Shown piece by piece: positions 1 to 46,146 of a stretch of DNA of 46,146 nucleotides. The notes beneath the pieces are model-generated. The model was not told the origin of the DNA, ran no database searches, and worked only from the letters and a program-made list of their open reading frames with translations. The stretch's first letter is position 1; every line of letters begins with the position of its first letter. The position numbers and the translations under genes were made by a program. This stretch comes from Bacteroidaceae bacterium (lineage in GTDB: Bacteria > Bacteroidota > Bacteroidia > Bacteroidales > Bacteroidaceae): positions 1 through 46,146 of the forward strand of contig JAGAAL010000010.1 of assembly GCA_017615245.1 (NCBI GenBank). Direction: 5' to 3'.

Positions 1-1
1 G

Positions 2-139
2 GAAAAGTTGAAGCTTTTCAAGTCGGAGAAGTTCATGACATGGTGGATAAAGTCTGTCGCTGAACTCGTCCAACATTGGTACAGCATCGAAGAGAATATC
101 TCATCTCCTGTGCTGACCAAGGAAAGGAGTGCCCTATGA
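2..139 (+). CDS. C-terminal end of a gene upstream of the relaxase (partial)
   Basis: An open frame enters from the window edge and gives about 45 residues (starting EKLKLFKSEK, ending VLTKERSAL) before a TGA at 137-139. The stop overlaps the relaxase ATG at 136-138 in an ATGA arrangement, so the two genes are probably translationally coupled. In Bacteroidota mobilizable elements the gene directly before the relaxase is usually a small relaxosome DNA-binding protein (MobC-like). That role is inferred from position only. The visible piece is charged and rich in aromatic residues (TWWIKSVAELVQHWY) and carries no motif I recognise. Confidence 0.5.
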   Translation, partial: EKLKLFKSEKFMTWWIKSVAELVQHWYSIEENISSPVLTKERSAL

Positions 140-1389
140 TTATGCTCGCAAGCGTTGTGCCATACGGCGGCAATGCCGTCAGGTACGCATTGGAGAAGGA
201 GAAGGCAAAAATGGTCAAGGTGAACCACATGCCGGAGGGTATCGACCCGACCGCCATCTGGTACATGATGAAGCATCACTGCCAGTTGCATCAGCAGGAC
301 AGGACAGTCGGGAGAAAGCTGGAACGCTTCATGGCTCAGTTTGTAATCTCCCCCTCCAAAGAAGAGGCAAAGGACTTCACCATGAATGACTGGGCGAACC
401 TTGGTGACGAAAGTCTGGAAGTAATGGACTCCCTCGGAATTGTCCCCAAAGGTATGAGTCAGGAGGTCAAGACCAATTTCTGCAACTCAATGAATGTGTC
501 CGGCTTGCATTCCGACTCGAAGTCCGGTACGCTGCACCTTCACATGGACTGTTGCCGTGTTGACCTCGAAGGCAACACCAACGATGTCCACGATCTCCAT
601 ATAAGGGCAATGATGGCTGCGGAGATTATCAACATGAGGCATGGATGGAAGCAGCCGAAGGAGATACGAGATATGCGGAAAGCTGAGATAGCGGACTTCT
701 GCGAATACACCCTTCAAAAGATGCAGGAGTTTGACATTGACTTCTATTTCAAGATGCTTCGGATGAAGGGCTATGAAGTGACACCTCGTTACGACAAGAG
801 CAAGAAACTTGTGGGTTATACCATCGGCAAGAATGCATCTGTATTCAAGGCTTCCGAGGTGGGTCGTAGGTTCATGGCATCACAACTTGAAGCCACATGG
901 AAGAAACTCCATCCGAAGCCTGTTCAGGTTAAGGTGAAACCGTCTGCCCCGACTATTACCCCAATCAGCCGTCCTGTCCGTCCGATAACACAGACGACTA
1001 CATCTACTAAACCCAAGGTGCAGCCAATAGCACAGCCAAAACCTGTGCCATCCTTCACCACATTTAACATCGACACACCTATTGGCAGCAAGACAGTAAA
1101 TATTCCGAACGCAGTCAAGGACATCTTCTTCAATGAGGCACAGATTCCAGAAGACAATGACACTGCCACTATTGAGAATGTTGCCCATGTTGCAATGCTG
1201 CTCTTTGCAGGGTACATCGATGCTGCCACATCCATGTCCGAATCTTGCGGAGGTGGTGGCGGTTCTGCACCTGAGTCTGATTGGGGCAAGAAAGATGACG
1301 AAGATGAACGTCAGTATGCTCGCCGCTGTCTCAAGATGGCTCATTCCATTTGTAAACCCAAGCCACGTCAGCGTGGTTATCACCGTTAA
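136..1389 (+). CDS. Relaxase/mobilization nuclease
   Basis: This is a probable relaxase that nicks a transfer origin and leads DNA transfer of a mobilizable element (417 residues). The N-terminal GGNAVRYALEKEKA segment carries a candidate catalytic tyrosine. The stretch LHSDSKSGTLHLHMDCCRVD contains the H-x-H metal-binding motif and the RVD pattern of relaxase/mobilization domains. A later GYEV...VGYTIG...FKASEVGR segment is also typical of this family. The C-terminus is a proline/threonine-rich linker, a glycine run and a basic tail (KPKPRQRGYHR). The start at 136 is preferred over an in-frame ATG at 76 because AAGGAG lies at 123-128 and the ATG overlaps the upstream stop. No integrase or conjugation genes are visible, so this is one edge of an element or a remnant. 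Confidence 0.8.
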   Translation: MIMLASVVPYGGNAVRYALEKEKAKMVKVNHMPEGIDPTAIWYMMKHHCQLHQQDRTVGRKLERFMAQFVISPSKEEAKDFTMNDWANLGDESLEVMDSLGIVPKGMSQEVKTNFCNSMNVSGLHSDSKSGTLHLHMDCCRVDLEGNTNDVHDLHIRAMMAAEIINMRHGWKQPKEIRDMRKAEIADFCEYTLQKMQEFDIDFYFKMLRMKGYEVTPRYDKSKKLVGYTIGKNASVFKASEVGRRFMASQLEATWKKLHPKPVQVKVKPSAPTITPISRPVRPITQTTTSTKPKVQPIAQPKPVPSFTTFNIDTPIGSKTVNIPNAVKDIFFNEAQIPEDNDTATIENVAHVAMLLFAGYIDAATSMSESCGGGGGSAPESDWGKKDDEDERQYARRCLKMAHSICKPKPRQRGYHR

Positions 1390-1400
1390 TACAATCACAA

Positions 1401-1622
1401 ATGTCTATTATCTTTATGATTAGAACAAATAAGAATAACGAGACCAAGCCCGACTTCGACAAGATGATGATCGAGGTCAAAGAGGACATTCAGGAGCAGG
1501 ATGCCGAAGAGGACATCATCAACCGAGTGCCGGAACTGAAACTATTGAGTGACGACATTGACAAGGCAACCACCACTTGGCTAAGTGCCACATACGGACT
1601 GGAGTCGGCAATTCAACAGTAA
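1401..1622 (+). CDS. Small acidic protein after the relaxase, unknown function
   Basis: A 73-residue acidic protein begins 11 bp after the relaxase stop, so it probably belongs to the same transcript. It has no signal peptide or membrane segment. The middle is rich in Asp and Glu (VKEDIQEQDAEEDI) and the C-terminal half could be helical. An alternative start at 1416 gives MIRTNKNNE and a 68-residue product. I do not recognise the family. Small ORFs in this position occur next to relaxases of Bacteroidota mobilizable elements, which is the only hint about its role. Confidence 0.5.
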   Translation: MSIIFMIRTNKNNETKPDFDKMMIEVKEDIQEQDAEEDIINRVPELKLLSDDIDKATTTWLSATYGLESAIQQ

Positions 1623-1738
1623 CAACGAACTTATGTTTTTCTTCTTTTGTTCCCTATCTACAAATATGTTGTGGAAGGAATGCTCAAAATCATAAATGAT
1701 TATAAAAAATAATGCAAGGAAGTGTGTGCAATTTTCAC

Positions 1739-1746
1739 TAAATTTG
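1739..1746 (+). promoter_or_regulatory. Candidate -7 box for the GH51 transcript
   Basis: TAAATTTG followed by CACC matches the Bacteroidota -7 consensus TAnnTTTG and resembles the TTTGCAC core of the promoter boxes at 26.8 and 38.5 kb. No TTTG is found at the -33 distance. Initiation here would give a leader of roughly 190 nt before the GH51 start. Confidence 0.4.
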
Positions 1747-1870
1747 CACCCAAAATCAACAAATTAGATTATTCTGTTCTGCTTGAGAAAGTTGAGTAAA
1801 TTATAATATCATTAGTTTGTTTGAGATTTGACATATTTAGGTATTAATTGTAACTCATAACGAAAAGTTT

Positions 1871-1902
1871 AGAGAATGCACGTTGTGATAACGTGCTTCT
1901 CT
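1871..1902 (+). promoter_or_regulatory. Hairpin in the GH51 leader
   Basis: AGAGAA-T-GCACGTT (1871-1884) pairs with AACGTGC-TTCTCT (1890-1902), giving 13 base pairs with one bulged T around a 5-nt loop. It is followed by an A-rich rather than T-rich tract and ends 43 nt before the GH51 ATG. It therefore does not look like a terminator for the + strand. It may be a leader RNA element affecting stability or translation, but its function is unknown. Confidence 0.5.
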
Positions 1903-1945
1903 CAAAAGAAAAAATAATACTGATTATAACAATAACAAAACGCTT

Positions 1946-3913
1946 ATGAAGAATTTATTTATTGCCACAGCAATGGCATGTGTGTTATTCACACATGCAG
2001 AGGCCCAACCCAAGTTGACACTACGGGTTGACAAGGCAGAACGTAGCGTCAGTCCTACCCTTTACGGACTGATGACAGAGGAAATCAACTACTCCTATGA
2101 AGGAGGACTGTATTCACAGTTGTTGCGTGATATAGCCATGCAGGAAATGACAGGAGGCCAGCAAAGTCGCCGACAGCAGGGGGGTGGAGGCCGGCCAGGT
2201 GGTCCTGCTCCTAAACCGCGTTATTGGGTGCTCAATGATTCCACGGCTGGAACGTTGCGTTTCAACACGACAGGTGGTATCAATTTTACCCAAAAACGTT
2301 CTCTCTCTATCGAGCTAACCAAAGCGACATCTTTGGAGAATCCCGGCTTCTGGGGCATCGCAGTACGTCCTGCGACCACCTATTTCGGTGATGCTTACCT
2401 GAAAGGCCAAGGCAAAGTGACTGTTGGACTTCGTTCGCTTGATGGACAGAAGGTCTATGCGAGTCAGGATGTGAATCTGAACTCAAACGAATGGAAGCAG
2501 TATTCCTATACGTTCCAGACGGTAGCCGATGTAAAAGCGACCAAAGACGCTGTGTTTTTCATTCAGTTCCACAACACAGGCAACTACAGCCTGGCTTATC
2601 CTACTTTGTTCCCAAAGTCTAAGAAGACCTACACGGTGAAGTCCGACTGGTACCGTACCGATATCATGGACCTTTTGCGTGAAATGCGTCCCACCTTCCT
2701 GCGATTCCCGGGCGGTAACTATCTGGAGGGAAACACCTTCAAGGAGCGATTCGATTGGAAACGCACCATTGGCCCGCTCACCATGCGTCCAGGTCATCGC
2801 AGTCCTTGGGGTTACTGGTCGACCGATGGTATGGGTTTGTTGGAGTTCCTTTGCTGGGCAGAAGAATGTGGCGCGGAACCTATCCTTGGAGTATTTGCCG
2901 GCTATGTATTGAATAGCGACTACGTTGAGGGTGATGCACTCGAACCGTTTATCAAGGATGCGCTCGACGAAATCGAATATACCATTGGAGGCCCCGAAAC
3001 CCGTTGGGGAGCACGTCGTATTCGCGACGGACATCCCGAACCATTCAAACTTACCTATGTGGAAATAGGTAACGAGGACTTCTTCGATCGTAGCGGTAGT
3101 TATTCACATCGCTTCATGCAGTTCTACGATGCCATCAAGGAAAAATATCCTCAGTTGCAGATTATATCCACACAGGACGAGCGTACCCTGCGTGGAAATG
3201 CTGAGAATCCTGCGGCCATCAAGGTAGATGTCATCGATGAACACTATTATCGCAATGCAGAAGCTATGTATCGTGCAGCACAGCAGTACGACTCATACGA
3301 TCGCAACGGCCCAAAGATCTTCTGTGGAGAGTGGGCTACACGTGAAGGTTCACCTACCACCAATATGAATGCAGCCCTTGGTGATGCTGCGTGGATGACC
3401 TGTATGGAGCGTAACTCCGACATTCTTGTCGCACACTGCTATGCACCGCTGTTTGTCAACGTCAATCAGGGAGGTATGCAGTGGGAGAGCGACCTCATCG
3501 GCTACGATGCCCTCACCTCGTTCGGCTCTCCTTCTTACCATGCACAATGCATGTTCGCACAGAACCTAGGCAACAAGGTCGTACCGATGGAAGCCGAGGG
3601 AGTGCCAACCACACCGATGGGACGCGAACCCGTTCCACAACTCTACTACAACACCACAGTGGACTCCCAGACGGGTAAGCTCTATCTGAAACTGGTCAAC
3701 ATCGGTGCATCGAGCCAGACTGTCAACGTCGTAACCACAGGTGCGAAAGTGAAGGGTAAAGCCGTGGTTACAACGCTGAAATCTGCACGTCCTGAAGACA
3801 CCAACTCCATCGACAACCCCAACAACATCGTCCCGGCGAAGAGCAGCCTCAAGGTGTCGAACAATTTCAAAATCGCTCTTGCTCCCTACTCCATCAGCGT
3901 TGTAGTTATGTAG
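1946..3913 (+). CDS. GH51 alpha-L-arabinofuranosidase, secreted
   Basis: This secreted enzyme should remove arabinofuranosyl side chains from arabinoxylan or arabinan. The 655-residue protein starts with a signal peptide ending near AEAQ. Residues 22-70 match the family opening (SPTLYGLMTEEINYSYEGGLYSQ). A Gly/Arg/Pro-rich loop (about 72-91) is followed by a beta-sandwich-like insert to about 225. The (beta/alpha)8 core follows, with FLRFPGG, the acid/base in VEIGNED (E377) and the likely nucleophile in FCGEWA (E462). The C-terminal beta domain ends at the stop, without the C-terminal tail carried by many neighbours. It is the first gene of a + strand group with the two genes that follow. Confidence 0.92.
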   Translation: MKNLFIATAMACVLFTHAEAQPKLTLRVDKAERSVSPTLYGLMTEEINYSYEGGLYSQLLRDIAMQEMTGGQQSRRQQGGGGRPGGPAPKPRYWVLNDSTAGTLRFNTTGGINFTQKRSLSIELTKATSLENPGFWGIAVRPATTYFGDAYLKGQGKVTVGLRSLDGQKVYASQDVNLNSNEWKQYSYTFQTVADVKATKDAVFFIQFHNTGNYSLAYPTLFPKSKKTYTVKSDWYRTDIMDLLREMRPTFLRFPGGNYLEGNTFKERFDWKRTIGPLTMRPGHRSPWGYWSTDGMGLLEFLCWAEECGAEPILGVFAGYVLNSDYVEGDALEPFIKDALDEIEYTIGGPETRWGARRIRDGHPEPFKLTYVEIGNEDFFDRSGSYSHRFMQFYDAIKEKYPQLQIISTQDERTLRGNAENPAAIKVDVIDEHYYRNAEAMYRAAQQYDSYDRNGPKIFCGEWATREGSPTTNMNAALGDAAWMTCMERNSDILVAHCYAPLFVNVNQGGMQWESDLIGYDALTSFGSPSYHAQCMFAQNLGNKVVPMEAEGVPTTPMGREPVPQLYYNTTVDSQTGKLYLKLVNIGASSQTVNVVTTGAKVKGKAVVTTLKSARPEDTNSIDNPNNIVPAKSSLKVSNNFKIALAPYSISVVVM

Positions 3914-3980
3914 TTTTACAAACTTAGATATAAGGGAGTTATAAATAGTGCTAATATCAAAACTATAAAAACTATTGATT

Positions 3981-6900
3981 ATGACGAATACAATGAGAAC
4001 TATCCGAGTGGCAGGCATTCTGATGATAATATCGATATTTGCAGTAAGCACCGTTCAGGATGCATGGGGACAATCGAAGAGGGCGTCTAAACCACAATGG
4101 GAAGTTTACAAGAGTATTGCCAACCAGGCTACAGACCATACTGCGTTTGATGCTGTATTGAATCAGGCAGAACAAGCCTCGACTGACGAAGATATTCAAG
4201 GCTACGATTCGAAGTTGTGGACAGCCCTGAAGCAACTCATTACAACAGGTACTACTAAGACGGGGCAGTTTGACCTGACTGCGCTCATTGGCACCACAGA
4301 GGTCAAAGAGTTTTCGAACACAAAAACAGGCAATGTCACCTATACTCTGAAAGACATGCCTGCCGGACAATATACATTAAAGGTACAGGCTTTCCAACGT
4401 CCTGCCGATTATCTCACAACCAACTCGCTGTATGAACTGGGACGGGACACTTATCGGACGAATCTGTTCTTCGGTTCGGAGACCCAACGCGTGAAGAACA
4501 TTAACGACGATGCTCGCTACAGTCCACTCAGTTCATATCAGCAGGGAGCAAAATGGCTGAGCATACCTAGCAATCTGAGTGGAGCAAAAGCCGCGTTCAA
4601 CGAAGGATTGTATTGGAACGTAATGCGCGCCACACTCGATGCGGATGCTGATGTGAAAATGGGTGTGAAAATCGTAACTGCGTCATCGGACAACTGGATG
4701 GTATGCGGCAACTTCCGTCTCTATTACGGACAGCCTACGGTGGACATTCAGTTGTCGCAAAGCAGGAAATACGACATCACAGAGGATACGTATGCAAATG
4801 TCACCTCGAACATAACGGTAACCCCTGGGAAGCCTGCTCCGATATGTCTGCCTTTCGACCTCAACGAGGAACAAACAGCCAGTCTGTTTAAGGCCGTTTA
4901 TGTGTTTGGAGGTATTGAGGAAAGCAGCAACGGAAGCCTGAATGCCCAACTTGTGCCCGTGAAAGAGATGAAAGCCGGTCATAGCTACTATGTGGAAGTA
5001 GAGAAAGAAACCACAGTAGAAGCCAACGATGTATTGCTCCGTGCGCTGACTCCCGATACTAATCCTGCACTATGGGAAGGTGGAGAACTGAAAGGCAATT
5101 ATGCGACAAAGGGATATTCCGGCACGTTGACTTTGGATGCAGCATACAAGTCGAAAGCAAGCACGCTGCAGTTCACCACACTCGACTACAACGACATGAC
5201 ATTCTGGACCGACCTCACCAACCGTGCAGCACGCAAGTATCTGTCGGAAGTAACATACACAGAAGCATCACCATCGGTCATCTACAACTACTATCTCACT
5301 CCCCCACTCCGTCGCGATCAGCCTAAGTCTGTGCTGATACCGGTTCCAAAGAGCGAAAACACCCTCACACTGACCTTGAGTCGCACAGAGGACTTTGCAG
5401 AAACCAAGACTCAGTCGATTCCGGCAGGGACAAGCGTTTGTGAGGTGCTCAACCTCGTTCCTAATCAAGATTATTATTATAAGGTGGAGGAGAATGGTGA
5501 AGTCATAAGCAAAGGTCACTTCCAAACCAAGGGAGCTGTCCGTATGATCAAAGCAAGCTCCATCAGTAACATTCGCGACCTTGGAGGATGGATCAACTGC
5601 GACAACAACCGCATTCGTTACGAAAAGATTTACCGCGGAAGTGAAATGGACAAAGGCCAGGTGCTCAACTCATACGACACAAAGAAGATACAGGCACTGA
5701 ATATAAGTGCAGAAATCGATCTTCGCAGTCAGTGGAACGTAGGAGGCACACCCACCACATCACCTCTCGGCTCGAAAGTGAAATTCTTCTTTGCCAACCT
5801 TGGCCGTTGGAGCGACAACACCCTGCAACTCGACGTAACTACATGGAGCAACACCTTTAAGTTCCTTGTCAACAATGTCAACGCAGGTCGTCCTCTCTAC
5901 TTCCATTGTCAGGTAGGAGCCGACCGTACCGGCTGTCTGGCACAACTGATTGAAGGCGTGCTCGGATTCTCTCGCAACCAGATGTACCACGACTACGAGC
6001 TGACCTCATATTCTCAGGCAGGCGAACGTCGCAAAGTGAAGGTCGATCCTGCCATCAATTACGTGATACAGAGCTCGAAAGGTCACACCTTGCAGCAACA
6101 TTATTTCCACTACATCACAACGAAATTGGGTGTGCCTGCAACCGACCTAGCAAACTTCATCAACAACATGGTTGAGGGCGAGAGCAGCATCCTGCACTAT
6201 CCCCTTCAATTCGACTTTGACCAAGGCTCCTGCTTCGAACGCCTGTCGGACATCTATGCACTCTGCACGGTTGGTTCCACACTCGCATCAGGAGCGAAAG
6301 CCACCCTTCAGGCCGACGGAGGAGAGAGCAAAAGCGTAACCATGAAGGTTGAAGGTCTGGTCATAACGTTTGCCGACACTCAGCTCACCCCATCAACACA
6401 ATACACACTAACGATACCCGCAGGTTCTGTGATAGATGCAGACGGTCAGACTATCAACGAGGCCAAGAGCCTCAAGTTCCGTACTCCCGACCAGTTTGCA
6501 TCACACTTCTACCTCTACTCACCCGCTCTAGGTAAATTCTTAGGTCGCGGAGCCAATTTCGGTTCACGCCTTATAACCGACAACATTGGTCTGCCGGTCA
6601 GCATCGAAACCCATACAGATGGCAACAAGCGCATCAAGTTCCTCGACAATGGTCTGTTCCTTTCACACGATGGTTATGGCGACCGTGCCTCAACAGCAGA
6701 AAACCTCAACTGGACCATCGAGCAAGCTGACAACGGATTTGTGCTGAAAGCATCAAACGGCAAGTATATGACTGCCTCAAACGGATATTTCACCGCAAGC
6801 GCCCAAACAGCAAAGGCAGCCACCCTGTTTGTCATGAAGACTGCCTCTGAACAGAAAACAATGGTGAAGGAAACGCAATATGCAGGTTATCTGGAAGCAG

Positions 6901-8627
6901 CCAAGCGAGCAGGACTCGAAGCCACCACAATTACCGACATGAATGCGCTAATAGCCAAGTGTAGCACCACCAACCTCACCAACCAAATCAAGAATGCCAC
7001 ATCGGGTAGCACCAGTTCATGGACCCTCACCGAACCTGCCGACTCCAAGACCGCAAGTGCGCAGGCATACAACGCAGGCAACTACGGAGGTGAACTGTTC
7101 AACAAACACGGCTATGTGAGCCAGACAATCTCGGTTGACAAACCAGGACTCTATAAACTAACCGCCACCATACTCTCACGTCAGGGCAGCAACGCAAACT
7201 GCTACGCATGGGGTAAGGAGGGCTATGCACTCACTAATGCATATCTGGCAGTAAACGACAAGTACTGGGCACAGATTCCAGACTGGTATTCTGCAGCTGC
7301 CAGCTCAACAAATCCCGACAATACAGGTCAGGCAAAAACCCTTATGGACGGAGGCAAATACAAAGTAGAGCTCTATGCTTATGTCGATAACAGCAAGAAG
7401 CTGAACGTACGCATCTACCAACCAGCCTATACCGTCTTCGTGTGGTGTGTGTTCAACAACTTCACACTCACACGTATTGAGACAGGCGAAACTGGCGAGG
7501 ATCCTGGCGAGGAAGAAGAAAAGACCTACCCAGATGCAGGCGACAAAGGTTACTTGTACAACATTCAAGCCAAGAAGTTCATCAACGCCGATGCAGTGAT
7601 GGACGATGAGGGAGTACGCTTTACCATTGTTTCTGAAGACATTTACGAAGGCGGATGGAACAAGAACAACAACATCTTCACCGACCCCGCTGGTCGTACA
7701 TTCCCAACAGTCCGTTTCACAACTGACTTCACCGATGCAGAACGGGAGAACAAGCAGACTATGCTTTCATGTCGTGCTGACAACGAGATTACAGCCACAA
7801 AAGTCTATGGCTACGGTGTATTCCCATTATACTATGTTGAAGGCAAAGGACTACTCATCTTCTGTTTCTACAACAAAGACAATACAGACTTCTATACACC
7901 AGGAAAGTGCCTAAGCTATGACTCAAATGGTAAACTGGTATTTGTTGACGAAGAGCAGGCTACATACTGGAAATTTGTAAGTCAGTCGGAATATAACAAA
8001 ATGACAGGACAGACGGATGACGAAGACGAAAACAAATATACAGGCGAGGGCTATTCAAATCTTGAGCCAAGCATGTTCCGTCACTGGGACGATGCAGTCA
8101 ATCCAACCGTAGATGAGGCTGTAGCATGTGACTATCACATCAACGATCCAGCCATCACCGTCTATGGAGACGGTAACCTCAACTATCTCAACTTCGCTGA
8201 TCTTTCAGAATACGACAAACTCATAGTAGTTGTCACATCCGACAATCCACGTATATACTTCAACAAGGTAGATGGCGGCAAATACAATGCCAGTGATGAA
8301 GCGGCATCAGGACGTATAGAGATTACAACAGCAGGTGGATGGGCAGAAAAATACTACACAATGGAGAATGGTGTATGGACCATTGACCTGAAGAAGATTG
8401 TAGCCGACAAGGGGTATGCACGACTTAACGGTATCAAAGGCCCGACCTACGACACCACTGTAACTGTCAGCCACATGGTGCTCTACAAAGACCCTGCTGG
8501 CACCTCCATCACCGATGTTACAAAGACACAGTCCCCATCGACCATCTATAATCTCTCTGGACAACGTATGAACGGACTTCATCGAGGTCTGAATATTGTA
8601 GGGAATAAAAAAATAATGGTTAGATAA
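3981..8627 (+). CDS. Large secreted multimodular protein with a tyrosine-phosphatase-like domain
   Basis: This is a 1549-residue secreted protein. The signal peptide ends near AWGQ. Residues 30-250 look like a carbohydrate-binding beta-sandwich. An FN3-like stretch precedes a phosphatase domain at about 530-733 of the Y_phosphatase3 type: it opens with IRDLGGW and has the P-loop HCQVGADRTG, with C643 and R649 forming CX5R. A Big_5-like Ig domain follows (about 737-836), then a second beta-sandwich-like region. Two C-terminal modules (about 1182-1350 and 1353-1507) recur in the next gene. The end is a tail with IYNLSGQR...GLNIVG. The ATG at 3981 is preferred over an upstream TTG at 3975. The gene lies 67 bp after GH51. 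The substrate of the phosphatase domain is unknown; a phosphoester in plant material such as phytate is speculation. Confidence 0.8.
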   Translation: MTNTMRTIRVAGILMIISIFAVSTVQDAWGQSKRASKPQWEVYKSIANQATDHTAFDAVLNQAEQASTDEDIQGYDSKLWTALKQLITTGTTKTGQFDLTALIGTTEVKEFSNTKTGNVTYTLKDMPAGQYTLKVQAFQRPADYLTTNSLYELGRDTYRTNLFFGSETQRVKNINDDARYSPLSSYQQGAKWLSIPSNLSGAKAAFNEGLYWNVMRATLDADADVKMGVKIVTASSDNWMVCGNFRLYYGQPTVDIQLSQSRKYDITEDTYANVTSNITVTPGKPAPICLPFDLNEEQTASLFKAVYVFGGIEESSNGSLNAQLVPVKEMKAGHSYYVEVEKETTVEANDVLLRALTPDTNPALWEGGELKGNYATKGYSGTLTLDAAYKSKASTLQFTTLDYNDMTFWTDLTNRAARKYLSEVTYTEASPSVIYNYYLTPPLRRDQPKSVLIPVPKSENTLTLTLSRTEDFAETKTQSIPAGTSVCEVLNLVPNQDYYYKVEENGEVISKGHFQTKGAVRMIKASSISNIRDLGGWINCDNNRIRYEKIYRGSEMDKGQVLNSYDTKKIQALNISAEIDLRSQWNVGGTPTTSPLGSKVKFFFANLGRWSDNTLQLDVTTWSNTFKFLVNNVNAGRPLYFHCQVGADRTGCLAQLIEGVLGFSRNQMYHDYELTSYSQAGERRKVKVDPAINYVIQSSKGHTLQQHYFHYITTKLGVPATDLANFINNMVEGESSILHYPLQFDFDQGSCFERLSDIYALCTVGSTLASGAKATLQADGGESKSVTMKVEGLVITFADTQLTPSTQYTLTIPAGSVIDADGQTINEAKSLKFRTPDQFASHFYLYSPALGKFLGRGANFGSRLITDNIGLPVSIETHTDGNKRIKFLDNGLFLSHDGYGDRASTAENLNWTIEQADNGFVLKASNGKYMTASNGYFTASAQTAKAATLFVMKTASEQKTMVKETQYAGYLEAAKRAGLEATTITDMNALIAKCSTTNLTNQIKNATSGSTSSWTLTEPADSKTASAQAYNAGNYGGELFNKHGYVSQTISVDKPGLYKLTATILSRQGSNANCYAWGKEGYALTNAYLAVNDKYWAQIPDWYSAAASSTNPDNTGQAKTLMDGGKYKVELYAYVDNSKKLNVRIYQPAYTVFVWCVFNNFTLTRIETGETGEDPGEEEEKTYPDAGDKGYLYNIQAKKFINADAVMDDEGVRFTIVSEDIYEGGWNKNNNIFTDPAGRTFPTVRFTTDFTDAERENKQTMLSCRADNEITATKVYGYGVFPLYYVEGKGLLIFCFYNKDNTDFYTPGKCLSYDSNGKLVFVDEEQATYWKFVSQSEYNKMTGQTDDEDENKYTGEGYSNLEPSMFRHWDDAVNPTVDEAVACDYHINDPAITVYGDGNLNYLNFADLSEYDKLIVVVTSDNPRIYFNKVDGGKYNASDEAASGRIEITTAGGWAEKYYTMENGVWTIDLKKIVADKGYARLNGIKGPTYDTTVTVSHMVLYKDPAGTSITDVTKTQSPSTIYNLSGQRMNGLHRGLNIVGNKKIMVR

Positions 8628-8672
8628 CCCAACTAATTTTCACATATTTATTAACTTTAAAATTTCAGAAAA

Positions 8673-9872
8673 ATGAAAAAGATTACTTTTTTAATGTTGG
8701 CACTATTTGCTACAATGTGTCAGAGTGCATTTGCACAAAGTTACCCACAGGCAAACGACAAAGGCTACCTGTACAACATTCAAGCCAAGAAGTTCATCAA
8801 CGCAGATGCAGAGATGGGCGATGAGGGCGTACTGTTTACCATCGTATTCGAAGCCAACTATGAAGGAGGATGGAACAAAAACGGAAACGTATTCAACGAC
8901 CCTGCAGGACGTTCGTTTTATGCTGTCCGTTTCACAACAGACTTCACTGATGCAGAACGCGATAATAAGGTGACAATGCTTTCATGCCGTGCAAACGATG
9001 TGATTACTGCCACAAAAGTAAACGGCTACGGAGTGTTCCCATTGTATGATGTGACAGATAAGGGACTGCTCATCTTCTGTTTCTACAACAAAGACAATGC
9101 TGACTTCTATTCACCAGGAAAGTGCCTAAGCTATGATGCTGATGGCAAGTTGGTATTTGTTGACGAAGAACAAGCTACATACTGGAAGTTCATGTCTGAA
9201 GCAGAATACAAAGAACTGAAAGGCGAGAATGGTGGCGAAGGAGAAGGCGAAGGTGGTAATGAAACCGACCCATACACAGGTGAAGGCTATACCGACCTCA
9301 CAGCAGACATGTTCAAACTCTGGGACGATGCCATTAATCCAACAACTGGAGAGGCTACAGCATGCTCATTCGTAATCGGTGAAGAGTCAGATGCTCCATA
9401 CGGCAACACTAGCGTTCTTTGCGACCAATATGCCGATCTCTCAAGCTATGAGAAACTGATTGTAGTAGTAAGTTCCGATTCTCCACGATTCTTTATGAAC
9501 ATGGAAGCAAGCAAGGAAGATGGCGGTGCATACAACAGCGATGAGTCACTCTCAAAGCGACTTGAGATGCCGAAGGCTGGTCAGTGGCCTGAGAAGTACT
9601 ACACTATCGATGGCAACATCTACACTATCGACCTCAAGGCCATCGTAACCGACAAGGGATTTGCACATCTTCACGCTATCAAGGCATCAGCATGGAACAC
9701 AAAGACCGTCGTCACCAAGATGGTTCTCTACAAAGATCCTACAGCAACATCTATTGCTGAAGTTCATGAGAAGACGACCACTTCTGCCATCTATAACCTC
9801 TCAGGACAGCGTCTGAATCAGCTCCAAAAAGGTATAAACATAGTAGGAGGCAAACGAATTTGGGTGAAATAA
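8673..9872 (+). CDS. Secreted stand-alone copy of the C-terminal modules of the preceding protein
   Basis: A signal peptide (cleavage near AFAQ) is followed directly by module A (about 24-180) and module B (about 200-355), then by an IYNLSGQR...GINIVGGKR tail; total 399 residues. Both modules and the tail are close copies of the last 360 or so residues of the upstream 1549-residue protein, with long identical blocks such as KGYLYNIQAKKFINADA. The DNA is also very similar (about 7526-8627 against 8740-9872), which points to a fairly recent tandem duplication. An acidic Gly/Glu linker joins the two modules. There is no catalytic motif. A role as a secreted glycan-binding protein is inferred from the company it keeps. 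The terminator at 9903-9934 ends the transcript. Confidence 0.75.
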   Translation: MKKITFLMLALFATMCQSAFAQSYPQANDKGYLYNIQAKKFINADAEMGDEGVLFTIVFEANYEGGWNKNGNVFNDPAGRSFYAVRFTTDFTDAERDNKVTMLSCRANDVITATKVNGYGVFPLYDVTDKGLLIFCFYNKDNADFYSPGKCLSYDADGKLVFVDEEQATYWKFMSEAEYKELKGENGGEGEGEGGNETDPYTGEGYTDLTADMFKLWDDAINPTTGEATACSFVIGEESDAPYGNTSVLCDQYADLSSYEKLIVVVSSDSPRFFMNMEASKEDGGAYNSDESLSKRLEMPKAGQWPEKYYTIDGNIYTIDLKAIVTDKGFAHLHAIKASAWNTKTVVTKMVLYKDPTATSIAEVHEKTTTSAIYNLSGQRLNQLQKGINIVGGKRIWVK

Positions 9873-9902
9873 ATCACACAGTATTCAAACACGACTATAA
9901 TA

Positions 9903-9934
9903 AAAGAGTAGCATCCTTCTGGACGCTACTCTTT
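9903..9934 (+). terminator. Rho-independent terminator between convergent genes
   Basis: AAAGAGTAGC (9903-9912) pairs with GCTACTCTTT (9925-9934), and a T tract runs to 9938. The hairpin sits 30 bp after the stop at 9872 and 22 bp before the convergent GH115 stop at 9956. On the minus strand it is followed by TTTTATTATA, so it may act in both directions. Confidence 0.85.
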
Positions 9935-9955
9935 TTTTCTTGGGGACGGGACTAC

Positions 9956-12538
9956 TTATTGGGCTTGGGTCCCGAAATAGCTGTAATGATTGTTGTCGGG
10001 ATTGACCACGATCTGTTCCACCACAATCTCGGGGTCAATCATGATGACTTTGAGGGTGTGCTTGCCTGGGGTGATGCCCTCGAAGGTGGCATCGAGCCAG
10101 CGGAGGTTGTCGAACACCTCATCGCGACGGGGCAACTGACGTCCGTTCCAGAAGCCGCTCAGGGCAAGACGACTGCGTGGAGGCAGAGGCTTGAGCACCT
10201 TGGAACGGGCAAGGTTCTGGGGATTGTACTCCGAGAAGGTGTCAACAATGCCGCGACGGGCATCGATGGTCTGCATGGGCAAGTCGTCAACCTGGATGCC
10301 GATCCGAAGTCCTCGGGCTGGATAGATGTCCTGTGTGGGCAGGATGCCGATGGCTATTGAGGGTTTAGAGTTTAGAGTTGAGGATTTAGAGACTTCTATG
10401 TCGTATTCCAACGTGGCTCCGCTGTTCTGTGCCAACACATTGCTGCTGCCCATGCAACCTTTGCCACGTCCGAGGTCGGGCAGGAAAGTCCATGCGGCAC
10501 CCTTGCCATCCGTCTTGCGGGAGAACTGGTAGGCAGGAATGCTGTATTCCTGGGTGGCTGGCTGGTCTTGCAGTGCATAGCCGACGTTGAAGTCTAATGC
10601 ACCACGATGCGGCATCGGGTCTTTCTCCTTGAAACCCTCACGCACGGAAGGTTTGCCGAGCTTCATGGGGTTCATATTGTCCTTGGGCATCGACCACTGG
10701 GTGTAACCGATGTGCTTGTCCTGCATCATCTTGCTCCATTTGCCCCCAGCAATCTGGTGATAGTAGTCGCTGAGCTGCTGGTCGCGAGCCATCAGTTGGT
10801 CGATGAGGTTGGAGTTGCCACGGGTGGCAGCATTGTAGATCTGAGCCACTCCTGCACTTGCCACCACGGGGTAATAGACCAATTGGTAGTAGGCATCCTG
10901 TGCCTCAGCTGGAATCTTCACCCGCAGTGCCTCTGCACGGGCTGAGAGCGAGAGCCACAGACTGTCGGTATATGCCATCTCCTCCTTGTTGAAGATGCCC
11001 GGCACCTGTGCCTCTGCCTTGCGCCAAAGGTTGTACTTCGTGTATTTCGCCATGAGGTCAGCAGCCTCCTTGGCATGCTCTGCGCCAAAAGCATTCGCAG
11101 CAAAGCCTTCCAGCCAAGCCTGCTCGTCACCAGCCTTCACAGCATCGGGGTTCCAGGCGTAGTGCATGATGAAGTCGATGGGCACTTCCTTGGGTTTCAG
11201 ATCACCCACATTGATAATCCAGATGCGGTCGATGCCCGTCTGGTAGGCGAGGTTGAGCTGTTCGCGCAACTTGGGGATGGTGGTGGTGTTCACCCATCGG
11301 TCGTTCCACGGACCGCCGTTCATGTCGATATGGTAGTAGAGACCCAGTCCACCCTTGCGCTTGCGTTCGAAATCACGACCGATGCGACGGATGTAGCCCC
11401 AGTTGTTGTCGCAGAGCAGCAAGGTCACATCGTCGGGTACGGTGAAGCCTGCATCATAATATCGTTGCACCTCGGTGAAGATGGCCCAAAGCTGTGGCAC
11501 TCCGTCCTCACGTCCATACACCTTCTTGATAATGGAGCGTTGACCCTTGATGACCTCAGCAAGCGTCTTCATGTTGTCAGCATCATCGCCCTTGCCCATC
11601 GCCACGTCGCCATCACCACGCATACCGATGGTCACGAGGTTGTCGTATGCCTTGTTGCGCTGCATGCCGTCGAGGAAGAACTTGTCCAGGCGTTCCTTGT
11701 TCACGGAGTAATCCCAAGGACCAATCTCGTCCTTGCGGGTCACATACTCACGGTGGGCACGCATCATCGGCTCATGGTGGGAGGTGCCCATCACGATGCC
11801 ATACTCATCAGCCAGACGAGGACTCTCGGGGTCATCCTCATTGAAGCGGCTCCCCCACATGGCAGGCCACAGATAGTTGGCTTTCAGGCGCAGCAGCAGC
11901 TCAAACATGTGGGCATACGCCTTCGAGTTGATGCCACCGAAGTGTTCCGTCGCCCAGTCGCCAAACGACGGCCATTCGTCGTTGATGAAGATACCGCGAT
12001 ACTTCACCTTGGGAGAGGGCTGCACGAAGCGACCAGCTGTCCAATAAAGCTCGTCCTGATGCTGCACAGGCACGTCAGCCCACCAGTACCAGGGCGACAC
12101 ACCGATGCGTTGGCTAATCTCGTAGATGCCATAGATGGTGCCACGCTTGTCGCTGCCAGCCACCACGAGATTGCCGTCCATCACATCAATGACGAACGAC
12201 TCCCACTGTCCCTTCACCTTACTCACGTCCAGCTTCTTCTGCTTGATGAGGCGGTCGATGAGCCGGCTCTTGCCGATAGTGCCCACGACAATGCAGCCGT
12301 CATCTTCACTATTCACTATTCTCTGTTCACTATTCACTAGCAAAGTTGCTGGTTTTCCAGTAACTTTGCGCACGTCGTCGCCCAGGTCATTGGCAGCACG
12401 GATCACGCCTTTCCAGTCCTGTTCATCCACCACGATTGTCGCAGCCTTGCCGTCCTTGGCAATACAGAATGTTTCCTGTGCTATCGCATTCATCGACATG
12501 ATGATAAAAGCAGCAAACAATAATATTATCTTTCTCAT
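9956..12538 (-). CDS. GH115 alpha-glucuronidase, secreted (first copy)
   Basis: This enzyme should remove (4-O-methyl-)glucuronic acid from internal and terminal xylose units of glucuronoxylan. The 860-residue protein has a signal peptide ending near AIAQ. An N-terminal domain contains GCIVVGTIGKS and is followed by the catalytic region with WYWWADVPV, KYRGIFINDEW (E188), LLLRLKANYLWPAMW, GTSHHEPM and VTLLLCDNNWGYIRRI, all GH115 hallmarks. A C-terminal beta domain closes the protein, without the C-terminal tail. Two heptamer arrays lie inside the gene and encode VNSEQRIVNSED near residue 70 and SKSSTLNSK near residue 720, both probably surface loops. Its start overlaps the GH59 stop by 4 bp (ATGA), so the two are coupled. 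Confidence 0.93.
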   Translation of the reverse strand: MRKIILLFAAFIIMSMNAIAQETFCIAKDGKAATIVVDEQDWKGVIRAANDLGDDVRKVTGKPATLLVNSEQRIVNSEDDGCIVVGTIGKSRLIDRLIKQKKLDVSKVKGQWESFVIDVMDGNLVVAGSDKRGTIYGIYEISQRIGVSPWYWWADVPVQHQDELYWTAGRFVQPSPKVKYRGIFINDEWPSFGDWATEHFGGINSKAYAHMFELLLRLKANYLWPAMWGSRFNEDDPESPRLADEYGIVMGTSHHEPMMRAHREYVTRKDEIGPWDYSVNKERLDKFFLDGMQRNKAYDNLVTIGMRGDGDVAMGKGDDADNMKTLAEVIKGQRSIIKKVYGREDGVPQLWAIFTEVQRYYDAGFTVPDDVTLLLCDNNWGYIRRIGRDFERKRKGGLGLYYHIDMNGGPWNDRWVNTTTIPKLREQLNLAYQTGIDRIWIINVGDLKPKEVPIDFIMHYAWNPDAVKAGDEQAWLEGFAANAFGAEHAKEAADLMAKYTKYNLWRKAEAQVPGIFNKEEMAYTDSLWLSLSARAEALRVKIPAEAQDAYYQLVYYPVVASAGVAQIYNAATRGNSNLIDQLMARDQQLSDYYHQIAGGKWSKMMQDKHIGYTQWSMPKDNMNPMKLGKPSVREGFKEKDPMPHRGALDFNVGYALQDQPATQEYSIPAYQFSRKTDGKGAAWTFLPDLGRGKGCMGSSNVLAQNSGATLEYDIEVSKSSTLNSKPSIAIGILPTQDIYPARGLRIGIQVDDLPMQTIDARRGIVDTFSEYNPQNLARSKVLKPLPPRSRLALSGFWNGRQLPRRDEVFDNLRWLDATFEGITPGKHTLKVIMIDPEIVVEQIVVNPDNNHYSYFGTQAQ
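10364..10391 (+). repeat. Heptamer array inside GH115 (TTTAGAG type)
   Basis: Four tandem 7-bp units: TTTAGAG twice, TTGAGGA, then TTTAGAG. On the coding (minus) strand they give the Ser/Lys/Asn stretch SKSSTLNSK, and the reading frame stays open. This is one of eight such arrays in the window. Confidence 0.75.
12305..12339 (+). repeat. Heptamer array inside GH115 (TTCACTA type)
   Basis: Five tandem 7-bp units: TTCACTA twice, TTCTCTG, then TTCACTA twice. On the coding strand they encode LVNSEQRIVNSE, an insertion-like loop in the N-terminal domain between KVTGKPAT and DDGCIVVG. Confidence 0.8.
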
Positions 12539-14589
12539 AATATAGGAATAATTTTTAAGTTATCGAAATAAGGGGTACATATGCGTTGCTTTTGCATGGG
12601 AGCCAATAGGCCTGCCATACCCTTGGGGTAGCGGTCGGACTTTGCCTGTAGCACTTGCTGGCCATCAACGAAGCCAGTAATAGTATCGCCCTTGAAACGA
12701 AGCTTGAGATTGTGCCAACTGCAAGGCCCAATGCCTTTAACCTGTGTAGAAGCCAACGAATACTCCCCACCGACTTCCACATCCTTGCGGGCAAGGATAG
12801 CTTCTTGTTGCTCCTTGTCACCTATGAGTTCCTTGGGGTTGAGTTTGCCGCGAGTAATGACAAGCGTACAATGTCCTTGATCATCGAGTTTCAAATAATA
12901 GCCCTTTGCCCAGATGCCATAGCCGGAACCGACATCGCAGACACGCCCCATCACAGCAGCCTCATCTTGTGGATTCAGATAGACATCAGCACTTACCTCG
13001 TAGTCGCGCCAGGCGGAATCACCAAGGATGGTGTAATGATGCCATTCGGGTGCCCAGCTGAGGGTGTGTTCTCCAACCACCTGACGGATGCAAGCCCCCT
13101 TTCTGTCCCCCGAGTGGGATGATGGGTCTGGAGTAGGTCTTAATTCAAACGCGCCGATGATATCAGCTGTGTAGCGGGGTAAGTATCCACAAGCCTGAGG
13201 ATTGTATGCTTCGAAGTTGTCCTCGTAGGGAATCGGGAAAGATTGCGAAGTGGGGATATCGGCAAATGAACCTTTTTGCTGTCCACGGGTCGTGGAGAGA
13301 GAATAGACTGCATTGGGCTCTAACGTGATGGTAAAGCTACCTCCCCTTGGCTTGATGTCAGCTTGTTGCACGAACTGCTCTTGTTCGATGCTTCGCCACA
13401 CGCAGAGTGTGTTTCTGCTCAATCTCTTATCAACCTTTATCTTGAGTGTTTGTGTTTGCTGGGCATCTTTTGTCTCAACAATGACGCTGTAGTCGCCCGT
13501 TGCAGGGTTCTTCAGGGTGACCATCGTGCCACCACCATCCAGTGCCAGACAACCATCATCCACATATTGCCAACCCACTTCAGTGAACTGTCCGTAGTGG
13601 GCATAGCCCCAGAGGTTCTCGCGAACAGAATAATGTCCGCTCCACGGTTCCCAAGCCAGCACCATCGCAGGGTCATGACTGTAAGGCTCCAGGGGATAGA
13701 CACCAGCAATGTCGTACCAATTGACCACCTTGGTCGCTCCACTCACGATGTAGTTCTCGTTGAAACACTTCACGATACTGATGAGACAGTCGAAGCCTTT
13801 GCGATAGACATGATCCTCGCTGTTCCAAATGGGCTTCCCCATCGCTTCTGCCAATTCACGTTGTTCCTTTGTCAATGGGATTTCACTGAATGTATGGGCA
13901 CTGACCACATCGATGGCATCACGCAATTCTGGATCATTCTGCATGTCCTTCAGAAAATTCATCTTTCCCCCACCCCAGTTATCAAATGCATGCAGTTTCA
14001 CATTTGAGAAGCCACGTTCGTTCATTGTGCGGCGCAGCATCTTGGCAAAGTCGTAGCTGACGCCTTTCTCGTTGTGGCAGCCGATGGCATCGAGTTCCAA
14101 CCCATATACCTGACGCAGTCCGCTGAGCCACGACACATAATAGTCAGCCATATCCTGCGACCAATAGTTGCCCACCCATGCCGGAGCGCTCCACGCCGTA
14201 GCATCGAGCGAGAGTTTTGGGTTGCGACTCTTGGCTTCAGTCATCACCCACCACATATACCCACGTTGGAAGTTGTAGTCTCCACGATAATGGCTGTGGG
14301 AGGGCATAGAGCCCTGTGTGGAGTTGCCGTCGCCAGGAATTTCCACGAGCAGGGTGCTCACAGAAGCACCGAACTTAGGCTTATAGACCAAGTCCATGAT
14401 TTGTGAGCGTTGCGGTTCTGGATAGTCCTTCAGCAGCACCGACGTTGCACCGCCTCCATTTACAATTCCTATACCATCGAAGGTCTTACCTGTGGATTGG
14501 CTACTGAGCTGGATGGTCTGAGTTTGTGCCATCAGGTGTCCATTGCTCATGAGCAACATACCAGAGAAAAAGATTGTTTTTATATTCAT
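12535..14589 (-). CDS. GH59 galactocerebrosidase-family beta-galactosidase, secreted
   Basis: A 684-residue secreted enzyme of the galactosylceramidase family, which hydrolyses terminal beta-galactosides. After a signal peptide, the family signature FDGIGIVNGGGATSVLL and YPEPQRSQIMDLVYKP is clear, followed by VEIPGDGNSTQGSMPSH. The acid/base is in GCHNEKG (E174) and the nucleophile in IWNSEDH (E258), matching the positions used in mammalian GALC. The C-terminal part (about 470-684) resembles the lectin-like domain of GALC. A lipid substrate is unlikely in a xylan cluster, so removal of galactose from xylan side chains is the working inference. The start codon is preceded by a heptamer array rather than a Shine-Dalgarno site; the stop overlaps the GH115 start. 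Confidence 0.88.
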   Translation of the reverse strand: MNIKTIFFSGMLLMSNGHLMAQTQTIQLSSQSTGKTFDGIGIVNGGGATSVLLKDYPEPQRSQIMDLVYKPKFGASVSTLLVEIPGDGNSTQGSMPSHSHYRGDYNFQRGYMWWVMTEAKSRNPKLSLDATAWSAPAWVGNYWSQDMADYYVSWLSGLRQVYGLELDAIGCHNEKGVSYDFAKMLRRTMNERGFSNVKLHAFDNWGGGKMNFLKDMQNDPELRDAIDVVSAHTFSEIPLTKEQRELAEAMGKPIWNSEDHVYRKGFDCLISIVKCFNENYIVSGATKVVNWYDIAGVYPLEPYSHDPAMVLAWEPWSGHYSVRENLWGYAHYGQFTEVGWQYVDDGCLALDGGGTMVTLKNPATGDYSVIVETKDAQQTQTLKIKVDKRLSRNTLCVWRSIEQEQFVQQADIKPRGGSFTITLEPNAVYSLSTTRGQQKGSFADIPTSQSFPIPYEDNFEAYNPQACGYLPRYTADIIGAFELRPTPDPSSHSGDRKGACIRQVVGEHTLSWAPEWHHYTILGDSAWRDYEVSADVYLNPQDEAAVMGRVCDVGSGYGIWAKGYYLKLDDQGHCTLVITRGKLNPKELIGDKEQQEAILARKDVEVGGEYSLASTQVKGIGPCSWHNLKLRFKGDTITGFVDGQQVLQAKSDRYPKGMAGLLAPMQKQRICTPYFDNLKIIPIL

Positions 14590-14594
14590 CTTTA

Positions 14595-14620
14595 TTTAGA
14601 CTTTAGACCTTAGACTTTAG
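14595..14620 (+). repeat. Heptamer array between GH59 and the esterase-GH98 gene (TTTAGAC type)
   Basis: TTTAGAC occurs twice, followed by CTTAGAC and a partial TTTAG. The array fills the short intergenic space and runs into the stop codon (14617-14619) of the upstream gene. It thus occupies the leader just before the GH59 start. Confidence 0.7.
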
Positions 14621-17600
14621 TTTATTATGACATTATCAATCAGCAGAGAATTTTCCGAAGCTGCTGCAGCGGATATTTCCAACCGATTGTCACCCTTATT
14701 AAGTTCAGTCTGAACGGTTACCGTACCCCACCAGTTGTGTTTTGTGGCTGGCAGTTCGACAGATTGTATGTTTCCGTTGATGTTGAGACGTATCGAACGT
14801 GCACCATCAGATGCTTTGTAGCGAATCGTGATGGTGTTTGATCCGTTCCGAGGTGCACGGATGGTCTTTCGAATAGCAGCATCAGCGTAGCCTCCGAAAT
14901 CAAGATAGCCCTGAGCTGTGTAGTCTCGTACAGACTTGTTCACCCCGTTGGTAATATTGGCTTTTATGCCTTTGTAGTCAAAGTTCTCAGCCTCGTACTG
15001 GAAGGGTCCTTCATAGGTTGGCGGAATGGCCGGCTCATGTGTCGTGCCGGTTTTTGCGGCACTCAATCGTTGTTTTGCGCGTCCTTTACAATTGATCTCA
15101 ATGTCGAGCGGACCGTTATGCGTGACATACAATGTCAGGTTTTTCCCTTTCTGCTCCACAGTGACCTGCGCAGGAACATCGCTTGAGGCAAGTGGTTTCA
15201 GTCGGTCCGTAACGTTATACGTTGCTTTTCCGTGAATGCCCGTAATCTGAATGGTGTCTGTTCGGGCCTGAGAGAGTGCGTTGTCGTAGTTGTTGAAATA
15301 AAGACTGATGTGGTCGCTGTATTCTTTTGCCAACATGGTGGAATAACGTGGCAGGCGAACCTCCATCTGTTCGCAGCTGTTATATTTCAAGGGGATGCAT
15401 GCGCTGGCACTTTGTCCTGTCTTGAAGGGGTTGTAGATAATCCAGCAGTTGTCGGCACGTCCGGCATACGCATCACCTGTATATTCCTGCGGATAGAGTG
15501 TGTTGAATTCGTCGACCTTTTCTTGCTCTGAGGACCAACGGGTGGTATAGTCAGACACCTTCACTTGCACGGGAATGGTGTGTGAGGCATCTTTGTTCAG
15601 GGCATAGACAACTGGGATGGCAGCATAGCGTCCCGTGGACTTGAACCAGGAATGCTGGCTTAGCCAAGTACCATCTCCCGGCATTTTGTAGAGTCCGTCG
15701 TACAGCGTTTCAGGTGCTATGTAATTGGCACGCATGGCATCACGGTCGCCCGACTCGATATTGACATCATGGATTAGGGCCACTTTGGTGCGATTGAGTA
15801 CTTCTTGTCGGGTCAGCAGACGTATGGTTCCGTCGAGAATCTTGCGGAATATATCGAAATAGATATTCTGAAACTGCGGGTAGAACTCCCACTTTCGGGT
15901 GGTAAAACCATCTGCAGTAAGAGTGGACTTTATCTCATGACAAACCTGTACAGGAATGGTTTCGGGACCATCTACCACGGTTTGACCCGTAAGCAGCAGA
16001 TGTTCCAACACCGGTGCCGGTCCAGCAGAGACAGGGAATTTCTCACGTGGTTCATTTCCTCGCCACCCCGTCTCGTCGAAGCGAGTTCCATACTGTCCTG
16101 CATAACCTCCCAACCAAGCTCCGAGACACATGCTTTCGATTTCGTGGAAACCGTGGTTCATCGTATATTTCTCGCAGCAGATGAAATTTTCCGGATGTTC
16201 TGACAGAAGCTTCCGTAAGCGTGGACTTCGTTTCATCAGGGCTATCGGATTACGGTCAGCATCATAATAGGCATTACACCAACTCCAAGTAAGGTAGCCT
16301 CCGTAACGTACGTTGAGCTCCATCAGGTCGGCCCAGTGGTCAAGACGTTGTTCGAATGTGACCCCGTACGGGTCTCCGAAGCCCCAGAACTGTTCACAAT
16401 AATTGAATCCCACGAAGTTGGGATAGTCTCTGAAGAACTCATCGAAGACGGTCATGTCGCCATCTGTGAAATGACAGAAAGCACCCGATGAAGGCTGAAT
16501 CATAGCCCACACTCGATTCTCGGCACAAGTCCGGAGCCACGACTTAGCAGTCTCATAACCATACTCCACTTGTAACCAACGATCTGCTCTGTGATTGATT
16601 GACAGAGACAGGTTGAACACTACATAAGGGCGGATATCCTCTGGAACCATATCGATAATCTTTTGTGGGTCGGCGTGATTCCAAGTGTCAATATGCAGAA
16701 TCCACATAGGCTGATGAGTGCTGATAGGACGGCGCAGAGGGGCTGCAACAAGAGGCTTTTCCTGCTGACGGTCGAAAAAGCAGAAAACATCTTCCAACGT
16801 AAGTGGAAACATATCAGGGTGGTCGGCATACACCTCTTTATATTCCAGTCGGAATCCTTCCTTCCGCATCCAATCGCGGAGTTGACGGCTTGCATCAAGC
16901 GAGGCCCCAGCAAGTGTTCCTTCCGTAATGAGAATCGGCTTTTGACGCAGTCGCTCCCAAGGATAGCCCTCACGAGTGACGAATGGTCCGGACATCGGAG
17001 CTAAGGCACGCCAGTAGTCAGGGTACTTTCCCCCGAGATACCAGGTGCCGCCTCCACCCATCGAGTGGCCGCAGAGGAACATACAGCCTCGGTCAACGGG
17101 ATAGCGGTTCAAGACTATTTCCAGCACGTTGATGACATCCTGCTCGCTCAGTTCCTGTGCGTGCATCATTTCCGGGGTATTTCGTTTGGACAGCACCTCT
17201 TCTGTTTCCTTTTCCTTTCCAAACTCTGCAGGTAACACCAGACGGTTTCCGTATGACGAATGCGCACCAAGAGGCGACACAAGCAGATACCCATATTTAT
17301 CCGCCATTCGCACAAGCTGTCGATCATTCTGGTCCAGATACGAGCTTTCGTTGTTCCATCCTCCGTGCAGGAACATCATCAGTGGCAGTTTTGTCTTTCC
17401 ATCCCACGAACGGGGCACACAAACACGGAAAGGCATGTCCTCTTTCGCATCTTCGAAATAGTACGACAGCTTCTTGTCCCTTCCCTCGTTCCATGTCTGA
17501 ACAGTCTTCACCTCGGCGTTCCTGGCTATCTCACGTGCCTGCAGCATAACAACCTCGGCATCTCTCGATGTTCCAAACACAATGTTTGGTTGTGGAAAAG

Positions 17601-17658
17601 CCTGTTGTATGCTCCACCACGAGACAGCTATCAATAATATAATAAAACCTCTTTTCAT
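14617..17658 (-). CDS. Esterase-GH98-CBM35 fusion protein, secreted
   Basis: A 1013-residue protein combining two activities. Residues 25-305 form an alpha/beta-hydrolase esterase of the CE1/prolyl-oligopeptidase type, with FLHGGWN, the nucleophile elbow GHSMGGGG (S199) and a likely catalytic His in YADHPDMFP (H280). From about 315 the GH98 catalytic domain begins (MWILHIDTWN...VPEDIRPYVVFNLSLS) and carries a conserved CEQFWGFGD (E422). The GH98 C-terminal domain follows (TGRYAAIPVVYAL, YTTRWSSEQEKVDEFN). A CBM6/35-like module from about 885 (YEAENFDYKG) ends the protein without a tail. GH98 includes blood-group endo-galactosidases and an endoxylanase; xylan is favoured here by context. The likely function is backbone cleavage coupled to de-esterification. 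Its start overlaps the upstream esterase stop by 4 bp. Confidence 0.88.
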   Translation of the reverse strand: MKRGFIILLIAVSWWSIQQAFPQPNIVFGTSRDAEVVMLQAREIARNAEVKTVQTWNEGRDKKLSYYFEDAKEDMPFRVCVPRSWDGKTKLPLMMFLHGGWNNESSYLDQNDRQLVRMADKYGYLLVSPLGAHSSYGNRLVLPAEFGKEKETEEVLSKRNTPEMMHAQELSEQDVINVLEIVLNRYPVDRGCMFLCGHSMGGGGTWYLGGKYPDYWRALAPMSGPFVTREGYPWERLRQKPILITEGTLAGASLDASRQLRDWMRKEGFRLEYKEVYADHPDMFPLTLEDVFCFFDRQQEKPLVAAPLRRPISTHQPMWILHIDTWNHADPQKIIDMVPEDIRPYVVFNLSLSINHRADRWLQVEYGYETAKSWLRTCAENRVWAMIQPSSGAFCHFTDGDMTVFDEFFRDYPNFVGFNYCEQFWGFGDPYGVTFEQRLDHWADLMELNVRYGGYLTWSWCNAYYDADRNPIALMKRSPRLRKLLSEHPENFICCEKYTMNHGFHEIESMCLGAWLGGYAGQYGTRFDETGWRGNEPREKFPVSAGPAPVLEHLLLTGQTVVDGPETIPVQVCHEIKSTLTADGFTTRKWEFYPQFQNIYFDIFRKILDGTIRLLTRQEVLNRTKVALIHDVNIESGDRDAMRANYIAPETLYDGLYKMPGDGTWLSQHSWFKSTGRYAAIPVVYALNKDASHTIPVQVKVSDYTTRWSSEQEKVDEFNTLYPQEYTGDAYAGRADNCWIIYNPFKTGQSASACIPLKYNSCEQMEVRLPRYSTMLAKEYSDHISLYFNNYDNALSQARTDTIQITGIHGKATYNVTDRLKPLASSDVPAQVTVEQKGKNLTLYVTHNGPLDIEINCKGRAKQRLSAAKTGTTHEPAIPPTYEGPFQYEAENFDYKGIKANITNGVNKSVRDYTAQGYLDFGGYADAAIRKTIRAPRNGSNTITIRYKASDGARSIRLNINGNIQSVELPATKHNWWGTVTVQTELNKGDNRLEISAAAASENSLLIDNVIIN

Positions 17659-19460
17659 TTGACTATATATTTCCTTCCGTTTATGATGTAGATACCTCTT
17701 GGCATTTTACCACTTGATGATTTACTATCCCTGATTTTGCGTCCCTGAAGGTCATAATATTGTCCTTGAGCTATTGACTGTTGGAGCTCAACATCCTTGA
17801 CGTCCGTAGTCGAATAACTGTTATTCGCCAATATGAGCTGGCCAAGAATGCAGTCTCCATATTCCACGTCAGCTGTATAGAGGGCTATGGCATAGTTTCC
17901 TTCTTCGGTGATGTCAAATTCAAAACTCTGCTGCTGGAGCTGACCAAAACTATTGGAAGCTACATTGCCGATGTTGATGGTCGGTGTAAATGTAGTCTTG
18001 GCGATATTTACATTGCCATTGTTCTTTTCGATTCCCAGTTCCACGGGAGTGAATTCGGGCTTGTTCCAATTGCAGATCTTGTATTTCACCGTATAGTGAC
18101 CAGGACTCAGACGCAGTGTCGTACCACTGTTAGAGAGTCCATATTTCGCCCAACCCTGACGAGGTTTCCCTTCAATATTACGGAAGTAAAGCCCGTAGTT
18201 CAGACCACGTGGTGACCCTGTGAACTGTAAGATGCGGCATCCCAATGAATAGCCATTGCTATAGCCCACACGCTTTTCATTTCCGTCGTAAGTGGTCCAG
18301 CCGGCAGGCAACGCTCCCCCCTCAGTGAATGCCGACGAGATGGTTAGTGTTGTCGGAGTCTGAAGAGTTACTTCAACAGAAGCTGTGCTCGTCTCACCGT
18401 CGTTGTCTATAGCTATGGCTTTCAACGCGTGCTTACCTGCCTTGGCATCTTTCAGTGTGGCCTTGTAGGGTTTGGTTGTGCAAGTGCCAAGTAGTGTTGT
18501 ACCATCATAGAATTCCACTTTCTCCACAGAACCATTTGAATCATCAGCTGTAGCGGTGATGGTAATGTCTGGAAAAACTGCTTCACCAGTGGGAGCAAAA
18601 CAGATGTGTTTTGTTCCTGTAGTAGGTGAGGTGATGCGTATGTTGGGTGATGTCTTGTTCAGCGAGTAGTTCTTGCAGAAGTTCCACATTTCCTTGCCCG
18701 TATATACCTGAGGTTCTTTGCACACCCAGTGCCCTTTGTTGGGTAACTCCAGCAACTTCACTTCTACACCATCGTTGCCTGGGGCCCACGTGTGGAGCTT
18801 GGCACCATTGAAACCGTTGTAGTTATTTACGACTTTAGCGGTTGTAGGACAACCATTATGCTTGATCCAAACGTTCAACGCCGGCTGCACACCACTGAAT
18901 CCGCAGACATCGTCTGCTGTTCCGTGAATATGCATGATGGGTAGCGGACGAACATTAGTATTAGCCGTTGCACCACCCATAGGGTAACCGCTTACAGGTA
19001 CGAAAGCTGCAATGAGGTCGGGAATCTTGTTCATGGCGTGATAGGTAAACATGCCGCCCATGGAGAAACCGCCGAGATAGACGCGGTTGCGGTCTATCTT
19101 ATACTGTGTCACCATCTTGTCGATAAGGGCCTTCACGAGGTTAATGTCGCGGTTGCCGCCTATATCCCACTGGTTGTTGATGCCATTGGGAAAGAGCATG
19201 ACAAACTTAGCGGTATCGCATACGGCCTCGATGCTTATTTTTCTACTTGGGTTCTGCGTGTCCCTGAATTGCGTGTTCAGCATATAGTTGGCATCCTGGC
19301 CAGATCCATGACAGAAGATGAACAATGGGCGGTTCTCGCCCAGATTTTTCGGTGCATAAACGATGTACGAACGGCTGGTGCCGTCGACAGTAATATTGTC
19401 TGCCTCTATTGGCATGATTCCTGCTACGCACAGTATAGTTATCAGTAATTGTTTTTTCAT
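17655..19460 (-). CDS. PHB-depolymerase/LpqC-like esterase with Ig-like and C-terminal modules
   Basis: A 601-residue secreted esterase of the polyhydroxybutyrate-depolymerase/feruloyl-esterase-like (CE1) group. The signal peptide ends near EAD. The catalytic domain (about 25-270) has FCHGSGQDANYML, the GGFSMGGM elbow (S133), HIHGTADDVCGF with the probable Asp, and KGHW with the probable His. An Ig-like domain follows (about 275-370; VEKVEFYDGTTLLGT). A beta-sandwich module (about 375-545; LPAGWTTYDGNEKR, YGLYFRN, LRLSPGHYTVKYKICNW) is shared with the esterase at 24.9 kb. The end is a tail with YYDLQGRK and GIYIINGRK. Removal of acyl groups such as ferulate from xylan is inferred. The gene overlaps both neighbours by 4 bp. 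Confidence 0.83.
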   Translation of the reverse strand: MKKQLLITILCVAGIMPIEADNITVDGTSRSYIVYAPKNLGENRPLFIFCHGSGQDANYMLNTQFRDTQNPSRKISIEAVCDTAKFVMLFPNGINNQWDIGGNRDINLVKALIDKMVTQYKIDRNRVYLGGFSMGGMFTYHAMNKIPDLIAAFVPVSGYPMGGATANTNVRPLPIMHIHGTADDVCGFSGVQPALNVWIKHNGCPTTAKVVNNYNGFNGAKLHTWAPGNDGVEVKLLELPNKGHWVCKEPQVYTGKEMWNFCKNYSLNKTSPNIRITSPTTGTKHICFAPTGEAVFPDITITATADDSNGSVEKVEFYDGTTLLGTCTTKPYKATLKDAKAGKHALKAIAIDNDGETSTASVEVTLQTPTTLTISSAFTEGGALPAGWTTYDGNEKRVGYSNGYSLGCRILQFTGSPRGLNYGLYFRNIEGKPRQGWAKYGLSNSGTTLRLSPGHYTVKYKICNWNKPEFTPVELGIEKNNGNVNIAKTTFTPTINIGNVASNSFGQLQQQSFEFDITEEGNYAIALYTADVEYGDCILGQLILANNSYSTTDVKDVELQQSIAQGQYYDLQGRKIRDSKSSSGKMPRGIYIINGRKYIVK

Positions 19461-20836
19461 TTTATTAGTTTTTTATTTGAAGTTGTTATTTGTTGTACCA
19501 CCCACTCTGAAGCGAGCGCTTCACTCTCGGAATAGTTGAAGTGACCATTGGTATAAGTATTAACTATGGTATGTGGTGCCTTCATCTCATTGAGCATGCC
19601 GAAGATGGAGGTGGGTGAACAGAAGTTGTCGTTGAAGCCAAAGTAATAGTAGCCGGGTGCCTTGAGGATACGGGCGAAGTTGACCACGTCGAAGTATTGC
19701 AGGGTTTCGATTTCTGCTTTGTCGTCGATGGTCAGCACCTTGTCGGTGGGTTTGCGTTCGGGACTTTCCTTGAAGAAGTATTTAGGCCATCCTCCTGCAC
19801 GCCCATGGGCAAAGCCTGTCAGATCGCAGAGGGCAGGGTAGGCAGCACACACCAATGATGCCTTCTCGTGCAAGGCAGCTGTGACGATGCTGAGCGCTCC
19901 ACCTTGGCTGCCATCCTTGCAGACCACGTTCTTGCCATCCCATTCGGGCAGCGAACAGAGGTAATCGACGCAGCGCACACAACCAGCATACACCTGACGA
20001 TAGTAGCAGCTGTCGCGCGACTCGAGTCCACGGTTCCAGTAGGCGAAGGTGCTGTTCCACACCCCGTCGAAGTACTCCTTGGAAAGCTCAGGGTTATGCC
20101 CATGTATATCCACATTGAGCACAATGAATCCCTTGCGGGCAAAGTCTTTCTGAGGGGAACGTTTGTAGGGTCCAGCTCCCGGAGGACAGAACATCACGGG
20201 ATACTTGTTGAGTTTAGTGTTTAGAGTGGAGAGTTTAGAGCTTTTCGGTTTGCTCAGATAGCCATAGAAGCACTTGCCATTTTCGCCCACTGTGAGTCGG
20301 ACAAGATACACATCCACTTGTGAATCGGAGTATTGTGGCATCCATGTCATATGAGCATCCAAGTCTGTCTGCCGTGCCTTCTTGATTTCCTGCTGCCAGA
20401 ACTTTCCGAAGTCTGCAGGCATCGTTGTGAAAGGACGGATGGCTGCAATGTCGAAGCCCACCTTCACAACATCCTTATAGGTTTTGCCAAACACATCGAA
20501 TTCAAAATCGCATTCTCGGAACCCGGGGGCAGAGGCTGTGCCCATAGAGATGGTAGCCACACCTTGTTTAAACATAGTTGACTGATTAGGAGCTGGCAAC
20601 ACCATCTCATCACCCACGGAGTAGCGTATTTTCACTCCATCGAGTGGAATGCCTCCCTTCTGTGCCTGTATGGTGATGATAGCCTCTTCGCCCGTCTGAA
20701 AGGTGCGATTGGGATGATTCACATTGACCAAATACTCTACATACTGATGTCGGTCGCCTGCATACTGGGCGTGACTGTTGAGTGTCCATACAACAAAGAG
20801 CATTGCAAATAGTAGTATGCGATTCATTGTTTTCAT
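19457..20836 (-). CDS. CE7-type acetyl xylan esterase, secreted
   Basis: A 459-residue acetyl esterase of the AXE1/cephalosporin-C-deacetylase (CE7) family that would remove O-acetyl groups from xylan or its oligomers. A signal peptide (cleavage near SHAQ) and an N-terminal Ig-like domain (about 25-130) precede the AXE1 domain. Visible motifs are the segment around FCPPGAGPYKRSPQK, LNVDIHGH, RQVYAGCVRCVDYLCSLPEWD, the nucleophile elbow DGSQGGAL (S310) and a late Asp/His region (FNDNFCSPTS, NGHFNYSE). Family members outside this phylum are usually about 320 residues; the extra length is the N-terminal domain. A heptamer array encodes SSKLSTLNTKL near residue 200. An alternative start lies at 20827. 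The stop overlaps the next esterase start by 4 bp. Confidence 0.88.
   Translation of the reverse strand: MKTMNRILLFAMLFVVWTLNSHAQYAGDRHQYVEYLVNVNHPNRTFQTGEEAIITIQAQKGGIPLDGVKIRYSVGDEMVLPAPNQSTMFKQGVATISMGTASAPGFRECDFEFDVFGKTYKDVVKVGFDIAAIRPFTTMPADFGKFWQQEIKKARQTDLDAHMTWMPQYSDSQVDVYLVRLTVGENGKCFYGYLSKPKSSKLSTLNTKLNKYPVMFCPPGAGPYKRSPQKDFARKGFIVLNVDIHGHNPELSKEYFDGVWNSTFAYWNRGLESRDSCYYRQVYAGCVRCVDYLCSLPEWDGKNVVCKDGSQGGALSIVTAALHEKASLVCAAYPALCDLTGFAHGRAGGWPKYFFKESPERKPTDKVLTIDDKAEIETLQYFDVVNFARILKAPGYYYFGFNDNFCSPTSIFGMLNEMKAPHTIVNTYTNGHFNYSESEALASEWVVQQITTSNKKLIK
20213..20240 (+). repeat. Heptamer array inside the CE7 gene (TTTAGAG type)
   Basis: Four tandem 7-bp units: TTTAGTG, TTTAGAG, TGGAGAG, TTTAGAG. 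The coding strand reads LSTLNTKL-like sequence in a loop between GYLSKP and YPVMFCPPG. The units are almost the same as those in the GH115 gene at 10.4 kb. Confidence 0.75.
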
Positions 20837-20877
20837 CTATATTCTTGTTCTGTTTCTTGGTTACAAAAAGCCGCCAT

Positions 20878-21627
20878 TCAACGAGTTTCTATTCTGAAAA
20901 CGGCTGAGATCTTCAAATCGACATTTGCAGGATAAGTAACTTCAAGCGCATCGTCCGTCATACGCATAGACCATTGGGTGGCATACCACTTGCAATAGTC
21001 GAGATAGTGTGTATAGAAACCTCCCTGCAACTTGCTATATTCACGAAGGTCAATGGTGTAAAGCATGCGTGGGTCATAACCTTCCCACCACTTTCCTTTT
21101 CCATCCTCCAACGTAAGGTGACCATCGTAAGGCACTCCAGCCTTATCTCCATTCTTGTCGGCACCAAAGGCTGACTGCCACCACCACCATGTGTATTCGT
21201 GATGGAAAGTCACGCCATAGCGCATATTGTATTTGTGACAAGCATCAGCCCATTCACGCAGAATATCTCGCTTCGGACCCATATTTACAGAGTTCCAAGG
21301 TTGATACATGGAGTTCCACAAGTCGAAATTGTCATGATGCATCCCCTGAATCATCAGGAAACGTGCGCCGGATTTCTGGTAGAGCCGCGTTAGATACTCA
21401 GGGGCGAGATTCTTGGGATTCCAGTCGCGTGGCACCTCCTTATAGCCCTCTTCCGACGGATGACCGAAGCTATCTCCAAGTTTCACTGAACCAATTGGTT
21501 CCTTGGCAGGAATTCCTGGTAATAATGGCAACTGTGGCATCTCTCCGTCTTTCAATGTCTGCTGTGCGTTACTACCCCAAAAAGTGAAAGCCAGCAATAT
21601 TGTTATCATCCATTTCTTTTTTTTCAT
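20878..21627 (-). pseudogene. Internally deleted GH29 alpha-L-fucosidase remnant
   Basis: An open frame of 249 residues keeps a signal peptide and GH29-like blocks but has lost large internal parts. Present are RDWNPKNLAPEYLTRLY, GARFLMIQGMHHDNFDLWNS, GPKRDILREWADAC, MRYGVTFHHEYTWWWW and YLDYCKWYATQW. The segment that should follow ATQW and carry the nucleophile Asp (usually DPDFIYTDG or similar) is missing; the sequence jumps to a short C-terminal beta-strand piece (DDALEVTYPANV). The normal N-terminal HWG block is also absent, and the region after LREY looks shortened. Intact relatives are about twice as long. With reading frame, start and stop preserved, a small secreted protein may still be made, but fucosidase activity is unlikely. 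It lies 14 bp after the GH98 gene upstream and 41 bp before CE7. Confidence 0.75.
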
Positions 21628-21641
21628 GATTCTTCTCTTTT

Positions 21642-24600
21642 TTAATCCTTTATAATTACTTTTCTGGTTTGGCCGTCTTTCGTGCGGATGATGTTGATTC
21701 CACGCTGCAACGACTGCCGCCGTTCTCCACCGATGTTGTAGATGCTGTAAGTTGAATCCCGAACCTTGAAGCTTGAAAGTTCAATACTGTTAGCATCGCC
21801 TGTTTCGCTGATGTAGCAATCCAAAAGCAGGAACTCATGATAGTCGGATTCAAACGTACTTGTATTCTCAAAGCGGATGATGTAGTTGCCTTCTGTTTCT
21901 ATGCAGAATGGCAGCTCGTGGGTCTTTGACTGTGTGAGGTTGGCAGTCCTGCTTCCATCAGCATTGGGAGTTGCATCGTGGCTTACGGATTCAGCAACCA
22001 TATTGCCAGAGTTGTCGAGTATCTGGGCTTTATAGTTCGGATTTTTTTTCCATGCGGCCATCACATAAGTCAGCGTATAGTTGCCCTTAGCAAGTTTAAG
22101 CGGATATGCGCTTTGTCGTCCATACTCAGCATAGTTGTCGCGCCAATACAGACCTTTGCCTTGATACCCGGTGAAGCCAGCAAACGTACGTGCTCCCAAC
22201 GAATAGGTCTCGGGGTATTCATGCACCTCGCCATTCTCCTGAACACAGCGCCATCCTTGTGGCAAACTACCCTCAGCTACCGAAGCGAAGCTAAGTTTAT
22301 AGAGCGAGCCGTTTTCTTCTTCCTCACCGAATACTGGCACAATTGTTACGATATCATCAGGCATCAGGAAACTGACCGTCTGATTTTCCTTGTCATACGC
22401 CACTATGTTGAGGGTCGTACCTAAGGTATAGTTCACACCATTTACCATACGCAGTTCCTTCAGAACATAGCCCTTGCTTTCATTGACCTTGAGCGTCACG
22501 GTGTCGCCCTCCATTGCTTCGCTCACATCGGAGCTGACTGATCCGTGACTCGCCTTACGGACGGTGATGAGGAAGCGTTCATTCTCTAGGTCAGCAGGGG
22601 TGTAGATGATCTGGTCTATATACATGGGCAGACCTGTGTGGTTGGTCAGCACAAGGTCGTTCTTGCCGGCTTTGAGTGTTGCCTCAACAGTTGCTTTCTT
22701 CCATTCGTTTAGTTCTGTCTTCTCGGTAGTCATCATCACAGTCTTTCCATTCACCTGGGCACGCACCTTTCCTGCCTTGGAAGTACATGTATATCGCATA
22801 CTGATGCGGTAGCTTCCTGCCTTGGAGAGAGTGAGTTGATGGCGCAATGCTCCGCTTGTGTTCGTTCCCATATCGGCAAACCCGTTTCCTGCATGTCCTA
22901 TGACGCTTGGATACCATGTGTATGGGTCGGTCACACAACTCTTGATGTTCTTATAGTCCATATCTTCTGCCTCAATGATGATTTCCCCATGATAGGGATC
23001 GGGCTGTTTGGGCAGGTCGGCTGTCAGCGAAGTGGTACTTACCATGTCGGTTCTTCTGTCTGAAGCGTTTCCCTCACAATTGATTGTAAGGTCTAAACCG
23101 CCCATGTGTTTCAACGTGAGCGTATATGTTCCGGTTTCTGCATTCCAGTCAGCAGTCGCGTTTCCCTTAGCTAAAGTGCGTTTCGTCAGCTTATAGGTCG
23201 GCTCCGTCTTCACTCCAGTAACCACAATGGTTTCAGTCACCAGAGCAGTCGTATCGGTTCGGAAGTTGTTGAAGTAGAAATCGATATGGTCGGCATATTC
23301 CCGCACCAAAGCACTACCAAGAGTACCAAGAGTCAGCTTCAGTTTGTCGCATGTGTTATACTCGAGAGGTATCTCCCCCGTACAAAGCTTACCTCCATGC
23401 AGGTTCGTGTGTGGCCAGTAGGTGACGAGCTGGTTCTTAAATCGGTTCACATACAAGTCACCCTTCGACAATTCCGGATAGCGTGCATTGAAGTCATTCA
23501 CCTTCTTCGTCTGGGTGCTCCATCTTGACGTATAGTTCGACCGTTTTACCTTCAGCGGAATGGTCTTAGCCAAAGAGTCATACAGCTCCACACAGAGAGG
23601 TATGGCACCATATCGGCCTGTCTTCTTGAAGAAACAGCGGTTGTTCATAAACTGACCGTCACCCGTGTTGGCTCGGTCGGTCTGTTTGTACAGACCATCA
23701 TATATGTCGCCCCATGTGGCATACTTCTCTTCATCGCTGCCAGACGTTCTGTCGGCAATCACCACGATTTTCGTCTTGCCAACCACCTCTTCGCGTGTAG
23801 GTATGTATAAGGTGCCGTCAGTCACTTTGCGCCACATGTCAATCCATGCACCACGGAAACCATCAAACGTACCCCAGTTCCGACGAGTGTAGCCATCCAC
23901 CGTAGAGTTCGACAAGTTTCTGAAATCCTCTGTCCATATCAGCTCAGGTCCGTCCCACACAGCTCCTCCGTTCATGCCTGTTTGCTCCATCACGGTACCG
24001 ATACCTGCCGCTACGGGATAAGGCGAACCGTCACCCAACTGTTGACGCACGCCATCCCACGCGCAGTTGTCGTAGCGGACACCATAGTTCGTAGCCAGTC
24101 CGCTGATGAAAGGCGAAAGAGTCACACTCTCCGAATTGTAGAAACACCAAGACTGGGTGTACTTATACAGCCACAATATAGCCTCCGGATAGTCGCGACA
24201 AGCCTGCAACAACTGCTTGTTGCGCTTCATCATACCCACAGGACTCAGTCCATGGCTCCACTTGTTTCCACAGAATGAGACGGTGAGGAAACCGCCATAC
24301 TTGTGCGACATCTTCACCAACTCTGCAAACAACGCAATCTGGTCGGTCTGGCTGGCCGAACTCTTATTGCCGGCCTCGTCAAAACCCCAGAACTGTTCAG
24401 CATAGTTCCACCCCAGGAAGTTGGGAAACCGCTTGAAGAAATACTCAAATGTCTCCAAATCATCAGTCTGCAGGTGAGTATGTCCACCCGATGCTGGCTG
24501 GCATGAGAACCACAAGCCGTTCTGCTGACACACTGTTCCCCACGACTTGTAAGTCCTGACAGCATTCTGAGGCATCAGATACTGATTACGTTCCGTATTG

Positions 24601-24821
24601 TATTGACATGACAGACTCAGGTTGATGCACACATATGGCTTGATGTCATCTGGAATCAAGTCGATTATCTTCTGTGGGTCTGCCTTGTTCCATACATCTA
24701 CATGAATCATCCACATCGGGTGACGAGAGTCGATTGGTCGTCGCTGCTGTGCAAAGGTCTGCAAGAAGCTGCAAAGCAATACTGTAATAATACAAAAATG
24801 TAAAAATGTAAGTCGTTTCAT
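21642..24821 (-). CDS. GH98 glycosidase with CBM35 and further C-terminal modules, secreted
   Basis: A 1059-residue secreted protein. After the signal peptide (near TFAQ), GH98 begins with MWMIHVDVWNKADPQK and IPDDIKPYVCINLSLS, and has WNYAEQFWGFDE (E142, probable catalytic acid by conservation) and GVRYDNCAW. The GH98 C-terminal domain follows (about 400-580; TGRYGAIPLCVEL, YTSRWSTQTKKVNDFN). A CBM6/35-like module starts near 610 (IIEAEDMDYKN). Next come an InlB-B-repeat-like segment (about 740-820; HGSVSSDVSEAMEGDTVTLKV), a beta-sandwich module (LPQGWRCVQENGEVHEYPETYSLG) and a tail with IYNIGGERR and GINIIRTK. It is the longest GH98 protein here. Endoxylanase activity on branched xylan is inferred. 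It follows the esterase gene upstream by 51 bp. Confidence 0.88.
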   Translation of the reverse strand: MKRLTFLHFCIITVLLCSFLQTFAQQRRPIDSRHPMWMIHVDVWNKADPQKIIDLIPDDIKPYVCINLSLSCQYNTERNQYLMPQNAVRTYKSWGTVCQQNGLWFSCQPASGGHTHLQTDDLETFEYFFKRFPNFLGWNYAEQFWGFDEAGNKSSASQTDQIALFAELVKMSHKYGGFLTVSFCGNKWSHGLSPVGMMKRNKQLLQACRDYPEAILWLYKYTQSWCFYNSESVTLSPFISGLATNYGVRYDNCAWDGVRQQLGDGSPYPVAAGIGTVMEQTGMNGGAVWDGPELIWTEDFRNLSNSTVDGYTRRNWGTFDGFRGAWIDMWRKVTDGTLYIPTREEVVGKTKIVVIADRTSGSDEEKYATWGDIYDGLYKQTDRANTGDGQFMNNRCFFKKTGRYGAIPLCVELYDSLAKTIPLKVKRSNYTSRWSTQTKKVNDFNARYPELSKGDLYVNRFKNQLVTYWPHTNLHGGKLCTGEIPLEYNTCDKLKLTLGTLGSALVREYADHIDFYFNNFRTDTTALVTETIVVTGVKTEPTYKLTKRTLAKGNATADWNAETGTYTLTLKHMGGLDLTINCEGNASDRRTDMVSTTSLTADLPKQPDPYHGEIIIEAEDMDYKNIKSCVTDPYTWYPSVIGHAGNGFADMGTNTSGALRHQLTLSKAGSYRISMRYTCTSKAGKVRAQVNGKTVMMTTEKTELNEWKKATVEATLKAGKNDLVLTNHTGLPMYIDQIIYTPADLENERFLITVRKASHGSVSSDVSEAMEGDTVTLKVNESKGYVLKELRMVNGVNYTLGTTLNIVAYDKENQTVSFLMPDDIVTIVPVFGEEEENGSLYKLSFASVAEGSLPQGWRCVQENGEVHEYPETYSLGARTFAGFTGYQGKGLYWRDNYAEYGRQSAYPLKLAKGNYTLTYVMAAWKKNPNYKAQILDNSGNMVAESVSHDATPNADGSRTANLTQSKTHELPFCIETEGNYIIRFENTSTFESDYHEFLLLDCYISETGDANSIELSSFKVRDSTYSIYNIGGERRQSLQRGINIIRTKDGQTRKVIIKD
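21751..21785 (+). repeat. Degenerate heptamer array just before the GH98 tail (CTTGAAG type)
   Basis: Five 7-bp units: GTTGAAT, CCCGAAC, CTTGAAG, CTTGAAA, GTTCAAT. They encode the linker around SFKVRDST between the last beta-sandwich module and the C-terminal tail. This is the most degenerate array of the set. Confidence 0.5.
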
Positions 24822-24872
24822 ACTATTTTCAATTTATCGTTTTGTTGATTTACGTCTATTTATATGAGTGTT

Positions 24873-26771
24873 CTATTTCACAAATACTTTACTAACCGTT
24901 CCATCCTTGTTGACAACGATGTTGACACCCTTTGCAAACGACGAGAGTCTCGTGCCCGGCAGGGCATAAATGCGGGGGGACGGGGATTCCTGACAGGGGA
25001 GTACTTGAATACCGGTTTCGTAAAAATCTTGTGCCTGAATGAATAGTGAACCCAGAACGAAATCTGCGTTGCTTGCAGAATCTGTGTAGAAGGATATGAG
25101 ATAGTCCCCTGTTTCAGGGATGTCGAACTCAAATGTCCGTAGAATCACGGTTCCAAATCGTTTTGATACGCTACCCCCAATATTTACCGTAGGCGTGTAG
25201 GTGTGCGATGCCATCTCTTCTCCGTTACGTCGTTCGACACAAATGGTCACGGGGCTGAATGTGGGATTGTCCCAGTTGCATAGTTTATACCTCATGGAAT
25301 AGTGTCCGGCATGCAACGTGACTCTTGAGCCGGAGTTCTCTGCTCCGAATTTTGCCCAAGCTGCTTTCGCCTTACCTACTTTATTTTGCACGAGCAATCC
25401 ATATTCCATCCCTCGTGAGGTGTTGGAAAAGTGCAACATTCGAGGTCCTTCGGAATAGCCGGTCAGGCTCCCTGTGCGTTGTTCTTCTCCATTGCTCACG
25501 ACCCATCCTCTTGGTATAATACCGTCACCTACGAGTTGGTTGGCAAACGAGTATGCACCATGAACCGATTTGTAGTTGACGGTACAAGTAGCCGAAGCAG
25601 TGTTGCCCATATTGTCAGTTGCTGTCACTCGCAAGGAATGTTCTGAAGGCTGAGGGGATGTCAATAAAAAGACGTAAGGGGTATCGGTCTTGGTTTCGAG
25701 TAGAGTCGTACCGTCGTAGAAGTCTATTTTTTCAATACTGCCACCTATGCATGCTGCAGATGCTGTTGCTCGGACAGTAATGTCGGCAAACTGTGCTTCA
25801 TTCATAGGAGCAAAGAATAGATGTTGAGGCACATCGGTAGGTTCAATGATGCTGACCGAAGGCTGAGTCATGAACTTGAAACAGTCGTTGAGTATCATAG
25901 GGAACATCGATCCATGATCGCCATCCACCTCTTTATAGATGATATTCAGATGTAGTTCTTCATGGGCAAACTTATATAAATCGCGGCTCCCTCCCAGCGA
26001 TGCGCCAGCTCTCAGCCCCTCAGACATGAAGATGGGCTTGGTTCTCAGCCGTTCCCAGGGATAGTCATATCGCATTGTAAACGGACCGCTGATGGGCACA
26101 AGGCCGTACCAGTAGTCGGGGTACTTGGCTCCGAGATACCAGGTGCCGCCGCTTCCCATCGAGTGCCCCATGAGATACATGGCAGACGGGTTCACGGGAT
26201 ACTCTGCCAGAACCAGTTCGATGACATTGATGACATCCTGCTCACTCAACTTACTGGCAGCGATGCGGTCGGCTGTCAGTTCATCGACTATCGTTCTCAT
26301 TTCGTCATCATGACCGAAGGTGGCAGGAAGTCGCAGAAAGTTTCCGAAACCTTCATGTGCCCCGAGAGGCGACACAAGCAGCACTCCATACTGGTTGGCA
26401 ATCTTCACCAACTGCTTGTCGTTCTGGTCAAGATACGAGCTTTCGTCGTTCCAGCCTCCGTGCAGGAAAACCACCATCGGCATCTCTGACTCTCCGTCCC
26501 ATGCGTCGGGCACGCACACACGATAGGGCATCTGTTCCTTCGCATCAGCAAAATAGTAGGTACGACGCTGGTCACCACGTGCCTGCCAGTTCGATGCTTT
26601 CGGATTCGCCAGTTTCTTTGCCAGCTGCTTCGCCTTCCTCACAGCTGTCTCTGCTTTTAAATCGGTACCGAACACGATGTCGCGTTTGCCCATCGTTTGC
26701 GCACTAACGGGTAAAATACAAACATTCAAAATTACGAAAATGCAACGTATTAAAATCTCTTTCCGTTTCAT
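24873..26771 (-). CDS. Alpha/beta-hydrolase esterase with Ig-like and C-terminal modules, secreted
   Basis: A 632-residue secreted esterase, first gene of its block. The catalytic domain (about 28-310) closely resembles the N-terminal half of the esterase-GH98 fusion: FLHGGWNDESSYLDQND, GHSMGSGGTWYLG (S204), PISGPF and a probable catalytic His in DGDHGSMFP. It is followed by an Ig-like domain (about 315-415; IEKIDFYDGTTLLET) and a beta-sandwich module (about 420-590; IIPRGWVVSNGEEQRTGSLTG). The end is a tail with IYALPGTRL, GVNIVVNKDG and VFVK. The last two modules match those of the esterase at 17.7 kb. Removal of ester-linked groups from xylan is inferred. The gene pair esterase plus GH98 in this order mirrors the domain order of the fused protein. 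Confidence 0.85.
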   Translation of the reverse strand: MKRKEILIRCIFVILNVCILPVSAQTMGKRDIVFGTDLKAETAVRKAKQLAKKLANPKASNWQARGDQRRTYYFADAKEQMPYRVCVPDAWDGESEMPMVVFLHGGWNDESSYLDQNDKQLVKIANQYGVLLVSPLGAHEGFGNFLRLPATFGHDDEMRTIVDELTADRIAASKLSEQDVINVIELVLAEYPVNPSAMYLMGHSMGSGGTWYLGAKYPDYWYGLVPISGPFTMRYDYPWERLRTKPIFMSEGLRAGASLGGSRDLYKFAHEELHLNIIYKEVDGDHGSMFPMILNDCFKFMTQPSVSIIEPTDVPQHLFFAPMNEAQFADITVRATASAACIGGSIEKIDFYDGTTLLETKTDTPYVFLLTSPQPSEHSLRVTATDNMGNTASATCTVNYKSVHGAYSFANQLVGDGIIPRGWVVSNGEEQRTGSLTGYSEGPRMLHFSNTSRGMEYGLLVQNKVGKAKAAWAKFGAENSGSRVTLHAGHYSMRYKLCNWDNPTFSPVTICVERRNGEEMASHTYTPTVNIGGSVSKRFGTVILRTFEFDIPETGDYLISFYTDSASNADFVLGSLFIQAQDFYETGIQVLPCQESPSPRIYALPGTRLSSFAKGVNIVVNKDGTVSKVFVK

Positions 26772-26801
26772 ACTTCTCCTGTCTTTTGATAAATGATATG
26801 T

Positions 26802-26820
26802 GTTTCCAGGTGCAAAATTA
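26802..26820 (-). promoter_or_regulatory. Promoter box for the esterase-to-GH115 block
   Basis: Read on the minus strand this is TAATTTTGCACCTGGAAAC, with TAATTTTG matching the TAnnTTTG -7 consensus. The same 19-bp sequence occurs at 38545-38563 with two differences. The box ends 42 nt before the start codon at 26771, giving a short leader. The -33 TTTG element is not clear. Confidence 0.6.
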
Positions 26821-26926
26821 GATATTCTTATAGACTCTCATTTGTATTATCTGACACAAATAATTATGTTTTTGTAATCTGCGCCCATATGGGTTGCTGG
26901 TTTTGACCTGTAGACTGGTTGATGAA

Positions 26927-26953
26927 GGGGAGGCGTCATCACGATGCCTCCCC
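26927..26953 (-). terminator. GC-rich hairpin after the 1358-residue protein gene
   Basis: GGGGAGGC (26927-26934) pairs with GCCTCCCC (26946-26953) around an 11-nt loop. It lies 70 bp beyond the stop of the gene at 27024. No T tract follows on either strand, so factor-independent termination is uncertain. It could instead protect the transcript end. Confidence 0.5.
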
Positions 26954-27023
26954 CTCGTTGGTAATAACATTTTAAATTTCCTTACCCAATTTATTTATTA
27001 AACCTATTTTATGATTGTATTGT

Positions 27024-30000
27024 TTATCGGACAAGCATCTTGCTGACCGTTCCGTCCTTGCCGACAACAATGTTCAGCCCCCGACGGAATGTGTCGGTAC
27101 GAACTCCATTAACGGTATAGATGCCTGATACAGCATGTTTACTATCCTCCACGAAATAGATGGTTTCAGGAGCGTTTTCATAGCCTATCTGTACCGATGC
27201 TACGTTGACATTTCCCCCCTGTCCCTTGATGGCATGTAGGTGTACGTAGCCGTACTGTTCGAATATCTTTGCGAGGTCAATCACATAGACTGTTGTTCCA
27301 TCGTTGTCGCGTCCGTTTGTCCAGAACCCGTCGGCAGCATCGCGTGGCAACTCGACCTGAATGGTTCCATGGTCTTCAGCACGGTTGAACAGTACACGTG
27401 GTGTTCCTGAGTTGACACGGATTACCATGTACTTTGCCTTGCCGAGATCAGCATAGTGTATGTAGCGTACTTCGTTGTCACCATAGACGATGCCAGCAGC
27501 CTCGTTGAGGACAGACACGCATTCGGTTTGGTCAACTTTTTCACCTGTTTGGTCGCCAGCTGTCCATTCATAGAATTCGGATGTCTGCAGGTCAACATAG
27601 AACGCTTCAGGAACGACGTATGGTTCGGGCAGGTCTTCTTCGCCGAGACCAATCTTGATGCTTGTAACTGTGGTGTTCTGCCAGTTTGCACCTTTGATAG
27701 AGTGGAGATGTACGAAACCGTACTCTTGCATGATGCGTCGGGTGTCGACGATATATGTCTTCGATCCGTCTGGATTTTCGATGATTGTCCAGTAGTCGGC
27801 ATCGCGTGGTACTTCAACCTGTACGGTTCCTTCGTCTACTACACGATTGAAGAGACAACGTGGTGTTCCTGCTGTAGCCGTGATGACGAGTGCTTTTGCT
27901 TTGCTGAGGTCCACGTAGTTGAGGTAGTATACGCCTCCGTTGCTTGAACCATAAACAATTCCAGTAGATGTATTGAGGTTGAGGGCAGCCACAGCTTGCT
28001 CAACGATTTCGCCAGTCTCATCTGGTGCTGTCCAGAGATAGAAGTCGGATGGCAGGAGGTCGATGTAGGTTCCTTCTGGCAGATAGAGTCCGTCCTTAAT
28101 GTCTCTCATTTTGCTTGTGAGCGCCTTCACGTCATCGACGCTCTTTTCGAGTTTGTTGAGTACGTCTTCTACCTCAGCAAGTAATGCAGTGATTTCTGCA
28201 TTCTTCTCTTCTGATAGGTCGTCGATCATTTCATAGTATGCATCGGTGAGTGCAGAATAAACATCGAGCAGCTCGGTGTATGCAGCTACAGAAGCCTTTG
28301 CATATACGAGTGCATCGTTACCAAGCTTGAGAGCCTCGATGCATTCGTCGTCGTTTCCGCCGTTGAGTGCTTCATTAACAGCTTCTTTTGCCGCATCAAT
28401 TTTCGCTTGTGCATCTTTTGCCATGATGACATCATCGGAAGCAACGGTATTGAGTTTGACAATCATGTCTTCGAGTGCGTCGTTGTAACCGCTTCCGAAA
28501 TAGAGACGGAAGTTGTCGAAGATTACCCAGCTGTTGTTGTAGCTGTTCTTCAGACCGATAACGATGCTGTCGCCGTCGTTCTCGACAGTGAAATATACGC
28601 TGACGCGATAGGTCTCGGGTGAGATGCTGAAGTAGAAGTTTGCTCCATCCATAGAGTTAGGAATCCATCCTCCGTTTTCGGCTGTTGTACGGTCTACGTC
28701 GGAAGCCCAGTTGCGGCTGTCGTCTGCACTGTAGTATTCATAAACCGGCTCTTCTTGAGCAAAAGCCATCACATTATGTATCTTAGTCTCAACAGAATTA
28801 GCATAGAGAACAGCATTGATGCCTGTCTCATTTCCGACAGTTGGATTCTGTGCCCAATGATCGAGGTAGCCGCCATCGTTTCGTTCGAACGCCTGACACG
28901 TGAGTTTGTACGATCCCTTCGGCATGTTCTTGATAATCTGATACATGTTGAAGGTTGCATGATAGACCTCAGCATTACCGCTAGTCAGTGTAGGCACTTC
29001 ACCTACAGAGTTAGCTCCATTACCACCTTTACCACCGAATTGCGGACGTGATCCTTCAGTCTGCCATCCTGAGAAATCGTTGTTGAAATCTCCGTTGACG
29101 ATGAGCGGTGTGATATCGTCACCTGGTTCTACGTTCTCTGTCACATACTCAACGATGATCTTCGTCATGTGTGTAGAGATGGTATCGATCATAGCCGCAT
29201 CGGCCAGACAGTCCATGTATGCATTCTCGAGTTCCTCCTGATAGTAGTCCTGGAGCAAGCCTCCCAGTTCTGCGAATTTTGTATCTTCAAACGAGTCGGC
29301 CTTTGTATGCAACTCTTCCATGAGTGACCACATGCGCTTGTAGTCGTTGATAGAAGCGGCAAGAGCATCAGCTGCTGCATTGAGTGTAGAGTCGGCCTTT
29401 TCAAAATCGGTTGTTGCAGACTTAGCTGCATCGAGTGCATCTTTGAATGCATCGCGTACTGCGATGTTAGCCATCAAGTCGTCTAGATCAGGATAAGTGT
29501 TCTCGTAGAGTGCTATGGTCTTCTGTAGCATAATCTCTGCGGGATCGACATCGTCAGACACTTGTCCGTAGTATAAGAGTTTGAAGTTGTCTGCTCCAAT
29601 CCAGTTGATGCTTGCATCCTCGCTCTTGAATCCCATCTCGAAGTTTCCTGCCTTGGTCTTGAAGACGAGTGTGAAGTGCTGTGGACGGTTGTTAGCTGTA
29701 GCGATAGGCAATTCGAAAATTTCTTCACCATTCTTCATATAAAGGAACGCACCCTTTGCCTCGTTGCCCGACTGACATGCTGCGATAGCGTCGCACGACA
29801 GTTCGTACATACCTTCAGGCATTCCCACGATGGTCTGGTGCACCGATCCGTCTCCCAGAGCGTTGAACGAATAGTTGGGGTTGTAAACGCTGTTCGACCA
29901 TGCCTCGATAAATTTATTGATGCTCACTTCACCGTTCGAATAGCTGGCACTCTGATAACCGAGGTTAGTAACGTTGGTGTTACGTACATAATTGAGTGTC

Positions 30001-31100
30001 CAACCGTTTGCGTTTCCTTCTTCGAAGTCGGGATTGACAAATACCGATGTGAGGTCTGCTGGGTTGTCGATTGAGGCATCACCCACCAGGATTTCGAGTT
30101 CTATCTTACGTACAGCAGTCTGCACTTCGTTACGTGCAGCTACAATATCCTCGTAGTTTACTGGGGATGTAGAGCTGACGAAAGCTCTCAGTTTGCTCAA
30201 GTCAACCTTGTTGCCATATTGGTCTGCGACATCTTCTATTAAGATATCTAGTTCGCCTGAAGCCAGATAGTCCCATGCCTGTACATGTGAACGGAACTTA
30301 AGGTATTCAGCTTCGGGCATGAACATCCAATCGACACAAGGATCGGCCTCTTGCAGATATGTGTCACCCTCATCGATTAATGCGTCAGGCCAATACACAC
30401 GGTTCGTAACACTAATCATCGGCGTGAGAGGCATTGTTGCATTCTCCTCCATCGTGGGGTCGTAGTCGTTATCGTAGCGGTTGAATCCCATGTAGGTTTC
30501 TCTGTTTCCGAACAGGCTGTCGGCCATGTGAGAGTTGAATGTAGGGTTCAGATCTGACACACTCAGTCGGTACTTGTTGTCGCCTACAGACTTCAGGTTC
30601 CACATATAGTCCACTTCGCCATGCTTGTCGACAAACATGTTGTAGCTGCTTGTCGGGAACACACACCACCATGTGTTCGACTGATAGTTCATCAGTTTGT
30701 AGGTGACTCCGTCCCAAGGCGTGATAGTCGCCGTGGTGTCCACTTTTGAAATTTCTCCATCCACATATGTGGTATCGATTTTCAGCAAGGGATCTTGGCG
30801 ATATTGAGCCAGCATCACCTTGTTTCCTGCATCGCGCTTGATAGTAGCATGAGTGCCCCATGGAGCATGACCGGAGCAAACCCCGTTCGACAGGAATCCG
30901 TCACCTTCCACGTTGTACAAGTAATAGACCGTAGTGTCGCCTTCCCAATAGGGAGCTTTCGCCTCGATTGACGGTTTGACCGAAGCAAACTGATAATCCG
31001 TAGGACGCGGCCGGTCCCAATTCTGTGCCTGAACCACACTGAAGGCTAAAGCCCAAAGGCTCAAGGTCAGAAAGCAAAGAGTAAATTTCGTTTTCTTCAT
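27024..31100 (-). CDS. Large secreted multimodular protein without a recognised catalytic domain
   Basis: A 1358-residue secreted protein; signal peptide ends near VQAQ. Residues 50-310 contain a YYLYNVEGDGFLSNG start that recalls module A of the + strand proteins. Two CBM4_9-like beta-sandwiches follow: about 355-512 (NPDFEEGNANGWT, MPEGMYELSCDA) and 670-868 (NGDFNNDFSGWQTEG, MPKGSYKLTCQAF). Each is followed by an Ala/Glu/Asp-rich helical segment. Two tandem copies of module B come next (about 1014-1153 and 1167-1311; GIVYG, YVDLSKAK, GTPRCLFNR, GFVHLHSIKG). The tail contains IYTVNGVR and GLNIVVGKDG. I see no glycosidase, lyase or esterase motif. A substrate-binding or scaffold role is inferred from the module make-up. 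It follows GH43 by 38 bp. Confidence 0.7.
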   Translation of the reverse strand: MKKTKFTLCFLTLSLWALAFSVVQAQNWDRPRPTDYQFASVKPSIEAKAPYWEGDTTVYYLYNVEGDGFLSNGVCSGHAPWGTHATIKRDAGNKVMLAQYRQDPLLKIDTTYVDGEISKVDTTATITPWDGVTYKLMNYQSNTWWCVFPTSSYNMFVDKHGEVDYMWNLKSVGDNKYRLSVSDLNPTFNSHMADSLFGNRETYMGFNRYDNDYDPTMEENATMPLTPMISVTNRVYWPDALIDEGDTYLQEADPCVDWMFMPEAEYLKFRSHVQAWDYLASGELDILIEDVADQYGNKVDLSKLRAFVSSTSPVNYEDIVAARNEVQTAVRKIELEILVGDASIDNPADLTSVFVNPDFEEGNANGWTLNYVRNTNVTNLGYQSASYSNGEVSINKFIEAWSNSVYNPNYSFNALGDGSVHQTIVGMPEGMYELSCDAIAACQSGNEAKGAFLYMKNGEEIFELPIATANNRPQHFTLVFKTKAGNFEMGFKSEDASINWIGADNFKLLYYGQVSDDVDPAEIMLQKTIALYENTYPDLDDLMANIAVRDAFKDALDAAKSATTDFEKADSTLNAAADALAASINDYKRMWSLMEELHTKADSFEDTKFAELGGLLQDYYQEELENAYMDCLADAAMIDTISTHMTKIIVEYVTENVEPGDDITPLIVNGDFNNDFSGWQTEGSRPQFGGKGGNGANSVGEVPTLTSGNAEVYHATFNMYQIIKNMPKGSYKLTCQAFERNDGGYLDHWAQNPTVGNETGINAVLYANSVETKIHNVMAFAQEEPVYEYYSADDSRNWASDVDRTTAENGGWIPNSMDGANFYFSISPETYRVSVYFTVENDGDSIVIGLKNSYNNSWVIFDNFRLYFGSGYNDALEDMIVKLNTVASDDVIMAKDAQAKIDAAKEAVNEALNGGNDDECIEALKLGNDALVYAKASVAAYTELLDVYSALTDAYYEMIDDLSEEKNAEITALLAEVEDVLNKLEKSVDDVKALTSKMRDIKDGLYLPEGTYIDLLPSDFYLWTAPDETGEIVEQAVAALNLNTSTGIVYGSSNGGVYYLNYVDLSKAKALVITATAGTPRCLFNRVVDEGTVQVEVPRDADYWTIIENPDGSKTYIVDTRRIMQEYGFVHLHSIKGANWQNTTVTSIKIGLGEEDLPEPYVVPEAFYVDLQTSEFYEWTAGDQTGEKVDQTECVSVLNEAAGIVYGDNEVRYIHYADLGKAKYMVIRVNSGTPRVLFNRAEDHGTIQVELPRDAADGFWTNGRDNDGTTVYVIDLAKIFEQYGYVHLHAIKGQGGNVNVASVQIGYENAPETIYFVEDSKHAVSGIYTVNGVRTDTFRRGLNIVVGKDGTVSKMLVR

Positions 31101-31138
31101 TTTTGTTACTTTTTAATTTGTTAGTAAATAGGAATATA

Positions 31139-32815
31139 TTAGTGTGTCGTGTGAAAATAATCGAAGTCGGCATATCCTCCTGTTTGCAGGGTGGCATAGT
31201 TGAAAAGCATGAAACGCTGACCATTGAAGTCTGGAATATCATAGTGCATCTGGAGGATGTCACCTATCTGAGTCCATGTCTTGCCATCCAGACTATAGAA
31301 GAAAGTAGCCTTGTCAGTCAGGTTACGGAAATCCATGCATGTACGCAAATAGATTTTGTTTGAGTTGATAGGCACGCGCGCAATTTCTTTTCCGTTAGCA
31401 TCTTTGGTATCCTCGGTCTTATGCATAATCACATAAAACTGTCCGTTTTCACGCTTCACTCCTACAAATCCGTAGCGTCTTTGGAACGAAGCTATACCAG
31501 CACAATCGCCATCTTTCATGCCCGACATGTCGAGGAGGGTCTCGCCCATACACGTAGGGCCGAAGGAACGCTGGGTGAGTGAGTTGCGGGCATCACGGAT
31601 GTTGTGTGCTGTAGATGTGGCATTCAGTCGCAGCCATCCCTTACGTTCGGTGAGGCTCCATCCGCTTGGGTCGGGGATGTGGTTCCATTGCCAGCACAGT
31701 TTAAGTCCTGGCTTCCATGAGCCGAACCGGCTCTTGCTCTTCTTGGGTTTCCACACGTTGAACTCATCGTTTTCAATGATGCTTGTCTTCTTCTTTCCCT
31801 GTACAGGTTTTTCAAGGGTTACGGGGGTGGTACGGCCATCGTTTCCGACTACTGGCCATCCGTCGTCGCTCCACACCATCGGCAGCAAAACGGGGATACG
31901 TCCGACGGAACCGTTATCCTTAAACAGGAAGCACCACCATCGTCCATCTTTTGCCTGAACGATTCCGCCTTGAGCGACTCCGTTTACGCGCATGGTCTCT
32001 TTTCCGTTCGCGTCGACCATTTCGCCTCCAAAGACCAAACGTCCTTCCCATGGACCTTCTGTCAGGTTACGGGTGCGCCATACGATTTCCTGACGCTGTC
32101 CGTCGCACCCCTGAATCATAAAGACGTAGTACCATCCATTAATCTTATAGGCATGGTAGCCTTCTGCCCTCAATCCGCGAACGGGATTCTCGAGATTGGC
32201 AAAGGGGAGGACGGCTCGACGGGGGCTTACGCTGACATTCCACTCGTGGTCAACGCTGATTTCACGCAGGTACATGGTATTGTCCTGGAAGTTATCGGCG
32301 GGATGGAGCACGTATTTCCTCATCTCTGTTCCTGTGTCCTCGAACAGAAGGCCCGGATCGTAGCATTTGTCTGTTGTGGAACAATGCCACTTGCCGTGCT
32401 CGATATCATCTGTAACATAGAAGTAGGTCTTACCTGTCGTGTTGCAGGTCATGATGATATAGTACATCTTCTCATAGGGGTCGTAGCGCAAATTTGCGGC
32501 CCATGAGCCTTGTGAATAGTCGCTCTGTCCGTTCAGCAGGCGGAACTTGTCGCCCTCGTCGATTTCATCGTAAGCATAGTTGATGATCTCCCAGTTGACG
32601 AGGTCTTCCGACTTCATGATGCCGCAGCCGGGTGCGTAATGCATGGTGGTCGACACCATGTAATAGGTGTTGTCCACACGAATTATATCCAGGTCGGGGA
32701 CGTCGGCATATATCAATGGATTGGTGAGGGTGCCGTTTCCGTTGTCGGATGTCAGTATCTGTGCATGGAGGGAAAATGTCCAAAACACGAGCAGCATAGC
32801 AGATATTGTTTTCAT
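31139..32815 (-). CDS. GH43 arabinofuranosidase/xylosidase, secreted (resembles subfamily 12)
   Basis: A 558-residue enzyme with a five-bladed propeller domain and a C-terminal concanavalin-like domain. A signal peptide (near LHAQ) precedes the catalytic domain: IYADVPDLDIIRV carries the general base (D38 or D41), YYMVSTTMHYAPGCGIMKSEDLVNW is typical of GH43_12, and the acid is in GLRAEGYHAYK (E218). The C-terminal domain (about 350-555; GSWKPGLKLCWQWNHIPDPSGWSL) is that of beta-xylosidase-type GH43 proteins. GH43_12 members known from xylan loci remove arabinose from branched xylan, which is the likely role. Unlike several neighbours it lacks a C-terminal tail. It starts 19 bp after the GH98 gene and is followed closely by the 1358-residue protein gene. 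Confidence 0.88.
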   Translation of the reverse strand: MKTISAMLLVFWTFSLHAQILTSDNGNGTLTNPLIYADVPDLDIIRVDNTYYMVSTTMHYAPGCGIMKSEDLVNWEIINYAYDEIDEGDKFRLLNGQSDYSQGSWAANLRYDPYEKMYYIIMTCNTTGKTYFYVTDDIEHGKWHCSTTDKCYDPGLLFEDTGTEMRKYVLHPADNFQDNTMYLREISVDHEWNVSVSPRRAVLPFANLENPVRGLRAEGYHAYKINGWYYVFMIQGCDGQRQEIVWRTRNLTEGPWEGRLVFGGEMVDANGKETMRVNGVAQGGIVQAKDGRWWCFLFKDNGSVGRIPVLLPMVWSDDGWPVVGNDGRTTPVTLEKPVQGKKKTSIIENDEFNVWKPKKSKSRFGSWKPGLKLCWQWNHIPDPSGWSLTERKGWLRLNATSTAHNIRDARNSLTQRSFGPTCMGETLLDMSGMKDGDCAGIASFQRRYGFVGVKRENGQFYVIMHKTEDTKDANGKEIARVPINSNKIYLRTCMDFRNLTDKATFFYSLDGKTWTQIGDILQMHYDIPDFNGQRFMLFNYATLQTGGYADFDYFHTTH

Positions 32816-32834
32816 TTTCGTCTTCGTTTATGAG

Positions 32835-35207
32835 TTACCTTATAAATATCTTACGGTTGCCGTTGATGTAAATACCTCGGGACAATCGGCCTTTGGACAT
32901 TTTCCGACCGTTGGGGTCGAAGATGTAATCTCTTGCCTCTATCCTTTCACCTCTCACCTCTTCTATGCCGTCGGAAACGGCGTAGTCGTAGATTCGGAGG
33001 CAATCGAGGAAAACGTTCTTTCCTTGGATGCCATTAATTGTCACGACATTCGTTCCCTCTTTCAGTTCTGCCTCAAAGGTGATGAGGGTCCAGTCGTCGC
33101 CGCGAGTGAGGCTGACCGCCTGCGTCTTGTTGTTGATTCTGACACTCAGCCTCAGGTCGGCAGGTGCCTGGTATCGAAGCGCGAGTTTGGCGGTACATGC
33201 TTGAGGCACGCTTATTGTGTCGCGGATGGATGCTTTGGTATTGGTCCCCAGTTCCAGGAATCCTTGTCCCTGATAGCGGACGTGTCCGTGATAATACCCG
33301 TTATTGCGGCATCCCGCGATATTTTTGTAGTCGAAACATTCGGCCTCGTATTGCAGCGTATCGGTATAGACAGGAGGCAAATCGGGTGTAACGATTGTGG
33401 ATGGTGTGTATTCGGTAAGACGTTCGGTGGCAATTCCCGCACATCGCACGGCTACATCGAGCGGGCCGTTATGGGCAACGGTTATCGTAAGCACTCCATC
33501 GGCGTATGATGTCTTCACGGTGCTGCGGCGATGCCTGGCGCGGTCTTTCCACGTTACGACGGGTTCGGTTGCCACGCCGTAGATGCGAATGGTGTCTATG
33601 GCATTCGCCGCTTCGGTGAATGTGTTTCCGGAGGTGGCGTTGCGATAGTTTGTCAGATAGAAGCTGATGCTGTCGGTAAACTCTTTCATCACTCCCATGG
33701 AATAGGGCGCATAGCACAATGAGACGCTCTCGCATGTGTTGTAGAGGAACGGGATGCGGCCCGAAGCGCATGTCGTCGCTGTCCGGACGTCACGAAGGTT
33801 GGTCGAGGTGTCGAGCGTGTCGTCATACTGATAAGGATTGTAGGTCATCCACGTATTCTCGTGATGGGCAGCATATATGTCTCCCGTATATTCTTCGGGG
33901 AAATAGCGGTTGAACTCCGCAACTTTGCTTGCTACCGTTTTCCATCGGGACGCGTAATTGGCATAGTTCACTTTGACCTTTATCTTTTTCGCGACATCGT
34001 CGAGCAAGGCGTAGCATTGTGGCGGACATGCATACCGACCGGTTGATTTCAACCACCAACGCTGTTCGAGCGGACGCTTGTGCGGACGGTCGCCTCGTCC
34101 CCAGTTGTCGCACTCCCGTCGATAGAGTCCGTCGTACAGGTCGTCGGGAGTGGTATAGGCCGTAGCACCGTTGTTGATGATACATATCTTGCTGCGGTCG
34201 ATTATCTCCTCGCGAGTCATGATACGAACCGTCCCGTCAAGAATCTTGCGGAACTCGTCGATGTTGATGTTGACGAAATGTGGAAACCAATCCCAGTTGC
34301 GTCGTGTGTATCCGTCTTTGGTGGTTGTAGTGGAAACCTCATGCGAACACTCCACGGGGATAGTCTCCGGGCCGTCGATCACAGTCTCTCCGTCGAGCAA
34401 CACGTGTTCCATGATAGGGATCGCGCCTGCCGCTTTGACGAAGGGGTCTTTCTTACCGTCGCTGGCCGACCAACCGCAGGCGTCAAAACGGATGCCGAGT
34501 TGTCCGGCATATCCACCAACATAGGCTCCCAGACAATTGCTCTCTATGTCGAAGAAACAGTTTGCCATCGTGTATTTCTCACAACAGATGAAGTTTTCGG
34601 GATGGGCTGTGAGTCGCTTGCGAAGGGCTGCGTTTCTCATGTAGGCTATCGGCATCATGTGCGACGAGAAATATGCCTGAGTGAAACTGACAACAAGGTA
34701 GCCTCCATATTGCTGACAGTAATCAAGTATGTGCGCAAAGGTGTTGAGACGCTGTTCGAATGTTGGTTGTCCGGTATCACCAAATCCCCAGAACTGCTCA
34801 GCGAAATTCCATCCAAGGAAGTTGGGGAATTGCCTGAAATAGCGTTCGTATTCCGAAAATTCCGTATCGGAGAACCGACTGTGCGAACCACTTGCGGGCT
34901 GTATCATGGCCCAGACACGCTTGGCAGCACAGGCTCGCATCCATGAGTCGCATACATCGGGACCGTTGCAACACACGGCATCTGTCGCCGATAGTGAGAG
35001 ATTGAAACAAACGAATGGACGAATGTCCTCCGGTACCATCTCGATGATACGTTCCGGATCGGGCGTGTTCCACGTGTCAATATGTATCAGCCACATGGGC
35101 TGAGAAGGACTGATGGGACGTCGCAGGTTGGACGTCTGAGCGTTTGCCGTCATAGAAAGAATAACGGACGCGCACAACAAAACTACAGAAAAAACAATTC
35201 GTTTCAT
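32835..35207 (-). CDS. GH98 glycosidase with CBM35, secreted
   Basis: A 790-residue secreted GH98 enzyme, the shortest of three in the window. The catalytic domain opens with MWLIHIDTWNTPDPERI and VPEDIRPFVCFNLSLS, and has WNFAEQFWGFGD (E137) and GIRFDACGW. Its C-terminal domain is at about 375-590 (TGRYACPPQCYAL, YASRWKTVASKVAEFN). A CBM6/35-like module follows (about 605-735; YEAECFDYKN). A heptamer array encodes EEVRGERIEAR just before the tail (YIFDPNGRK, GIYINGNRK). It is more similar to the GH98 part of the fusion protein than to the 1059-residue one in the regions I compared (HPENFICCEKYTM, ETVIDGPETIPV). Endo-acting cleavage of decorated xylan is inferred. It follows GH115 by 89 bp. 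Confidence 0.88.
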   Translation of the reverse strand: MKRIVFSVVLLCASVILSMTANAQTSNLRRPISPSQPMWLIHIDTWNTPDPERIIEMVPEDIRPFVCFNLSLSATDAVCCNGPDVCDSWMRACAAKRVWAMIQPASGSHSRFSDTEFSEYERYFRQFPNFLGWNFAEQFWGFGDTGQPTFEQRLNTFAHILDYCQQYGGYLVVSFTQAYFSSHMMPIAYMRNAALRKRLTAHPENFICCEKYTMANCFFDIESNCLGAYVGGYAGQLGIRFDACGWSASDGKKDPFVKAAGAIPIMEHVLLDGETVIDGPETIPVECSHEVSTTTTKDGYTRRNWDWFPHFVNINIDEFRKILDGTVRIMTREEIIDRSKICIINNGATAYTTPDDLYDGLYRRECDNWGRGDRPHKRPLEQRWWLKSTGRYACPPQCYALLDDVAKKIKVKVNYANYASRWKTVASKVAEFNRYFPEEYTGDIYAAHHENTWMTYNPYQYDDTLDTSTNLRDVRTATTCASGRIPFLYNTCESVSLCYAPYSMGVMKEFTDSISFYLTNYRNATSGNTFTEAANAIDTIRIYGVATEPVVTWKDRARHRRSTVKTSYADGVLTITVAHNGPLDVAVRCAGIATERLTEYTPSTIVTPDLPPVYTDTLQYEAECFDYKNIAGCRNNGYYHGHVRYQGQGFLELGTNTKASIRDTISVPQACTAKLALRYQAPADLRLSVRINNKTQAVSLTRGDDWTLITFEAELKEGTNVVTINGIQGKNVFLDCLRIYDYAVSDGIEEVRGERIEARDYIFDPNGRKMSKGRLSRGIYINGNRKIFIR
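32933..32960 (+). repeat. Heptamer array before the GH98 tail (TCACCTC type)
   Basis: Four 7-bp units: TTGCCTC, TATCCTT, then TCACCTC twice. The coding strand gives VRGERIEAR in the linker between the CBM35 module and the C-terminal tail. Confidence 0.7.
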
Positions 35208-35232
35208 ATACCTATTTAACTATTTTTTGTCG

Positions 35233-35274
35233 AAAGTCTAAAGTCTAAGGCCTTTGACCGAGTCCCTTTGACCT
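35233..35274 (+). repeat. Heptamer array between GH115 and GH98 (AAAGTCT type)
   Basis: Six 7-bp units: AAAGTCT twice, AAGGCCT, TTGACCG, AGTCCCT, TTGACCT. The array lies in the 89-bp space between the GH115 stop and the GH98 start. On the minus strand its core unit is AGACTTT, a rephased TTTAGAC like the array at 14.6 kb. Confidence 0.75.
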
Positions 35275-35296
35275 ATTTCTGTTTAACTATTAAACT

Positions 35297-38200
35297 TTAT
35301 CTGAAGAGTCGTAAGTTACCGTTCATAATATGAAGCCCCTTAGTTGGAGAGGACAGCCTCATGCCGGATAGGGAATAGACATTACGGTCTTGGGCAGAAA
35401 GAGACGCAGACAGGTTGCGGATGCTATTTGCATCGTCCACACGCTCAAGACGGAAATCATCCACTTTGAACCATCCATCATTATTTGTGGCGGTGGTTCC
35501 GTCCCCATGTCGGTTGCTGGTTGCAACGCCCAGCTTCAGAGACTCGCCCTCACGAATGGAGAATACCACGCTGATTTCCTTCAGGCTTTGATTGTGTTCG
35601 CTATTGCCTGCAAAGGTGTTGATTTCGCCTGGGGTGAGGTTGGACGCATAGTCGGATTCATGACCGAAATAGGTCACATAGTTGTTTGCAAACAATCGCA
35701 CGTTGTTATACTGTCCTGGGATGGCCATACGACAACTGAGGAGGTATGTACCGGGAGAGAGTCCGCTGACTGTCTGATAGAGGCGGAAGTCGGCAGGAAA
35801 CTGATTGCTATTGATCCAGCAGAGGTTTTGTCCGCTATAGTTGCTTCCGTCTTTGTTGATGCCCCACGAAGAACCTGCAAACTGGCCTTCTGTTTTCCAC
35901 CCGTAAGGACATCCCCGAACGGTGGTTCCGTCGTTCAATACTCCTTTTGCCTTGTATTCAAAGTCTGGATTCTGGAGCAGGTAGGTCAGATCGTTGGCAG
36001 AACTGCTCGTGACCTTCATCGAAGTGAGAACGAGTGCGGGGTCGAGGAAATAGACGACGAGCGTGATGTCTTTATCCTCATCGGAGAGGTAGGAGAAGTC
36101 TCCCTTGGCATATCCGCGTACCACTCCTGATGCCCAGTCGCCTCCAGTCTCTGCCTCAACCTTGATGCTCTTGGCCTGGGGACTTGCCCCGTCAATCGAG
36201 ACGGCAAATCGCAAATCGAGACCTTGATAAAGCGGGAACGAAGGCAGGCAGTGAACTTCGATAGCATTTGAGCCGGCTTTCACTGGGATGCGATAGGTGG
36301 CTGATGGTGCTGATATGGGGTTAGAGTACTGCTTGTAATTGAGCGGCCAAATGGTCAAGGCATTTTCAACATCGCCTAATCCCTGAATGACGGTGAAGTC
36401 CGAGCTACCTCGTGTGGACTCATACTGATGGGCTGAGACGAGGGTCGTTTGCTTTGAGGTCTCGTAGATGAGACCCGACGTGTTGACATCTTCCCCGGTT
36501 GCTACTTCCAACTCTTTGAACTTTGCCTCGCCAAGAGGTGCATAGCTCATCATGCCGTTCCATTTACCACCTGCTATGCCTGTGTTGTAGCGATTTGTAA
36601 GCGACACAATCTGACGGAACGCCTGATGCGACTGCTCACCCAATGCAGCTGTCTGCTCGGCATCACCTCGTTGGGCAGCCTTATAACTGAGGTTGGCAGC
36701 CATAACCTTGTTGTTCATGGCCGCAGCTGCTTCGATTGGGTAGGTAATCAACTGGAACCAGGCATCTTTGAGGTTGGATGGGATGCGGGCTTCGAGTGCC
36801 TTCACCTCTGTCACCAAGGCATCATACCACTCCATGCGTTGGCGCATTTCATCGGTAGAATATGAGATGTTGATTTCGAATTCCGGTTTGCCGCTTTGTA
36901 CAATGCGGTAATACTCCTTTTTAATATTATATATATCATCCGCAAAATCTTCACCGAACATCTCTGCACCCCATTGACGGATGTATCGGTTAGGCTCATG
37001 ACTGTCAACGGAATGGACATCCCAGGCAAAATCGAGCGCAAAGCAGATTTCAAATTCCTGCGGCTTGATGTCACCCACATTGAACACCCATACTGTCTTG
37101 CAGTTCAACTCGTAGGCTTTCATCATCTCAAACCAAGTGAGGGCAGGAGCACTACTTGCCAACCACAACCAACACTGAGGCCATCCCCAATAGGAGAAGT
37201 GGTAGTACACTCCTCCACCTCCGCTGCGACGTTGTTCACTCTTGTTGGAGAGCTGACGGATATATCCGTAGTTATCGTCGGCCCAAAGCAGGGTGACATC
37301 ATCGGGCAGGCTGATACCTTGACGATAAATGTTGAGTGCTTCCTTGTATGGGCAGTAAATCTGAGGAACGAGAGCTGGGTCTTTATCCAGATTGTCTTTG
37401 ATGAGCTGACGCTGAGCTGTGATGATCTGCCGCATAGCAGTAGCCTTCTCTTCCAAGGTGTTATAACCAGGCATACCTGAATCGTGAATGCCACGCATTC
37501 CGACAGTATAGATGGCATCATTGTTCTTCGATTCCTTTACACGGTCGCCCCAATAACGGCTGATAACCTGACTATTGGTCTTCCAGTTCCAATCACCGCG
37601 AGTGACGCCTGGATATTCCTTGCCGAAGTTGTTGTTCCACTCGTCCACATTGTCGCGCAACATCTGTTCACAATGGCTTGAACCAAGAACAATATCGTAC
37701 TTACGGGCCATCTGCGGGTTTGCCTTATAATACCAAAAAGCCTTTGTGCAAGGATGCATGGCTGGCCACAGATAATTAGCTTTCAAACGAAGCAGGAGTT
37801 GAAACACTCGTTCGTAGGTCTTCGGACCTGCATCGCCTATGTCTGTATCCATTGTTTGTTTGGCCCATGGCTGAAGCCCCCAGTCCTCATCGTTGATGAA
37901 GATGCCACGATATTTCACTGATGGGGGGCCAAACACCTGGGAACCTGCACATACGGTCACAACATCGTGACGAGCAGGCTTGACATCTGCCCACCACACC
38001 AGCGGACTGACACCCATCATGCGCGAGAGTTCCAACATTCCGTATGCTGTTCCTCGAGGATCACTACCAAAGATGACCACAGCTCGTCCGATGTCGGCAG
38101 TTGGCTGCTCAACAATAGTGATGCAGAACGTTTCCCACTTTCCTGCAACCTGCATGGTGTCGATTTTATGGTTTACAGCTAAAGAGTCGATAAGCTTGCT

Positions 38201-38491
38201 CTGCCCTACCGTTCCTGCCATAATCGCATACGAACTAACTGTCAACACACGGCGGATAGCTGGCTTGATACCCGTCACACTCTTCACATCATCCGAAAGC
38301 ATAGTAGCAACTGCAGTAACTACCTGAGCATCGCCGGAACTGATGAAGATAGGAGTAGCAACACGATTAGCAACGATAGGAACATCGTTCATTCCTGCTG
38401 CTTCAAATTTAACATGCAACCCATCTTTCTGGGCCATCAGAAACTGCACCGTCGTACAGCAAAACAAAAGGATTGATAGATATCGTTTCAT
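35297..38491 (-). CDS. GH115 alpha-glucuronidase with extra C-terminal module, secreted (second copy)
   Basis: A 1064-residue GH115 enzyme, first gene of the block read from the 38.5 kb promoter. The signal peptide ends near LMAQ. The N-terminal domain (AIMAGTVGQSKLID) leads into the catalytic region with LVWWADVKPARHD, KYRGIFINDEDWGLQPW (E202), LLLRLKANYLWPAMH, GSSHCEQM, VTLLWADDNYGYIRQL and VWVFNVGDIKPQEFE. After the usual C-terminal beta domain, this copy has a CBM4_9-like module (about 865-1030; QNPDFEYKAKG, LSPGTYLLSCRM, WFKVDDFRLERV) and a tail with VYSLSGMRL and GLHIMNG. The other GH115 lacks both. The two may differ in side-chain context or location; that is inference. Confidence 0.93.
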   Translation of the reverse strand: MKRYLSILLFCCTTVQFLMAQKDGLHVKFEAAGMNDVPIVANRVATPIFISSGDAQVVTAVATMLSDDVKSVTGIKPAIRRVLTVSSYAIMAGTVGQSKLIDSLAVNHKIDTMQVAGKWETFCITIVEQPTADIGRAVVIFGSDPRGTAYGMLELSRMMGVSPLVWWADVKPARHDVVTVCAGSQVFGPPSVKYRGIFINDEDWGLQPWAKQTMDTDIGDAGPKTYERVFQLLLRLKANYLWPAMHPCTKAFWYYKANPQMARKYDIVLGSSHCEQMLRDNVDEWNNNFGKEYPGVTRGDWNWKTNSQVISRYWGDRVKESKNNDAIYTVGMRGIHDSGMPGYNTLEEKATAMRQIITAQRQLIKDNLDKDPALVPQIYCPYKEALNIYRQGISLPDDVTLLWADDNYGYIRQLSNKSEQRRSGGGGVYYHFSYWGWPQCWLWLASSAPALTWFEMMKAYELNCKTVWVFNVGDIKPQEFEICFALDFAWDVHSVDSHEPNRYIRQWGAEMFGEDFADDIYNIKKEYYRIVQSGKPEFEINISYSTDEMRQRMEWYDALVTEVKALEARIPSNLKDAWFQLITYPIEAAAAMNNKVMAANLSYKAAQRGDAEQTAALGEQSHQAFRQIVSLTNRYNTGIAGGKWNGMMSYAPLGEAKFKELEVATGEDVNTSGLIYETSKQTTLVSAHQYESTRGSSDFTVIQGLGDVENALTIWPLNYKQYSNPISAPSATYRIPVKAGSNAIEVHCLPSFPLYQGLDLRFAVSIDGASPQAKSIKVEAETGGDWASGVVRGYAKGDFSYLSDEDKDITLVVYFLDPALVLTSMKVTSSSANDLTYLLQNPDFEYKAKGVLNDGTTVRGCPYGWKTEGQFAGSSWGINKDGSNYSGQNLCWINSNQFPADFRLYQTVSGLSPGTYLLSCRMAIPGQYNNVRLFANNYVTYFGHESDYASNLTPGEINTFAGNSEHNQSLKEISVVFSIREGESLKLGVATSNRHGDGTTATNNDGWFKVDDFRLERVDDANSIRNLSASLSAQDRNVYSLSGMRLSSPTKGLHIMNGNLRLFR

Positions 38492-38544
38492 ATGTTTTAT
38501 GAATTATTATTTTTGATTCGGATTATACTTTGCAGCACACTCTC

Positions 38545-38563
38545 GTTTCCAAGTGCAAAGTTA
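38545..38563 (-). promoter_or_regulatory. Promoter box for the GH115-GH98-GH43 block
   Basis: On the minus strand the sequence is TAACTTTGCACTTGGAAAC; TAACTTTG fits the TAnnTTTG -7 consensus. It ends 54 nt before the GH115 start. The 19-bp match to the box at 26.8 kb suggests shared control of both blocks. Confidence 0.6.
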
Positions 38564-38746
38564 TGAGTTTTCTTTATGTTTAATTTACATTATATTGATT
38601 TATCAGTTATAATTTCGTTCCCCTTATGTATTCTGTTTGGACAGGAAGGTGGTGTGGTTTGTTGTTTTTTTTGCAAAATAGTTGTGATTTTGTACTTTCT
38701 CAAGAAAAAATAGATAAAACATAAATGGTAAATGATATTTGTTTTG

Positions 38747-38754
38747 TATTTTTG
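38747..38754 (+). promoter_or_regulatory. Candidate -7 box for the regulator gene
   Basis: TATTTTTG, followed by CAG, matches TAnnTTTG and lies 83 bp before the chosen regulator start at 38837. No -33 TTTG is seen at the expected distance. Confidence 0.45.
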
Positions 38755-38836
38755 CAGTCAAGATACCGGAGGGCTGCCTAAAGTTTGTGGTGAGCCTAGC
38801 GAACTAAGGTCATTTCACATCATATATTCTACATTT

Positions 38837-41800
38837 ATGCGTAGCATTTTAACAATACTCCTATTGATGGTGGTCGGGGCAGCACAGGCTCAGCGTGCCC
38901 GACTCTACACAACACAGAACGGATTGAACTCGAGCGCACTCTATACGGCGTGCTTCGATTCGAAGGGAATGGCTTGGGTGACGGGTGTGGGCACCCTTCA
39001 ATTGTTCGATGGTTCGACATTTATGGATGTGCTCCACGACGGGAGTGAGTTGAAGAATGCAGTCTTTTTGAACGTGATGGAGTGGAAGGACGATCAGTAC
39101 TGGTTGGTGACTGGTAAGGGGTTGCAACTATACGACCTGCGCAGAAACCGAGTAGAACAAGTGCTGCTTTCCACCGATGAGGAGCCCTACTCCCTTCCAT
39201 TAGGCCGCATGGTGAGATATCCCAAGCAGGATTATGCGCTGATTACCACTTCGGGAATGGGCTTATACGTGTTCGACATGGAGGCACGGAAGGTGGACAG
39301 CAAGCTGACCAAGCAGCTATCGGAGTTGGTGGGAGTGAAGATGTTCAGAGATGTGATAGTCGGTGCAGACGGGCGGCTGTGGGGAAGCGGAGTAGGCAAG
39401 AATCTGTTTTGCATAGACCTGGCACAGATGAAGGAGTGCCCCCTGCAGATAACAGCAGAGGCGCAAGCTGTGCTCGACAGTCACAATGCGACGGATTTCT
39501 GCGAGTTGCGGAAGTCACACAACATACTGATTGCTACAACGGCAGGAATGCTGGTGTACGACAACAACAGCGGAGTGGTACGCAAGTTGAAAGGAAACAG
39601 GGAGATAACCTACACGGTGTCGTGCATCAAGGAGACGAAAGACGGACGGGTGATGCTGGGAATGGACAGTCACGGATTGTGGGTGATGAACGAAGATGAG
39701 AACATCGTGCCCTACGAGATGCCTGATAAAAACATAGACCTGACGTACGGAAAGGTGCGGTCGATCGACGAGGATGTTGAGGGGAACATGATTGTGTGTA
39801 TGTATAAGAAAGGTGTGCTCGTGGTGCCGAAAAATCAGGACAATTTCTCCTATATGCCCATATCGCCCACATCGGATCACGCAAATGCAACCTGCATCAC
39901 AGCAATCGCTGTGGATCACGATGGAAACTACTGGATAGGTGCTGACGGATGTGGGGTGCTGAAATGTAAGAGTACAGACCTGAGTGATGCCCAACTGATA
40001 ACTGGCGGACTGGCCTCACCTCAAGTGCAGTCCATCGAGGTGGACCGTGATGGAACAGTTTGGGTAGGTTCGTTCGGTGGAGGTGTGCAACAGCTGCAGG
40101 GAGAACGGTTTGTGACTCCCGAATGGTTGCAACGACTAGCTCACATGCCCGTCATGTCGATGAGCTACGACCCTCAGCGTCACCTCATGTATGTGGGTAC
40201 GAACGGTGGAGGAGTCCTGATGCTGGATCTCACCAGACACGACATCACACCACTCTCAAAATACGGAGACTTCAACTCATGGGTTGCCGCTTTATTTTGC
40301 GATGCGGAAGGAATATTGTGGTGCGGAACGGTGAGCGAAACGTCGTACTTCAACCCATCGTCGCTGATGCTCAAGCGAGTGACATTCGAAGAAGTTGACA
40401 ACAAAGCAGCGCAATGTTTTGCTGCAGACGGCATGGATGTGTTAATAGGAACGAATGTGGGACTCTACAGATATGCACCCGAGGGCGGGAAGGCTAAGTT
40501 AATACTCACAGGATGTAATGTACAGTCGATTGAGACGACAAAAACCGATATATGGGTGGCTACATCAAACCGCATCGTACGAATAGACAAGCGGACAGAA
40601 ACACCATACACCTACACATCTTTTGGCGGTTATTACATTGGCGACTTTACTAAAATGGCATCTTGTCAGTCGCCTGGACATACGATTTATTTTGGAGCAG
40701 ATAACGGAATCATTGGGTTCAACGAAATGAACCTGAAACAGCTACACAAACTGAAAAACCCGTTGATGTTGACCGAATTGAGGGTGAATGGTCAGAACTG
40801 CTTCTACGACGGAAGCGGAAATGGAGCGAACGTGCTTGACCAATCGCTGCTATATGCTACGAAGCTGAATGTGCCATACGACCAAAACACGCTAGAATTC
40901 ACCTTCTGTGTGCCCGACTATTCGGCCCCCAACCGCATCTTCTACCGATACAAGCTTGAGGGCTACGACAAAAACTGGCGCGCCGCTTCGGCAAACCATG
41001 AAGCCTACTATTCAAGTCTGCCGTCGGGGGACTACACGCTCATGATTCAGGCCTACTACGAGAACAACGAAAGTCAGATTGTGGAGAAGAAACTGAGCAT
41101 CCATGTGGGCTATCCGTGGTATGCCACTTGGTGGGCTTGGCTGATTTATCTGGCGATGGCCGGACTGACGCTCTACTATCTGTATAACACCTACAAGGTG
41201 CGAACCAGACAGAAACAACTCTTGTCGCAAGTACGCCACAACGAGCAGATCAAGGAAGCCAAACTGAGAATGTTTGCAAGCATCGCTCATGAGATGAAAT
41301 CACCCCTAACGATGATTGTGTCGCCTCTGCGTCAACTCATGAGCGAACAGGAAGACCAAAATGGCGAAGGGCTGAAGACAAAAGGCAAAGGGCAACAAGG
41401 TGAACATGAGGAGCAGCGACAGAGTCTGTACAAGGTCATGAGCATGAACTGCGAACGACTGATGCGTATCGTAAAACAGGTGACAGACATCCGCAGGATA
41501 GACAACGGACAGTTCCTGTTACACTTCTCTGAAGTCAACTTCGCCGATTATGCCGATGAGATATTCAAAAGTTTCTCTGGATATGCCGTTTCGAAACGCA
41601 TCTCGTTTGTGATAGAGCACACAAACAGAAATGCAAACATCTGGATAGACAAGGTACACTTCGAAAAAATACTGTCGAACCTGCTGTCCAACGCATTCAA
41701 GTTCACACCCGTTGAAGGACGTGTCATTGTGAAGACACGACCCATCAGGATAGACGCGAAAGACTGGTTTGAAATCCGTGTGTACAACAGCGGATCCTCC

Positions 41801-42946
41801 ATCGATCCGAAAGACATGCCTCATATCTTCGAGCGCTTCTATCAAGCCGACAATGGTGAAAAAATCAGCGAGGGGTCCGGCATCGGACTCAACCTCGCAA
41901 CAGAGCTGGTGAACCTCCATCACGGAACCATCACAGCAAACAATGTGGACCCCGAAGGTGTGGAATTCGTCATACAGTTCCCATTGGGACAATCACACCT
42001 CAGCAGCGATGAACTCATCGCAAGAGATGCGACCGAGCCTAACAGCCTCGTAGGGAACGAGCTGACCGAACTGCCCACCCCTGATACTGACGAAAGCGAG
42101 GGCGAAAACGACAGTAGTGAAGACGGGGAAGAGTCGGGAGAGAAGAAGATACGGACAGTGCTCATTGTCGATGACGATGAAAGCCTCTGTGACTATGTGA
42201 GTGACATGCTGAAAGAACACTATCATGTCATCGTGGCATACAATGGGGATAGTGCATGGCAGCAAATCCTCACCCAGCGACCCGATGCAGTCGTGACTGA
42301 TATACGCATGCCCGTATGCGACGGAATAGAATTGTGTAAGCGTATACGAAGGAATCCCGATACCGACAACCTCCCCATCATCATCCTTACGAGCGAGAGT
42401 AGCGACAAGACACACATCTACAGTCTGAACCTCGATGTGGATCACTTCATCAACAAACCATTCAACCCACTCATGCTGCAAGGAGCCGTAGCACACAGCA
42501 TGCGAGTGAGGGAGCGCATGATGAGTCGCCTACGTCGCACCGAGGTAGGATTCGACTACACCACCACGACCATTGATAATCCCGACGAGAAATTATTCAG
42601 TCGAATCATCCAGACTATCAAATCTCATATCGACGATACTTCTTTCGGCGTGAACGAGTTAGCTGGCGAAATAGGTGTGAGCCGTGGATACCTCAATCGG
42701 AAAATCAAGGAACGTTATGGCATGCCGCCCGTCAATTTCATCCGTTCATACCGCTTGAAACAATCCGCCTACCTGCTGGTGAACAACCAAGTCAGCATTT
42801 CGGATGTAGCCTATCGGATGGGGTTCTCGTCGCATCCATATTTCAGTAATGTGTTCCGTGAGTATTTCGGTATGTCGCCCAAGGAGTTTGTCGCATATTA
42901 TGCTGACAATGCAAACGAAGATGTGCTACAGAAAATCTTGGAATAG
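38837..42946 (+). CDS. Hybrid two-component system regulator (HTCS)
   Basis: A 1369-residue one-protein signalling system that senses an oligosaccharide in the periplasm and activates transcription. A signal peptide (MRSILTILLL...AQAQ) is followed by a beta-propeller of Reg_prop repeats (to about 680), a Y_Y_Y domain (about 690-755), a membrane segment (about 761-783), HisKA with IAHEMKSPLT (H818), HATPase_c with NLLSNAFKF and GSGIGLNLATEL, a receiver with phospho-acceptor D1155 in VTDIRMP, and an AraC-type DNA-binding domain (about 1253-1362). The ATG at 38837 is preferred to an upstream in-frame start at 38732 because it begins with the signal peptide. A heptamer array lies in the loop between the two HisKA helices. 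It is divergent from the degradative cluster, which it probably controls. Confidence 0.95.
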   Translation: MRSILTILLLMVVGAAQAQRARLYTTQNGLNSSALYTACFDSKGMAWVTGVGTLQLFDGSTFMDVLHDGSELKNAVFLNVMEWKDDQYWLVTGKGLQLYDLRRNRVEQVLLSTDEEPYSLPLGRMVRYPKQDYALITTSGMGLYVFDMEARKVDSKLTKQLSELVGVKMFRDVIVGADGRLWGSGVGKNLFCIDLAQMKECPLQITAEAQAVLDSHNATDFCELRKSHNILIATTAGMLVYDNNSGVVRKLKGNREITYTVSCIKETKDGRVMLGMDSHGLWVMNEDENIVPYEMPDKNIDLTYGKVRSIDEDVEGNMIVCMYKKGVLVVPKNQDNFSYMPISPTSDHANATCITAIAVDHDGNYWIGADGCGVLKCKSTDLSDAQLITGGLASPQVQSIEVDRDGTVWVGSFGGGVQQLQGERFVTPEWLQRLAHMPVMSMSYDPQRHLMYVGTNGGGVLMLDLTRHDITPLSKYGDFNSWVAALFCDAEGILWCGTVSETSYFNPSSLMLKRVTFEEVDNKAAQCFAADGMDVLIGTNVGLYRYAPEGGKAKLILTGCNVQSIETTKTDIWVATSNRIVRIDKRTETPYTYTSFGGYYIGDFTKMASCQSPGHTIYFGADNGIIGFNEMNLKQLHKLKNPLMLTELRVNGQNCFYDGSGNGANVLDQSLLYATKLNVPYDQNTLEFTFCVPDYSAPNRIFYRYKLEGYDKNWRAASANHEAYYSSLPSGDYTLMIQAYYENNESQIVEKKLSIHVGYPWYATWWAWLIYLAMAGLTLYYLYNTYKVRTRQKQLLSQVRHNEQIKEAKLRMFASIAHEMKSPLTMIVSPLRQLMSEQEDQNGEGLKTKGKGQQGEHEEQRQSLYKVMSMNCERLMRIVKQVTDIRRIDNGQFLLHFSEVNFADYADEIFKSFSGYAVSKRISFVIEHTNRNANIWIDKVHFEKILSNLLSNAFKFTPVEGRVIVKTRPIRIDAKDWFEIRVYNSGSSIDPKDMPHIFERFYQADNGEKISEGSGIGLNLATELVNLHHGTITANNVDPEGVEFVIQFPLGQSHLSSDELIARDATEPNSLVGNELTELPTPDTDESEGENDSSEDGEESGEKKIRTVLIVDDDESLCDYVSDMLKEHYHVIVAYNGDSAWQQILTQRPDAVVTDIRMPVCDGIELCKRIRRNPDTDNLPIIILTSESSDKTHIYSLNLDVDHFINKPFNPLMLQGAVAHSMRVRERMMSRLRRTEVGFDYTTTTIDNPDEKLFSRIIQTIKSHIDDTSFGVNELAGEIGVSRGYLNRKIKERYGMPPVNFIRSYRLKQSAYLLVNNQVSISDVAYRMGFSSHPYFSNVFREYFGMSPKEFVAYYADNANEDVLQKILE
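41367..41394 (+). repeat. Heptamer array inside the HTCS kinase domain (AAAGGCA type)
   Basis: Four 7-bp units: AAGGGCT, GAAGACA, AAAGGCA, AAGGGCA. They encode GLKTKGKGQ in a hydrophilic loop between the phospho-His helix and the second HisKA helix. Confidence 0.6.
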
Positions 42947-42965
42947 GTTCTGATTTGGTAAACCG

Positions 42966-43952
42966 TCATTCTGCTTCCTTCACAAGGAAGATTTGCGTTG
43001 GAAGGTGGTCACTATACCCATTGAGCCACACTCCACTTGCAAAGGTATGTTTGGGAGCACCCTTTGTCTTTCCTTCCTGAGTGATAAGGAAATCACGAAG
43101 ATAGATCTCGTTCTTGCGGAACTTCAGAGATGAATAGTCCGTCACATTTTCTGGATTCAACAGATTCTCTGAGATGATAATCTGGTCAAAGAGGCTCCAC
43201 TTGCCATCATAGAGCAAAGTCCCCTGCCCTACCTTGTAAAGTGTCTCGTACCAAGGGTTGAACATATCGCCTGGCTTACAGTCTTTCTGTTTTTGCTTGG
43301 CTCCTAATGCCTTGGTTACGCTCTTGTCTTTGGGATCATCATTCAAGTCTCCCATCACCACAACTCGTTCTGCCGGATTGGCTGCAAAGATAGAATCAAT
43401 CATTTTGCGAACCTGACGCCCTGCCATCTCGCGGAACTCGCTGTCGGCTGCACGTGAAGACCAATGGTTGACGATGAAACTAATCTTATCGCCTGCAATG
43501 GTTCCGCTGGCAATCAAGAATCCACGTGTAGCACGAGTGGTGTCACCATTCTCATATATATAATTAGTAAGGTGATAGTGCTCCAGTTTGAAAATGGCTG
43601 GATTATAGAAGAACGCACAATCTACGCCACGCTTGTCGGGGCCTTCGATATGGATGATATCCCAGCCCTTATCCCTCAAGGCCGGTCCCTTCAGCAGGTC
43701 TTCGAGCACACGGCGGTTCTCTACCTCTGACAAACCAATAATTGCCGGGCTTTTACATACTTTCTGTATACCTGACTTCATGGTCATCTCCGTACCGAGG
43801 TTCGCCAAAACCTGCGCCATGTTCTTCAGCTTGTTCGTGTACTTCAACGCTCCCCATTTATTTGTTCCATCGGGCAAACACTCATAATCATTCTTCCCTT
43901 CATCGTGAATGGTATCGAACAGGTTCTCGAGATTGTAGAAAGCAACGCCATA
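42966..43952 (-). pseudogene. 5'-truncated endonuclease/exonuclease/phosphatase-family gene
   Basis: The frame encodes about 328 residues of a secreted-type EEP-family protein (metal-dependent phosphodiesterase fold). It is recognisable from YGVAFYNLENLFDTIHDEG, through GLSEVENRRVLEDLL, GPDKRGVDCAFFYNP, VNHWSSR and VVMGDLNDDP to YSDHLPTQIFL at the end. All metal and catalytic motifs remain. The 5' end is lost: just before YGVAFYN there is an in-frame TAG (43953-43955) and no ATG lies between it and the conserved sequence. The signal peptide and first residues seen in relatives are absent. A TTG at 43877 would start inside the domain and is not a credible native start. The gene is convergent with the HTCS gene, 19 bp apart. 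Confidence 0.75.
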
Positions 43953-44261
43953 CTAAAGACTCGCATCACAAAGACTTTTGTACGATTTGCCAAGGACGGC
44001 GATTATGATAAACTTAAGAATAGAATTAAGTTTTTTACTGGGAACTTCACACTTTATATCCCTTCTACCTTGCAACCTATCAAGGTTGGCATCTACTTTA
44101 ACTACAACATGGTAACAGATAAAGTGGATTTGTTTACTTTTGACGAATACTACCAGAGATTGCTGCATTGTAGGATAGGTCGTTTAGGCACTATATTAGC
44201 AGCACGGCTGTCTGCCGCTCTGCGGACAGATTTTGCTAAGTATTCATTTGTTTTTTATTGA
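43953..44261 (+). pseudogene. Unidentified ORF fragment, 5'-truncated
   Basis: This open frame of about 100 residues runs LKTRITKTFVRFAKDGDYDK to a stop at 44259-44261. Its composition looks protein-like (FFTGNFTLYIP, VDLFTFDEYYQRLL), but the frame continues upstream only into the antisense of the nuclease-family gene, so the natural start is missing. I do not recognise the family. The last part, encoding ARLSAALRTD, coincides with a small inverted repeat at 44208-44229. It may be a remnant brought in by a rearrangement, or not a gene at all. Confidence 0.3.
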
Positions 44262-44528
44262 TGTCCGCTAAAACTATTTTTCGTCGGACAGCCAATTCAA
44301 CCTTTATTCATTGGCTTCAAATTATTCTAAAAATGGGCTTTTCGGCCTCTGTAGCTGCACTTCTACAAAATGTCAATGGATTATGTGTCAAAAGAATGTG
44401 AGCGTTTTAGCAGACAGCCTATCAAATATTCCCCCAAGGGGGGCTTGGATAATATCTTTGGGCAGAAATCTCCGCCCAAATGCTGATAATTCAGCATATC
44501 CATGGGGAGGATCTAAGTTTAGCGGACA
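44262..44528. mobile_element. 267-bp element with inverted ends (MITE-like)
   Basis: TGTCCGCTAAAAC (44262-44274) is mirrored by GTTTAGCGGACA (44517-44528), an 11-bp perfect inverted match plus one gap. The interior has no convincing ORF but contains three hairpins between 44425 and 44497. I found no target-site duplication. Related GGACAGCC and AGACAGCC pieces lie inside and just upstream, which suggests decay of a larger insertion sequence. The transposase family cannot be told from the ends alone. Confidence 0.45.
44425..44497. other. Three consecutive hairpins inside the small element
   Basis: Hairpin 1: CCCCC (44431-44435), a 2-nt AA loop, then GGGGG, possibly extended by flanking AT pairs. 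Hairpin 2: TTTGGGC (44457-44463) with GCCCAAA (44474-44480). Hairpin 3: ATGCTGA (44480-44486) with TCAGCAT (44491-44497) around TAAT. Tight packing of perfect stems suggests a structured RNA or recombination site. Confidence 0.55.
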
Positions 44529-44951
44529 GTAATATTTGTTTTTGAATTTGAGCACCATGTGAATCATTTCTTCACTTCTGCAACTCTTGCAGTCCTTGAT
44601 CAAGAATGCAGCCGGAGAATATACGTACATTTGAAATTGCTGGCTATATCATAGCACCTGAGGGTGCGTTGATGTTGTTCAACGAATGCATTCGCAATGA
44701 AGAATGAACGAGGGGAGAAATCCCCACACACTAATGACCCTCAGAGGACGTAACTGATTCCTTTTTTTCTTTTTTCCCTATCAGCAATCTGCATAAATCT
44801 CTGTAATGTGTGAATGTTAGTGTGCCGATGGATTGCACAATTTCCTTCCTTTTGTGGTTTAATAAAGTTAAAAACGTTAAATCTTCATCTTTTTTGCTTT
44901 CAATAGAATTTGCGTCATCACTTTTCTACCGTTTATCGTGCAAACTATTGA
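44529..44951. other. AT-rich non-coding stretch before the BspA-like fragment
   Basis: About 420 bp with no credible gene. It contains a GGGGA-GAAA-TCCCC tetraloop hairpin near 44715 and a T-rich tract near 44760-44777. Otherwise I see nothing I can name. Base composition is clearly lower in G+C than the degradative cluster. Confidence 0.4.
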
Positions 44952-45011
44952 TATAAAACAACTTGCAAATACTATGGTTGCACAGGATTGACAGCAATCA
45001 CTATCCCTAAT

Positions 45012-45127
45012 AGCGTGACAAGCATTGAAAGTGGTGCCTTTTGGGGTTGCACAGGATTAACATCCATTGAGATTCCCAACAGCGTGACATCAATTGGAGG
45101 TTATGCTTTCTCTGGCTGCACAGGATT
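45012..45127 (+). repeat. 116-bp direct repeat within the BspA-like fragment (copy 1)
   Basis: This 116-bp block is, by eye, identical to 45675-45790. It spans most of two LRR units including the unusual ESGAFWG variant. Identity at DNA level across a repeat protein points to recent duplication or gene conversion. Confidence 0.8.
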
Positions 45128-45674
45128 GACAGCAATAGATATTGAATGTAAAGAGGTAGGAGCATGGTTTTCTGGCATGACTTCCATTAAAGAAGTAAAA
45201 CTGGGTGACAAAGTAAATACATTAGCAGACAATGCATTCAAAGGCTGCACGGGATTGACAGAAATCACTATACCAAACAGTGTGACTTCAATTGGAAGTT
45301 ATGCTTTCCGTGGCTGCACAGGATTAACAGCAATCACCATTTCAAACAGTGTGACTTCAATTGGACAATATACTTTCTCTGGATGCTCTGGATTGAAATC
45401 TGTTACTATTCCAAACAGTGTGACAAGCATTGGGGAAAGAGCTTTCTCTGGTTGCAAAGGATTGACATCAATTGAGATTCCAAACAGTGTGACAACAATT
45501 GGGGATTATGCTTTCGAAGGCTGCACAGGATTGACATCCGTGACCATTCCCGTAACAGACCTTGCCACTTTTTGTAACAACAAAGTAGTATCTTTAATAC
45601 ATTATAGCATTGGGCAACCTATTAAATTGGTTGATGCCGATGGAAAAGAAATTAAAAATCTTGTTATTCCCAAC

Positions 45675-45790
45675 AGCGTGACAAGCATTGAAAGTGGTGC
45701 CTTTTGGGGTTGCACAGGATTAACATCCATTGAGATTCCCAACAGCGTGACATCAATTGGAGGTTATGCTTTCTCTGGCTGCACAGGATT
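45675..45790 (+). repeat. 116-bp direct repeat within the BspA-like fragment (copy 2)
   Basis: Second copy of the block at 45012-45127. It is followed by a further unit (45790-45857) that nearly repeats the preceding 69 bp. Confidence 0.8.
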
Positions 45791-45949
45791 AGCATCCATT
45801 GAGATTCCAAACAGCGTGACATCAATTGGAGGTTATGCTTTCTCTGGCTGTATTTAGAGACCTCTAAACAACAATAAACAATGAAAAACACATAGAGATA
45901 AACCTTTGTATATCAACTACTTTTAGATTTTAACACTTCGGGCTTGCTT

Positions 45950-45981
45950 TTTGGTGGTTCTCAAAAATCCGCTTACCTTTG
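45950..45981 (+). promoter_or_regulatory. Bacteroidota-type promoter reading out of the window
   Basis: TTTG (45950-45953) and TACCTTTG (45974-45981) are spaced by exactly 20 bp, matching the -33/-7 consensus TTTG and TAnnTTTG. It is the best promoter match in the window. TTTGCAA continues past the -7 box, as in other promoters here. Confidence 0.75.
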
Positions 45982-46030
45982 CAACGCATTTCTACCGCGG
46001 AGAATTTTGAGTGCTTTTATTTTGCCATCT

Positions 46031-46080
46031 CGTGGACATGGTTGACAAAGGTTGACAAGAGTGTACAACAGTTGACAGAA
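46031..46080 (+). repeat. Decamer array in the leader after the last promoter
   Basis: Five 10-bp units in register: CGTGGACATG, GTTGACAAAG, GTTGACAAGA, GTGTACAACA, GTTGACAGAA. The core is GTTGACA. It starts about 50 bp after the -7 box, so it would lie in the transcript leader. Confidence 0.65.
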
Positions 46081-46146
46081 GGACGAGAGGGAAAAGAGCA
46101 AGGAAGTGACCTCATTTGAAGAACGTGACATCGTGGAATGAGTTGA

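Follow-up and report, generated by a model that had tools for sequence, protein, structure and literature searches.

The window analysed here, a whole stretch of 46,146 nucleotides, is contig C53 of a 1.97-Mb draft genome (G000; 67 contigs, 62% complete), and it displays short tandem arrays of 7-nt units within and between genes (Table 1). An earlier note on this DNA had listed eight such arrays. Each was scored by ungapped self-match at a lag of 7 (match +1, mismatch -1.5) and compared with 40 order-2 Markov shuffles. Six stretches of the window score at least 10 when 0.075 is expected, seven at least 9 when 0.375 is expected, and 15 at least 7 when 4.8 is expected. Seven of the eight listed sites (score of at least 9) exceed chance as a group, six clearly and the one at 41367 marginally, while the best stretch of the eighth (21761-21777) is at chance level. 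The placement of six sites in ORFs and two between genes was found as claimed for the window. A unit of its own for each array was not: the TTTAGAC of 14595 and the GTCTAAA of 35229 are reverse complements of each other, and the arrays at 10357 and 20212 are both of the CTCTAAA/CTCTCAA type.

Table 1. Heptanucleotide sites of the window and the gene that carries two of them (lag-7 scores; the scored stretch is bracketed where it is shorter than the site).
Position	Strand	Feature	Score or domain match
9956..12538	-	GH115 alpha-glucuronidase gene with two arrays	Pfam PF15979, E 9.2e-136; solved GH115 relatives
10357..10391	-	CTCTAAA/CTCTCAA-type array in the GH115 gene, C-terminal domain, residues ~716-728	11.5 (10357-10382)
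12305..12339	-	(TAGTGAA)5 array in the GH115 gene, residues ~67-78	18.0
14595..14620	-	GTCTAAA array between two co-directional genes	14.0
20212..20243	-	CTCTAAA-type array in an AXE1 acetyl xylan esterase gene	10.0; Pfam AXE1
21751..21785	-	Claimed array in a GH98 gene, close to its 3' end, chance-like	best stretch 7.5
32930..32961	-	AGAGGTG-type array in another GH98 gene, close to its 3' end and 31 residues before the C terminus	10.0; Pfam
35229..35274	-	GTCTAAA array (unit of 14595, other strand), then a degenerate stretch in 7-nt register; between genes	10.5 (35229-35248)
41367..41395	+	Weak AAAGGCA array in a hybrid two-component gene, within its histidine kinase part	9.0 (41375-41395)

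The (TAGTGAA)5 array at 12305 shows just two departures from its unit, both in unit 3 (TAG to CAG and TGA to AGA), and it is exactly the two in-frame stops that they abolish; in the array at 10357, units 2 and 5 read TCA where TAA would be in frame. The array at 14595 fills 22 of the 27 bases of the gap between its genes, overlaps the stop codon of the upstream gene and starts 5 bases away from a start codon (14589). The array claimed at 35233-35274 is clean only over its first 20 bases. The array at 41367 corresponds to residues ~879-888, inside the Pfam HisKA domain (843-926). No Rfam family matched the window or five loci searched.

What the window shows is the local part of a population of heptanucleotide simple-sequence arrays that spans the genome. 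A sample of 433,910 bp from G000 (22% of the genome, as 20 stretches from contigs present in pattern listings) contains 49 arrays of period 7 and 18 of period 8 that score at least 12, while every other period from 2 to 13 gives at most 8 and the multiples 14 and 21 give 32 and 14. Two shuffles of the same sample contain no period-7 array at that score, and G000 carries 7-nt tandem units beyond chance, as is expected of heptanucleotide simple-sequence repeats in general. The 49 arrays comprise 24 distinct canonical units, dominated by the AACTCTA and AACTCTC types, and unit G+C is about 27%. Four units is the modal array size (63 of 163 arrays, the score threshold hiding shorter ones). Within 43 long arrays from five genomes, identity between units declines from 0.848 at distance 1 to 0.790 at distance 5, as expected if units were duplicated locally. 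The main observation of the earlier note, a fixed period with a changing unit, therefore extends to the whole sampled genome, far above chance. Its emphasis on 7 alone has to be relaxed; 7 does dominate G000, but the period-8 arrays are present there too and outnumber those of period 7 in another genome, G125. Likewise, many units are in use, as the note had it, but its conclusion that no single sequence had spread is too strong, since unit usage is genome-specific; one unit family dominates G000. The loose common pattern that the note saw among the units stands out in G000 (information of 5.02 bits, against 4.57 +/- 0.18 for letter-shuffled units and a maximum of 4.90 in 40 shuffles) but not among 37 units of the other sampled genomes (4.35 against 4.36), which leads us to discard a universal unit motif.

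Among relatives the arrays are patchy. Of 121 genomes from the family, 24 contain the pattern (AACTCTM)x3; these belong to 10 of 25 genera, with an uneven distribution inside genera. Placements of (AACTCTM)x3 and (AACTGTM)x3, which overlap and are not counts of arrays, number 21 and 0 in G000, 16 and 1 in G011, 59 and 43 in G028, 63 and 38 in G086, 27 and 24 in G070, and 5 and 15 in G113; unit usage is thus typical of each genome, with (AACTGTM)x3 abundant in G028 and G086 and at 0 in G000. A unit-blind score gives 34 arrays in 240 kb of G028, 69 in 263 kb of G086, 6 in 40 kb of G070 and 5 in 40 kb of G113, all array-rich species of genus g13, although these densities, like those of G000 and G011, may be high because stretches came from pattern-listed contigs (all for G028, G070 and G113, most for G086, three of five for G011). 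Two other species of the genus are array-poor (G051, 0 in 93 kb; G100, 0 in 160 kb); their stretches, like those of G010, G063, G125 and G120, were taken from first contigs. G125 has 10 period-8 arrays against 3 of period 7 in 114 kb, several of the period-8 arrays forming inverted pairs. Outside the family, 10 period-7, 4 period-8 and 9 period-9 arrays were counted in 692 kb from 20 hand-chosen genomes of the phylum (about one third chosen because they match TAACTGA, three of these on listed contigs), and the peak at 7 is therefore not sharp there.

With ORFs called crudely, the density of arrays per 100 kb between co-directional genes and in ORFs is 117 and 4.0 in G000, 134 and 3.7 in G028, and 144 and 10.8 in G086, which makes the density per base 13- to 36-fold lower in ORFs. 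About one third of all arrays lie in ORFs (15 of 49, 10 of 34 and 22 of 65), and the coding strand is the pyrimidine-rich strand in 38 of 48 in-ORF arrays. Departures from the unit fall in the 54 bases of would-be stop codons in 21 of 170 cases; an ORF has to stay open, which forces at least 18 of the 21, and the overall count was rejected as an independent sign of selection.

The GH115 gene of the window has its nearest genes in rumen Prevotella and Bacteroidaceae drafts, and both of its arrays stand at indel-rich positions in alignments of relatives; their predicted location in loops rests on alignment gaps and Pfam bounds. At the place of the 10357 array (place 1, loop 1), heptamer arrays of other units are found in 4 of 73 relatives (L021, L024, L039 and L065); the other 69 have no array at the threshold used, and none of the 73 reaches it at periods 5, 6, 8 or 9. 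At the place of the 12305 array (place 2), other heptamer arrays occur in 2 of 77 relatives (L026 and L069), with one relative each at periods 8 and 9 and none at 5 and 6, a weak signal. In a quick tree of 40 rows, from which relatives below 60% identity or with short matches were left out, the array state of place 1 changes at least four times. The sister row of the window gene is L065 (SH-aLRT 96) and its nearest row by path length is L021. The place-1 segment of L065 measures 60 nt, like that of the window, but is built of TCAATGG in place of CTCTAAA. Since L027 and L085 carry a C-rich/G-rich insert at the same place, the alignments suggest that place 1 is generally permissive. The two checks by which the earlier note exposed itself to refutation both went its way: arrays of this length and period are not expected by chance for the group of sites, 21751-21785 excepted, and the sequences are not conserved in place among the GH115 relatives, four of 73 having other heptamer arrays at place 1.

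We then turn to the sister species G028 and G086, which are 82-98% identical over aligned blocks longer than 500 bp. A G028 region sought in 300 genomes was found whole only in these two and as short pieces in seven more; one G028 stretch had no match in G086. Of 23 array sites compared, 12 were judged by eye to be cleanly alignable and 11 were left out, and another G086 array, where the aligned range ends, was left unplaced. At the clean sites the length difference is 0 in seven cases and -21, +14, +42, -7 and +70 nt in five, all multiples of 7. Copy number at these loci, which are not the window's own, accordingly differs at 5 of 12 sites and each time by whole units. The left-out sites differ by +215, -6, +27, +88, -5, +42, +60, +138, +129, +57 and +43 nt, and only +42 is a multiple of 7; there the array was weak, or its neighbouring sequence had also changed or was unaligned next to it, and the choice by eye could favour the whole-unit rule. 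The six clean sites that lie in ORFs of both species differ by 0, 0, 0, 0, -21 and +42 nt, both non-zero values being multiples of 21.

Two in-gene arrays have the same length in both species and a different unit. At position 41018 of G028 contig C37, (TGTCAAC)7 is replaced in G086 by an equally long array of the (TCTCAAC) type, changing the peptide LSTVNCQ to LSTLNSQ. Six of the differences are G to C at one position of the unit, giving the same base in six of the seven units. Because these six changes are identical, though C/G exchange is the rarest class between the two species (177 cases in 62,351 aligned sites), independent mutation is very unlikely to have produced the swap, as judged from the aligned sequences. 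The array differs at 7 of 52 positions and its flanks, 86 and 90% identical, differ to a similar degree; what is unusual is therefore the pattern of differences and not their number. At the second array (37066), 7 of 37 positions differ between flanks that are 96-97% identical (11 of 300 differ). The seven equal-length arrays show 0/36, 7/37, 2/43, 0/33, 7/52, 2/31 and 4/33 differences, of which only those at 37066 clearly exceed the level of the flanks. Rapid change is not general, two arrays (0/36 and 0/33) being wholly unchanged.

Arrays also come in pairs. Among 76 pairs within 400 bp in the sampled genomes, 27 are inverted, 17 run the same way and 32 have unrelated units. A dispersed element of genus g13, which has a conserved core and was sought in 151 genomes, gives 8 matches in G028, 3 in G086, 3 in G125 and a weak one in G213, to be read against a backward control of nearly the same sequence that matches 4 times in G028 and 3 times in G125. 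The element bears array arms whose unit varies between copies and is complementary within a copy; the unit types are GTCATTTT, TGTGAAAT, TTATGAAT, GGTAAAT and GTCAATT. Over 12 of the 15 fetched loci, with unit groups hand-assigned from the arms themselves, an arm scores 23.2 on average (minimum 11) with its own partner and 11.3 (maximum 25) with arms of other unit groups. Since units are complementary within a copy while differing between copies, these scores suggest that one arm templates the other. The conserved core or terminal inverted repeats of MITE/REP-like elements were found for this separate element in G028, G086 and G125; at the window arrays neither was noticed, without a systematic search.

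We favour, with a probability of roughly 0.6, a process in which heptanucleotide arrays undergo duplication and deletion in 7-nt steps and homogenisation by copying, and then pass a filter of selection. Slipped-strand replication or unequal exchange, in steps of 7 nt, would generate new units. Gene conversion or template switching would homogenise units inside single arrays, from array to array and across the arms of inverted pairs, and the data seem to fit the result expected of conversion between arrays. Selection would purge most arrays from genes and leave those at permissive places. The preference for 7 might come from a match between 7 nt and the DNA held by the polymerase, a standing hypothesis put forward with the heptanucleotide excess by Mrazek in 2007 (as cited in PMC4679880 and PMC4692102). 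Most arrays are probably near neutral, and some of those close to start codons may influence expression. Slippage by itself accounts neither for the peak at 7 nor for unit swaps of equal length nor for units specific to a genome. MutS1 scores over the family cut-off in 16 of 18 genomes searched, rich (G028, G086, G070, G113) and poor (G051, G100) alike, so that its loss was rejected as a necessary cause. The other two, G000 (62% complete) and G011 (85%), show no more than a weaker MutS-like match; because both are array-rich, loss of MutS1 may contribute in their genus, g1. Even with MutS intact, slippage by 7 nt could escape mismatch repair, since loops of 1-3 bp are handled well and longer ones poorly, according to a 2014 survey (PMC4060949).

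Spread by copy and paste, in which arrays or small array-carrying elements move between loci and diverge later, would account for the genome-specific dominant units, for a G028 array region that matches many places across G086 and for the array arms carried by the g13 element in three genomes. We nevertheless hold it to be unlikely, given 24 canonical units among 49 arrays and two orthologous sites that swap the unit while keeping length and place; besides, no common core or flank was noticed at the window arrays, where the search was not systematic. Quite unlikely, too, is a lineage-specific activity that writes or converts repeats, imposing a period (7 in the rich species sampled, 8 in G125) and a genome-typical unit and rewriting whole arrays in concert with their length kept, both arms of inverted pairs included; if true, this would amount to a bacterial version of concerted evolution, working on arrays of only about 30 bp. 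Less probable still are selected regulatory sites, such as the protein-bound sites near start codons that MacGregor proposed for TAACTGA arrays: the strong enrichment between co-directional genes and the array 5 bases from a start codon at 14595 speak for them, and against them stand units that vary between neighbouring loci and between orthologues, the third of arrays in ORFs and two g13 species with none in 93 and 160 kb. A dedicated heptamer-writing enzyme, whether telomerase-like or an untemplated ligation/transferase activity, could produce the sharp period, the patchy spread among species, the genome-typical unit and its concerted change; with many units within one genome and no candidate enzyme found, we consider it very improbable. 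RVT_1 reverse transcriptases do not follow array richness, being absent from the rich G070 and G113 and present in the poor G051 and G100, and were rejected as the cause. Chance or ordinary protein sequence can practically be dismissed, as the level at 21751-21785 and the marginal 41367 array are outweighed for the group by the window scores, the period-7 count against shuffles and other periods, and GH115 orthologues that do not have these sequences.

Several known systems can be compared with these arrays, the nearest being those of MacGregor 2015 and Rehm 2015. TAACTGA heptamer direct repeats are described in marine Beggiatoaceae, Cyanobacteria and five Bacteroidetes (MacGregor 2015, PMC4679880). 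They too are short arrays at many loci, distributed patchily among species, frequently placed immediately ahead of start codons and absent or shorter in some close relatives; in their main genome, however, one unit dominates and related heptamers are rare, whereas many units, frequent in-ORF arrays and equal-length unit swaps are found here. TAACTGA x3, with one mismatch allowed, gives no match in G000 and is present in 19 of 296 genomes searched in the phylum. A position mostly just upstream of start codons fits the 14595 array, but six of the eight window sites lie in ORFs. The GGGNATC and GGGGA(C/T)T repeats of Xanthomonas and Nostoc (Rehm 2015, PMC4692102) are likewise heptamer repeats, mostly intergenic, with four units preferred and with extensive variation in length and sequence between two close species. 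They are G-rich and form quadruplexes, whereas the units here do not each contain a G-tract of three or four, and at about 27% G+C the modal four units need no quadruplex. Cyanobacterial STRR repeats and the excess seen by Mrazek in 2007, as cited in these two papers, share with our arrays a period of 7 as the commonest class of longer simple repeats, and differ in host lineage, in-gene placement and concerted replacement. Phase-variable contingency loci, for instance the 7-bp repeats reported in Haemophilus hmw genes, resemble them in a copy number that differs between relatives; unlike there, in-gene changes here are multiples of 21 nt that keep the frame and therefore would not switch genes off, and no frame-shifting unit change was seen at the six in-ORF clean sites of G028 and G086.

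Bacterial heptanucleotide repeats are thus already known, and what is new is the concerted replacement of units, the complementary inverted arms and the period-8 sister species. Among the matches listed in a search of open papers, none dealt with heptamer arrays of Prevotella or with such arrays replacing their units in concert. Reports of an excess of period 7 among bacterial simple repeats are years old and came without proof of a mechanism; with close relatives that have or do not have arrays, a species dominated by period 8 and arrays in which almost every unit differs at one and the same base, the question of mechanism becomes a comparison of close relatives. Concomitantly, the arrays add 7-residue modules such as LSTLNSQ to genes, those of glycan-degrading enzymes included, and are in this way a frame-keeping source of loop variation.

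Several arrays directly adjoin a sequence resembling TAnnTTTG, the -7 element of Bacteroidota promoters, so that array length could influence promoters (loci L168 and L005; see table).

Features by locus
Feature	Locus	Position
Array adjoining TAnnTTTG-like sequence	L168	3471-3573
Array adjoining TAnnTTTG-like sequence	L168	17007-17110
Array adjoining TAnnTTTG-like sequence	L005	2056
Period-11 array, CAACTCTATAC type	L002 (G000)	4917-4958
Period-11 array, CAACTCTATAC type	L016 (G000)	6045-6168
Period-11 array, CAACTCTATAC type	L019 (G000)	2938-2990

Arrays also form the inverted arms of a dispersed element (loci L229-L243, in the genomes G028, G086 and G125), which consists of a core, CTCCCCCTATTARTNATCCCCC, an AT-rich stretch and the arms themselves. 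The arms are built of 7- or 8-base units, the unit varying from copy to copy while being complementary inside each copy; the loci scanned against Rfam gave no matches. In G125, period 8 exceeds period 7 in the sampled portion of the species, and several of its arrays lie in inverted pairs (L188, L189, L227). A period-11 family of CAACTCTATAC type was observed at several loci of G000, the genome containing the window; its arrays and the heptamer arrays have the stretch CAACTCTA in common.

No MutS1 match above the family cut-off was found in G000 or in G011, both array-rich and both incomplete drafts, while two genomes from their genus, G004 and G010, do have such a match.

In the window, Pfam annotation of nine proteins delineates a glycan-degradation cluster (9956-42946) with two GH115, three GH98 and one GH59 enzymes, together with one esterase of the AXE1 family and one two-component regulator of hybrid type. 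At the array site in the C-terminal domain of GH115, two relatives (L027, L085) carry a C-rich/G-rich insert where some other relatives have heptamer arrays. Finally, 69-bp tandem repeats at 45243-45850 lie within an ORF that, judged by its translation, looks to encode a surface protein of the leucine-rich-repeat kind.
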